Below, in pieces: positions 1-64,000 of a stretch of DNA of 64,000 nt. Under the pieces are notes generated by a model. It ran no database searches. It worked only from the letters and a program-made list of their open reading frames with translations, and was not told the origin of the DNA. Origin of the DNA: Psilocybe azurescens (lineage: Eukaryota > Basidiomycota > Agaricomycetes > Agaricales > Agrocybaceae); the NCBI GenBank assembly GCA_023853785.1, contig JAJIRX010000611.1, positions 1 to 64,000 of the forward strand, written 5' to 3'. A program made the translations under genes and the position numbers. Numbering within the stretch: position 1 is the first letter of the stretch; the number at the start of each line of letters is the position of its first letter.

Positions 1-178
1 TTGCTGAAGAGAGTTGAACATGCACATGGTGGGAAATGAGAAAGTCAGCGAGTTGAAGGCTGAAGGCAATTTGGGGACATATAAAGCTCAAAACACAAAG
101 AAAACAGGGTAACAAACAAGCGATTGGTTTTCAAACAAAGCGAGCCTAACATACGCATTCAACTACATACATTCTTTA

Positions 179-3100
179 TCAAACTACTGTAACTCGAGAT
201 AAACTCACGCATACGGCAACGTCCTGTCCCTCCCACAGAATAACACATCTAGCATAATGAGTATCGACCAGAGAAAAGGGAATGACTTCAGTAAAGTTCT
301 CCATTTCAAGGCCCCAAATCTTTGCTCTGAGATAAGGGTAGTGAGCATAGGGATCTTCTTTGATTTTCGCTTCCTGAAGCCATTTAACGACAAACCAAAC
401 GGTATCATACAGAACAGCTTGACAAAAGATAAGAATATCCTGGATGCAGTAGGGTACCGATTCCACAAGAATCTGGCTGTTTCCGTCGTGGATGGACGTC
501 CTATTATACGAAACACGGCCTTGTGTATATCGACCTACGACATTAGCAGGAGGACAATAAAGAACTTCATAATCCTCCATAAACGCCTTCTTGGTGTCCG
601 AGTCGACTGAAGTCTCTAAACTGTCCTGGTAAATAATGTCGTCGTTGCCGATTCCCGTATCCTGATCTTCAACTTCTCGTTCCTGCGCTGTAGCTGTGGC
701 GTAACTCGCTAGAGAATTTTGATTCTGAGGCCGAACGAATTTCTCAAACATGACGGCACAATTGACAATGATAGGAGGGCATGCTATTTTGGAGAGTAAA
801 GCCCTGAGATTCGATCTTCTGTGCCACGACTGTGCGATTGTAGCCTCGTACTCGCCTGTGTTTTGTCAATATTAATCAACCCTCCAAATTCCAGTAATTA
901 AATGATGGCTTACCTGGATGGTAGTTAGTGTGAATTCGTTGAAGCGTTCCAATCATGCGTTCAAAAGGAAATGTCCACCAGCCATGTACAGGTCCATAGG
1001 CGGAAAGGAATTCCCCAAGATGCAGTGCCATATGGTGATTGGGATGGCATTTGTAGTCTGGAAAAAGACGGGCCAATTCCTGACGGTAAAGCAGCATGTG
1101 TTCGAGATAAAGTTTCCCATGTCTAGCTGATGTCGTTCGAGAGCTTATGATAGAAACTGCCTGGAATAGAGCCATTGTCAGCTCGAGAAGATCTCGACGT
1201 TCACAGGTTGCGATGTCGTCCCCGCTTCTTGACCATAGGCGAATGAGAGTGACGGGTAGATAAAGAGACCCTGCCGCTCGCCATTGACTCCGGATTTCAG
1301 TTTGGGACCGGAGGAGGAAATCGACGTAGGAATTGAAGTTGCCCAAGATGGCTTCACCATTGCCTGAATATCTCTTCGTACTTCATCCATATCTTCAGAA
1401 GTAAGTAAGTAACCCTGTCTTCCGCTTAAACTAGGGGAGGTACGAGAGGCTGGCATTATCTCAGGCTGTTGGGCTCGCTGCATGAAGAGAAAATTGGAGT
1501 GGGTCAGATTCGGATATCGTACGGTGAGAGACCATCTGAACGACATACCCATCTCACTACGATCTCTGCCAGTTCCGGTTTGCGGTACTTTTTTGGTAGA
1601 CGAAGAGGTATCTATACCTGTGGCCGTCACAGTCATTGGGATACAACCAAGGCCTTTACAGACATAGATTAGCGATGACAAATGACAGGCCTTTCCAGCC
1701 CAATGTTTGGCATGCTTCTGAATATTAGCATCTTACATTTGGAGCCCGCTTTGGAACGGTTTTTTCAGCCAAGTCTTCTAAGCGCCTAACGCTTGCCTTT
1801 TGGGTCGGGGTGAAGAGATCAGTGTCCAAATTATCAGCAGTGTGGGCAAATAAACGTCCTGCAAAAGAATTGACCACAGGCAAGCCTTCTTTCGGAATCT
1901 TGTTACATCCTAAGATATTCTGAAAGTGCTCCTTGATCAAACCCAAGAAGAGGTTGTGCATCGGATCGATCAGCAGGTACTTGGTTGCATCATAGTATGG
2001 CAAACAAAGCAATTCCGAAGAACGTAGGCCTGACAAGTCGAAGGAACTTTCCGCAAGGTTTTGAGTTGCTGCATCACGATACTTTTGAGCATGAAGTCGA
2101 CAAGAATCGTTGGTGCACCATTTCCACGCAGTATATTTGATATTGTTGTAAGAGTTCTTGGTGAGACTGCATATGCAAACTGAACAAAAGAATTCGTGAT
2201 TATGCGATGAAAAGCCGCCAATTTTGGCGAGCAGCTGTGGAAGATCTGCTATAATGGCAATGAGAGCGCAAAGATTGATTGCCCAAGTTCGTAGAGAGCC
2301 GTCCTTGTAAAACGCACGCCTTCCCAGAACAGCAAGAGTTCATCGACCAGGGACGGAAGAAGGGGTTAATGGAGTCAAGACTAGGTTCAGAGGGTCCTGG
2401 AATAATGCCGGCAAGGAATATGTTCTCGGTTTTTACCCAACGTCAATGGGAAGATTGAGGCATATCAAGGCAATGACACCAATTGACACTTTCTTACCGG
2501 CCGTCAAATTTCTTAGAGGGTTAAAGAAATCGAATCCCAGAGAAAAAGGTATCTGCCTGCGGTCTCGTCACCGATTTCGCTGAAGTGCATCTTTTATCGT
2601 GTCCTTTGAATTCCTTGATACGCGTGGCCTGAAAAATATCCTCGATATCACCGCTCTCAGTATGCGATCCCATTCTCTGCCAGGCTGAATCCATCTTCTC
2701 CTCGTATGATCTCTGTGAAACGAGGTTAGCCATCCAATCATGAAAGCTAAAAGCAATGTACGGTTTGATTGGTGTATTGACCCGACCCTTTCCAATCTGT
2801 GTAGGGCAAACGAAGCAGCTCTCTGCAGGATCTAGTAGGACCCCTTGCTTCATAGGTCTTTGGCGAGCTCGACATCTCTCCGGATAGACGGGGATACTGT
2901 GGACCATTTCCGCTGAGTAAATCTCATAGCACTTGGGGCGTGTCGCATAGATTGTACTGTGTGCATCGAGATTGAAATAGCTGGTTGCTGTACGGACGTC
3001 GCGGGAAATTTGCTCAAAATCGTTTTCAAAATGGGTGGAACTTTAAGTTGAGAAGCTGCAATAGCTGTCTCTTGCACGATGTAATTGCACATCTCAAAGA

Positions 3101-4026
3101 TCCAATGACAACCGCGTCGAGAAAGACCAAGAATAACTTGGACGGATACAACCATGAAGACGGCGAGTTGAATGATAGGATTGGCCGATTGCATGATAGG
3201 TTCAAAGTGTCGAGCTTATAGTAGACATATGAGGCAATGAAAGACATTGTAACAGATATATATTACTTACCTGAATCATACGCCCTAGGTGCACTCAATG
3301 TAACTCCCTCGCGTCTCTTGAGCTCCTTTGTATACAGACGATCAATGCTTCGAACTTCGGCTGCAAGAAGATCGAGTTCCGTTTGCGCATTCTCGGTGAG
3401 TGTTTTGATAGCAGGGGTCTTTCGGGTTGGTCCACGTTTTGCCGATGCGAGCAAAATGACAGATCTTTCGATAGAGGTACACAATTCCAAACCATCTAGC
3501 AAAGAAGAGTCCCTGAGCGGTTCAGGGCTTGTGTTGAGACGCCTGATCGTTTGCTGCTGGGCGGCGATTTCATCCAGGATGAGGCCGATGTGAGTCGCCA
3601 TCCTTTTTTCTTGTTGATAAGGTAATCAGAGTTGGGTCTGATGACTGAGGATGGTATCGAATCAATTTCTTGGATTGTCAAACTTTCCAATTGTTTCTCT
3701 AGACGCCGCTGATGAAAAGAAAGGGCCTCTGTTTGAGCATCAAAGGCCTGATATCCAGCTCGTAGGTCCTCTCTCTGTTGTCGATTTTGGTGCTCTTTAT
3801 AATCCTTGGCACTGAGCAATTTGCCCTGCTCTCCTGTGGTTGGATCAGTGAAGTCACAACACCGTTGAAATCTGCAGCAGCAGTGCCGCTCAACAATCGC
3901 AGGCGGCATGGAGGTATGATCTTGAACGATATTAGAGAACACAGGTGGACTGATTGGTAACACGTCGATGAAGGATGGTTTTTCCACACGCTTCTCGATA
4001 AGTGATATGGTTGCGCACTTTGGCAT
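179..4026 (-). pseudogene. Plavaka/CACTA-like transposase, decayed
   Basis: This is a cut-and-paste DNA transposase of the CACTA-related Plavaka type common in Agaricomycetes. The N-terminus, starting at 4026, has a Cys-rich segment (CCCRFQRCCDF) followed by GKLLSAKDY. Around 2,900-2,520 lies the zinc-binding/linker region. Near 2,420 a segment reads NIFLAGIIPGPSEPS. At about 1,945-2,040 there is LPYYDATKYLLIDPMHNLFLG, whose IDPMHN Asp is the expected catalytic residue. At about 930-990 VHGWWTFPFERMIGTLQR supplies the conserved late acidic motif. The reading frame changes repeatedly; some changes may be introns, but one at about 2,350 (after SINPF) is a one-base frameshift inside a conserved block, so the copy is probably dead. 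No CACTA termini or target duplication were found. Family assignment is strong; exon structure is not resolved. Confidence 0.75.
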
Positions 4027-4132
4027 GGAGGTTTTTGTTTATATCGTATGGAACAAAAAGGCTATAAATCTCCACAGTACACTACACGGCTTTAGCTTAT
4101 GAATTCGACTGGCACCGCATCGATTATTTGTT

Positions 4133-5589
4133 TCAAAACAGGCAGTTTTTGTTGTTGTGTAACAATTTTTCACGACAAAATGGACACAGTGCGGGTATCT
4201 TGCGCGGAGGGAATATTCCTAGTTCTGGCTTCTTGCGTTTCTCAGAGGCGATCCACAATTCGATACAGTTTTTACAGAAGGTATGCCCGCATCCTAGCCT
4301 GTGAGGCGCATCAGTCGTTAGAATTAGAATTGAGGTTTCAGGGTAAAACACCTACATTATAGGTGTAGTTGTAGATGTAGTACGCATTATATCTGTACAT
4401 ATGCCGCAAGTTGTACTTTCGATGACACTTTGCACAAACTGTTTCAAATATGTTATTTCACGGTGCAGTTTGGAAGACAATTGGAGAAGAGTCAGACATC
4501 AGCATTTTGACTAGAACATCGGAAATCCTACAGCAAGTAAGTCATTTTTCTCGCTAGAACGACTTTTTTGGGCGTCGAGTTTTGATTCATCAAGTTGCGA
4601 GGAGATCGCTGTATTTTCCTGTGGGCAATAATTTTTCACCCGGTGTCTAGGTAATGAGAGAAATGAATTACCGCTTGTAGACAATCATTTTTGCTTATGA
4701 TTTCTTGTGCGATCTCTTTTGCATGACTTAGTTCGCGGGAAATACGCCCGATATCCTGCCATCTATGCTCAGCCATATAAGATAATGATAAATAGAATGA
4801 CAAACATTTTCGAGTTGCTTTTTGTTGCGTCCATTTGTTCCAATCTCAACTGGTCATCGTTCAGGGAAGACTCGAGTGCATTCACTTGGTTCTTGTAGCC
4901 CGCTAGCATTTTTTCCATCTGAGAACTTTCCTGATTGTTTTATGCTTAGCTGTGCAAGGTAATGAAATTTCATAAATAGGATGACGAACAACTTTGAGTC
5001 ACATTTTTGTTGTATCGCTTTGTTGATGCTCAGCGTTTAAGGAGGACTTGAGCACTTCCAATTCGCTCTCTGTAGCTTTCTAGCGTCAATTCCAGCTCAT
5101 TACGGCGTGAAATTTCCTATTACTTTTATTAGCATAATGATCTGTACACAGACATTCCCATAACTCACTGCATTAAGTAGGCCATTGAGTTGAACAATTC
5201 CTCCCTCATACTCCTTCAACTGTGTTGCGAGCTCTTGATTGCATCCGTATCTTGTGTCGGGCTTGACAGTCTCTTTTGATCCTGAAGTGTGAAATTGCCC
5301 CTCTGTCGCTGACTAGACCAACAAGGATATGCTCACATCAAGTTCGACAACACTCTCGACATTCTCCATGGTTACATCGTCAGGCTAAATGAAGATGGTG
5401 TTGAGTGCCTGGTCCATGATGCCAGAGTGACCGAACTTACAACAGCAGCGGCTTCATGACGCGATGCCTGGGACCGTGTGTTGTTCAAGGGGGCTGAGTT
5501 GAGCCCAGTATTTATATGGCGCGCTTTTCTGTTTCGTAGAGCGTCATGGATTTTGAGCTTGGTAGGTTTGAATATATTGCGACTCGACA
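4133..5589 (-). CDS. RING-finger coiled-coil protein (putative E3 ligase), multi-intron
   Basis: The protein is predicted to act as a ubiquitin E3 ligase through a C3HC4 RING. The likely start at 5589 gives MSSRNIFKPTKLKIHDALRN. A first intron runs from GTAAGTTCGG to CATTTAG at about 5,390-5,445, and others follow near 5,290-5,340 and 5,110-5,170. The middle exons encode Glu/Lys/Leu-rich coiled-coil stretches. The RING is split by an intron of about 60 nt near 4,300-4,360. The upstream exon ends TTCGICTDIM, which supplies the first Cys pair. The downstream exon has LGCGHTFCKNCIELW and then CPFCREKL. Two middle exons show frame discontinuities (near 4,490 and 5,080), so either my splice sites are wrong or the gene is mildly damaged. 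It shares orientation with both neighbours. Substrate and pathway are unknown. Confidence 0.6.
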
Positions 5590-5903
5590 TAAATGAATGA
5601 TGGTGGTGGAGCTGAAATTGTACTGATAGGTAGTGAGTAGCATTTCTGTCATTATGAAAATTGCCTTTGTGTGTCGACCAATGCGACTTGATTGTCATCA
5701 CCTTTGTCAATATTTCTTTGCTTTCATTGTCAAATTTTGTGTTTTCCAAAACAATGGTACATATGAATGATGAAAACGACAAAGAATAGGTTATCTTTCA
5801 TATGCATACAACGCTCTCGCCCTTTCTGACTAAATAGATAATTTGGGCTACTGATTAGGTCGATGGCGATACATAGCTCGAACCGTGGTCATCACTCTCC
5901 AAT

Positions 5904-8498
5904 TCAACTCTTTCTCTTTTTGGTTTCGGGTACGGTACAAAGAGACTGTGGATCAAGTTCCAACTCCTCGCCTGATAATGAGTCAGGGCGAACCTTTGGT
6001 CCTATTAACCACTGACAAGATGATGGTAATCGTCGTCGCCAAATCTGCGCCTCGTCAGTGATGGATGCGGTGTACGTATTTACCGCAGTGCTCTCCTTTA
6101 ATGACGGCAAGGAGGCCATTGTCATGAGTGGGGTTGGGATGTTTTGGGGTAACCCAACCAGGCTGTAACAAAATCCACGTGTGATATTTTTTATGGCGAA
6201 GAACAACTCGGCTGTCTTCAAGGTCCACTGACACTGCAATTTGTTGATTAGTGAATCCTCCGCCGTCTACAATGGCATTGAATTTGCGTCCAACTAATTT
6301 TGGGTTTAATAGCACATGTGTCGGAGACGGTGGTCGCAGTACTGGAGGGGTCCATGAATCTGAAAGCCATGATTGTGTTGTCCGCGAATCCAACGGAGTT
6401 CTCGAAGAAGGGTCCCATGCCGGGCTCAATGCTGAAGATGACGACTGAATAGGCGTCGGCAGGGGAGTATCACATCCAGAGGGCTGTTCTGAGGGTCTGT
6501 CAGAAAGATGAGTTGCACAAAAATCGGGCAATTGTTGTTTTGGTGTAGGTCAGATATGATTTTCACCGGGATCGAGGAAATGAACAAGTTCGTAATAAGT
6601 CCTATTATACCATTATTATCGTCTTGTTTTGTATTGGAGATCAAGAATAAGGAAGAGTGCTTACGAAAGTTCAACGACGTTGTCATAGTGGAGGGTTATT
6701 TTATGAAAGGGGCGTTTTGGATCGTATCGCGTCAATTGAACATTCAGCATTACAATTTTTTCTTCGTGTTTTTCAATGACATCAAAAATTTGTCCAGTTT
6801 CACCTTTACGCGGATGGTGTTTCTTTGAGATCTTCACTTTTACTCCACACCATGGATGTCGAGGTGTACTGGGTGGAAGGGGTCCAGATTCAGGCTCGCG
6901 TTTGTAGTGAAGTACGGCCGGTTCTTCTGTGACTTCCAGAAAATTAGCAAGGACCTCAAAAAACTATCAGAGAGTTTGTTAGTGAACTTAAGTTGCTAAA
7001 ACAGTTTGAATTGTGGCATGCGCTCACTTCCATGGCTATGTCTTTCAAATGTTCATATATGTCACCCTCTATCTTCTTGCTCGCAATGGATACTTGCTCG
7101 TCTTCAACTTGAACTACCCAACCCTTCTTCCCAGCATGTAGTCCGCCCTGTACGCAAATGTATTCCCCAACCTTGATTTCTTTTCTCAAATCTTGCCACG
7201 ACATGCGCTGAAAGGGAGGGAATGTTCTTGCGAACCTCCACTGGGTCCATCATGCTCCAATATCTGCTCGACTTCAGCATAGAGAGTATTCAACGCGTTT
7301 AAAACGGGCGGGCACGAATGTAATCGTAGTTTCTGATCTGCGAATACGAATAAGAACTCTATCATTCTGCTTCATACTCCATTCCCGAGGGCGAGGCATG
7401 TTTGAAAGAGTGATAGAAGGGTGCTTGCTCCTCCTAAACATGGTATAACAGTCGAAAGACATATCCTCCACATTAACTGTGAATGAATGGTAGTCAAAGT
7501 CTTTGGCTAGAAGGCCTTGCTCAAACTGCAACTGCCCAAAGGAGTGTTGGCCATGCTCGTGGACCATGACGTGGGATGGGAAAAGCTGTCGGAAATGATC
7601 AGGGTTGAAGAGCTTTGGTAATGGCCTAACAGTGGAGGCTTTTCGTTTGAGTGGGTTCTGTGATGTTGTGTCCAGTCGAGGAATAAGAAGAATACGGGCG
7701 CCCAATGAGCTTTTTGCGACACAATCCCAACGTCCCCCTTGTAAAGACCTTTCTTGATGATTACCCAGCTCCCAACCTCCACGATTTCGTGTCCATCCCT
7801 CATTCTGAATAGTCCTGCATACTCCGAAGGATCAACAATTTGACTTTTAAGGCCCGACCTGTTGCGCAATATACCGGGCGTAAGGAGAAGAAGCTTGATG
7901 AGGCGTTCATTCATTTTGCATTCAACATAAATGCAGCCGTACGGAACCTTGAGTGAAGGCTGAACGGACTTGATGTTGCTCTGCGACAGAGTTCAGCAGA
8001 GAAACCACAGCCAGATCTTCGACGCCGAACTTTAGAATGTCCATCAGTACATTCAGAGACTCCCATAAGTAGATGAAAATAGGCATACTCGACATTCAAT
8101 ACGCCACAGTGGATAATCCCCTTCCCTAGGAATATAGACCAACTCTTTGTCCAAGTTTGTCTCCGGTACATCATCGACGGTGTATATTCTATGGCCAGAG
8201 GCGTTCCTTCTTGCATCTATTCTTGCATCTATGCGTGATATAAGAAGTTCCAAGGCATCCTCGCTGTGGTGATGGACCGAAAGATTAGCTGGTAACACGG
8301 AATCTTCGTTGTCCAAAGCTGTCCCATCATCAATGAACACATCTAGGTCTGACTTTCAAGACTGCTGCAAGAGATGAGATTCGAGAAAAAAAATTGACCT
8401 TCCCTGTCGCGCTCTTCTGCTTCATCTTCCTCATCGGAAAAGCCATCTTCTTCTACCTGCGCTTCCATGTCCAGAAACTGACGCACTCTTGGATCCAT
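5904..8498 (-). pseudogene. Spt5-like transcription elongation factor paralogue (NGN + KOW), frameshifted
   Basis: Spt5/NusG-family proteins clamp elongating RNA polymerase. The start at 8498 gives MDPRVRQFLDMEAQVEEDGF and then an acidic Asp/Glu run, as in the Spt5 N-terminus. An NGN domain follows: PLWRIECRV, a short intron, EDLAVVSLLNSVAEQHQVRSAF, then YVECKMNERLIKLL. KOW-type motifs follow: IVEVGSWVIIKKGLYKGDVGIV near 7,750, VGEYICVQGGLHAGKKGWVV near 7,130, and a C-terminal block near 6,200-6,320. The tail ends ELELDPQSLCTVPETKKRKS. Single-base frameshifts at about 7,935 (between the NGN halves) and about 7,715 (after GDVGIV) indicate a decayed or lineage-specific paralogue, not the essential Spt5. 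Several short introns are likely. Family recognition is good; exact exons are not. Confidence 0.7.
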
Positions 8499-9155
8499 CT
8501 TCGGCCAAGATATCAGTAACAGAAAGTCCAAGACAAGGAGACATAACTCACATGCTTCATCTCACTTCTGAGGGGGCTCATATTCACGTTGAGAGTTTAG
8601 TGTTGTATCTACAATTTCGTGTTATGACTGGGTCAAAGTTAGCACAGATATTGCAATTCTACAGAACTTCGCTTGGAAATACAATCATATTGCTTTCTCT
8701 AACTTCGCTACTCAATCCATTTTATTATGTACACTTAGATATACATATGAGGTATCTACTGCTTTCTGAACTTACCTGTTGACGCCTTGATAGTGTTGCG
8801 ACTACGAACGCAGCTATACTTAGTGTGTAGTCACTGTGAAGAAGGAAAGCGTGAGAAATTGTTGAACAGGTTTCTAAGTACCATAAAATTTTCCAAGCCG
8901 CTCAAGCCGACCAGTCGCGCCACAATTATATCCGGCAACGCGGCAAGAAAATTCGAGCGTGCTATCACGACGCCGTTGACACTTTCACATGTTTTCCTTT
9001 TCTCTTCCTTGCCATCACATCGACAAGCGAGGTGCTTAGTATGAAGCCAAATATTAAAGTAGGATCGATTATGATTAGTATACTACAAGAAATGGGTGTA
9101 CATGTAAAGTAGTTTACAATGAAGAGGAACAAAAGTAAATAATGAGGATTGTCAG
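8499..9155. other. Intergenic, no gene recognised
   Basis: The only open frames are short, in conflicting directions, and resemble nothing I recognise. The segment lies upstream of the Spt5-like start and downstream of the next minus-strand gene, so it presumably holds that promoter and terminator. No convincing TATA box or repeat stands out. Confidence 0.5.
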
Positions 9156-9728
9156 TCAAGGCTTGAAGAACATGAGATCTCTTGGAATGCGGAACCTTCG
9201 ACGTTGTTCAACGGTCTCCAGGAATCTAGGTAATGATGAGTGCCTATCTATGTGGTTAACATCAATAACTGACCGTTTTACAGCGTAATCAACTATGCCT
9301 CTATCGCTTGGAGTTAGATTGACTAGCTTGTGTCGAAGGCCTTTCCGGAAGGCTACTATATCGCCTTTCCACCGCCCGCTTCGCCCAGCGTCGAAGCAAT
9401 TTATTAGGGGTAAAAGCCTGTGATTCTTGACGAACAAATGGAATCGGTGTACTTTGCCTTTTCTATTCGTTATACTCACCACCCCATTGTGTATGTAGGG
9501 TTGGAGCAGCTTTCCCCCATCAACGACTCCAATCTTGGGCTTCGACCGCTTCTGTTGGCCAGCGTGTGGACACGCTTGGTGACCGCTCTGTTTGATGTAC
9601 TCCCATAATATTGGGCGTGAATGAGTAACTGGGAATCCTTTTGACGGCGGTAAGTTACAGAGTATTGTAAATCGACTGGCTGGGCTCACCTTTGTAGTAG
9701 GTTTGAACGTTGGCAACGCCGACACCAT
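9156..9728 (-). CDS. Hypothetical basic protein, possibly spliced
   Basis: I do not recognise this protein. A Met at 9728 gives MVSALPTFKPTTK. One frame stays open to a stop at 9156 and ends RRRFRIPRDLMFFKP. The product is rich in Arg/Lys and includes WKGDIVAFRKGLRHKLVNLT. Two plausible introns lie inside the open frame: GTGAGCCCAG to GTCAAAAG (52 nt) and GTGAGTATAA to GAATCACAG (62 nt). Splicing both would change the reading frame of the middle exon only. It is co-oriented with the Spt5-like, RING and transposase genes downstream. No domain, signal peptide or membrane segment is visible. Confidence 0.4.
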   Translation of the reverse strand: MVSALPTFKPTTKVSPASRFTILCNLPPSKGFPVTHSRPILWEYIKQSGHQACPHAGQQKRSKPKIGVVDGGKLLQPYIHNGVVSITNRKGKVHRFHLFVKNHRLLPLINCFDAGRSGRWKGDIVAFRKGLRHKLVNLTPSDRGIVDYAVKRSVIDVNHIDRHSSLPRFLETVEQRRRFRIPRDLMFFKP

Positions 9729-9997
9729 AATGTGATGATGGAGTTGGGTAGTTAGATGTGCAAAGTTTGTCAGAAAGATGTGGGGGTTCAGTATGGTATT
9801 TCTGGGATCTTTATGTGAGCCTAATTTCTTTGTTTTGTGCGTTTGGTATTCACAAAGCCGTTTGTTGTCCAAAAGGTCCCAATGACCATAAATTCTTGAT
9901 AGCTCTCTATCGCTCGTTCATTCCCAACCATTTCCTGTAGCATGGCGTTTAGGCAAAATTTATGTCAATATTTGCCCCTCAAATCGAATCGTCAAAC

Positions 9998-10320
9998 ATG
10001 GATACGTCTTCAGATCACCCGCCCGCCAGTGTACCTAAAGCTGCTAATGCTGACTTAGAAGCACAAAAGGGCACAACATCCCGGCCTCGTGAACGATCTT
10101 CACGCCAATGTGCCTAACGCTGCTGATGCCGACTTGGAAGCTCAAATTTCGACAACGTCCCAACGTCCGAATGTCCTCCAAGCCCTGCCTTACATGCCAT
10201 ACAGGCGTCCTACATCTTCCAAACGCTCCACCGCCCAATCCACTGACGTGTCCGGCCTTCCGCCCTCTATCATTCAATCTATTCAAAAAGAAAAAAACAT
10301 CCTCAGTCTGGTGGAGTAGG
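9998..10320 (+). pseudogene. 5' fragment of an unrecognised gene with an internal 79-bp duplication
   Basis: From an ATG at 9998 (MDTSSDHPPASVPKAANADL) the sequence encodes two degenerate copies of a VPxAAxADLEAQxxTTS segment. Their DNA starts at 10,031 and 10,110, a period of 79 bp. Because 79 is not a multiple of 3, the second copy is in another frame, so the gene is already broken. It leads directly into the 104-bp minisatellite and appears to be the start of the same former Ser/Thr/Pro-rich gene. Function is unknown. Confidence 0.4.
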
Positions 10321-10390
10321 AAGGCATCGTCGGCCCAATGATGGACCACTACCATCAACGGGTCATGGTCACGCCTCAGTCCAACCCCCC

Positions 10391-10808
10391 AATCCACTGG
10401 CGTTACCGCTCCTCCACCCTCTAACGGTCGCACCTCTGCCCAAAATTCCCGGTCCACAGGGCGTTACTACCCTTCCACCTTCAGCCCAACCCCCAATCTA
10501 CTGGCGTTACCGCTCCTCCACCCTCTAACGGTCAGCGCCTCTGCCCAAAATTCCCAATCCACAGGTGTTACTACCCTTCCACCTTCAGCCCAACCCCCCC
10601 AATCTACTGGCGTTACTGCTCCTCCACCCTCTAACGGTCATGCCTCTGCCCAAAATTCCCAATTCACAGGCGTTACTGCCCTTCCACCCTCAGCCCAACC
10701 CCCCAATCCACTGGCGTTACCGCTCTTCCACCCTCTAATGGTCGCACCTCTGACCAAAATTCCCAATTCACAGGTGTTACTGCCCTTCCACCCTCAGCCC
10801 AACCCCCC
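10391..10808 (+). repeat. Four-unit ~104-bp minisatellite, formerly coding
   Basis: Units begin near 10,391, 10,495, 10,601 and 10,705, with lengths of 104, 106, 104 and 104 bp. Each unit is itself two related halves of about 52 bp (CACTGGCGTTACCGC... and CACAGGCGTTACTGC...). In one frame a unit reads STGVTAPPPSNG...SAQ and STGVTxLPPSAQPP, a Ser/Thr/Pro-rich low-complexity protein. Units that are not multiples of 3 have destroyed the frame. The array is cut by the element that starts at 10,815. Confidence 0.75.
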
Positions 10809-11919
10809 AATCCATGTGTAGTTTACAGTGCCCCCATTTTCCGTTGGACTCCAACGGACTTTCACCGGACCCAGCCAATTCCAATGGACAGTCCATTGGA
10901 CGTCCAACGGATTCCGTTGGACTCCACAAAACTCCGGTACCAGTCCAGTCAGAGTCCGGCCAAATTCCGGTCAAAGTCCGGTCAAGTCACTTCAAGACAG
11001 AAAACAGGTGGACTGGCCGGACTGTCCAGTCCGTTGGACTTCCACTGGACTTCCACTGGACTCTCAGCACTTAATTAGACCAGATCCAAGAGTGCTCTGT
11101 CCAGTGGAGTCCAGTGGATGTCCAGTGGATGTCCAGTGGACTGTCACTGGTTTAATTGCAGACTTGGGAGGGGAGTTAGGGACAGTAGCAGTGTTCTTGG
11201 AAGCTTTGGGAGCCATATTAAGGAAGCTAGGTCACTAGGATAATACTTCAATCTTATCTTTAATTTATGTAACAATGTAATATAATATATTGAAAACTAT
11301 ATACTACATTATTATCTGACTTGTGTACTTTACCTCCACCTAGGAGCTCCATGTGGAGTCCACCGACTCCATACAAAAGTGGTGGACTCCACATGGACTC
11401 CATCTGGAACATATGCAAATGTCCCAAATATTATCTTTGGTAGGTGGAGTTCAGATGGACTCCAGGTGGACTCCAGGTGAACTCCAAACAATTCCACTTA
11501 AGTCCAACTGGAGTCCAGATAGTGTCCAGGTGGAGTTCAATTAGACACCACCTGGAGTCCACCTGGACTCCAGTTGGAGTTCCCAACTTTAACTTCATGG
11601 AATAGAATTCAATTGGATTCCAACTGAAATATATTAATGTTTCAATCTTAATGTAAATTCATATAAGTGTAATATAATATATTAACAACTATCTATTACA
11701 TTGTTACATACTGTGAGATCCATCATTAAAAAATTAAAAAACAAAAACAAAAACATAAATTTAAAAAGAAAAATGGGGATGGAGGTACATACCTGGGTCA
11801 GATGAACAAATAAACATATAAATGTAAAAGAAAAAAAGGGGAAAACCTTAAAAAAGGGGGCGGGAGGGTCATCGTCATGGGGTGCGTCGTGTCGGGTGTA
11901 CGTGGCCATACGGCGGTGT

Positions 11920-12880
11920 TGTCCTACACCCCGCCATGTCCGTCGTTGTTGTCTTCGCTGTCGCCGTCTTGCCCTTGCCCTTGCCCCGCCCCCCGTCTCG
12001 CCTCACCTCGCCCGCCCCGCCGTCTCGCCTCACCTCGCCCGCCTCTGCCATCTCGCCCTCACACCTCCGCCGTCTCGCCTCACCTCCGCCGTTCGCCTCA
12101 CCTCCGCCGTCTCGCCTCACCTCCGCCGTCTCGCCCTCACCTCCGCCGTCTTCGCCCTCACCTCCGCCGTCTCGCCCTCACCTCCGCCGTCTCGCCTCAC
12201 CTCCGCCGTCTTCGCCTCACCTCCGCTGTCTCGCCTCACCTCCGCCGTCTCGCCTCACCTCCGCCGTCTCGCCTCACCTCCGCTGTCGCCCACCTCCGCT
12301 GTCTCGCCTCACCTCCGCCGTCTCGCCTCACCTCCGCCCGTCTTCGCCCTCACCCCCGCCATCTCGCCCTCACCCCCGCCATCTCGCCCTCACCCCCGCC
12401 ATCTCGCCTCACCCCGCCGTCTTCGCCCCGCCGTCTCACCCCTCGCCCTGCCCCCGCCGTCTCGCCTCATCTCGCCCTCGCCCCGCCGTCTCGCCTCGCC
12501 CCCGCCGTCTCGCCTCGCCCCGCCGTCTCGCCTTACCCTCACTGTCTCGCCCTCGCCCTCGCTCTCGCCTCACCGTCTTGCCCCCGCTGTCTTGCCCCCA
12601 CCGTCTTGCCCTCACCGTCTTGCCCTCACCGTCTTGCCCTCACCGTCTTGCCCCGCTGTCTTGCCTCGCCCTCACCCACACCCTCGCCCTCACCGTCTTC
12701 GCCCCGCCGTCTTGCACCACCCTCGCTGTGCCCGTCGCTGTCGCTGTCTCGCCGCACCGTCTTCGCCCCCCACCCTTGCTGTCGCTGTCGCCGTCCTTGC
12801 TGTCGCCCTTGCCGTCGCTGTCGCCCTTGCCGTCGCTGTCGCCCTTGCCGTCGCTGTCGCTGTCGCCGTCGTCTACGTTC
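11920..12880 (+). repeat. Pyrimidine-rich hypervariable array
   Basis: Dozens of variants of CTCGCCTCACCTCCGCCGT give way to CCCTCACCGTCTTGCC and then to GTCGCTGTCGCCGTC triplets near the 3' end. The strand carries almost only C and T plus G in CG/GT steps. All three forward frames are therefore free of stop codons for about 1.1 kb. Equivalent arrays occur at 29,350-29,950, 37,300-38,190 and (complement) 40,560-41,360. Confidence 0.85.
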
Positions 12881-13136
12881 CCGTCATCAGCGGTCGTGGT
12901 CGTGGCTGTCGTGGTTGTGTTCGTCCTCCGTCAGCGTCGGGTTGGCTTTTGCCTGGCTCCGACTGACGAGGGCGGTAGTGGTGGTGGTGGTGGAAGAAAA
13001 AGTGGGGCCGGAATCAACAACAGACCGACGTGGCATCAACATGTCACGCACGCGTTGTTGTTTGTCCCGTGCCGAGCAGTGCCGAGAATTTCGGCAGCAT
13101 CACTATCTATTTAACTAATTTTATTATTTTCCATAA

Positions 13137-13220
13137 GCCTTTGTGGCTCAGTTGGTTTATCCGCTTGCGTTCGGCATTCTCCGATGCCCGAGTTCAATTC
13201 TCGTTAGTGTCTTTTTTTTT
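13137..13220 (+). other. tRNA-like Pol III unit inside the element
   Basis: It begins GCCTTTG and continues TGGCTCAGTTGG, a good A-box. About 47 nt later GAGTTCAATTCTC fits a B-box with one change. The B-box sits in a CGAG/CTCG hairpin, and GGCAT/ATGCC forms another stem. A run of nine T's follows at once, as in a Pol III terminator. The acceptor stem does not pair, so this is a tRNA-derived promoter unit and not a working tRNA. Confidence 0.5.
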
Positions 13221-13567
13221 CTATACTAGTATAAATTATAATAAAAGGACATCCGTTGGACTTCCATTGGAATTCCGTTGGACTTGTCCGCTGGAATTCC
13301 AATGGTCATGTCCAGTGGGATTCCGATGGACTTCCATTGGACTTCCGTTGGACTTCTGTTGGTTCTGTCCGGTCATTTCCAGTGGACAGTCCGCCCGGAC
13401 AGTCTGTTGGACTTGTAGTCCGGTCGGACTTTCACCGGAATCTCACCGGAATCTCACCGGAAAATTTCAGCAGTCCTAGACCAGAAAAATTGTCATTCTG
13501 AATATAGAAAGTCTGACAGAGTCCGACCGGAGTCCGACCAAAAAATGGGGGGCCGTGTAAAGACCTC

Positions 13568-16500
13568 GGGTATTTTGAGTCTGTACATGAGAGGTCCCAA
13601 GACTTCTGTGATAGTGAATGGGCCTTCTCGTTTCGGTTTCATCTTTGAATGGTACCTAGTGGAGATGTTGCGGGAGTCTAGCCAAACTTTCGTTCCTTTC
13701 TCGAACAGTTTGAAGTTCGATTTTCGTCATTCGGCTATCCTTTGTCTTGCAAGTTCGTGGGTGGCTAACGCTTCTTCTCGATCTTTTAGGAGATGTTTGA
13801 CTTTTTCCTCCACCGATGGGGCTTTGGTATTCTCAAATGCGAGTGGAATGGCCAACGGAGATGAACCTAAGGTGAGTTCGAACAGGGTTTTAGCCCTTTC
13901 GGTGTGTTTCCTGTTGTTGTGAGTGAATTCCAATGTTCCAATTGACTTGTTCCAGTCGTTTGGGTGTGACGAACAATAGATGGATAGGTAGGCTTCTATT
14001 TCTTGGTTGAATTGCTCGGTGGTTCCATCTCCTATTGGATGATAAGCCATGGTTAATTTGGACTTGATTCCCAAGAGTTTCATGAGTTCTTGGAAGACTT
14101 TTGCAGTGAATAGGGGATCTTGATCAGAGATGATGCTATCTGGGAGTCCAAATCATTTGAAAAGGTTGTCGAGTAAGAGTTCAGCTGCTCTTTCTGCGTC
14201 AAGTGCCTCTCCCGGTTCCCCTTTTTTCCAACAAGGTATTAAAATTACCCCCTTAGTAAGCCCATGGTCTACCACAACCATGATTGCATCCACGATCTGT
14301 CCCGCACTGTTCTTAACTGGTGGTAAATTGGTTAGAAAGTCCATTGAACAGTTTGCAAATGGTCGCGTAGAAGTTGGTCTGGCAACTGGCATGAAAGACA
14401 GGTGAGAGGGATTTCTGTTGATCTTGAATTGTTGACAGATTCTGCATCCTTTGACATATTGTTTTATGAAGGATCATAGTCCTGGCCACCAGTAATGTGC
14501 CTTTACTGCATTGTAAGTTTCAAGTTCTCCAGGGTGTCCTGCCGATGGTAGATCGTGAAGGGATTTTACCACTTGTTGCCATAGGTTTTGGTTCTTTGGT
14601 ATATATGTTTTGTCTTTATAAAAATTATGTTTTTCCTATTGAATTCTTCTGTTCTCCAATCTTCGAGATTGGTTCATAAGTTGGGTGGTCCTCCTTGTAG
14701 TAGAGCCTTCAGGATTTCCGCAATGTCCATGTCGAATTCTTCTGAATCAATGATCTTCTGTTGTAGTTCGGTGTTGATTAGATTAACAAACAGTTCCTCT
14801 GGTAAAAGAGTCACATCTTTGTTATCGTGGTCTTTGTCTGGTATAAAATCTGGTCTTCTTGATAAAGTGTCAGATTGAATCATTTTTGTCCCGGGCATGT
14901 GGATTAGTTTCAGATTGAATTCGGATAGGAATAATGACCATTGAGCTTGCCGTCTGTTCAGATTTCTTGGGCTTCTGAAGTAGGTCAGGTTCTTGTGATC
15001 AGAATAAATGATCGTCATATGTTCGGATCCTTGAATGTAGTGTCTCCATTCTTGTAATGCTTGTACAATTGCCAGGAGTTCTCAATCGTAGATTTCATAG
15101 TTCCTTTCCATTGTGGAGAAGGTTTTCAAATAAATGCGCATGGGTGTCTTTTGCTGTTTCCATCGAGTTGAGTCAGAATGGCTCCAGATGCATATTTAGA
15201 GGTGTCGCATTCAATTTGAAATGGTTTGCTTGGATCTGGCATTGAGAGAACTAGTTCTTCCATGAATCATCGTTTTAATTCATTGAATGCTCATTGAGCT
15301 GCGTCCATCCATTTGAATTTCTTGTCCTTCTTTAGGAGGTCGTTCAGGGGTTGTGCTACCGTAGAGAACTTCCTGATGAATTTTCAGTAAAATTTCAAAT
15401 CCCAGGAATCCTCTGACTTGCTTGACTGTGATGGGCGCAGGCCAGTCTTGGATTCCTTTAAGTTTTGATTGGTCCATGGAGATTTTTCCTTCTTCGATTA
15501 TCATTCCCAGGTATTTGACTTTCCGTTGTCTGAAGACACATTTTTCTGGTTTGAGGTACAGGTTGTTATCCTTCAGTCTTTGTAGAACAATCCGTTCATA
15601 TTTTGCCAAGTCTTCTTAATTTTTGGCAAAGATTAAGATGTTATCCATGTAGATAATCATGAACCCTTCAGAGATTTCTCTTTCGAACAGCGAATCCATC
15701 ATGGATTGAAAGGTGGCCAGGGAATTGCATAATCTGAAGAACATAATCATGGGTTCAAAGAGTCCTCAATTCATTTTGAAGGTGGCTTTCTGTTGATCTT
15801 CCTTTTGAATGCAAACATTGTTGTATCCTTGCCTGACGTCTAACTTGGTAAAGAATTTCGCTCCTTTGAGTTTGTCCAATAGATCAGGGATTCATTGCAA
15901 AGGGTAGGCATTCTTTATTGTCCATTCGTTTAGATATTGATAGTCCTGACAAGGTCACAGTTTTCCGTCTTTCTTGGCTACAAACAAAAAGGTGATGCGA
16001 TGTCTGATTCTGATTTGACGATATATCCTTTGTCCAGCATTTCTTTAAGAAATTTGTCCTGTTCAATTTGTTCTTCCAGGGTGAGGCTGTAGACTTTGCA
16101 TGGTTTCGGTTTGAACCCAGGTTTCAGTTCGATTTTGTGGTCCCAGGGTCTTGAGATGGGAAATTTATCTGCTGCCTTTTTGTCAAAAAAGTCCGAGATA
16201 GTTGTGGAGGTCCGGGGAACAAGTTCTTACAGAGGTTTAGCAGGTGTGTTGTTTTCGTGTTCCATTGCCAGAGTTTGTGAAGCTGTGGTTTTCGCGTTGA
16301 TCCATGCCTGGTCCATTTCTTCAGAGTCTTTTGCTTCGATAAAATCTATTACCAAAGCGTTGAAGTCCTCAAGTGGTGTGTCCGTGGTGTCCATGGTGTT
16401 TATGATTGGTTCAGTTCCTTCCAGTTCTTCTTCCATTGTGGTAGTGCGGATGGATTTGGAAACCCTCCATTTAACTTTTCCAGTTTCCCAATCGATGTCG

Positions 16501-18020
16501 GGGTTTCGTTTTTGTAGCCAAGGTAGACCTAAAATAATCTTTTGTTGTCCCAGTCCAGAGACAAATAGAATTTCCTTGTTCGTTCTGTTTCCGATGGTAA
16601 GATTGAGTTCTACAAAGGTAGAGATTGTTCCTTTCTTATTGAGAGTTCCGTCCACATTGTATACCGTGAGATTTTTCTTCAAGGCTTTTTGTTCGAGTCC
16701 TAGTTTCCTAGCATAGTTTTGGTCGATGAATTTCCCACCAGCTCCGGAGTCAATTAGACCCAAGGTTGCGACAATTTGTGGCCTTCTGTTTTTTATGGCA
16801 GAGAAAGAAATCGGTAAATGCATAGATTTATTCTTGAGTGTAGCCATAAATACAGAATAGATGCCTAATCGTGGAGAGACCGACGTCGATTCAGTTCTCC
16901 ATTTTAAAAATCCTCAATGTTGGTACCCTCCTCCTGGTCTTCCATTGCCAATTTTGCCAGTTCTTCTCTTTCCTTCATGTTCAGCTCCCGGATATGGGCA
17001 TGGAGGTCTTTGCTGTCCATTTCTTTTTGGTAATTCCTTTGGTATGAAAGGATTGTTCTTTTTCTTCTGAGGGCAATCTACAGTGAGATGTCCTAGTTGT
17101 TTGCATCTGAAACAAGCCCCCTTTTTCATGAGGGCTTGTTCGTTCTTCGGTGGTCATGATGTTGATGTCCATTGCGAAGGGGTCCTGTCTTGGCGCCGGA
17201 TTTGGGAATGAATTGTGTGTTCGATTGAGATGGGCCTCTTATTGCCATAGCGAGTCAATAGCTCCTATCGAAAGACATGGCTTTGTCATACCATTCTTCA
17301 ATTTTGGTGGGCCTCTTCTCGGACTGGATGATCTTCTGCACTAGCACCGGGTTCAGTGTTTTTTTGAACATTTCAATCAGGAGTTTGTTTGTGGTGTCAG
17401 AGTCGTTTGACATCCCTGCCTCTCCAACCAGTAGTTTGAACTTGGTTACTAGTTGTTCAGCGGTCAGGTTCCTTTGTTGAAGCGCTTTTAATTTGTCCAA
17501 TGCATCAATGTCTTCTTCTTCTGGCTTGAATGCCTTCTGGAATTTGTCAATAAATTCCTTATATGTCGGTAAGTCGATATCCCCCGTGTCGAGGTTCAGT
17601 TTGTTCTGGACAAATTGCGGTTTCCAAACGACTGTGTTCCCTTCTTGCATAAAAGAGAGGATGAAACGCAATTCGTTTAGGTTCAGTGTCGTGAGACGTC
17701 CTTGTTGATCCCCATATAGAGGATACATTCTTGAAGGAATTTCTTGCTTTTAAACCGTTTGCTGTTGAAGGGCGTAGGTTTGCTAAGAGAGAGTTCCCTT
17801 GTCTTCAGGGTGTCAATCGTCATTTGTTGGTCAACCATTTGTGGTTCGTTCGGTTCAGAAGTTTCAGAGGTGTCGGTGAAGTATTCTTCTCCTGACGATA
17901 GTCCTGGAGTTTGGGTAATGGGTTGAATGTCTGATGTAGGCATTTGTTCACCACTGTTGTCAGTGTCATAGTTTGCGGAGAAGGTTCCACCTTGAGATGT
18001 TGTGGTGTCTGGTTCAAGCT
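13568..18020 (-). pseudogene. gypsy 1 gag-pol polyprotein, multiple stops and frameshifts
   Basis: Gag runs from about 18,020 to 17,255 with a frameshift near 17,700. A zinc knuckle, CFRCKQLGHLTVDC, is at about 17,085-17,125. Protease has LIDSGAGG near 16,750 and ILGLPWLQKRNPDIDW near 16,500. Reverse transcriptase carries YMDN where YMDD is expected (about 15,650), with a stop shortly after FAKN. RNase H ends with SDTLSRRPDF near 14,860. Integrase shows a GCRICQQF zinc-binding segment, CSMDFLTNLPP, SDQDPLFTAK and TEQFNQEIEAYL, so the D-D-E set is recognisable. In-frame stops occur at the positions of Arg, Gln and Trp codons, as expected from C to T or G to A changes. The copy is not functional. 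Confidence 0.85.
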
Positions 18021-18061
18021 CCCGATACTGCTTGTGGATGAAGCAGTATGGTAGAGTGAGA

Positions 18062-18072
18062 AGCTAGTTCTT
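18062..18072 (-). promoter_or_regulatory. Self-complementary primer binding site (Tf1-like)
   Basis: Directly inside the 5' LTR the sense strand reads AAGAACTAGCT. Its exact complement, AGCTAGTTCTT, lies inside the LTR at 18,192-18,182. This matches the self-priming arrangement of the Tf1/sushi gypsy lineage, in which the first 11 nt of the transcript anneal to the site next to the LTR. I saw no resemblance to a common tRNA 3' end. Confidence 0.6.
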
Positions 18073-18481
18073 TGTTATGATCTCAAGTTAGAATCATGCA
18101 GTGTGCGTAATCTAACCACCAATTGTTTACAAGAACAAGTTTCAAGTTCAAGTTTGAGCAGGTTAAGCAGGTTGGATTCTCAAGAACTAGCTAAAGAATA
18201 CAATGGATCCTTCCTGGTATAAATACTATGAACTGTACAGCAAATTGAAACAAGGTCAAATGTTCATCAGCAGATGTATATAAGAATAGAGGAAACAGAT
18301 CGAACGTTCATCAAAAGATGTATCATAAAAGATGGAAGTGAAAGTTCATCAGAGATATGATGGAAGGCAAAGTTCATCAGAACATATGATGATGTATCAA
18401 TAATGTGAAAGATGACAAAGAAAAAGGAAAAGAAAAGAAAAGAAAAGAGAAAGGAGAAAAGAAAAAAGACTTGTCATAACA
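18073..18481 (-). repeat. gypsy 1 5' LTR
   Basis: The plus strand reads TGTTATGATCTC...GACTTGTCATAACA, giving TG...CA ends with an inverted TGTTATGA/TCATAACA. It is collinear with the solo LTR at 55,570-56,002, including the A/G-rich AAAAGAAAAG tract. It abuts the LINE ORF1 start codon at 18,482. Confidence 0.85.
18182..18225 (-). promoter_or_regulatory. LTR core promoter: TATA box and inferred start
   Basis: The sense strand has TATTTATA at 18,225-18,218. The 11-nt sequence complementary to the primer site starts about 26 nt downstream, at 18,192. That is where transcription should start if the element is self-primed. Both TATA and 11-mer are conserved in the solo LTR at 55,570. Confidence 0.55.
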
Positions 18482-19738
18482 ATGGGAGCTGCATCTGCTG
18501 CACAAAAATATCACAGAATCAAGGAGAATATTGGCATCCTAGTTCCATCTCTAATGTTAGGATCATTCAAGACCCTTGCAGACCAGCAGGACAAGATACT
18601 CGACAGGCTAAACTCAATTACAAAAACAATTCACACCCTACAAAACAATGTCACCTCAAATCACTCAACCATATTCAACAAAATAAGAAACCTCAGCAAG
18701 GAAATCAGCCAAGCCCAATTTGACTGTAGGACATCAGTCGCAAGGAAGACAGAAGCAAACACCTCCAACTATATGCGAAAATATCAGCAAACACCATCAA
18801 GCACTCAATCCAAGAAGACAAAAACCATCGCAAGCCAGTCCCAGACCAAATCCAGCACCCCCACTCTGCCCACTCAAAATCAAGATATGGCTGCATCCAA
18901 AACAGTTAATCTAAACCCAGACACATCACACCACCCCTCCTGCATTGTCATCCAATTCCACCTGGATGGCATCCTGGACAAGGATAAAGAAGAACCAGAG
19001 GCAATTGTACAGATAGTCAACAAAGCTCTACAGAAGGACCCCAAGGCAAACCATCTCAGAGTCATTGCAGACAGGTTCAATCCCCAGGAAAACCTAATCC
19101 TATCAACAAGGGCAGACCAGACAGTAGCTGAACTCATAACCCATGCCAACCTCTTTGTTCCAACCATCAAAAAGAATACTGAACATCTGTACAAGTTGAC
19201 AGAAGATGGTACAAGATACAAATAGATGGGGTAAGTTCCTGCAGACTAACAATTGGTGGAGAGAGGCATGTCCATGAGCCCAAGACCATACATACTGAGC
19301 TCGCAGCCTGTAACCCTTATTATGCCAAAATCATGAACAGTGTCACATCACCTCCATGCTGGATGCACACTAAGGAAGAACTACTAACCACAACCAGATC
19401 ATCAGTGGTCTTTGCAGTAGACCAAGAGTACATAGCAAGAATATTTCTAGAACACTGCACCCTTGCAGCATTCAGGTGACATTGCCCACTAAGAGCATAT
19501 CAAGACTGCCCACCTATTGTCCAGTGCAAGAACTGCTGGGCCTGGGACCACAAGTCAGAACACTGCAAAGCTAAGACAAGGTGCCACCTACAGTATGTGG
19601 CAAGGAACACACAACTGAGGAACAAACATCAAGATGAGCCATGCCAGAGATGCACCATGATGGGCCTCAATGGAGACTCCATGGATACAACCCAAGATGG
19701 TGACTCATGCTACACAACCTACATTGCATAAATTGTAT
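18482..19738 (+). pseudogene. LINE ORF1 (nucleic-acid-binding, zinc knuckle)
   Basis: The first frame, MGAASAAQKYHRIKENIGIL to EDGTRYK at 19,225, is open for 247 residues. It has a coiled-coil-like N-terminal third (KTLADQQDKILDRLNSITKT), a Gln/Ser/Thr/Lys-rich linker and a folded C-terminal part. After a frameshift the sequence continues to about 19,738 with CKNCWAWDHKSEHCKAKTRC, typical of LINE ORF1 zinc knuckles, and has a stop near 19,480. ORF1 proteins coat LINE RNA. The start codon lies immediately beside the gypsy LTR, so the original 5' UTR has been displaced. Confidence 0.65.
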
Positions 19739-20061
19739 AGCAACAGATAAGCCAGAATCCAGTTATGCTGCTAACACTAGACAATGCCCAACTAGAATCA
19801 AAAAATATGGTACAGTAAGAGACATAGAGAGAAAATCTAGGAAGGTTGAAAGCCCATGGACTGTAGCCATGGGAAAGAAGACAACTTGGAAAAACCCAAG
19901 ACATCTCTTTCAAACAACTTGGAAGCTGCCAACAGTATACCTCAATACCAGCCCTATCAAAATATGTTCCAGACACTAGCCTTTGAACTGACCTTAGGAG
20001 ACTTCTCAGACACAAGCAGAATCACATCAATGAATCTAGACAATAGCTCCCCTGGATCTCA

Positions 20062-20480
20062 ATGAGCTACAACACAAACAAAATAGTGACTTTGCCCATA
20101 CATGTTGCACAACTAAATGCACAACATGAAAAACATGTTGTGACTAATCTCCTGAATAACTTCTTTAGCAAGTTTGACCTCATTCTTTTACAAGAACCAG
20201 CCTGGGGATGCATAGAAAACAATAATGGAAAAGAGGTAATTGGCCCCAGTTGCTCTCTCTGGCTGGACATCTATTATTCCTGTCACCAATCACACACAAG
20301 ACATCAGACCAAGAACTCTAGCCTACATCTGCAACAGACCTGACTTCACAGTGACATTGCAAACAGGTATCATTGAAAATTGAGATATACAAGTCCTTGA
20401 CATTATCCGACCAGGATATCCACTTACCACCATCATCAATGTTTACAATGACACACCAGCTCTATTACGAGGGCAGGACT
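20062..20480 (+). pseudogene. LINE ORF2, endonuclease N-terminal half
   Basis: PIHVAQLNAQHEKHVVTNLL followed by DLILLQEPAWG is the start of an AP-endonuclease-like domain (LNxQ... LLQEP). It continues in another frame as YICNRP... and IINVYNDTPAL and stops at the copia junction near 20,481. The preceding 320 bases (19,739-20,061) are a linker without recognisable domains. The other half of the domain resumes at about 24,401. Confidence 0.65.
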
Positions 20481-23400
20481 ATCCGACTGAAGCTCAACAA
20501 TTGCCTACATGCTCCAGGGGGCGGCGGTCAACCTATTATCGGTTGGACGTCTGAACAGCGCCGGCATTGGTTGCAATTTCGTTCCAAACGAGGGTGTCCA
20601 CCTCTCCAAAAACGGGATCACATTCGCATCTGGAGAAATGATCAATCGCTTGTTTAGTCTCAACGCCGACTTCATTCCTCGTCCTCATTCGGATGAACGT
20701 GTCATGTTTGCCAAGGTTCCCGAATCACTGTATCTTCACCATCTTCGTCTGGGACACCCTGGCGAGAATGCGACCCGAACTTTGGTGAAATCACTCTTAA
20801 AATCACAAATCAAGGATCTCGGAGCCCATCAAATGTGAACCGTGTATTATCGCTAAGCATGTCGCCACCCCGCACCCGCCCACGATCAGTCGGTCAACAT
20901 ACCTATGCACCACTTGAGCTGCTAGTTGGAGACACGTGCGGACCTTTTCCGGTAGAAACTCCACACAGGAAAAAATATTTTGTGGCATTTCAATGCGTTG
21001 GTATGAAGGTCAACAACCTACAACTCGTCGCCGACAAAGTTCCCGACACGATGCTCGGGCGTTCATCACTGTCAAAGAACGATGGGAGAAGAGAACCGGC
21101 TTCAAGGTCAAGCGTTTCAGATGCGACGGCGGGACCGAGTGGAAGGGTGCCTTCACTCAATACCTCAACGATCATGGCATTGAAATTGAAGTGACACCAC
21201 GCTGCGAACATTGGATGAACGGCGAAGTTGAACGGTTCATGTGCACTGTACAAGGCCGTATCCTGGCTATGCTGACAACGGCCCAATTACCCATGACATA
21301 CTGGGGCGAAGCCGCCTTAACTGCTGCTTATCTCCTCAACGTAACCACTCTGAACACCAACGGCATCACTCCTTTCGGAAGCTATGTACGGTCGTCCCCC
21401 GAATCTCTCTCACCTGCACATCTGGGGCTCGCGTTGCTTTGCGCATGTCCCAGAGGAATAGCAAACAAAACTTGGTGCAAAGTCCGTGGAATGTCTTTTC
21501 ATGGGCTATCCGCCAGGTGGGCGTGGTTATCGCCTTCGCGACATTAAGTCTCTTCATTTTTTCAATTCTTCTAATGTTATTTTTGATGAGAACATTCCGT
21601 ACCAAGCACTTCATCGTCCTCCTGTTAATCCTATAGATTACTCTTCACTTCCTTTCTTGCCACCCATTGACTCTGCCCCTACTGTACCTTGTCTTTCATC
21701 TTGCACTGACTCTACTGTTTCTGTTTCATCTGTAGCTCAATCTTCTGCTTCCAATCCTGCTGTAGCTCAATCTTCTTCTTCAAATGACCCTATCTCCTCT
21801 TCTTGTCCAGTAGACTCCTCTTCTGTTTCTTCTCCTTGTCTTGTGACTGACGGCGACCTCGATGCGCCCCAAGCTTGTTTCTGATATAAATTCCCCTTCT
21901 TCTCCGCTTATTCCTATTTTAGTTGAGCCGGTTACTCCTGTTCATGATTCTGTTCCCCATTCTTCCCTCCCTCCTACCCCAGACCCCATTCATACTCTGC
22001 CTCGTTGTTCTTCTTCCAGGGAACGCCCGTCCCACTGAGCATGGATCCTTTCACGCTCGTCTGGTTGAGGCGTCCGTCCAACATCGAGAGAAGCTTCGTG
22101 TCAATCGAGAGGCTCGTGAAGCTGAAGGATCTTCAACAGGGCGCCCCGACGCTGGTCCGGCTGTTCCAGTGCACCTCGACAACGACAATCCTTTTGCAAG
22201 TTTGTGCTGCATGGGCGCGCTCGATGATCGTCCGTCACGCGACTGCCCTATTTCGCATCTGACTGTGTCTCTGGATGTCGAAGACTACCTCTCGTGACAA
22301 GGACGCTTTGTGGGAATCGACACTGCTGTCCGTTCGCAGTGATATTTGTCGTGTACCTTCATCACCAGGTTACGACATGTCCATTCCACCTGCAAACTAT
22401 GCCGAAGCCATGGCTCGCTCAGATGCCGATGAATGGAGGAAAGTTGTGGTCAAGGAGTTGGAAATGTTGAAGAGTATGGGGGTGTATGTTGATGATGTGT
22501 TGCCAGATGGGGTGAATGTGATTGGTTGTCGTTGGGTACTGGAGTTCAAGCTGTTGGAAATAGGTGGTCCCCCAATTTACAAAGCTCGACTGGTTGCACA
22601 GGGCTTTTCTCAGATTCCATTTGTCGATTACGACGCTACCTTCGCCCCCCGTCGCTAAATCTGTCAGCATTCGTTTTATCGCCGTCTATGCTGCAATTCA
22701 TGCCTGGCATCTCGAATGTTTCTGACGCCACGTGTGCGTTTCTCTGGGGCGACTTGACGGAAACCATTTACATGCGATGCCCTCAAGGATATTCTTCGCC
22801 CGTTCAAGGGGGTGTGGAGGTTACTCAAATCGTTATACGGCTTAAAACAGGCCAGCCGTGTCTGGTATAAGCTACTTCGCTCTGTCTTGGAGAAGCTGGG
22901 CTTCAATCGCTCGGAATTTGATCATGCTGTTTTTATATTCAAGCGCTGGTGGGGTGGGGGAATGTTCACTGCTTGCTGGGGATGCATGTTGATGATGGGT
23001 TGGGGGATCGAACTCTTCCAAATTTCTTCGCTTCATCAAGGAGGAAATCGGCAAAGCGTTTGGGATCAAGGACCTGGGACCTGTGAAGGAGTTCCTAGGG
23101 GTGCAGTTTGAAAGAGATCTTGGTACACGTGAGCTTTGGATTCATCAAGAGCCATACATTGACGCGTTACTTGACGAATATGGTTTGATCAACTGTAATC
23201 CCGTCTCCACTCCTATCGATGTCGCTCATCCTTTCGGTCGTGAAACCGACATTCATCCCATCATCCCTAACTTGATCACTGCCTTCCAACGACTAATCGG
23301 CTCTCTACTATTCATTCAACGTCATTCTCGTCCCGACATATCAGTTGCTGTCCTTCTCCTATCGCAACATTGTTCAAAACCTTCCTCATGCCACTTTGCT

Positions 23401-23950
23401 GCGGCAAAGCATGTTTTACGATATCTCAGTGGTACACGATCCCTGCGTCTTCACTATGGGGGTACTTCCTCCGGCGCTTCACTTTATGGGTACTCCGATG
23501 CAGACTGGGCTGGGGATAAAGTCACTCAGCGCATCGACTTCTGGCTTCTTGTGGACAATGGCTGGAGGACCTATCAGCTGGTCGTCGAAAACTCAGACTT
23601 GCATTGCGACGAGCTCAACAGAGTCGGAATATGTGGCCCTCACCCATGCCCTACAAGAAGGTCTCTGGCTCCGTGCATCTCTAGCCTATCTTCAACTTCC
23701 ATGCCCTACTCCTCTCATCATCGCAACCGACAACGAAGGTGCTCGTTCCTTGTCAGAAAACGACTCATCCCACAGCAAGGCAAAACATATCGACATTCGT
23801 TATCACTTTATTCGCTCTCACATTGAATCTCAAACCTTTCAAATTGTTCATACTTCTGGAATAACCAATCCTGCCGACATTCTCACTAAACCACTTCATC
23901 GCTTGAAGTTCCTCGAGGCTGTGGAACGGTTAGGCTTTGCAATCCGTTGA
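20481..23950 (+). pseudogene. copia pol, frameshifted
   Basis: Gag-pre-integrase: LHHLRLGHPGENATRTLVKS. Integrase core: FRCDGGTEWKGAFTQYL and later HWMNGEVERF. A Ser/Pro-rich linker lies at 21,640-21,880. Reverse transcriptase: NYAEAMARSDADEWRKVVVK, GCRWVLEFKL, YKARLVAQGF, and LKQASRVWYKLL. The catalytic segment near 22,990 is frameshifted. RNase H: YSDADWAGDK, SSTESEYVAL and HIDIRYHFIR, ending FAIR-stop just before the polypurine tract. At least five frame changes make it inactive. Confidence 0.85.
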
Positions 23951-23957
23951 GGGGGTG

Positions 23958-24400
23958 TGTTGAAGGTCGGCTCGTTGTCCATCAGCTTAGTCATACTCGT
24001 CACTCCCATTCTCGTTACCTTCTTTCTCTTTTTATACCTCACCCTTTCAGTCTTCTCATGCCTTTATCATTTCCTTCGTCTGATCATCTCTCCATCACCA
24101 TTCTCCTTACATTTAGTCTCGCCAATCCTTCATTTGCTTCAACGTATTGCTTCCACTTCCAATGTAGCTCATTGCCTGCATTCCCTGCATCACACTCGTT
24201 TTCACATATACTCGCGCATTCGCCATTCGTACCTCAGCTGCTTTCTTTATTCGGCTGAGGTACATATGCTTTTCTATTACCTTTACATAGACACTTACCC
24301 TTGTTCTGAACAGTGTCTAACGCTACGCTTAAGGTAGAATAATTGCATAGCTGCTTTCTTTATTCGCTGAGTGTCTAACGCTATGCTTAAGTTATCAACA
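23958..24400 (+). repeat. copia 3' LTR
   Basis: It starts TGTTGAAGGTCGG directly after the polypurine tract and ends TTATCAACA, where LINE sequence resumes. Two short related segments near its 3' end (CTGCTTTCTTTATTCGGCTGA and GAACAGTGTCTAACGCTACG with partners) form an internal imperfect duplication. Target duplication cannot be tested because the 5' LTR is gone. Confidence 0.75.
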
Positions 24401-26549
24401 TGTAGACCAATGCATCCTCGGCCACTTACAACAAATAAATTTTTCAACAACCACCCTATAATTATTACTGGGGACTTCAATCTGCACCACAAATTATAAT
24501 CAAAGCCTAACACAACACTGTCAAATGTCAAACTAACAGAACAGATTGTAGAATGGCTATTGGAACAAGGCTTCCTCATTCTTAACAAGAAGGGCAAAAT
24601 AATGCACCCTGCTCAATACAGCCAGGAGCAAGACTCTGTAATTGACTTATCCTTTGTCAACAGCCACATGACCATGGACAATACATTTAAAGATTGGGTC
24701 ATAGACCCTGGAATAGCACACAACTCCGACCATTTTGGGATCAAATTCACCTTTGACCATGGCCAAAAAGAGGTAGACAACCCATGTGGCACAAAATACA
24801 ATCTCAACAATGCCAAACCTGAAGACTGGATTAAAGATTTTGGTAATGAACTTGAGAAAGTTAAACACATTATTGATCCACTATGCACACTGATGCATCT
24901 GAATCACAGACAGCTATATTTGTTTGCTGAGTCACTCACAGACTACATACAATGTTCGACATCCAATATATGCAAAATTTGCAAGGCCTCACCACATGCC
25001 AAACCATGGTGGGACAATGACTTAAAAGCTGCAGCTGAAGAAGTGGCAAGGGTAAGACACAAACAACAAGAGCTTACAGCTCTTGCTGAAGGGTTCAACA
25101 TGAACATCAGGACCAAGATCCAGCATTCCCAAAATTTCTTCAAACACCTGTGTAAGTACAAAAAGCACAACTGGGCAACAAAGACATTGGAAGAAGCAAC
25201 CACCAAAGAAATTTGGAACTTCCCTAACTGGGCTACAGGTGTACAGAACTACCCTATGCCACCAATCTCCCAAGGACCAGGATTCCCACATGCAATCACA
25301 CACCATGATAAGTGTGATGTACTCCAAGAGGAACTCTACCAGCCACTGCTGCCACTGACCCATCAATATTCCCCAGACCTCACTACAGCACAAAACCATG
25401 ACCTTGCCTATGAAGAAATAACAGAAGACAAGGTTAAAGAGGCCATAATGGGTACAAATTCCAACTCAGCCCCTGGGCATTCACAGATCTTGTACAAGGT
25501 TATTAAATGGGCATGGGAACAGATAGATGGCTGTAAGTACATAACAATTCTAATGTGCCTCTGTCTAGATGCAGGATGCCATCCTAAACTCTGGAAAAAG
25601 CAATCACAGTGGCTTTATGCAAGCACAACAAAGCAGACTATTCAAATCCATGAGCCTACCACCTTATAACCCTCTTTGAATGTCTCAGAAAGATTTTGGA
25701 AAAGATTGTAGCTCACCATCTGACATACCTGGCTGGAAAACACAATCTCATACCAACCAACCAGTTTGGAGGCCTAGCAAACACCTCCACAACTGACACC
25801 ATCTTGTCATTTACTAACAACATCCAGGCTGCTTAGAACCACAGACTGGTAACCTCAGCACTCTCCTTTGACTTTGTAAACCATGACCGACTACTCTGCA
25901 AACTACAGAGGAAGGGTATCCCAATTCAGATTGTGTAATGGACAGCTAGCTTCCTAAGTGAATGGGAAGCAGCAGTGTGTGTTGACAGTATCTGAGAACA
26001 GGTGAAACCATTACACAATGGTATCCCACAAGGCTCCTCCATCTTCCCCATTCTTGCAGCCTTCTATACTTCCCAACTCCTTGAAATATTTCTACCAAAC
26101 CCACAACACCCACCCTATCCCACATCAACAAGATCTCAAAAGACCACCAAAGTTAATCAAACCAATGTACATCCCTTCATATATGTAGACAATAGCATTC
26201 TTGTTGTCTCATCAACCTCACTGGATACAATTGCTGAGCTTCTCAAATTGGCATATGAAAAGGCAGAGACATGGCTAAAAGAAGCAGGCCTTTCAGCTGA
26301 TTTTGCAAAGCGCAAACTGATGCACTATCCAAGATGAAAGAATGACAACACAAACCCATCCATTACATTCAATGAAAGCAACAATGCCACAAGAATAGTA
26401 ACACCAGAGGCCACTGTAAGATGGCTAGGAGTGTACTTCAACTGCAGGCTCTCCTTTGATCAACACATCAAGATCCTTGCATCAAGAGGAGAGAACACAG
26501 TTGCATCACTAGTGATGCTAGCTAACACAGTATGTGGTCTCAAACAGTC
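24401..26549 (+). pseudogene. LINE ORF2, endonuclease C-terminus and reverse transcriptase
   Basis: IIITGDFNLHH at about 24,450 and HNSDHFGIKF at about 24,720 are the GDFN and SDH motifs of the endonuclease. A long linker is open to about 25,669. Reverse transcriptase follows: NSNSAPGHSQILYKVIKWAW, TNQFGG, NGIPQGSSIFP and IYVDNSILVVSS. The expected YVDD is YVDN. Several stops (for example after NNIQAA and PIQIV) show decay. The domain stops at the CTTTAC element insertion and continues in frame after it. Confidence 0.8.
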
Positions 26550-27790
26550 CAGTACTTTACAGTGCCCCACTGGTACCAGTCGGAACCAGTTGGAACCACT
26601 TGGGCCTAGTCAGAACTAGTCAGAACCAGTTGGAACCTGGTTGGAATCCACTCAGAAATTTTCAGAATGTACTTCAAAACTGGTCAGAATAAGGTTGGAA
26701 TTTCTCAGAATGTACTTACTCAGTGTACAATACAATGCATAGTCAGCCTTACATAATAATTGCTTACATATGCTTATAAATAATGTATTGAAATGACATG
26801 ATATTGTATGCTTAGTCAGTATTACATAGTATTTCTTATATAAGCTCTTAAGTAATCCATTCAGGTCACATGATATTTGTGATAAGTGCAAAATTATAAA
26901 ATACACTTAACAGGAATTGAACCATCAGCTTTATATATATTAATTCTACACATGCATTACCAACTACATTATTATTGCTTGTGGTATTTTCAATATTTTA
27001 TGAATTATATACTATTCTTTACAACACCCAATAATATATTCTAGCACTTCCTCTGAGGCTATACCCACATATTATATATCAAAATGATTAGAAAATTGAG
27101 GGTAATGTGCCTGTAATTGTATCGTTATGTAAATATTGTGTCAGTATGTTCAATATATAAAATAATGTAAATTAGAATATATATGGACATTATAAACCAC
27201 TTTTTGCAACAGAATAGAACATTGTCAGCTATATTTTAATAGTATAGAAATAATAGAAATTCATAGAATACAAAAATTAATTTTATTTAAGAAATTTAGA
27301 TTATGTAAACATAGATTTATATGAAAAATAGGTATTTCTTTACCAGAAAATTTTCAAATTTATGTAGCTATTACATAAATATATTCTTCTAAATTTTACA
27401 ATTTTAACAATACCAAATTTGTCACAAACTGATAAGATCTATGTATACTGTTTGCGTTATTGCTTGCTAAGCTGTAAATAGTATGCCGACATTATACAGT
27501 TCTGCTTGGTACCACTCAGATTCCACTCAGAATTGGGTCTAATTAAGTTTAAAATTTATATGAATTCCACTTGGATTCCAGTCAGATTCCAGTCAGATTT
27601 TGGTCAGACTCAGTAATGGTGGAACTGGTTGGTACCAGTGATTCCAATCAGAATCCGGTCAGAAAAATTTGGACATTTTCCTGCTAATTTAGCAGGGACA
27701 CTGCCAAATAAAATTCCAGTCAGAACCAGTCAGATTCCGGTCAGATTCTGACTGGTTCTGACTGGAAACTGTGGGGAGTGTAAAGACCTC
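26550..27790 (+). mobile_element. CTTTAC element, subfamily 2
   Basis: Tips are CAGTACTTTACAGTGCCCC and GGGGAGTGTAAAGACCTC. The flanks duplicate CAAACAGTC (26,541-26,549 and 27,791-27,799). Subterminal arrays are built from CCAGTCAGAACC/GGTTCCGACTGG-type repeats. The interior is AT-rich, non-coding, and lacks the CT array and tRNA-like unit of other subfamilies. Two more copies are at 51,466 (reverse) and 54,437. Confidence 0.85.
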
Positions 27791-28750
27791 CAAACAGTCA
27801 CACCTTTGTCATCTCTACCCTGCCTGTGTTACCACCAAGATATTCTATACAAGCCCAGCACAGTGAAAAGATACCAAAAAACAAATTTGACCTCTTGAAA
27901 AAGTCCAAAACCAAGCCCTTAGACTCATCTGTGCAGCATTTAAAACAACCCCCACCACCACCCTCGAGATAGAGGCATCAATACCCTCAGTCAAACATTA
28001 ACTCGACCACCTCTTGAGGCACTGTGCCTTCAGACTCAGCAAACTCAGCCCCTCAAGTGCAGTTCTCCAATGTCTCCCAGATGCATGGCAAGCAAGACAA
28101 CCTCCAACATTTACACCCCCTTCCAATCAGACCATCAACTGCATGCACCCATGAAAAGAAATCAACCACACCATCTTCTATTGCCAAATTGACAGAACCC
28201 CACCACAAACATATTGATCCATACCTTCTCCCTCTCTGGTGATGTACCCCTTCTTTTTATCCTGGTCATTTGCTGATTAATCCTTGCAATTCTTCCATAG
28301 ATGTAGATACTAGAATCCAAACCCACAAAGATCTAATACAGAAAATATCAAACAAAGAGGACACTCTTGTAGTCTACTCAGATGGGTCATTGGTCAGATT
28401 CAAACTTGGATTCTCCAGGGCAGGGGGTGCAGCCATAGGATATCACCAAAATAAAGAAGTCTTTGCCACTCAAATGGGCCTTGGTGGACATGTTGAAGTA
28501 TATGATGGGGAAATGGCAGGGCTAATAACAGCAGCCACACAAGCAATAAACTATGTCAATGCACACAGCTACATCCCGACATATTCACTTCTATGCAGAC
28601 AACTCAGCTGCTATCACAACCATTTTTGATCCCAAACCAAGATCAGCGCAGATATATGCACACACTTTCCACAACAAAATATGCTAATTCCTCAACACAA
28701 ACCAAGACACCACAGTCAACATATCATGGTGCCCAAGCCACTATGACATA
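27791..28750 (+). pseudogene. LINE ORF2, C-terminal part with RNase H
   Basis: Sequence after the insertion continues the reverse-transcriptase thumb. An RNase H domain follows: VVYSDGS near 28,370, GGAAIGY, EVYDGEMAGL near 28,500, and YADNSAA in a shifted frame near 28,595. These match the D-E-D catalytic set. HISWCPSH-type sequence near 28,730 is the last LINE feature before the next insertion. Frameshifts near 28,580 and stops in between mark it as dead. Confidence 0.7.
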
Positions 28751-28753
28751 GCC

Positions 28754-29717
28754 ATGTACTTTACCTCCACCCAGGCACTCCATGTGGAGTCCACCGACTC
28801 CATACAAAAGTGGTGGACTCCACATGGCCTCCATCTGGAACATATGCAAATGTCCCAAAAATTATCTTTGGTAGGTGGAGTTCAGGTGGACTCCAAAAAT
28901 TCCACTTAAGTCCAACTGGAGTCCATGTAGAGTCCATGTAGAGTCCAGGTGGAGTTCAATTAGACACCACCTGGAGTCCACCTGGACTCCAGTTGGAGTT
29001 CCCAACTTTAACTTCATGGAATATAATTTAATTGGATTCCAACTGAAATATATTAATGTTTCAATCTTAATGTAAATTCATATAAGTGTAATATAATATA
29101 TTAACAACTATCTATTACATTGTTACATACTGTGAGATCCATCATTAAAAAATTAAAAAACAAAAACAAAAACATAAATTTGAAAAGAAAAATGGGGCTG
29201 TAGGTACATACCTGGGTCAGATGAACAAATAAACATATAAATGTAAAAGAAAAAAAAAAACACAAAAAAAGGGGGCAGGAGGGTCATCGTCATGGGGTGC
29301 ATTGTGTTGGGTGTATGTGGCTGTACGGCAGTGTCATCCTACACCCTGCTGTGTCTGTTGTCGTTGTCCTTGCTGTTGCTGTCTCACCCTTGCTGTTGCC
29401 ATCTTGCCCTTGCTGTCATTGTCTTGCTCTTGCTGTCACCATCTTGCCCTTGCTGTTGCCGTCTTGCCCCTGCTGTCTCAGCTCTCACACTTGCCCTGCC
29501 ACCACTGTCTTGCCCTCACCCCGCCGTCTTGCCCTCATCCTCACCCTCACCCTTGCTGTCTTGCCCTCACCCTTGCTGTCTTGCCCTCACTCTTGCTGTC
29601 TTGCCCTCACCCTTGCTCTTGCCTCACTGTCTTGCCCCCGCCATCTTGCCCCTGCTGTCTTGCCCTCACTGTCTCACCCTCACTGTCTTACCCCGCTGTC
29701 TTGCCCCCGCCATCTTG

Positions 29718-29761
<44 letters not shown>

Positions 29762-30583
29762 GTCTTGCCTTGCCGTCTTGCACTCACCCTTGCTGTCACT
29801 GTCTCACTGCACTGTCTTGCCCCCACCCTTGCTGTTGCTGTCTCACCGCATTGTCTTGCCCCACCTTCACTGTTACTGTTGCTGTCCTTGCTGTCACCCT
29901 TGCTGTTACTGTTGCCATTGTCTGTGTTCTCATCATTGCAGTACTCCTTGTCTGTGTCTGCATTGTTGTTGTTGTTGTTGTTGTTGCAGTCATGGTCATG
30001 GCCATTGTGGTCATGATCATCCTCCGTCGCATCAGGTTGGCTGTCGCCTGGCTCCGACCAACGAGACGGTAGTTGTGGTAGTGGCTGGAAGAAAAGTGGT
30101 GCCGGCGTACCAATGTGGCAACAACAGGTCACACACATGACATTGTTTAATATGTGCCAAGAATTGCCTAGAAATTATGCTAATTGGTAGATATGGAATT
30201 ATTTTATAATATTTATCAAAGCCTTTTGGTTCAGTTGGTTTATCACCTTGTTTGGTGTTCTCGGATGCATGTGTTCAATTCCTGCTGATGCATGTGCTTT
30301 TTTTACACTACAATAAAATATAATAAAATACAATAAATGTAAATAAAATCCGGGACATTCCTCCACCTGGAGTCCATTTGAATTTGGTCATGAAATTGTG
30401 TATTCATACTAATAAACATGATTCATGACTTAAATCCACATGAAATCCATATGGAGGATGGGGAACTCCACATGAAGTTCCACATGGAGTCCAGATGGAG
30501 TTCTACATCCTCCACATTGACCCACATAGAGGATGAGTGGATTCTGGCTGGACTCCAGATGGAGCCTCCACCCTAGACCTGTG
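28754..30583 (+). mobile_element. CTTTAC element, subfamily 3
   Basis: The left tip is ATGTACTTTACCTCCACC, followed by GGAGTCCACCTGGACTCC-type arrays, an AT-rich segment, a CT array (29,350-29,950) and a tRNA-like unit. The right array ends near GGAGCCTCCACCCTAGACCT, a poor match to the expected GTAAAGACCTC. Possible target duplication is ACATAGCC/ACATATCC (7 of 8). LINE sequence does not clearly resume on the right, so the right boundary is uncertain. Confidence 0.6.
30221..30304 (+). other. tRNA-like Pol III unit in the subfamily 3 element
   Basis: GCCTTTTGGTTCAGTTGG (A-box) and GTGTTCAATTCC (B-box) are followed by seven T's. It aligns with the units at 13,137, 38,405 and 40,310. Confidence 0.45.
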
Positions 30584-31283
30584 ACATATCCTTGTATAAG
30601 TGCAAACCCTTGATACAAGGACCTGTAAATTGGAGTTTAAATCCCTGATGCACTTTTTATGATCGAAAATGAATGTCAGACATCACCAGTTACCCTTTTC
30701 CAGTAATTCTAAAATAAGAAATTTACATTTCTGTGCCACAATGACGGCAAATGTCTTCAAAGCCTGTTGTGTGTTGGTCTCCCCACCTCTCTTCCTCTAT
30801 CTGCCATCATCATGAAGGGTACCTGATCCTTTTGTGTGGATTCTGCACCCATTCTGCCTCAAGAAAATCAAGAAAATCAAGAAAATGCTCAAACCGCTGA
30901 GCATTCTTTCACATTCTCCCTTCCATCTTCCTCCACCTCAGCCTCATGAACCCTCACTCGGAAACATTGTAATCAATGCAGGGTCATGCCCACTTCAATT
31001 CCGGAATTCCAAACGAACTGCTGGACTGCTGAACTACCTCAAACACCCTACAATGTGCCGGCATCAGGCTCAGCATTCAGTATTCAGCTGCCGACTCCTT
31101 ACACTCTCACAATGGACACAATGGTTGCAGATGTGGTCATGGCACCTCCTGAAAATGAGAGGATGGGGGAAACAAGAGATTATGAGTCATTGGTAGTGCT
31201 GATAGATGAGGATACACATCTGTAACTATTCATACACAATAAAACACGCTTCCTGACTTATCAGTTCTGATACAATTAGCAGT
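30584..31283. other. Intergenic remnant, no gene recognised
   Basis: A hairpin-forming sequence, CCTTGTATAAG...GATACAAGG, lies at 30,591-30,621. Downstream are GGAGTTTAAATCCC and a T-run (about 30,634-30,660), which faintly resemble another tRNA 3' half. Short open frames from 30,834 run up to the DUF6589 gene and may be its 5' leader; none has a recognisable domain. Confidence 0.4.
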
Positions 31284-34180
31284 ATGGCATTTGACATTGC
31301 TTCTCCTGCTTCACTTGACATAGACTCTCAGCTGCTTGAGGTAGCAGAAAGCTTGGTCTCACTTTGTGCCCAAGCTCCTCAATGTCTTGATTTCTGTTCC
31401 GCTATTCCTGATACAGATTCCCAATATATTTGCTCAATGGAAGGATCTCAAATGCTACAAAGTCCCAACCCAGTACTACTGTCTCCCATCCCATTCAGTG
31501 AGGTTCAGAACACCATGAAAGATACCCATCAATTTCAAGAAAATGGACGAAAACAAGGCTGTTCCGCGCTTTCAAAAGGCTTGAACCTCAAAGATAGATC
31601 TCATTCTCGATGTGTTGGATATATTGCATCGTGCAAAGCTCATGCCAACTGACCTTTTGTCCACAATTATCAGTGTGAATCACGCTGAGCTATATTCCTC
31701 TTGTTGTGCTTTTTTTTGACTGCAAATCATTCCTGGTTTCAAGATCTATTGACAACAGTATACACAAATCAGAAGGGAAAGGGCATACTCAATGACTGGA
31801 TGGCTACATTTGGAATCAGCTTTGTGTGTGGTCGTATAGACGACAAAATGGAAAATGCCAAACCTCACTTGAAGATGTCACTGGGAGATATCACCCTCAA
31901 ATATACTGCCAATTGGAACGTCAATATGCTAATGGATCCAATCTTGGATAAAATCACCCCAACATGGTCAAAAATATTGTGTGCAGCCACAGAGCCCAGC
32001 CAAAATTGACATGCACATGCTGATTCTGAAAAACACAAGTGATGAAATTGTCACATAGTATGAGTTTTGATATCCTTCAATGTCTCGCAATGTGTGATTT
32101 CATTTTTTCCACCCAGACCAGAAACATTATTAGCGCTCAGGTTCACTTCGTACAGTCTCTTGCATCGTGTAAGATCCAGTTTGGCCTTGGTCTTATGGCA
32201 TGGACCACTGGTGCTTCTCACAAGATGATTGAGGTTCTACACCAAGCTGGCCTTTCCATGTTGTATCCCACAATTCTCAAGTCTATTCATGTCCTTGCAG
32301 ACCATTCAATTGAGGATGCACAAGATGCTGCTGCTGGGCCACATTGCCTTGGATATGACAGTTTAAATCTCACAACCTCTGAATACATCAAACAAACTCC
32401 AGATATGCCCAGTAAGGTCCAATCTGGCACATTTCCCGTCATTTATAAGGCGTACAATGCAGATCCCCAACACATGCTGATTGAACCAATGATAGAATGC
32501 CTCAAAACTCTTTGCCATTTACAATGGTGGATTTGCGACCATCAAAGGCTGCTGCTACATCATATCTTGATCATACTTTGGTTCATATTGCCAATATTCT
32601 GTTTAGATTCAATGAGGGAAAGTTTGGGAAGCTCAACAAACACCCATTGCTCCAGCGTACCGCACACTGAAGCTTACCTATTGGACACAAAACTAAGTTC
32701 TTTCCTCTTTGTGCAACCACAATCAAAGAAGCGAGTATTCTAGGAAACCTCTATATTCACAATGATGCATACATTGTGCAGCTTGGAATGGACCCAAAGG
32801 ATCTAAGCAAGCATGCTATTCTGACCTGCAATGATCAATTAACTAATGCTCAGATACATGGTGCACAAAATATGTGAGCAAAAGATGTTAATTGCTGGGA
32901 GCAACACCTTGTTTTACAACCTGCACCGGGTATCTTTCATTTGGTCATGAACCTCATCTGGGCACTTCTGGCAACACACCAGGGCTCAATTGATCAGGTT
33001 GGCAGCTTAAGCCATTTTCTTGCTGTCATGGACAAAGTCTGTGTGGGAAGTGACAAGCCGGACTATCATATGCTTCTGGCAGTGCTTACCCAAATACTGG
33101 ATGGCCTTATTCTGAATGCATGGCACATTGAATGTAATGAAGATCTTGACAGCTATGCCAAAACTAACCCCTCAGCAGAAGACATTCTAGCAAAATCTTG
33201 CTCTATTCTGAAGAACTATGCCATGCCGGAAGTCCCACAGGCTCCTGTTGTAATAAGAAAGACAATCGCTATCAGGGGCCAAAGCAACAATGTTACTACT
33301 GAAACACCAGTACCACAGCAAGATCATATACACGAGAGCCTTGTCCAGCTAACATGAGATTTATTTTATGTTGTTGAGCTTTTCAGTGCTGTATCAAGTG
33401 GCGACATTGGACGTATTGAGGGTATTCTTCTGGACCTTGCCTGTATATTCCGGGGTGCCAGCTCAAACAATTATTCAATGGAGATTCTGCATCTTATGTA
33501 CAGCATTAAAGAAGTCTGGACACCAGAGTTTGGGTATATAATTTGCATTTCTGTTTGAACTTGAGCATGACTGATTCTGTGCATTTCATAGGAATATTGT
33601 AAAGAACAATATGCTAGTCAATCCATCAGGCCTTGCAGGACATGCTATGGCCATGGATCTCAATATGGAGCATCTCATTGGATACTTAAAGGCATGTTCT
33701 GTATGCAATGTTTTTATCCGTCTATAACTATTAACTTCAGCAATGATTTTACTCCAGCAAATTTTTGCAGCCAAGGGAATTTACTCCAACTGGGACTGTC
33801 TGGGAAATATTTCAGCTGCAATCAACAGTCTACAAGACTTAAAAAAAAATACCTTCAATTCTATCCAGTCAAGATATCATGGGTCAACACACAGCAAACT
33901 GGACACATCAGCTCTGGTCTGGCACATTGCAAACAAGGCTTGTGAACTCAACCTGCAGAAAGTTGATGTTTCCTGGCACAATATGTCAAGGGCAGTACCT
34001 GATCTTTGTGCTGCTGGATGTCACAAGTTCCAGACCTCTTCACTTGCAACCTTCAACAAGAAGATTTATGATTCAAAGTCAGGATTGCCAATAACATTGG
34101 AAGAAGATGAGTTATCTCCTCCCGATTTTGATACCAGTACCTTGCATAATAATGATCTGACAGATGTAGAGCTGTTATAA
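31284..34180 (+). pseudogene. DUF6589-domain protein, decayed
   Basis: Agaricomycetes carry large families of DUF6589 proteins of unknown function. After an N-terminal stretch (MAFDIASPASLDIDSQLLEV) the domain begins in another frame at about 31,590 with ILDVLDILHRAKLMPTDLLS. It continues with NDWMATFGISFVCG, MDPILDKITPTW, IQFGLGLMAWTTGASHKMIE, LGYDSLNLTTSEY, MPSKVQSGTFPV, LLAVLTQILDGLILNAWHIE, IEGILLDLACIFRGASSNNY, and SGLAGHAMAMDLNMEHLIGY. Stops and frameshifts occur between these blocks, and one or two short introns are likely near 33,530-33,590 and 33,695-33,760. The stop lies 55 bp from the stop of the convergent helicase gene, suggesting the two form a unit. Confidence 0.75.
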
Positions 34181-34235
34181 TTCTAATAAAGTATGCTCTT
34201 GGTATAGAAAAGTATTTTAAATAATACCTAATAAT

Positions 34236-36300
34236 TTACTTTCTCTTGAGTGTATTCTCGTAGCTAGAAATCAAGTCAAATAGCTTTTGTGACCAGTCAG
34301 TACCCCATTCCTCTGACTTGCCTAGCAGTGCAACAATAGCTGCAGGATTGCTGATATTTTTGAATGGTGTGCGAACAAGCATCTCACGCTGCTCATATGA
34401 AAAATGTCATATGCTGCTCTTCCGAGAGCATCATTACTGCACTCGTTTTTCACCCAGTCAATCAATAATTGATCAAGTGGTGACTGCTCTGCCATTTTGT
34501 GATAAGCTGCATTTCTCTTGCACAGTGCAGGTACACTCGGCAAGGCATCTCCCATAAAAAGTGGTCCAGGAAGTAATGTTTGAAGTGAGAATCCATCTGC
34601 ATGATGACCACAGCAGAATAATGCTGTGTGAAGAAGAGCTGTCATTAAATTGTTAGTAAGGGTATGTAAACATGTAGATCTTGGGTGTAATACCTTCAGC
34701 AGATTCATTGCCTAAATATTTTGAATAGAATGTCTGTAAGCAAGTTTGACAAGTAACAAGTTGAATGGAGGAGTATGGTGCACAGTCATGTTGATGAGAT
34801 GTAGGTTTTAAATTTTCTCGTGGTCATCCTGGTTGCCATTTGCATACTCTTCTTCTATAATATCTAGAGCCCAAGATTCATAAAATAAAATAAAGAGGGC
34901 ATCATCATTTGAGTTGCAGATGGCCCTTCCTCCACGCTGAAGTGCATCAACAAGTGTTGCAGAAAGTCCCACTGTGCATACAATTTTCACGTTGGAAAAA
35001 TCAACACCCTGTTTGCAAATCAAAAATATTAATGGCTTGGTTGCTCATACCAATTAATGGAGGCGCTACAATGTACCACAGATTCACCTGAAGTTGCCAC
35101 TAAAATATGACAGTCGCCCCTTTGTCAACAAAAGAGTCATGAGTAGCTTTGAGATAAGCTTCGGACATCCCACTGTGATAATGCCACACAATGTGTCTAT
35201 TATGAAGATGAGATGGGAGGCACTGGTCCAAATGTCGAGCAATCTTATCAGTAAGATCTTTATCGTCAGTAAAGATCAAGATGTGCAGCTGTTGTTCAAG
35301 CTGAAAGGGTGCTGCTAAGAAGCACTCATAGTTCTATATATCTTCAATGGAGCTGATTACTTGATGTGTTGCATACATTGTATTAGAGCAGTTGGATGTT
35401 ACATGAATAGAACAATAGTTGGCTCTAAGAATGCTTGCCTTGACTGTGCTGAGTATGTGCCTGGGAACTGTTGCAGAAAAGCCAAGCCACCGGATTCCGC
35501 TTGATAACATAGCTTTTAATTGGTTTAGTTTTTCCCAGGCTGGACAAAATGCAGGAACTCCATATAAAGGCATTCCTGCTGTGTGAACACAGTGTACTTC
35601 ATTGACATTGATCTGAATAATACACCTACTAAAATGATGTTTTTGGAGCAGCCGAGCAAGGGGTGGAAAGTGGCCTTCAGGTTTTTTGAATAACTGTTCC
35701 ACAGTGACAATCAAATGTTGTGCAGACCCAGGTGTCTTTGTTGTAGTATTGTGAACATTCTCCTAAATTCAAGGTGAGTGCTCCAGCTTGCTGTATTATG
35801 TTGGTATTATGTGCTTACATCCCACCATTCAGAATCTTGAGGAGTGTCCTCATTTATTGAAACCGTTGAAATTCCATACCAAGAGTTGAAATCTGATTGT
35901 TGTGTAACTTGTAGCTGTTTAACAGAAATATGGTAATGGTGATACGACCATTGTTAGGGTTGTCAAGCAGAATTGATAGGGCAATTGGCAAGGTTTTCCC
36001 ACTTCCTGTACCTGCAACAACCAATACATCCTTGCCATTTCTTTCTGCAACCACAGTTCAGAGCTGCATTTCCTGAGGAACATGTTGTCCTTGGCTAACA
36101 CTCCAGCAGATCATAATTGCACGAAAGCAAATGACTCTGTTGTTGTCATTCAATGTGGTGAGATATTCGGTTGCTAGGTAGTCTTGAGGGATTACATCTG
36201 AAATGAGTGTCTTGAGAAGATCAGGTCTGCATGTTCAAAAATACTGCAGACACTCACTTAGTGTGCAGACATGGTCCATATTCAAGGTTATTTGAGGCAT
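34236..36300 (-). pseudogene. RecQ-like DNA helicase, decayed
   Basis: This is a superfamily 2 helicase of the amplified RecQ-like group of basidiomycetes. Reading from 36,300: a leader, QGQHVPQEMQL, then Walker A DVLVVAGTGSGKTLP near 36,000. IVTVEQLF is near 35,700. The DEAH box region reads INVNEVHC (Asp and Ala replaced) near 35,590, and motif III reads WLGFSATVP. Motif V/VI region is GVDFSNVKIVCTVGLSATL and DALQRGGRA near 34,910-35,010. The C-terminal extension ends KLFDLISSYENTLKRK. Stops and the altered DEAH box make it inactive. It runs convergent to the DUF6589 gene. Confidence 0.8.
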
Positions 36301-36543
36301 AAAGGGGCTCTACACTCAAGAAAATGAGCTTTCTCAACCATTTTTCATCAGAGAAGGCAAAAAATCTATTTATATTGTTTCTTCCTTTTAAGAACTACTG
36401 CTTTTGGGCACCAAATCTTGAAATGGAAACACCGAGTGATCCAAGAGATCTTTTCTGATCATAAGCAGTCCTCACCACTGGAAAGACCCAGTTTGCCAGT
36501 CCTTATATCGAGGATTTGGTATCCTCATATAAGGGCTGGTCAC

Positions 36544-38834
36544 TGTGTACTTTACAGTGCCCCCCATATTCTGTTGGACTCCAACAGACTTTCACCAGAC
36601 CCAGCATTCCAATGGACAGTCCATTGGACATCCAACGGATTCCATTGGACTTGACAAAATTCCGGTACCAGTCCAGTCAGAGTCTGGCCAAATTCCGGTC
36701 AAAGTCCGGTCAAGTCACTTCAAGACATAAAACAGGTGGACTGGCTGGACTGTCCAGTCTGTTGGACTTCCGTTGGACTTCCAGTGGACTTCCACCAGAC
36801 TCTCAGCACTTAATTAGACCAGATCCAAGAGTGCTCTGTCCAGTGGAGTCCAGTGGATGTCCAGCGGACTGTCACTGGTTTAATTGCAGACTTGGGAGGG
36901 GAGTTAGGGACAGTAGCAGTGTTCTTGGAAGCTTTGGGAGCCATATTAAGGAAGCTAGGTCACTAGAATAATACTTCAATCTTATCTTTAATTCATGCAA
37001 CAATGTAATATAATATATTGAAAACTATATACTACATTATTATCTGACTTTGTGAATTTCACTAAGTCCAACTTTAAATTCACATGGAATGGAATCCAAT
37101 TGGATTCCAACTGGAATACTTTAATCTTAGCTTAAATTTATGTGACAATGTAATATAATATATTAAAAATATATACTACATGATTATATACAGGTAAAAA
37201 TAAAATAAAAACATAATAAAAAAGAAACAAAAAAGAAAAACAGAAAGAAAGAATGGAAAAAGGGGCGGAGGGTACATTGGTGGTGTCATCATCCGTGTTA
37301 TCGACGTCATGGTTGGCCGTACCCATTGTTGTATGCGCCGGTGTCACTGTCAGATGTTGTTGCCAGCTGTACCTGCCGTGGTATGTGTTGGTGTCATTGT
37401 TGGTGTCATTGTTGGTGTCGTTGTTGGTGTTGTCCATATGTGTCATGGTACATGTCATGGTACGTGTCGCTGTCATCCGTACATGTCGTGGTACGTGTCG
37501 CTGCCGTCGTTGCGTGTTGTGGTCGTCCCTGTCATCCTCACTGTTGCCGTGGTGGTACGTGTCATCGTGGTCCGTACCCGTTATGGTATGTGTCAGTGTC
37601 ATCGTCTGCCGTGCCTGTTCTGGTACCTGTCGGTGCCTTTGTTGTGGGTTGTTGCAGTCCGTACCTGTCGCGGTACGTGCTGGTGTTGTCATCACGGTCG
37701 TTGTTGCCCCTGTCATCCTGGCCTTCACCATCGCTGTGGTGGTATCCATTGGTGCCATCGTCACAGGTTGTCCTTGTCCTGGCCCTCGCTGCCCTCATCC
37801 TTGCCGTCCTTGCCCTTGCCATCCTTGTCCTTTCCCTCGCCATTTTCATCCTCACCCTTGCTGTTTTCATCCTCACCCTTGCTGTTTTCATCCTCACCCT
37901 TGCTGTTTTCATCCTCACCCTCGCTATCCTTGTCCTTGTCCTTGCCCTTGCTGCCGCCCCTTGTCCTTGCTCTCACTGCCATCCTCGCCCCACGTCCTGG
38001 TCCATGCCGGTGTCTTGGTCCTCACTGTCGCGATCCTGGTCCTAGCCGTCGTCCTCACAGTCCCTTGGCGGCCCTTGCCCTTGCCCTTGCCTTCCCGGTC
38101 CTTGTCATGGTCCTTGTCTGCATCCTTGTTGTCCTTGTCCGCTGACCTTGTCATCGCTGTCATCCTTGTCAGTGTGGCCATCGCAGTTGTTCTCATCCTC
38201 TGTCATGTTGGGTTGGCTCTCACCTGGCTCCGACTGACAAGGCAGTGGTGGTGGTGGAAGGAAAAAGGGTTGGGGTCAGAATCAACAACGGACTGATGTG
38301 GCATCAACATGTCACATGCACATTGTTGGTTGTCCCATGCTGAGCAGTGCTGAGAATTTTGGCCGCATCACTATGTATTTAACTAATTTTATTATTTTCC
38401 ATAAGCCTTTGTGGCTCAGTTGGTTTGTCCTGCTTGCGTTTGGCGTTCTCCAATGCCCAAGTTCAATTCTTGTTTGTGTCTTTTTTTTCTATACTAGTAT
38501 AAATTATAATAAAAGGACATCCATTGGACTTCCATTGGCATTCCGTTGGACTTGTCCGCTGGAATTCCAATGGTCATGTCTGGTGGGATTCTGATGGACT
38601 TCCATTGGACTTCCGTTGGTCCTGTCTGGTCATTTCCAGTGGACAGTCCGCCCGGACAGTCTGTTGGACTTGTAGTCCGGTCGGACATTCACTGGAATCT
38701 CACTGGAATCTCACTGGAATCTCACTGGAAAATTTCAGCCGTCCTAGACCAGAAAAATTGTCATTCTGAATATAGAAAGTCCAACAGAGTCTGACTGGAG
38801 TCTGACCAAAAAATGGGGGGCATGTAAAGACCTC
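36544..38834 (+). mobile_element. CTTTAC element, subfamily 1, complete
   Basis: The flanks duplicate CTGGTCAC (36,536-36,543 and 38,835-38,842). Tips are TGTGTACTTTACAGTGCCCC and GGCATGTAAAGACCTC. Arrays of TCCAxTGGA lie at 36,560-36,860 and 38,516-38,816. Between them are an AT-rich segment, a GTC-rich array (37,300-38,190) and a tRNA-like unit. There is no transposase, so it is non-autonomous. It differs from the 10,815 copy mainly at CpG sites. Confidence 0.85.
38405..38488 (+). other. tRNA-like Pol III unit in the subfamily 1 element
   Basis: GCCTTTGTGGCTCAGTTGG carries the A-box, AAGTTCAATTCTTG the B-box, and eight T's follow. It is nearly identical to the unit at 13,137 apart from CpG-type changes. 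Confidence 0.5.
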
Positions 38835-38842
38835 CTGGTCAC

Positions 38843-38973
38843 CAGTCTACCTCCACCCCTAAATGGCTGGGATATCTGCCAAAAAAGGTTGCTAAACTCC
38901 ATATGGAGTCCACTAACTCTGGCATGGAGTTGGTGGACTCCACATGGAATACCTGGGTGAGGGTAAAGACCTC
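38843..38973 (+). mobile_element. Short subfamily 3 end fragment
   Basis: CTACCTCCACCCCTAAATGG resembles a subfamily 3 left end lacking its tip. It is followed by CTCCATATGGAGTCC and GGTGGACTCCACATGG palindromes, and the fragment ends GGGTGAGGGTAAAGACCTC, the standard right tip. At about 130 bp it is a deletion derivative. Confidence 0.5.
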
Positions 38974-39485
38974 AGGGGCAGGAGGGAGAGGGAGAGGGAG
39001 AGGGAGTGTGATGAGGAGAGTGGGGAGAGGCCCTTGTTGGACCTGAAAGAAGGCAGGCTGAGCAGGTCATCTATTAGCTCTTTGATATCTTTTTTTAGTA
39101 AAAAAAAGAGGTGTGTGTTGGCACACAGAATTACAAAAAGAATCAAGAAATGCATGTGTGTTTAAACTCCTTCTTTTTCTTTTTTTTTTTTAAAAAAAAA
39201 GTAGCACAAAAGATGAACTCACAATCACTGATTTCATTCAACACCCACCCCTCAAGACAACCAAACCCATGCTTCATGTGCACATCCAATCACTGCTTCC
39301 TGATCTACTTTAGTGGCTTGATCCTGGCCTGCTCAACCTGCATGTGCACATGCAATGTCACAGGGAGCATAAGGTCGGAGGTGTCAGTTGGGTGTGTGCA
39401 CAGGAGGAAAGAGGAGACAAACATCTGTGGTGTTGTATGCATTGTGCAGTACTTCTCACTCCCCACATATTCCCTAGGACTGGAG

Positions 39486-39622
39486 GGATTGAGAAAGGGA
39501 GTGAAGGGAATAGAGGGAATAGAGAGAATAGAGAGGGAATAGAGGGGATTGAAGAGGGAATGAAGGAATTGGAGAGGGAATGGAAGGGAATGGAAGGGAA
39601 TGAAGGGGAATGAAGGGGAATA
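39486..39622 (+). repeat. Purine microsatellite GGGAATAGA/GGAATGAAG
   Basis: Imperfect 9-15-bp purine-only units (GGGAATAGAG, GGGAATGAAG) repeat for about 135 bp. Confidence 0.75.
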
Positions 39623-39740
39623 GAGTTATTTATAGCCAATACAGTAATAAAGTGGAATTCCCATAGCTTGAAGCTGAGTAAAAACAATTTCCCACACCTT
39701 TAGGCTGAATAAAAAATAGATTTACACAGTTATCACTACT

Positions 39741-39905
39741 ATCATACATCTGCTATACACTGCTTATATAATCCTTATATCATACACCTACTGTACACTG
39801 CTTATATAATCTACCCTGTATCATACACCTACTATACACTGCTTATGTAATCTACCTTGTATCATACACCTACTGTACATTGCTTATATAATCTGCTATG
39901 TGAAT
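39741..39905 (+). repeat. Four-unit ~41-bp tandem repeat
   Basis: Units starting near 39,741, 39,778, 39,820 and 39,861 share ATCATACACCTACTRTACAC and CTTATATAATCT. They are AT-rich and non-coding. Confidence 0.75.
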
Positions 39906-40301
39906 TAACTTGTTTTTTTACACACTTGGAGGTCTTTACTGTCCCCCACCTATTCCAGATGGAATCCAACTTCATTCCAGGAATGAAGATGGATTCCATT
40001 AGATTCCAGTCTGAAATCTCATACCATACACCCGGCTATTTTGTATGGGTAAATGAACATGGATTCCAAATGGATTCCAATTGGATTCCAGAAAATAAGC
40101 CATTCCAAATGGAATATTCCAGTTTCATTCCAATGGAATGGCTGGAATCTATATAGAATCCAATTGGAATCCAACTGGAATATCATATATTACATTGGGT
40201 TTGGTCCAATACAGGTCCATTCCAATGTAATAAGGTGGAATCCAAGTGGAATGATATCCCATTATTTTTATTATATTTTATTATAATTTATACTAGTATA
40301 G

Positions 40302-40385
40302 AAAAAAAAGACACAAACAAGAATCGAACTTGAGCATTGGAGAACGCCAAATATAAGCGGGATAAACCAACTGAGCCACAAAGGC
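40302..40385 (-). other. tRNA-like Pol III unit in the subfamily 4 element
   Basis: On the minus strand it begins GCCTTTGTGGCTCAGTTGG, then AAGTTCGATTCTTG, a full-match B-box core (GTTCGATTC), and ends in eight T's. It is the best preserved of the four units. Confidence 0.55.
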
Positions 40386-40559
40386 TTATAGAAAATAAAA
40401 AAACTAGTTAAATACATACTAATAAAGCCGAATTTCTCGGCACTGCTCGGCACGGGCCAAACAACAATGAGCGCGTGACATGTTGATGCCATGTCGGTCC
40501 GTTGTTGATTCTGACCCCCACCCTTTTTCCTTCCACCACCACCACCGCCTCATCAGTCA

Positions 40560-41360
40560 GAGCCAGGGCGAAAGCCAACCTGACGCTGACAGAGGACGAG
40601 AACGACTGCAACGGCCACACCGATGAGGATGAGGACGACTGAGGCAGACGAGGACCATGACGAGGACTGCGAGGGCGAGGACGGCAGCGAGAGCAAGCAA
40701 GGACAACGGCATGGGTGAGGACAACGGCGTGGGTGAGGATGAGAGACGATGGCGAGGGGCGAGTCACGCCAGCATGGGGCGAGGACAACAGCGAGGACAA
40801 TGGTGAGGACAACGGCGAGGACAACAGCGAGGACAACGGCGAGGATGAGGACGACGGCAAGGGCAAGTACGGCAGCATGGGCGAGGACAACGACGAGGAT
40901 GACAGCGAGGATGAGGACAACGGCGAGGGCAAGTACGGCAGCGAGGGCGAGAGACGATGGCGAGGGGCGAGGACGATGGCGAGGGCGAGGACGGCGGCGA
41001 GGATGAGGATGATGGTGAGGGCGAGTACGCCCGGCAAGGATGAGGATGACAGCAAGGGCGAGTATGCTGGCGAGGGCGAGGACGTGGACAGCGAGAACAT
41101 GGACGGTGAGGGTGAGGAAGAGGACAACCCGCTGACGACAGCACCGACGGATACCAACACGGGCGACAACACCGACATGTACCGCGACAGGTATGGACTG
41201 CAACGACACGTGACAAAGGGACCGACAGGTGCCAGGAGAGGCACGGGCGGATGACGACACCGACACATACCACAACGGGTATGGACCGTGACAACACATA
41301 CCACCACAGCAACAGTGAGGACAACAGGGAGACAACCACAACACGCGATGACGGCAGCGA
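40560..41360 (-). repeat. GA/CT-rich hypervariable array
   Basis: On the plus strand it is a run of GGCGAGGACAACGGCGAGGA-type units, so all frames are open over long distances on both strands. It corresponds to the arrays of the other CTTTAC elements. Its right-hand part (to 41,360) aligns with 37,400-37,560 reversed and is interrupted by the insertion at 41,364. Confidence 0.8.
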
Positions 41361-41363
41361 CGC

Positions 41364-43288
41364 TGAGATGTTTAGTGCGGGGTGACTTTGTAATTGCCCA
41401 ATACACAACACCCAATCAAAATATTTATATTGATCAGTTCGATCTGGGAGGGTAAGCTCGTAAGGCTTATTACAATAACTAGTTTAGCAGAGTACAGACT
41501 TAGACGATCGCTCTGGGGTGACCACTAGTAGCTAGAGAACGCTTTTACAGGCTAGTACACACAAGGCACTTGAATAGTAAGGGTGATCTCTCTTATATGA
41601 GGGCGATCACCAATATCAGGGGGATTGCTTTTGGGGGCGAGTGTACACGGGACACTTGACAGTTTCTCTTTATATAACCCAAACTCAAACTTTGTCAAAC
41701 ACTATAAGCGATCACCCGTATTAACACGTAGTAGATCCTTGGTTCCTATAAGCAACTGGGCACACTAGTCCACAGTCCTTAGTTTACTATAGGCAACGTC
41801 CTGAAAACAGTCGGATTTCTCTGACAGTCGTCCCTAGTTACTATGAGCGATCACTAGCCTTTATAGGGTTCCCACCCGTACTTAATAATCCCCAGGGCAG
41901 TCTTACTATAGGCAACGTCCTGAACAGTCGGAGTTCTCTGACAGTCGTCCCTAGTTACTATGAGCAATCGCTAGTCGTATAGGGTTCCAATCCGTACTTA
42001 ACAATCCCCAGGGCAGTCCACGGATGACTTATAAAAGCCTGCTTATCAAATCTAATAGACCTGACGTTGAATATCACAATGGCGATCGCTCACGAAACCA
42101 GGTAGCGCCTAATTGCTTAAGGTGAACTGCAGTGTTCGATTTCTTATCACACAAATCACTAGTCCTCAAGTGTTAACACTAGAATTCTTATTCAGAGTAA
42201 ATTCTGATATCAAATCTGGGGTGTAAATTACTTGGTTCCTATTCTAAGATACAGGACTGTTTTTATAGACTAAATAGATACTTTGGCTTGTGATAATTGA
42301 AAGAGACTAAGAGAAAAGGAAGGAAATGGACCGCGTGCTGCCTAGCCTTTGCTGCACCAATTATAATAGTGGAAAGTACTAGTTTGCCTGGGCTACGGCG
42401 CTTATTTGAAGATAACATGGTTGTCCATGCGGCAGTGCCTTCTTGGGTAGCGATCACCCGACTTATTTTATCAGATGGCTCGCGGCTAAGGCATGTCGGG
42501 ACTAGATTACTTAGGGGTATATTTCCTAGGAAACCCTCCCAAGGTTCCCCAGCACAGTTGCTATTGGTTTAGGACCCCTGGAACAGCAGGTGCCCTTATC
42601 ATGAGGCAAGTTACCTCTAGTATCGTGTGGCGATCGCCGGCTGGGCGATCGCTCACTCACGTTGGCTGCATTGCAAATTACAAGTTGTTATAGTCGGATC
42701 TATTAGACCGCCATATGCTGAGTTGTACACAAGATTTCAATTGCCAATACATTCGGTCCGTGGGGCGATCACCCGTGTGGCGCAGTGATGCCTGATCCCC
42801 AAGCGGTTGATCGCCTAATTTAGTGAACAGCCTTTGTGAGGCCTGGACACAGTGATCGCTTTTGCTAATTAATAAGGTTTTCATCACTTGGCGATCGCTC
42901 GGTAAGACACTGGTGGGTGTTACCCTTGTAAGAGCCAAGGTCATTTCTTAAGGGTTTCTTCTTTGCATGGGACTAATAGTATGATCAATGGAGCGGGCGA
43001 TCGCCCGGACGCTTCGGTTAGGGGTTGCTTTGATAGCTGTGTAGGAAACTAAAGGTAGTCTTTGATTCGTAGCACTGATTAATAGGCCACACTACACCTT
43101 AGTTAGTTTGTAAGGTCTATTACTCTTGTTGGCCCACTAGGAAGTAAAGCCTCAAAGCCTAATAGTCTGGCGTATCTCCTACCCTTCACTAGTATAATGT
43201 ACTAGTTTATTACAGATAACAATCGCAAAAATAAGGGCCTCTGTGTCTCACTATGAATTGTAAGCTCAGAATGGTTTACACCCTTTCA
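41364..43288 (+). mobile_element. 1.9-kb LTR-like insertion rich in GATCGC palindromes
   Basis: It begins TGAGATGTTTAG and ends TTTACACCCTTTCA, that is TG...CA, and is flanked by ACGC (41,360-41,363 and 43,289-43,292). Joining the flanks gives sequence that aligns gap-free with the subfamily 1 array. It has no long open frame. A TATATAA box lies near 41,670. A tandem duplication of about 115 bp occupies 41,790-42,020. It carries roughly a dozen GCGATCGC or near variants (GCGATCACC, GTGATCGC). A large solo LTR is the simplest reading. I cannot name its parent. Confidence 0.6.
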
Positions 43289-43858
43289 ACGCGTACCACG
43301 GTGGGTACAGTCAACAACAACACCCGACGGTGACACCAACACATACAACAACAGGTATGGCCGACCACAACGTCGATAACACGGACGATGACACCACCAA
43401 TGTACCCTCCGCCCCCTTTTTCTGTTCTTTCTATTTTTTTTTTTTTTTTGCTTTTTTTATTATGTTTTCCTTTTTTATACCTGTATATAATCATGTAGTA
43501 TATAGTTTTTAATATATTATATTACATTGTCACATAAATTTAAGCTAAGATTAAAGTATTCAGTTGGAATCCAATTGGATTCCATTCCATTCCATTCCAT
43601 GTGAATTTAAAGTTGGACTTAGTGAAATTCACAAAGTCTTATTGAATGAAATAAGCTGGAATGAACTTGGATTCCAGTTGGAATGGGCTCATTCCATGAT
43701 TCCCAGCCATTCCACTTGAAACCATTAAATGGAATCAAATTGGAATTGGTCTGGATTCCAACTGGAATTCAACTGGAATCCATGGAATCAAGTTGGATTC
43801 CATGGATTCCATTTGGAATGGGTGGGGGACAGTAAAGTACTGCACACTTGTATTTAAT

Positions 43859-44488
43859 TTAGTCTGAGTCAGAATCACTGGTCTCTGCTTCACTAGAATC
43901 ACTAGTCTCTTCATCCAATCCTAATTCTTCATTTTCATCATCACTATCTGAAGACTCTGCTTTTCTTTTCTTTTTGCAATGACATATTTTGTGTGGCAAA
44001 ATAGTATTGTGTGTAGAAACCAGTTGAAACTGCCAGGTGTCATACATTTAAGTATAGATTCAAAACCACCCAGCCATGCATTTAATTGTTCACACACATG
44101 TGTATTAAAGGCTTTCTGGGCATATGCATTGCTGTTATTATCATATGCAATAATTACAAGATTTGGAACTGAACCATCACCCAGAGAAGGATTGCAGTAC
44201 TTTCAACAAAGATAATCATTGGCTTGGTGATTAATATAATGGTAAGTGTCCACAATAAATCTTGATGTTTTTTTTCCACATAGCATCCCAACTTCTATTG
44301 GTAACAGCTGTTTGCAACACTTGACATCCTTTGTCAATACATATGTAATCAGGACAAGATTCTTTTGTCTTATAAACAGACTGCAAAAACTTTAATATAT
44401 TAGCTGTGGATTCAGACCTATTAAATTTTGTCCATGCATCTATATTATTTAAGGAACTAAATACATGATAATAATAGCAATAAAGCAA
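43859..44488 (-). pseudogene. CxC6-like KDZ-associated protein, C-terminal fragment
   Basis: From 44,488 the minus strand reads DAWTKFNRSESTANILKFLQ and CPDYICIDKGCQVL, then in shifted frames TYHYINHQANDYLC and AFNTHVCEQLNAWLGGFESI. These match the conserved C-terminal block of the CxC6 cysteine-cluster proteins that accompany KDZ transposases in basidiomycetes. The end is an acidic tail (SSDSDDENEELGLDEETSDS). The N-terminal part and the cysteine cluster are missing, and there are at least two frameshifts. The subfamily 4 element sits 9 bp beyond its stop codon. Confidence 0.6.
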
Positions 44489-44529
44489 TAATAATAATAA
44501 ACACTATGATTGGGACCTATGGTGGAAGA

Positions 44530-45934
44530 GCTGATAGAGTCCAGGTGGACTCCAATTGGAGTGCCAACTTTAACTTTGAATAGAACAGAATCCAGTTGGA
44601 TTCCAACTAGAATATTTCAATCTTTCAATCTTAGTGTAAATTCATGAGTGCAATATAATATATTAATAACTATATACTACATTATTATCTACATGCAAAG
44701 TCCATTGTAACAAAATAAAATAAAAATAAAAAACATAACAGAGTAAAAAGATGGGCAGGAGGGTATATACTTGGGTTAAATGAACAAACAAACACATAAA
44801 TGTAAAAGAAATTGAGAGAACAAAAAGAAAAAAAGTGAAAAAATTTTTTTTAAAAAAAGGGTGGCAGACAGGTGGTCATATCGGTCATACATGCCATTGT
44901 CATGGTGGGCGTGGTACGCATCCACTGTGTCGTCATCCTTGGCGGCCGTTGTGTTCATTGTGGCCATCATGTGTGGCCATCATACTCGGTGTTGTACATG
45001 TCATTGTTGTTGTCGTTGTCATCTTTGCAGCCGTCGTGTCCATTGCACACGTCATGGGTACTGTATGTCAGTGTCATACTCGGTGTCATGTGTGTTGTTG
45101 TCATGGCTGCTGTGTGTGTTGTACATGTTGCAGTACACGTCCTGCATGTTGTGGTACGTGTCCTGCGTGTCGTTGTCATTGTTCCTACGTGTTGTGTCTG
45201 CTTTGCATGTACTGTTGTCATACCGTACACATTGCGTGTGTTGCGGTACGTGCAGTATGTACGCATACGCCATCGCTCTATATGAGAAAGAGGGGGAGGG
45301 TTAGTGGCAGCAGTGGGTGGGGTTCGCAACTTACCTGGTGTCGTGGCCACGTTCACATCGCCTTGTTTTCTGCTCGCATCCCCTCCCCTTGTTCCACCTT
45401 GTTCCCTCTCGGTCCAGTGTTGTCGTCATTGTATACAGATCCATCGTCATTGTCATTGTACCGTGTATGCATGTCTGGAGTCGTTGTCATTGTACATGGA
45501 CCTGTCATCAGTCAGTGGTGCCACAATGCATGTCAGGTCAGGTTGGCGAGTGCCTGGCTCTGACCAACAACAGCGAGGTGATGAGGACACACATGACAGT
45601 GGCAGCAGGGTGGTGGTGGTTGGAGGAAGAGGTGATGTGGTTGGAGTAACCAACGGACCGACGTGGCAACCAAAAGTCATGCACGTGACATTGTTCACAG
45701 TTGCTGAGAATTGCTGAGAAATAATATCCAATTTTAAGTCTGTTTATGGTTCCGTTTTTGGTTCCGTTCTGGGCTATTCTGTTTTGTAAACAGATTCTGT
45801 TCAGTTCTGCTGCAGAATCCGCCATTCAGCCAGAATTGATATTAAATAAAATAGCAAGGCCTTGTGCCATATTTTTGCTCTCATTCCACAGTGGACTCCA
45901 GCGGACTCCAGCCGGAATATGTGGGGACACAAAG
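44530..45934 (+). mobile_element. CTTTAC element, subfamily 3-like, left tip missing
   Basis: The AGTCCAGGTGGACTCC array and the AT-rich segment (ATAATATATTAATAACTATA) align with the 28,754 copy. A TGTCATTGTTGTTGTC-type array spans 44,880-45,560. The right end reads GTGGACTCCAGCGGACTCC and then GGGGACACAAAGCCCTC, a degenerate tip. No tRNA-like unit was found, and no target duplication, so it may be truncated or recombined. Confidence 0.5.
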
Positions 45935-48039
45935 CCCTCACATTGTGTGGGATTCAACAACAAGTTCTTATGAAAAAGGAGAGAGAAATGGACACACACC
46001 TGATACAGCACCAGCACCCACAGCTCTCTCACCCCTTGAGCATAGCTGCCATTGCCCACTCAGCACACTCCCCATCCTTGAACCTCACAATCTCCCTTGC
46101 AATCCTCTCTCTCGCCATCATTGCCCTTTTCATTCCTATCCCCAACCACACCCAAACACCCATCACTCTCCCACACAAGCACCTCATCCATGCCCGCTTG
46201 CCCCTGCCTTAGCATCTCCCTAACAACACCCCCCACAGCTCAATCATCCTCCCAATCTTGCGCGAATGCATGCTCTGCTGCTCACAGGTTTGCAAACACA
46301 TTATGCAGTGAACTATGTGGAGTGTGATTTGATATATAAATCAAAAACCAAAACACAAACCAGAGAGGAATGGTCTAGACTAGATAAGATGACTCTCTCC
46401 CTGTTGAGTTAAAGTGAGAGCTGGCTTGGCCACTAGGTTGTGAAGGTGTATGTGGTCTGAGGAGGGCAGGGACATCTGAATGAAGATAAATGGATGAGAG
46501 GGTATAAAATGCCCTCGAGTGTTTACTGGGAGGAAGCTACCTGACTTGATTAGGGTAGAACAGTGTGAATGAGGAGTTATGACTGCAGAGGGGCCAAAAG
46601 ACTAGATAAATCATAGGGGTCTTGATCCTAGTGCACTTCAATTGAGTCTGCAGTGTCTGCAAAGCTAGAAGTAAAGCCTGGTAATAGAATAATGACTTGA
46701 GCAGCCTGGAGTAATAGATGATGAAGGATTGTGTGATTTTTTGATCCAAACCTCAAACAGAAGAGTGAGATGAATGAGGGATGACTAGAGTGATCAAAGG
46801 TGATGACCTAAGCGATATTCCTCAGCCAAAAAATCAAACAACATAGAGAGGTGGATAAAGGGTGTCTGGAGTGATGGATAAAGATGACAACAAGACCAAA
46901 ATTGCTGAATAAAAATATTCTGGAGCAATAGAAGCAATGAGGAGTTGAGGATCTTGATGTAGAGGAAGAATGAAGGGCGTGGAGGATGATAGGATTGAAA
47001 TGAACAGGATAAAATTCTCAGTGATGAGAGAACATGGGTGGTTGGATAGGCTGGTCTAGCCACTGATGGACGTCTTGAATAATTGGATTAATTGCTGGAT
47101 TTCTTGCTGAAAACTGATAATAACTTCTTGAGTGCGTACTGGAGTGCTGATACTGACTGCTGATAACTTGAAAACTTTGCTGTGAAGAAAGTTGGGGCTT
47201 GTAACTTCCTTGCATTCCAAGCAATACTACTACATGGTTTATATACCAGAGAACATAGAAAAATATTTAAAAGAGATCAAGCGTCCAAACTATACTAATC
47301 TTTCTGTAGAACGACACCCAGTAGTCCCATCTGCCAACTACATACAATAGATTGAAAGCTGACGGAGTTTAGGAGTGAAAAATAGAAGGATGAGTAAGTA
47401 AGTAACATAGAATGAGTAAGAAGAATAAGCAGGATTATGAAAAGCGAAGTGAGATGAGTAAGAAAGAAGCAAAGCTGAGTAAGTACAATAAGCAAAAATG
47501 ACAAAAGGAAGGGAGGATCAATTATATGAAAGTGTCAGACAATAGAAAAGGAATCAAAATAGCAAAAAGTACCATGCTAATGAATAGAACCAGTCTATTC
47601 ATGGCACAGCTCAGTCATCTATTACCAAGACTGCTGAGTGAGACAAAGATTTGCTGCATATGTGGAATCCAGTTAAGGACCAAATCATTGTAGATGACCA
47701 AATGCTGATGACAATGGTGATATATGATGCTGTGCAGTGCTGTGCATACTAGGATGAGTAGGAATGATTTCCAGGAATAAGCTCTGCATAGCCTTGAGGT
47801 TCAAAATAGATAGACAATTGAATCATTGATAGGGAATGTAGCTGATCAAAGGGTTGAAGTGGAGATTGAAAGTTGGAATGAAGATTGAAGTGGACTGTGA
47901 ATGGACTTTGACGTTGAATATTGAGAGACATGCTTCAGATAAAAATACAAAATAATAACCTGGCTTCTGCATGCAATAGGGAATTGAGACAGATGCTCTA
48001 AGCTTATAGATAAATCTCATATCCAATAAAAATTGGTGT
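45935..48039. other. Intergenic, no gene recognised
   Basis: Several short open frames lack recognisable domains. On the minus strand a TATATAAACC box near 47,236 precedes a long C/T/A-rich tract, resembling the promoter and leader of an LTR or a short gene. GAGTAAG repeats irregularly at 47,385-47,490. Nothing supports a firm call. Confidence 0.4.
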
Positions 48040-49801
48040 ATGACAACATTGATGAATTTAGGATTACCATTCCCCACTCCTACTATAGAGGGTGTCATCC
48101 TGTCAACCAGTAGGCAACTTCCTCAGGTATCCAGCCATAGTCATCAGGAAGGAGATGATGTAGGTATGGACTATCATGCACAAGGTCAGCCTCCTGCTCC
48201 AATAGAGCATGCAACCACAGTACCACAAGTCTTATCTGCCACAGCAGCACCACAAGTCACACTTACTCCCACTCCAATGTTTGACATGCATAATACTGCC
48301 TCCAGTAGTGGACAGTCTCATCTAGTGTCCAGAGAGGGTTGGCAAGGAGACAACAACACAATGATAGGTGAAAACTCACAAAGCCTTTCCAAAGACAAGG
48401 GCAAGACTTGTGCTCTTGCTGCTGATGAAAGCTTGGGGAAGAGTTCAACTATGTTGTATCTGACAACAACAACAACAAAGTGAGTCATCCTGTTTCTAAT
48501 TTTATAGTCATGCTGATGCACTGAAAGGATGATGAAGGGTTTTCTCATCGTGTCCCACCACTGTATAAATTCAAATGTCCACAGGGTGGGGCAGGCTCTA
48601 GCTGAAAGCTGTCTATGGTGACAATGAGCCTGCAGCACCATATACCTCCAACAGTCCAGAACAACAAATTACTGGCAGAAATATTGATGTTGCACAAGTT
48701 GAGGAAATCACAAAAACAGTTCTTTTGGTTTTGGTGACCATGGGTGTGTTGCCAAGTGCACCAAGGATACCAGCCAGAAGACAGAAACATGCTTTAGCAC
48801 TGGTGAAACAACTGGCTACAAAAGCCTCTAACACTTCATCTAAGATAATTGGGGTAAGTGCATGTTATATTAAAATCTTAATGTGGGCTAACCCACCATG
48901 TGTATCTATCTAGAAATCAGTTTGGCTCTGCATGAATTCATTTATTGGAATCAAAAAGATGACCAGATCCTAGGTGTCAAACTGCCTCTCCTGAATGTTG
49001 TCAAAAATTTGCAATTGATGAAAATCTGGTCAGCTGTCCAAGCCTAGCTCCACTGAATTTCTGTTTTGAAGTCAAACACAATCATCCATGGAACAAGGAG
49101 TTGGTCAACCAGTTCATGCTGTCCTTCTTGTTGAAACATAGCTTTTAGTCAGAAGACCAGCAGTTGCTTATACTGCCATTAAACAACATTTCACAATCCT
49201 CAAGACACTTGTAAAGAACACAAAGCCAAAAGAGGGAGAAGATGAAGTGCAGACTTGTGAATGGGTGGAAAAAATCAAGAAAAGCAAGAAGGCAAGGTCA
49301 TGCTGGGACACACAACACTATGGGGTGGGTTTGTTTCTCAATTTTCTACATTTTGGGAGATTTAGGCAATTCTAGTTGTTGAGTAACTGACTCAAAACCA
49401 CCAATGACAATTGAAAGAGAGGAGCAGATCCTGCTTGGGAGTTTCTGTACCAAGTAGCACACATGCTGACCATGGATGGCATGTCTTCTGATGAGAGTGG
49501 ACCTGAAGAATGCAAATTCACAATCAGGATCCAACAGTGGTGCAGCGCTGCATTGATTCTATACCTGACAATCATTGACTGTGATATGAACAAGAGGACT
49601 GGGCTGGGCAACCCTGTGCCAGGGAACCCAGCTATGCAGTGTGTAAGGATGGAGGGGATCATTAGCCACTTGAGGGCAATTCCAGGATTGCCAGAGAACT
49701 TCTACAATGCAACTTGGTACACTGGCCTGAGTGAGAGTACTAAAATTGACCTCCAACCAAAACTTGCTATAGCTCTACCAGCAATCATGATGGACAATTA
49801 G
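48040..49801 (+). pseudogene. Unrecognised Ser/Thr-rich protein, decayed
   Basis: A first open segment (MTTLMNLGLPFPTPTIEGVI to about 48,480) is Ser/Thr/Gln-rich. A later segment in another frame, near 48,690-48,860, reads ITKTVLLVLVTMGVLPSAPR. The last exon (49,463-49,801) holds a hydrophobic and acidic region and GLPENFYNATWYTGLSESTK, ending LPAIMMDN. The C-terminal pattern (AIPGLPENFYNATWY) resembles multi-copy hypothetical proteins of Agaricomycetes, but I cannot name a family. Stops near 49,050 and 49,150 suggest decay. Confidence 0.4.
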
Positions 49802-49889
49802 ATAGTGGTAATAAACAAAGAAATTTGTATATACCTAAAGAGTATTTGAATTGTTGATTGACCATGATAGCGACAACAAAAGTAAATGC

Positions 49890-50540
49890 CAGAGACAGCA
49901 TGGACAACCTCAGCATGGTGTGGTCTGGACACCCAGAACACAATAAGCACAAGTGATGGATGGTTGAGCAGGTTGTGCTTGGACACCCACAGCACAATCT
50001 CAGTATGGATAACCTTAGTGCAGTGGTCTGGACACCCAGGACACACTGTGGCAAGAAGATGGGTTGTTGATCAAATGTTGATTGCACTGAAGTCACACCA
50101 TATGTTTGGTTCTCCCTTTAAACCAAACATGCTTATCACATTCTGTGGTATTTGTGCTTGTGTGACAACACTTTAATCAAGTGATCATGTGATGTGTTCT
50201 CAATTCCATGAGCATGCTTGTGATTGTATGGCAAAAGCTTTGATCAAACTCAAACAAACATGCTTAAACAAACTCATTCCTCTCAACTCCCACCTTCATC
50301 ATCAGAATTGTCAAAGTGTGTTGTGGGTGCCCAAAACACACTATTCCTTCTGTTTGAACCTTGACTTTTGGCTGTTATTTGGGTGTCCAAATCACAGTTT
50401 AGCTTGCCTGCATTTTTTCTATCCCTCAGCTCACAATATGGCCAGCTCTCAACTGAATCAGGCTCCAAAACAGCCACATTTCTTCTATTCCTCAGCTTGC
50501 GATACAGCCAGCTCTTGATTGAATTGGGCTCCAAAACAGC
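49890..50540 (+). repeat. Dispersed GGACACCCA repeats and a 60-bp duplication
   Basis: GGTCTGGACACCCAG or close variants recur near 49,922, 49,980 and 50,028, interleaved with AGCATGGACAACC-type segments. GGGTGCCCAAAACACA and GGGTGTCCAAATCACA follow near 50,327 and 50,380. A direct duplication (CTATCCCTCAGCTCACAATA and CTATTCCTCAGCTTGCGATA) lies at about 50,420-50,540. No coding capacity is seen. Confidence 0.55.
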
Positions 50541-50605
50541 ATAACCTCAACTTTGTGAGTGTTTTTTTGAGACCTTCCATCATACATTAAGTTCTTAGGC
50601 TGATC

Positions 50606-51465
50606 TTGAGTTTTAAAGACCAATGTCTCAACAATCCTCACATTTGGACCATTCCAAGAGCAGGGCCTTCATCAGTGATGGGGATATTTATTATTTGCCT
50701 AACTGCTCATGCTGTATTTCTGTCCCAGATCAGAAGAGATCATATCCATTCAGTATTGGAGCTGCATCTCTCAACAGGCATCACAATCCTGAATAGTGGA
50801 CCAACACCTATGGATTTTTGAGCTTCATCTCTAATATTCCAACTTTCAAAGAATATGCATTTGGCCATCTTCATGACTATCTTAATAACATTCATGAATT
50901 TGACACATCTTGGGGTACAGGGTACCAGCTCTCACAATCAAAATCCTCAGTGTGGCACTATCTGGAAGACATTTTAATTGTTATCATCTATCTCCTAAAG
51001 GAAAATTTCTGTCATTTGCTAAAACCATATTTCCTCCCTCCTTCGCCCTCTCTCCTCAGCTTTGAGCAAGTGTTTTATACCGCTTGTGGTGCATGCTATT
51101 GAATTGGACGTGCACATGATTGGTTCATCATTTGGATCGGCTTGTTGTCATTCTATATTGCCTGCATTGAAGGAGTATCCAACCCCTGAAGGTTCTGGAG
51201 TGGTTCAACTTCCTTTCCTCAGAAAAAGTAGATCAGTTGTGGCTCAGCAAGCTTTATAATGTCATAATGGGCATGTTCTGGAAGCTAACTCATCACACCA
51301 GAGCATTTGTCAATCTCAACAGCAAAGGTGGACAAGGTGCTGACCTTGTGAAATGGCTTTGCATTTGGAATGTATCTGTGTGGTATTGTTGGTCAAAAAT
51401 TGAGCAAGATCAGACATATTGCCCCACTTTCAGCTATCTTCAACCCTCTTCAGAACACCTTCAGA
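50606..51465 (+). pseudogene. Unrecognised gene, 5' fragments
   Basis: Fragments in several frames read VWHYLEDILIVIIYLLKENF, VVHAIELDVHMIGSSFGSAC, ALKEYPTPEGSGVVQLPFLR and GADLVKWLCIWNVSVWYCW. They look like successive pieces of one helical protein broken by stops and frameshifts. The last piece ends LSAIFNPLQNTFR at the insertion point of the 51,466 element. I do not recognise the family. Confidence 0.4.
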
Positions 51466-52630
51466 GAGGTCTTTACACTCCCCACAGGTACCGATCAGAA
51501 TTTTATTTGGCAGTGTCCCTGCCAAATTAGCAGTAAAATGTCCAAATTTTTCTGACCAGATTCCGACTGGATTCCGATCGGAACCACTGGTACCAACCAG
51601 TTCCACTGTTACCAAGTCTGACCAAAATCTGACTGGAATCTGAGTGGAATCCAAGTGGAATTCATCAAATTTGAAACCCAATTAGACCCAATTCGAGTGG
51701 AATCCGAGTGGTACCAAGCGGAACTATATTATGTCGGCATACTATTTACAGCTCACCAAGTAATAACACAAAAGTATACATAGATCTCAACAGTTTGTGA
51801 CAAATTTGGTATTGTTAGAATTGTAAAATTGAGGAGAATATGTTTATGTAATAGTTATATAAAATTAAAAATTTTCTAATAAAGAAATACCTATTTTTCA
51901 TATAAATCTGTGCTTATATAATCTAAATGTCTTGAATAAAATTAATCTTTGTATTCCATTAATTTCTATTATTGTAAAACTATTAATATATAGCTAACAG
52001 AGTGCTATTTTGTTGCAAAATGTAGTTTACAATATCTATATATATTTAAATTTACAGTATTTTGTATATTGAACATGCTGACATAATATTATAATGATGG
52101 TGTAATTACAGATGCATTGCCCTCAATTTTCTGATCATTTTAATATATAATATGTGGGTATAGCTTCAGAGGAAGTGCCAGAATATATTATTGGGTGTTG
52201 TAAAGAATAGTATATAATTCATAAAATGTTGATAATACCACAAGCAATAATAGTGTAGTTGGTAATGTGTGTATAGAATTAATATATATGAAGCTGTTGG
52301 TTTAATTCCTGTTGAGTGTATTTTATAATTTTGCATTTATTACAAATATCATGTATCCTGAATGATTACTTAAGAGCTTATGTAAGAAATATTATGTAAT
52401 GCTGACTAAGCAGACTATATCATGTGATTTCAATACATTATTTATAAGCTTATGTAAGCAACTATTATGTAATGCTGACTAAGCATTGTATTATACACTG
52501 ATTAAGTATGTATACATTATGAGAAATTCCGACCAGTTCCAAAGTGGGTCCAAGTGGATTCCGACCAGTTCCGATTGGTTCCGACTGGGTCCAAGCGGTT
52601 CCAACCGGTATCCGTGACTGTAAAGTACTG
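51466..52630 (-). mobile_element. CTTTAC element, subfamily 2, reverse copy
   Basis: The flanks duplicate CCTTCAGA (51,458-51,465 and 52,631-52,638). The left tip is GAGGTCTTTACACTCCCC and the right tip is the complement of CAGTACTTTACAG. The interior matches 26,550-27,790 in reverse, including the AT-rich core and the GGTTCCGACTGG-type arrays. Confidence 0.85.
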
Positions 52631-52638
52631 CCTTCAGA

Positions 52639-53195
52639 ATGCAACAACCATGATTTATAGGTCTCCATCTCCACCTTCTCTGCCATCTCCACTCCCTGTT
52701 GCCTTGGAAGACCAACTGCTGTCTCCACCCAGTCTTTCTCTGCTATTCTTGAAGACTTGGAATTCAATAAAGCCCAAGACACCTGTATCTTGTCTCCAAG
52801 CCACGTAGAATCTTTCTTTGCTGCCTGAAAGTTCATTAACAATTGAAGACTTGCAAATAAGATGCTGAAGGAGAGAGAAGTGCATCTGAATTGAGAAAGG
52901 AACCCTCCTACTGTTTCAGCAGAAGTTTTTGTTTGGGATTGGAGCAATGAAGATGACATGTGCCTTGTCTGCACTAGGGTCTTAAAAGTGAACATGCCAA
53001 CAGAATTGATGATCATCTGGGGTCTCAAGCTTGCTACAACTCTGTCCAAAATGAATGGAATCTTTGTAAATACTTTGCAACTCCTGAAGAACTTGCTTAC
53101 AAGGAGAATGACTTGTGCTTTTATCACAAGGGGTGTTCCAGCTGCCCCTATTCTTATGATAAGAACAAGTTAATGGAATCTAGACATGAAAATGG
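52639..53195 (+). pseudogene. Unrecognised gene, continuation after the insertion
   Basis: Sequence after the target duplication continues the 50,606 gene. Near 52,920-53,195 one frame reads EVFVWDWSNEDDMCLVCTRV, then after a frame change KYFATPEELAYKENDLCFYH and GCSSCPYS. The Cys/His spacing suggests a zinc-binding module of unknown type. Stops and frame changes are present. The next 360 bases (to 53,558) show nothing recognisable. Confidence 0.4.
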
Positions 53196-53558
53196 CTAGA
53201 TGACAAGTAAGTATATAACAGTGTAATAGATAGCTGAGCAGCTCACCTCAGTGATAAGACAAATCACTGGGGTGTTTGTGCTCAGACTTCTACCTTAAAT
53301 ACTGCAAAATTAGGTACTGTAATGTATCTAGAAGTAGATAAAAGAATGCTAATCAAGAGGGGATTTAAACAAGGGAAATACCAGGTAAAAGGATTATATA
53401 CAAGTGTTCATAAAAGAGAAAAAAGCGAAAGGAGGAATGAGCATTGTGCCTTCAGAGAGACATAATACAAAGGCATGGATGGATGGTTTGAAAACAGGAA
53501 AGATAAGAAGAATATTAATGTACATACAAAGGAATATTGCTGTGTTTGATATCACAGT

Positions 53559-54436
53559 TTGCTCACAATAATCCAACACAAGTCACTGGATTCTCAGCAG
53601 AAAAGAGTCAAGAAATTTGTTGCTCAATGCATCCATGCATATGCAGGTGTTGTCATGTTACCAGTGCTCCTGTCAAACAAGAGCAAAAACAGACTTGATC
53701 TTATTCCCTCCCAAGCAGTGGACATTGTTGCATACCTTTCAGCTCACTATGGCTATCGGCCCCTTATTGCTGTTCCTCCAAATCCCTCTACCCCCAACAA
53801 GGCAAGGTGGAATGATTTTGTCAAGACTGTGGGGCTTTGTGCCAGGGATTTTAACTCTCCACCAGTTGACTTTGGCCTATCATGTTTTTAGTTTCTTCAG
53901 GGCCTTTAAACAACCAATGGCCCACCACCTGCCATCTATGATCTCAAAAGTCAGTGTTCCATTGCTCTTGATGTTATAGCTTTGAGGCTTCTCTTTGAGA
54001 AGATTGGCAATCTTTTCATTCTTCAGAGAAGTTGTCTTGAACTGAAGACTCCCTGGACAATTACTCTGAAAACTGCTACAGACACAGTCAAGGTGTTCCA
54101 CCTTCTGCTCAGTTCTCAAAAACACTCCTCAACTTCACTTGCATGCTGCCTCCTGGAAATGGATGTATCATTCCATACATTAATTCCACTTCATGATCAA
54201 CCTTCTGTTGGACTCCAGGCCAATCAAAATCTTGTGCCTATCCATGCTCCAGGGTATGTTTTCTCAAAAGGGGCTACAATGTCTACATATAGCACTGCTG
54301 ACAACTCCTGTCATCTTCATGTGGACAAGCTGCATTACTTGCTGGTGGCCTCCTCAGCTGCCTTGTGAAGAAACATATTGGCATTGATTCTGCCTGCTTT
54401 GGCCCATCACCTGCAGTCATTGAACATCACCTTGGC
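53559..54436 (+). pseudogene. Unrecognised gene, broken by the nested insertions
   Basis: Open segments read QKRVKKFVAQCIHAYAGVVM, PSQAVDIVAYLSAHYGYRPL and, in other frames, ALRLLFEKIGNLFILQRSCL and HAPGYVFSKGATMSTYSTAD. One or two introns are plausible near 53,895-53,985. The last segment reaches HHLQSLNITLA and is interrupted at 54,437. A likely 3' exon lies at 60,132-60,561. No family is recognised. Confidence 0.4.
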
Positions 54437-55219
54437 CAGTACAGTGCCCCACCAGTACCAGTCAGAACCAGTCAGAACTGATCAGAATCAGTCGGAATCT
54501 GTTTGGAATCCACTTGGACTGACTCAGAATCCAGTCAGAATCCAATCAGAATTTTTCATAATGTACTTACTCAGTGTACAAAACAATGCATAGTCAGCAT
54601 TACATAATAATTATTTACATAAGATTATAAATAATATATTGAAATCACATGATATTGTATGTTTAGTCAGTATTACATAGTATTTCTTATATAAGCTCTT
54701 AAGTAATCCATTCAGGTCACATGATATTTGTGATAAATGCAAAATTATAAAATACACTTACAGCTATCTGCAAAATAGTAGACTGCTTTCAAAGTTTTGT
54801 GTGTGTGCCTTTGTTTGGTACAAACAGCTCTTTTGGTAAAGTGCAGCTGGCATGACGCAAGCCTTGTTTGCTCGTTTCTCGATGCCCCACAGTGCTTATG
54901 AACCGTTGAATGGTTTGGGAAGTGATTCCTATAGTTAGTGTTCACCAAGGGCATACGAACCTGTGCGGGTTTTCGAGACGGATAGCAGCAGGTACGGGTA
55001 CAGGTCAGCATTTATGTACCCCAGCATAACCCGTACCCTCGCTGAGGGTTTGGCCAGGTCTGGCATGACGGAACGGTGGCCACAGCATGCCAAACAGAAA
55101 CTGTACACTATTCAAATACATGCCGAAATTCTACTGTACAGTTTTAAATATATTTCAAACCTTAAAATCCATCCTGAATCCGCCCTGGCATACCTAGAAA
55201 GACTTTACCAATAATTGTT

Positions 55220-58200
55220 ATGTCGGAATCTCTGGAACCTCCTCCAAAAAAATCCACCTCAGGCCAAATTCTCAGTGTGACAAAAGAAAGCTTACTGCAC
55301 CAATTTCCACGTTCATCAAAGCTGTTCGCCCTAAAAAGAAGACCAAGGTAGCCGACTCGGATGCAGCATCTTTGATCCAGGAGACTGGCACCACTTCTTC
55401 AGTTCAAGAACGGCAGTCTTCCCCATCTGTAACTTCTCGTTGCAAGGTTATTATTAGCAAGGAAGAGGAAGAGGATGATGGTTCTCACCGTGGCCGAACC
55501 CTTGATTGCAATAGCAATGTGATCATGATTTCAGATGAAGAGGCGGTCAGTGAAGAGGCCAAAGAACTTTGTTACGATCTCAAGTTAGAATCACGCAGTG
55601 TGCGTAATCTAACCACCAATCATTTACAAGAACAAGTTCAAGTTCAAGTTGAGCAGGTTAAGCGGGTTGGATTCTCAAGAACTAGCTAAAGAATACAGTA
55701 GATCCTCCCTGGTATAAATACTATGAACTGTACAGCAAGTTGAAACGAGATTGAATGTTCATCAACAGATGTATGTAAGAATAGTGGAAACAGATCGAGT
55801 TGAAATGAGATCAAATGTTCATCAGCAGATGTATACAAGAATAGAGGAAACGAATCAAACATTCATCAAAGATGTATCATAAAAGGTGGAGTCGAAAGTC
55901 CATCGGAGATATGATGGAGTTTTGTAGAATGATTGATGGAAAGGAAAAGGAAAAGAAAAGAAAAGAAAAGAGAAAAGAAAAAGAAAAAGACTTGTCATAA
56001 CAAACTTAGCACTGAAAAAGAATTAGGTACGTACAACTAATCTTGTATGACCAGAGACTCACCAAATCCTTTTTCAATACAGAGCGATTGGCAAAGGAAT
56101 GGACTGCCGGTGTCTATGGGTTTTTCAGACCTGATCCAATCATTGAACATGTCAGCAGATGTCATGCTCATACCTTTATCTGTGCTGCGACTCATTGCTG
56201 TGGGCCCACCTGGAACATTTGCTGATTTCTTGACACCAAAGACACAAAGTCCACCAGTAACCTCCATTGGCATGCCCTGAAATGCTGGGGTGAGGATAAC
56301 GTCAAAGCTGCACGAAGTTGTCTTGCTGATGAAGTCTGCAAGGCGACCAAAGGTGCTTCACCTTCCGGTTCAATCACAACTGCATTCAAAAGGAAAGGAA
56401 AAGGTAAGATTAGTTATTCACATTGTCAACACACAAAAACAGAAACCAGGTACATGTAGAACTCACCCAGGAAGAGAATATCACTGAATGTGTTATATCA
56501 AACTGGGCAGAGATCATTCGTTGGGTTGCTGAGAGTTCACGGCCCTTGAACATTGTAAAAGATCACAGGTTCCAAAGCTTGATGAAAATGGGACGCCTGG
56601 AGTACTGGATTCCATCCCCAAGCACAGTTGCCCGAGACATCAAATTGGTGTTTACAAAGACTCGGAATTGGATTGCTAGATTGCTTAAGGTGAGATAACT
56701 TAATATTACTCGACGATTGGGAACTTACTGCTACTAGGACCACCCAGGTGCCCTCAGTTTTGCTACAGATGCATGGTCGTCCCCGAATCATAGGGCCTAT
56801 GTTGCTGTTACGGTCCACTTTGAGCAAGACGGTGTCCCAGTGTTTATGCTGCTTGATATCGTCGAGGTCCCTCACTCCCATTCCGGCCTGAACCTTGCAA
56901 AGGCATTTTCAGATATCCTAGAAGATTTTGGCATATCTGATAAAGTAAGCATTATAGACCTCATATCAGCAGAGCAAAATCATACCTTTTATTCAGATCC
57001 TTAGTATCACCTGTGACAATGCCTCCAACAACGGCACGATGATTGTTGAGCTTTCAAAGCTCATTCCATCCTTCCCCGGCAAATCGAACCTGACATGATG
57101 CTTCAATCACATCCTCAGCCTTGTTGCAAAGACTGCTATTCATGTATTTGATGTTCCGGAAGCTGCAAAAGACATGGTCTTGGACACCACAACTGCTGAG
57201 CTGCTGGAACTGGCAAAAACATCAATTTTGAAGACATCGAGACTCAGGCAGCAGGATCAAATGACGACAACGAGGGCGAAGGCATACTGGGCGACAGCAC
57301 GGATGACTGGATCGACAAACACCTTGCACTATCGGAAGTCAAGCGGGAGGCGTTGGACAAGAGCATTCTTCCAGTTCAGCTGCTACTCGTTAAGGTAAGT
57401 TCAATCTGCATTTCGAATGTAAATGTGGTCACTCACCATGGACTTGGGAACAACAGCTTTGCAAGCTCTCGTGACGCCATCATTCACTCCACCACTCTCC
57501 TTTTGCCTGAGTGGTTCTCGACGTTAAAGGACACAAAAACTCGACAAACGCACGATGCCTCATGATGTTTTGACCCGCTGGAACTCAACCTACGACATGT
57601 TAAAGTTTGTGATTGATTATCGGAAAGCAATCGATCGACTTATGGGGGATAAAAACCTGGGCCTTCAGCAATATGAACTGAGCAATGACGAGTGGGAGAT
57701 AGTGAAACAGTTATCGTTGTTGTTGATGGTGAGTTTAAAACTTCAAATCAACCGCCAGACTGGATGCTTACTAATGACCTCACAGATCTTCAAGGAGGCG
57801 ACCTTGTTCTTTTCGTGCTCAACACCCAACATCCCAATGGTTCTTCCAGCAATGGACCACATTGACAAATGGCTGATGACTGCCTCTGTCAACTCTAAGC
57901 TCCCTGCTTCCATCCGTGCTGCCGCTGGCCTGTCCAAAAAGACGTTAAATAGGTACTACAAATGTTCTGATTGCTCCAAGGTTTATCGCATTGCAATGGG
58001 TACGTATTCAAGTCAAATTAATTCAAGATTCAATCTTACACTGACTGTCCTTTGACTTAATGTAGTTCTTGATCCTTGTTGTAAACTCGACTACTTCAAA
58101 ACGGCAAAATGGGAGCAAGAATGGATTGACGAAGCTGAGAGGCTCACCAGGCAAGAGTACATCAACTCATACCAAGACCTCAAAGCTGAGTTTGAGGAAC

Positions 58201-58779
58201 CAAGCATTGCTCTTACTGCACAGGCTCAGAAGAAGGTATGTGACTTGTTGACTATGATATGATAAATCTAAACTCTACTCAGAATGTGTCATTATCAACC
58301 AATATTTTTGACACTCTCCCCGCATTTTTGGCAACGCCGTCTTTCACTGAGCAAGACGAACTTTCTTGATACCTCGCTGAAGATGTTATTCCAATGAAGC
58401 CACAGGACGCACTCTCCTGGTGGGCTTCCAAGATGAACATCTACCCTCGCCTCTCGTGAATGGCCCTTGATTACCTTTCCATCCCTGGTATGATAGCATT
58501 TTTTATGCATTGACTGCAACCACACTAATATACTCCTCAGCTACTTCAGTTGACGTTGAACGTGTATTTAGCCGCGGCCGAATTCTTCTGTCCCATCTTT
58601 GTAACTGCACGTCTCCTCAAACAACTTGTGCTCTCATGTGTTTGCAGGTTTGGAGCATTCTCGGCTATGTAAAGAATAAGGACATGCTGTCTGTTACACG
58701 CTTACCTGAGACACAAGGTGACGATGATGAGGACTTAGATGATGGCTGGGATGATATCAAGTGTAAATACATGCACTGA
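55220..58779 (+). pseudogene. hAT-family transposase, multi-exon, interrupted
   Basis: The start at 55,220 gives MSESLEPPPKKSTSG. An acidic region (SKEEEEDDG) is followed by a solo LTR in the exon. A BED-type zinc finger spans about 56,170-56,320 (ICAATHCC... LHWHALKCWG). The RNase H-like core follows: LSFATDAWSSPNHRAYVAVT near 56,755, ITCDNASNNGTM near 57,005, and HDVLTRWNSTYDMLKFVID near 57,560. The insertion domain contains LDPCCKLDYFKTAKW. The C-terminal hAT dimerisation domain reads ALSWWASKMNIYPRLS and SVDVERVFSRGRILLSH. Short introns separate exons. Stops at several sites indicate an inactive copy. Direct repeats of GGGTACAGGTCAGC near both ends (about 55,000 and 58,930) probably mark hAT subterminal regions. 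Confidence 0.8.
55570..56002 (-). repeat. Solo LTR of gypsy family 1
   Basis: It begins TGTTACGATCTC and ends TCATAACA on the plus strand, collinear with 18,073-18,481. The flanks duplicate AACTT (55,565-55,569 and 56,003-56,007). It lies within a transposase exon; dropping it together with one AACTT joins EEAKEL to STEKEL in frame, and a GTACGT donor follows. An internal partial duplication (GAGATTGAATGTTCATCA and GAGATCAAATGTTCATCA) makes it longer than the other copy. Confidence 0.9.
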
Positions 58780-60131
58780 CTAACAAACATGTTAGTACTA
58801 GCATTAGGTATGTATTGTATATACATGACCTGTCAGAACCCGTCCCAAACCCGTCAGACCCGCGCTACCCATGTACAAACCCTGACCTGCACCTGCACCC
58901 ACCTGTCAGATAGGGGTACATGCAGGTCAGGGTACAGGTCAGCTCATTTCTACCCGCTGGTTACCCATGGTGATCACTACCCATAGTGAGTTCAATATCC
59001 TTCATCCTCATATCACACGGAGACATTGTAAGAACAAGTTTTTTCTGTTCTTCTGAGATATAGCAAAAGTTTCCCATAGCAGAAGAGTCAGACAGTGTTA
59101 GATTGAGATATATATTGAACTATAGACAGGCAGGCAGTTTAGCTATACATAACAGGTGGAAACCCAACCCCACTGTAATGTCATAATACCAAAAGAGCTG
59201 TTTGTACCAAACAAAGGCGCACACATGAAAATTTGAAAGCGGTCTACTATTTTGCAGATAGCTGTAACAGGAATTGAATCAACAGCTTTATATATATTAA
59301 TTCTACACATGCATTACCAACTACATTATTATTGCTTGTGGTATTCTCAACATTTTATGGATTATATACTATTCTTTACAACATCTAATAATATATTCTG
59401 GCACTTCCTCTGAAGCTATACCCACATATTATATATCAAAATGATCATAAAATTAAGGACAATGCACCTATAATTACATCATTATCTGAATATTATGTCA
59501 GCATGTTCAATATACAAAATACTGTAAATTTGAATATATATAGACATTGTAAACTACTTTTTGCAACAAAATAGCATTCTGTTAGCTATATTTTAATAGT
59601 ATTGCAATAATAGAAATTAATAGAATACAAAAATCAATTTTATTCAGGAAATTTAGATTATATAAACACAGATTTATATGAAAAATAGGTATTTCTTTAC
59701 CAGAAATTTTCAATTTTATATAACTATTACATAAACATATTCTCCTCAATTTACAATTCCAACAATACCAAATTTGTCACAAACTGTTAAGATCTATGTA
59801 TACTTTTGTGTTATTACTTGCTGAGCTGTAAATAATATGCTGACATAATATAGTTCTGCTTGGTACCACTTGGATTCCACTCAGAATTGGGTCTAATTGG
59901 GTTTTAAATTTGATGAATTCCACTTGGATTCCACTCAGATTCCAGTCAGATTTTGGTCAGACTTGGTAACAGTGGAACTGGTTGGTACCAGTGGTTCCAA
60001 TCAGAATCCAGTTGAAAAATTTGGACATTTTCCTGCTAATTTGGCAGGGACACTGCCAAATAAAATTCTGGTCAGAACCAGTCAGATTCTGACTGGTTCC
60101 AATTGGTACCTGTGGAGGAGTGTAAGACCTC

Positions 60132-60561
60132 ACCTTGGCCACCACTTCATGGCCAATGGTGAGACAGTATATGGGGTTGATATGCTTACTGACAAGGAGA
60201 TGGATGTCATCTGTGGACTTCATAAGTGCTACACAGGTTTTTTGTTTTTATTCTAATAATTTTATTAATTTTAACATGACCTTCTTCCCCAGGATGTGCC
60301 TCCAACCAACTAGTTCACAAGTCTTGGTGGCCAAAGCCTCTTTATTGGAATAATCAGAAAGCAAATGGCCTCAATTTTGGACATTGAATGGAATGGGATG
60401 CAGAATAGTATCAAGCCCATCTGTCTGACATTGTAAAAGGTACTGCCCAATCTGAGGCCCCAGATTTCTGGTGAAACAAGCTTAGAGGTGCAGCTTCCTG
60501 GCAAAAAGCAACTGCTCATCTTAATGCAGACTTGAATGCTCTTTTCTTAACAGCATAATTG
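60132..60561 (+). pseudogene. 3' exon of the unrecognised gene at 53,559
   Basis: After the target duplication the frame continues. Past a likely intron, about 60,290-60,560 reads LVHKSWWPKPLYWNNQKANG, GHWMEWDAE and KLRGAASWQKATAHLNADLN before a stop. Two stops interrupt this segment (after WDAE and EAPDFW). The Trp-rich tail resembles ends of hypothetical agaric proteins, but I cannot name the family. Confidence 0.35.
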
Positions 60562-61121
60562 TTATATAGTCTCTTGTGGACAATCTCTTGTCAACCTGCT
60601 ACTGAGATGCATCTGCTTATCACCACTGTCAGCAAGGGCCTCAGTGCATGATTTCTTGTTTCTTTTTATAAATACTTTAATTTTGTACAATTGTCTGCTC
60701 TGGAAAACTTTTCCAGAAATAATTCATTTTTGATGTTTGATAAATCTTTCATAAAATTTAAGACATATTAAGAAATTTTTGTTCCAAAACATTCTTCAAT
60801 TGTTGCACAAGACAATAGAGAACAGACTGAGCATATTGATCAAATCCATATAGTCAAAATTATATATAAATGTAAAGTCTGTTTGCCACTAAAATTAGGA
60901 CATAAAGGTTACCTTTAACAGGCATTTATAGATGCCAATAAGAAAGACTTTTATATACATTTTATGATCAGGAAAATGGTTGAAAAAACACAAACACATT
61001 TAATTAAAATTTTCAATCATTTTTGGTTGCCTTAATAATCTGTTGCCAGCAGTGCCAGAAGTGATAATGTCACCATAGCTTTTAAGGCTATGATGATTAT
61101 ACACCCTAAGTTTGTCTGCAG
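60562..61121. other. AT-rich intergenic, nothing recognised
   Basis: No open frame, tandem repeat or element end stands out between the decayed gene and the LTR of gypsy 2. Confidence 0.5.
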
Positions 61122-61734
61122 TGTTACTGATGGCAGTACTTTCTAAATGGGAGAGATGCTCCTGGGACTAGTACAGTTGGTTGGCAGGCAGACAAGTTGC
61201 AAGGGAGATAAGACATTGTAAATACTGATTCCTGTGTGCCAGTGATATGAAAGCAAAAAAGACTTTAAATTCTTACCCATAGATTCAGCGTAAGGTGCTG
61301 AAGCTCTGGAATCTTCAGTTGGAAGGTCGAGGCTGACCGTGACGTGGATGAGAAAAGGAACACAATGTTGTGAAGCAGGTGAAGATCGAACGTGGGTTTG
61401 GTTGAATTTGCTTAGTAGCCACAATATGTGATGAAAGGTAACTCCAAGTGACTATAAGTAACAAGGAGGTTGTTTCGGCACACGGTTTCTTAGAGGGAAG
61501 GAGAAAGACTGTTTTAACAACTGTATTCACTGGGGTCTAATCTAGTACAATAGGCCTCTTTATATACTCTATCTAATAGTCCATTGGATAGTAACAGATG
61601 CAAAGCCAAGAGTAGAATAGTAAGATAGGGAAGTGAATCAAATAAGGGCATTGATGAAAGGGGTTGAAGTCAACGCAATAAGATAAGATAATAAGAGGTA
61701 ATGTGATAAGTAGGATAAGTACCGATCTGTCACA
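61122..61734 (-). repeat. Probable 3' LTR of gypsy 2
   Basis: On the minus strand TGTGACAGATCGG starts directly after GGAGGGCGTA, a polypurine-like tract. A TATATAAAG box lies at about 61,558-61,566. The proposed end, CAGTAACA (61,129-61,122), mirrors the start only roughly. The second LTR is outside the window, so the end and target duplication are unverified. Confidence 0.5.
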
Positions 61735-61841
61735 TACGCCCTCCAGGCTTTGTGGAGCAAAGGCCTAACGAAGTAAAGAAGAATAGTAAAATAGAAGTTG
61801 AAGATGTCACAAACATAATAGAATAGAAGAATTAAAAAGAT

Positions 61842-62985
61842 TCAAACTGAAGGTCCTGCCATAACTACATCCTGCGCTGCAGATGAGGGTCCAGCTGTTG
61901 CTTGATTGTCTTGAGCATTGCGGTGACGGGGTGTTGTCTGGCACCCGATCTGGATTCTGGCGGCTGCGGGAACGCTTTGGTGAAATATTGAGTCCCGTTC
62001 TTGCGGGCGTTGTGTCTCGGCAGCGGCGGCTACTAAAAGCATGTTGCAGAAAAGTTTCGAGTTGGGTGCGTGATCGTCAAGCGGGTCGATGCCGAGTGCG
62101 TGGCTGTGATTGCCATGACCGTGATGACCGTGACCGTGATGGGCAGGAATGTGATGACCGTGACCGTGATGGGCAGGAACGTGATGACCGTGACCATGAT
62201 GGGCAGGAACGTGATGACTGTGACCGTGATGACCGTTGTGATCAGGGTTGACAGGGGGTGGACCACGGAACATCTGTGGGGTAACCGTCGTGCCGTCCGT
62301 GATGTAACGCGAACTGGGAGACGCCTCCATCGGGCAAATCAGTGCGGGCCAGTCGCAAAGTTGTTGAAAAGGTTGGCGATGTGGCTGTACCCATACGGGC
62401 GGGTTCGGGATTTCAGCAGTGACATCAGAGAGGGCGCTGGATACGTCGGGTTGTGAGCACAGAAGACAGCAACGTCACGTGTCGACAATGCCTCGTTGAC
62501 ATTGGCAGGGAAAATGCTGACCGTGGGGTTGAAGAAGATGCATCGATTGGCGGCGATGCAGCGAACTCCGGGGTGATCGATTGATGGTAGCGACGGAAGC
62601 ATGTCGGGATTGATCGGAACAGGTGCGATGTTGGCAGGGGCAGCGATGACAGCAGGTGCAGGGGACAAGACAGCAGAGGGAGTGTGGGTGAATGACAGAG
62701 TAGACAAGACCGTAGTGAGAGAGGGAACAGCAGCAGGAGTGTCTGGAATAGAAATGACAGAAACAGCAGGTGTGGTAGGGGCAGGACTAGAAATAGAAAA
62801 AGTAGGTTAATAGACAAATAACTAAAAATAAAATGATCCGACTCGTTGTCCCCAAAGAGGAAGCCGATGTTCAGGTTAGTGTCGGCCTCAGTCGGGACAT
62901 CGTGTTCCATTCCGGTCAAATCAAAATCAGTGGATTTGAAATCCACCACCCTCGAATGGGGCGTCAAGTCATGGGTAGTGTCCAT
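61842..62985 (-). pseudogene. Accessory ORF between integrase and LTR of gypsy 2 (His-rich)
   Basis: The start at 62,985 gives MDTTHDLTPHSRVVDFKSTD and an acidic leader ending GDNESDHF. After a probable short intron (acceptor TTTCTAG near 62,789) a Pro/Ala/Ser-rich stretch precedes a folded-looking block: GVRCIAANRCIFFNP, VFCAHNPTYPAPSL, and YSHIANLFNNFATGPH. A one-base frameshift near 62,336 leads to RYITDGTTVTPQMF, a His-rich tandem repeat and the end, VVMAGPSV. It is co-oriented with integrase and ends about 110 bp before the LTR. I recall similar sequences near agaric gypsy elements but know no function. It is not a transmembrane envelope-type protein: no hydrophobic segment is seen. Confidence 0.55.
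62113..62235 (-). repeat. 30-bp tandem repeat encoding VPAHHGHGHH
   Basis: On the plus strand CGTGATGACCGTGACCGTGA and TGGGCAGGAA alternate in about four near-perfect 30-bp units. The coding strand gives ten-residue His/Gly repeats. The unit length keeps the frame. Confidence 0.8.
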
Positions 62986-63097
62986 AGAAAGAATAGGAGA
63001 GAATGTCAAACAGATAATAGGTGCACAAAGAGCGACAGAAAAACAGATACAGAGTGAGGGTATATATAAATATATAATTTGAGCACAGGGGCTCAGC

Positions 63098-64000
63098 TCA
63101 AAAGAGCAACTGCGGGTCTTTGTCGGGAAGTTTTCCCGTACCCCTAGGTAGCTTGGTGACTGTATCGACTCTGATAAGGTCGAGATAGGCCGTGAGCGCT
63201 GGTGTGTCTCAGCAAGGCGCTCCGCTGGCAACCAGGTGACATCCCCGGCCTTCCACTCAATTTCGAATACGGAGTCTTCTCCCGCTCCGTAGTGTGATAA
63301 AATTTTTCAATTGCCCATTCCGTGCCCTTGACGTCGTCAGCTTGTGATAATCTCATCCAGTCTTCTGGGAAATAAGCGATCATTGTTAGGATGATGAATT
63401 CGCAGCAATGCCGCGTGAAATACATCATGCACTCCTCTCTGTTTGAGAGAGGATGATAGGTCCAGTTTATAGGATTGATTCCCATAATCCTTAATGATTC
63501 TATATGGTCCAATATATTTAGGTATTAGTTTGCGAGCCAATCCTTTGGGATAATTAATATTCTTGGTAGATAGATAAACTAAGTCGCCTTCATGAAATGG
63601 TGACAATTGCTGTTTTCGGTTAGTGTCTCTCGTCTGTTTCACTCTAGCTGCTAATATGCTATCATGGGCTTCTATCAATGCTAATTTCTTTTGCTGTGCA
63701 AATACCCGAACAGATGGGTATTCATTATCTTTGGCTGCATTCCAGATCATAGACCGTGGCATGTGCCCATTATTCAGAAAGAATGGTGCATATCCCGTAG
63801 ACTCAGACCGCGCTGAATTAATTGCAAATTCGATGCTCGGCAACTTAGGCACCCAATCGGATTGTGTTCTGTTTACGCATTGATGCAACATCTGATTGAT
63901 CGTACGATTGGCGCGTTCTGTGGATCTGTCGGTTTGCAGGTGGTATGCACTAGACATTTTAAGTTTTGTCCCTATTAATTCGTGTAAGTGTGACCAGAAA
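63098..64000 (-). pseudogene. gypsy 2 integrase, C-terminal part with chromodomain-like tail
   Basis: From the right edge it reads FWSHLHELIGTKLKMSSAYH and LQTDRSTERANRTINQML, which includes the catalytic Glu region. GDLVYLSTKNINYPKGLARK and KYIGPYRIIKDYGNQSYKLD form the SH3-like GPF/Y module, followed by VHDVFHAALLRIHHPN. After a frameshift near 63,330 the tail reads VFEIEWKAGDVTWLPAERL, a chromodomain-like strand. A second frame change leads to GTGKLPDKDPQLLF and a stop at 63,098. Integrase inserts the cDNA, and the chromodomain of such elements targets chromatin. The upstream catalytic Asp residues are beyond the window. Confidence 0.8.

Follow-up and report, generated by a model that had tools for sequence, protein, structure and literature searches.

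CTTTAC elements of Psilocybe azurescens: a family of apparently non-autonomous DNA-transposon-like elements with mosaics that probably arose by nesting

Elements present in the window

Copies and fragments of CTTTAC elements are distributed through the window, that is, the whole 64,000-nucleotide stretch of Psilocybe azurescens DNA analyzed here (Table 1). These elements carry arrays of short units just inside their tips, by which the subfamilies SF1 to SF5 are distinguished. The SF4 copy appears by eye to have been lengthened by an insertion at ~41385-43290; SF4 copies elsewhere (L056, L065, L068, and L073) measure 2.0-2.6 kb. The interior of the SF2 copy at 26550..27790 gave no match to the interior blocks of SF1, SF3, and SF4. 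For the SF3 copy, ACATAGCC and ACATATCC, which differ by one mismatch, were recognized by eye as the probable target duplication.

Table 1. CTTTAC elements and their parts in the window.
Feature	Position	Strand	Remarks
Mosaic of three parts	10816..13567	+	outer ends without duplication
Mosaic part 1: SF1 5' end	10816-11322	+	
Mosaic part 2: SF3 5' tip, array, 5' interior	from 11323		flank TCTGACTT
GC-rich repeat in mosaic	~11850-12920		
Mosaic last part: SF1 3' interior and 3' end	12952-13567	+	
SF2 copy	26550..27790	+	1241 bp; CCAGTCAGA / GGTACC arrays; 9-bp duplication CAAACAGTC
SF3 copy	28754..30583	+	GGAGTCCACCTGGACTCC arrays; decayed 3' tip
SF1 copy	36545..38834	+	2290 bp; TCCAnTGGA arrays; probably SF4-derived interior
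Duplication of SF1 copy	36536-36543 and 38835-38842		CTGGTCAC; one extra base at 5' end
First AT block, native to SF1	36970-37043		
Start of probably SF4-derived interior in SF1	37047..37190	+	GACTTTGTGAATTTCACTAAGTCC, one GGAATCCAATTGGATTCC unit, second AT block
tRNA-like Pol III promoter unit (putative)	38412..38488	+	A box TGGCTCAGTTGG 38412-38423; B box GTTCAATTC 38461-38469; T run 38481-38488
Short SF3 3' end fragment	38890..38973	+	terminates in GTAAAGACCTC
SF4 copy	39929..43842	-	3914 bp; GGAATCC / TCCAnnTGGA arrays; duplication CACACTTG
Older truncated relative	44519..45929	+	AT block and part of 3' interior; decayed 3' tip
SF2 copy	51466..52630	-	1165 bp; duplication CCTTCAGA
SF2 copy	54437..60131	+	duplication ACCTTGGC; split by TA-flanked insertion ~54761-59264

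Tips and target duplications

Five window copies possess both ends together with a target duplication of 8-9 bp, and tip sequences are enriched ~8-9-fold over backwards control patterns in the genome as a whole, in line with the shared tips of the original prediction. That the tips are constant holds only approximately: the 5' tip actually takes the form [CA/GT]GTACTTTAC, and each end has its own sequence ([CA/GT]GTA-CTTTAC at the 5' end, and GAGGT-CTTTAC inward from the 3' end). Exact matches in the whole genome numbered 278+249 for CAGTACTTTAC (33+35 for the backwards pattern), 284+258 for GTAAAGACCTC (28+34), and 196+178 for GTGTACTTTAC (23+24), and these counts are not equal to copy numbers, because some CAGTACTTTAC matches are internal to SF5 elements and not at their ends. 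In the 64-kb window alone, with two mismatches allowed, tips barely exceeded chance. CAGTACTTTAC forms the 5' tip of most SF2, SF4, and SF5 copies and GTGTACTTTAC that of SF1 and SF3, with CAGTACAGTG in the copy at 54437. The two ends were compared in 14 copies, scored from 16 given, of which two were without anchoring. Their outermost five bases are unlike (CAGTA or GTGTA versus GAGGT), with two of the five matching in 13 copies and one in the remaining copy; the next 25 bases form an inverted repeat of variable quality (10-23 matching between ends).

All five target duplications that had been named beforehand are present in the sequence. They had been described as 8 bp long, with 9 bp in one copy, and the 8-bp class is real, but the lengths proved to be a mixture of 8 and 9 bp. 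A script run over the examined sequence yielded 31 same-strand pairs of 5' and 3' tips, many of which are wrong pairings; an exact duplication was found at 18 complete copies and none at the other 13 pairs. The duplication was 8 bp in eight of the 18 copies, clearly 9 bp in four, 8 or 9 bp in five, and 7 or 8 bp in one (L042), these ambiguities arising because the 3' tip ends in C. Exact duplications were absent, as judged by eye, from L058, L061, and the window mosaic at 10816-13567. An empty site of the 26550 insertion was located at C730:161841-161987, where 147 bases match the joined flanks at 76%.

ORF lists of ten loci (L039-L042 and L056-L061), inspected by eye, revealed no transposase belonging to the elements: the coding stretches are only later insertions or neighbors, including a DDE_1/Tc5-type element in L058. 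Large tip-to-tip intervals at C102, C32, and C142 were rejected by eye as autonomous candidates because they either have no duplication shared over the whole interval or contain reverse-transcriptase-like ORFs; the SF2 copies at C551 (4.7 kb), C669 (3.6 kb), and C169 (2.9 kb) contain extra insertions and were likewise set aside. Conserved ends together with target duplications at many independent sites, by which non-autonomous TIR DNA transposons are recognized, were found. These data support the view that CTTTAC elements constitute one family of apparently non-autonomous DNA-transposon-like elements in which the tips are near-constant, the duplications measure 8-9 bp, and arrays occupy the subterminal regions. 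No description of such a family appeared among the records listed by our literature searches, which does not in itself prove that none exists.

Subterminal arrays and the common interior

Array units were counted in 320 bp at each end and compared with 100 dinucleotide shuffles. TCCAnTGGA occurred 9 and 13 times in two SF1 copies (shuffle maximum 1), and TCCAnnTGGA 10-18 times in three copies each of SF4 and SF3 (shuffle maximum 3); CCAGTCAGA occurred six times in two of six SF2 copies and 0-1 times in the other four. SF5 represents a fifth array type (TCCATATGGACTCC) that has both spacings (5 and 7 in L046; 13 and 2 in L040). The expectation of four discrete array subfamilies was thus borne out in part: arrays far exceed the shuffles and sort discretely in SF1, SF3, and SF4, but not in SF5, because SF5 mixes both spacings and blurs the sorting. 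Lying just inside each tip, the arrays are most likely binding sites of the transposase. Those of SF3 and SF4 look like divergent variants of one palindromic unit, GGA-R-TCCA-nn-TGGA-Y-TCC, and divergence of this single unit would explain how the two subfamilies differ.

The interior blocks of SF1, SF3, and SF4 align with one another, which confirms the common interior claimed for these subfamilies. SF5 was also considered as a carrier of the full interior and was rejected, since the block labeled SF5 in L046 belongs, on the opposite strand, to a piece resembling SF3; what the SF5 copy of L040 has in common with the SF1/SF3/SF4 interior is limited to an AT block, an 80-bp piece, and short stretches rich in GC.

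A tRNA-like unit in the interior

A tRNA-like module, whose A and B boxes are present in the SF1, SF3, and SF4 interiors, is better conserved than its surroundings: mean column identity among eight diverse rows was 0.93 for the A box and 0.95 for the B box, compared with 0.775 over all 283 columns. ARAGORN reported no tRNA in the window at the default setting, and none at the 95 and 85% thresholds; at 75%, weak and mutually different tRNAs were obtained in five of six pieces. All copies of the unit that were read lie in CTTTAC elements or fragments, and the older relative at 44519..45929 gave no match over the unit. A motif of the SF2 interior (GGTTCAATTCC, other strand) was rejected by eye as tRNA-like because it is altered in the other two window copies.

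The unit could represent a SINE head of tRNA origin, acquired through a single insertion in the ancestor of the SF1/SF3/SF4 interior, with the boxes persisting as a passive relic, a reading to which we assign slightly less than an even chance. The A box, B box, T run, and AT-rich tail resemble the head and tail of a SINE, and the SF5 copy in L040, which of the interior has only an AT block and the 80-bp piece, contains no A box by pattern. A passive relic is less easily reconciled, however, with boxes that exceed background conservation across diverged rows, or with the finding that all four window copies of the unit lie within CTTTAC elements, 32 of the 38 rows having a 3' tip no more than 520 bp further on.

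Probable nesting of SF4 in SF1

Alignment of SF1 with SF4 (E 1e-4, at least 35 bp) was confined to SF1 positions 427-1971 of 2291, and the arrays gave nothing; identity was 87-89% in the 5' block, 71% in the GC-rich middle, and 89% in the 3' block. The 89% identity of the 3' interior probably stems from the insertion of an SF4 element, which then lost its ends, into an SF1 element, whose outer ends carried the product onward. If all arrays were instead fast-evolving forms of one ancestral palindrome, homogenized within each element with no exchange, the occurrence of TCCAnnTGGA in both SF3 and SF4, the mixed spacings of SF5, and the 67-74% likeness of SF3 interiors to those of SF1 and SF4 would be accommodated. 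Such divergence fails for SF1, in which an interior 89% alike to that of SF4 is combined with unalignable arrays. It is also at variance with the SF4-type copies at C102, C779, and C16, whose 5' ends match that of the window SF4 copy at 90-92% over 80-91 bp but whose interiors are only 72-81% alike, and therefore ends and interiors have had different histories. The composite L072 further speaks against it for SF1. We regard it as very unlikely.

L072 and the adjoining left flank L090 (C310:23768-26116) together make up a complete element, which has the tips and both arrays (5' and 3') of SF1 and is bounded by the duplication CCTTGGAG. Inside it, an AT block and the beginning of a GC-rich interior, both native to the element, come first; SF4 sequence follows, running from position 177 of an SF4 copy through to where the SF4 interior ends (84% over 606 bp and 81% over 592 bp), with a remnant of the SF4 5' array retained. 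The SF4 interior is followed by GGACAGTAAAGACCTC, which is the SF4-form 3' tip, then by AACAACC..., and then by the SF1 3' array. With up to three mismatches, the inner GGACAGTAAAGACCTC junction was detected at 19 places on 19 contigs (11 exact; none for the backwards control); L072 is the sole one of these read over its full length, and L088 covers only a short stretch. SF1 arrays are present beyond the inner tip in L069, L072, and L088, and in L069 the 5' side of the junction is replaced by other sequence. The inner SF4 5' tip is missing in the composite copies that were read.

The original prediction was that array exchange alone had taken place, as an apparent co-adaptation with differing DNA-binding domains of the transposase. 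We did not find this upheld, as the SF1-SF4 mosaic points to nesting and the difference between SF3 and SF4 to divergence of the unit. A swap by recombination or template switching during repair, which answers different DNA-binding domains and involves no whole nested element, would be compatible with the sharp boundaries between alien arrays and the common interior, and several KDZ transposase lineages coexist in the genome. Template switching does not, however, predict an SF4 3' tip between the interior and the SF1 array, as seen at the 19 places, or the SF4 5' array remnant in L072; moreover, no array type is tied to any transposase. Such a swap is accordingly judged very unlikely, and nesting is preferred.

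When 38 rows of the 3' interior block were placed in a tree, SF4 as a label required three changes and SF1 two. Branches of 93/96 and 94/88, below the 95/80 mark, separated SF1 and 13 SF4 rows from another three rows of SF4 type, and AU tests rejected neither a single clade of all 16 SF4 rows (p 0.113) nor one of all 18 SF1-outer rows (p 0.379).

A second composite, L046, is a complete SF5 element with the duplication AAAAGCAG. Within it lie, in reverse orientation, an interior and a 3' end resembling those of SF3 (74% over 725 bp), including the inner 3' tip GTAAAGACCTT. At L091+L057, an SF4 5' end is found within an SF1 element; L057 was rejected as the SF1 ancestor and is considered a later insertion, because its left flank already carries the SF1/SF4 fusion. 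Among the 100 GTGTACTTTAC places that were listed, five same-strand pairs, known by spacing only, are 495-582 bp apart versus 0.03 expected for this range, which was chosen around the spacing of the window mosaic (507).

We propose that one member of the family would jump into the interior of another, after which deletions would strip the inner element of its arrays and finally its tips and would also remove some of the host interior; the resulting composite would then be mobilized by the outer ends. SF1 probably acquired its SF4 interior by such nesting, as the fossil intermediates support. Taken as a whole, a non-autonomous cut-and-paste family that forms mosaics via nesting and uses a transposase supplied in trans is a likely explanation.

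Possible sources of the transposase

The transposase would be provided in trans by an autonomous element; among the copies and regions examined, no such element with CTTTAC tips and a hAT or KDZ transposase was found. Ranked by abundance, KDZ is the commonest candidate superfamily (PF18758; 170 genome matches), hAT is scarcer, and MULE is almost absent (2 matches in 70.4 Mb, with model PF10551 only). Abundance and duplication length make KDZ the most likely source, a proposal for and against which the chances seem about equal. Thirty KDZ loci fell into about ten lineages. Regions of ~12 kb around KDZ genes of four lineages contained no GTACTTTAC, GAGGTCTTTAC, or CTTTAC..CCCC tips, and no convincing 8-9 bp duplication with inverted ends or long inverted repeat; among the tip places listed (100 per tip), no KDZ match was seen by eye between same-strand 5' and 3' tips within 15 kb. 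At C603, the SF4 copy stops short of the KDZ gene. At C136, no 3' tip was seen between the point where the SF4 copy is broken (L057:1463) and the KDZ gene, and hence this gene may sit in an insertion or beyond the element. A Pfam scan of ten ORFs of KDZ loci identified KDZ in five, a weak B-box-like zinc match in two, and nothing in three.

Duplications of 8 bp are typical of hAT transposons, and the genome contains 20 hAT (PF05699) matches, so that a hAT transposase was also considered; we think it unlikely. Some duplications of CTTTAC elements are 9 bp, and the hAT terminal motif, YARNG, is not present in tips that start with CAGTA, GTGTA, or GAGGT. Three hAT matches near tips were checked: those at C779:284705 and C8:84344 are outside an SF4 and an SF2 copy, respectively, and that in the window is part of a later insertion; others are at C257 and C884. 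Duplications of 8 bp are stated for hAT in the available part of one report (PMC12730594), and short non-autonomous hATs of Marasmius oreades share termini with an autonomous one, according to the accessible text of another (PMC9674265).

Implications and comparison with known systems

New combinations of ends and interiors in non-autonomous transposons are as a rule deduced from the final products; in this genome, several stages may be represented side by side, namely the L057 nest with an intact inner 5' end, the partly deleted nest at 10816-13567, the L072 and L046 composites with a fossil inner tip, and the cleaned-up SF1. The inner tips of L069 and L072, which have no array and seem to have been bypassed for the outer tip, give a natural hint at transposase requirements. 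A conserved Pol III-type promoter in a cut-and-paste element would be unusual, if functional. Self-capture could even be a regular way of making new types, in which members would insert at a favored site in the AT block of relatives, the outer pair of ends would prevail after loss of the inner arrays, and selection would maintain the transmitted Pol III-type module as helpful, but we consider this unlikely. If true, the module might help by holding off silencing or guiding insertion, and bypassed array-less inner tips would be natural proof that tips alone are insufficient for the transposase.

Zisupton and a Dileera have 8-bp duplications, and Kyakuja has 7-bp duplications and no TIRs, in the available part of PMC12730594. 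KDZ1 of Cryptococcus also has 8-bp duplications, and the Cryptococcus KDZ elements described in the accessible portion of PMC12810828 are 9-11 kb long with TIRs of 139-241 bp, two having 4-8 bp duplications. CTTTAC elements resemble fungal KDZ elements in their 8-bp duplications, and KDZ genes are abundant in the P. azurescens genome; however, most CTTTAC elements are 1.2-4 kb in length, and no KDZ gene was linked to them. MarorhAT-4, -10, -11, and -12 of Marasmius oreades have closely alike termini, and most are without the internal transposase section, as far as the available text of PMC9674265 describes them. CTTTAC elements are comparable in these respects, whereas an autonomous partner is known for MarorhAT, and some 9-bp duplications and mosaics probably formed by nesting distinguish CTTTAC elements.

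MITEs and other non-autonomous TIR elements have TIR-like ends, target duplications, no transposase, and many copies. CTTTAC elements are alike in these respects, no transposase having been seen in them, but they are larger and have a GC-rich repeat interior, a tRNA-like module, and end-specific tips. In SVA-type composites and nested TEs, a new mobile unit is built from pieces of older ones. Unlike in SVA-type composites, the inner and outer CTTTAC elements belong to the same family and their tips are equivalent; therefore, the outer pair would be able to take over while the inner ends decay.

The CTTTAC element family

Mobile elements are densely packed in the window (C520:1-64000), and a search of the 70.4-Mb assembly of 937 contigs shows that the original observation was sound and that the CTTTAC elements are a real family. 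Exact tips occur in the genome about 8-9 times as often as a backwards control, and arrays exceed shuffled sequence many-fold. Units with conserved ends and duplications occupy many sites, and the empty form of one target site was found. All five target duplications named in the original prediction are present in the sequence; some duplications are 9 bp long, and among 31 tip pairs examined a script identified 18 complete copies whose duplications match exactly, in most cases over 8 or 9 bp. The outermost five bases of the tips are end-specific, with an inverted repeat directly inside them, and the 5' start of both SF1 and SF3 is GTGTACTTTAC. Besides the four array types proposed, a fifth, SF5, occurs in loci L040 and L046. 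SF1 (TCCAnTGGA), SF3 and SF4 are discrete subfamilies, as had been claimed, but SF5 mixes two spacings; of six SF2 (GGTACC-type) copies, two show their unit strongly. The CAGTACTTTACCAT tip of SF5 elements is repeated within the 5' end where the GC-rich repeat starts, about 360 bp in for L002-L004, L007 and L008 and 207 bp in for L040.

Shared interior and tRNA-like unit

The interior said to be common to SF1, SF3 and SF4 is indeed shared, and comprises an AT block, a purine run, a GC-rich repeat, a GTGGTGGTGG-rich stretch and a tRNA-like unit. SF1 and SF4 are 89% alike in the 3' interior block, versus 67-74% for SF3 against both. What the SF5 copy in L040 has in common with this interior is limited to an AT block, some short GC-rich stretches and a piece of 80 bp, and SF2 matched none of the interior blocks of the three subfamilies. 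In an alignment of 11 copies, in which the row named SF5 is the SF3-like piece of L046, AGTTGGTTT within the A box and GTT..ATTC within the B box are unvarying. Across eight diverse rows, mean column identity was 0.93 for the A box and 0.95 for the B box (0.775 overall); counting the boxes themselves, 7 of 173 windows were as conserved as the A box or more, and 8 of 193 as the B box. The GC-rich CTCGCC / GAGGAC repeats have several open frames and a microsatellite-like appearance; they may be a recombination track that fuses nested elements.

Probable nesting of SF4 in SF1

The original prediction held that arrays were swapped to match different transposases. For the one case of near-identical interiors, SF1 and SF4, fossil tips replace this reading with nesting within the family, since pieces of SF4, a tip among them, are present inside SF1; for the SF3 and SF4 arrays, divergence of a single unit suffices. 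In the SF1 composite L072 with its left flank L090 (C310:23768-26116), CCTTGGAG is followed by the SF1 5' tip and array, its own AT block and its own GC-rich interior start; then come SF4 from within its 5' array to the interior end, GGACAGTAAAGACCTC and GAACAACCCTCTGCTTGCTG, and lastly the SF1 3' array, tip and CCTTGGAG duplication. The left duplication was foretold from the right flank and then found in L090. In GGACAGTAAAGACCTC the tip has its SF4 form; different bases precede the tip in the SF1, SF2, SF3 and SF5 copies compared. The inner junction recurs once on each of 19 contigs, in exact form at 11 of these 19 places, and the backwards control gave no match, so the composite has multiplied.

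In modern SF1, the progenitor AT block is joined to SF4 sequence at TTATTATCT|GACTTTGTG, and the inner tip and next 20 bases are missing, the missing stretch lying within a GGACAG...CTGTCC inverted repeat. The three inner-tip copies carry an additional stretch (CTTTGACTGCTGG...) within the 3' array. The order of events would be nesting, deletion and amplification, with the arrays as putative binding sites of a transposase that may act in trans. In each of L069, L072 and L088, the array belonging to the inner SF4 tip has been lost; the first two continue past this tip to an outer SF1 tip, and the stretch of L088 examined stops before any outer tip. No element ending at an array-less tip was seen among 38 interior rows. 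Array loss at bypassed inner tips is a hint to the role of the arrays, and these tips, together with the Pol III-type module, are most worth following up.

Other probable nests and mosaics

L046 is a complete SF5 element with the duplication AAAAGCAG around an oppositely oriented SF3-like interior and 3' end, in which the inner 3' tip GTAAAGACCTT is present and the inner 5' tip absent; it supports nesting, not an interior shared by SF5. Given their outer duplications, L072 and L046 moved as wholes. In L091+L057, an SF4 5' tip and array are inserted at the AT block of an SF1 5' end, a later, separate insertion because the left flank already has the SF1/SF4 fusion. The outer ends of the window mosaic lack a duplication, so flank exchange is likely there. 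Same-strand GTGTACTTTAC pairs 495-582 bp apart number five among 100 places listed versus 0.03 expected, which suggests further occurrences of this mosaic or of similar ones, the pairs being known by spacing alone.

Location of mosaics, repeats and insertions
Feature	Location	Detail
Mosaic	window 10816-13567	SF3 5' end inside SF1 element, joined via GC-rich repeat to SF1 3' half
CTCGCC / GAGGAC repeats	window 11850-12920, 29250-30000, 37250-38200, 40620-41370	in shared interior
Insertion within SF4 copy	window 41385-43290	GCGATCGC / GGCGATCGCT palindromes repeated
TA-flanked insertion in SF2 copy	window 54761-59264	81-bp inverted ends (CAGCTATCTGC...)
hAT match in TA-flanked insertion	window 58358-58498	
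DDE_1 / Tc5-type transposon within SF2 copy	L058 1226-4295	

Separate histories of ends and interiors

SF1 and SF4 can be aligned only at SF1 positions 427-1971 of 2291. C102, C779 and C16 hold SF4-type copies whose 5' ends match the window SF4 copy at 90-92% over 80-91 bp, yet whose interiors are just 72-81% alike; judged from these alignments, ends and interiors differ in history. A 3'-block tree of 38 rows (15 SF1, 16 SF4, 4 SF3-type and 3 marked 'none', which are SF1 copies with the inner tip) needed three label changes for SF4 and two for SF1. It grouped SF1 with 13 SF4 rows; the remaining three SF4-type rows were set apart by branches (93/96 and 94/88) that fall below the tree tool's star. 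In AU tests, p was 0.113 for a tree uniting every SF4 row in one clade and 0.379 for a tree uniting all 18 SF1-outer rows, so neither arrangement was rejected. Nesting therefore agrees with the tree and is unproven by it, and most of the evidence comes from the nest fossils.

Insertions and transposase source

The TA-flanked insertion contains a broken hAT-type transposase gene, a puzzling combination; the search there for an 8-bp duplication marking a separate hAT gave nothing convincing. The insertion in the SF4 copy may be a further transposon that has an array unit of its own. No transposase of the CTTTAC elements' own was seen in ORF lists read by eye for a small part of the copies. The genome yielded at least 170 KDZ matches (150 of 256 candidates scored), 20 hAT and 2 MULE matches; such an abundance of KDZ genes suggests a fungal genome. 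Near the KDZ gene in L033 and L051 (C447) is a GC-rich repeated word (GGGGCCGA, GGGCCCGA), possibly part of the subterminal array of a KDZ element. Either KDZ or hAT may be the source; KDZ is favoured on abundance and because Zisupton, a Dileera and KDZ1 are reported to make 8-bp duplications (PMC12730594, PMC12810828). Cryptococcus KDZ elements differ from CTTTAC elements in being long, with long TIRs (PMC12810828).
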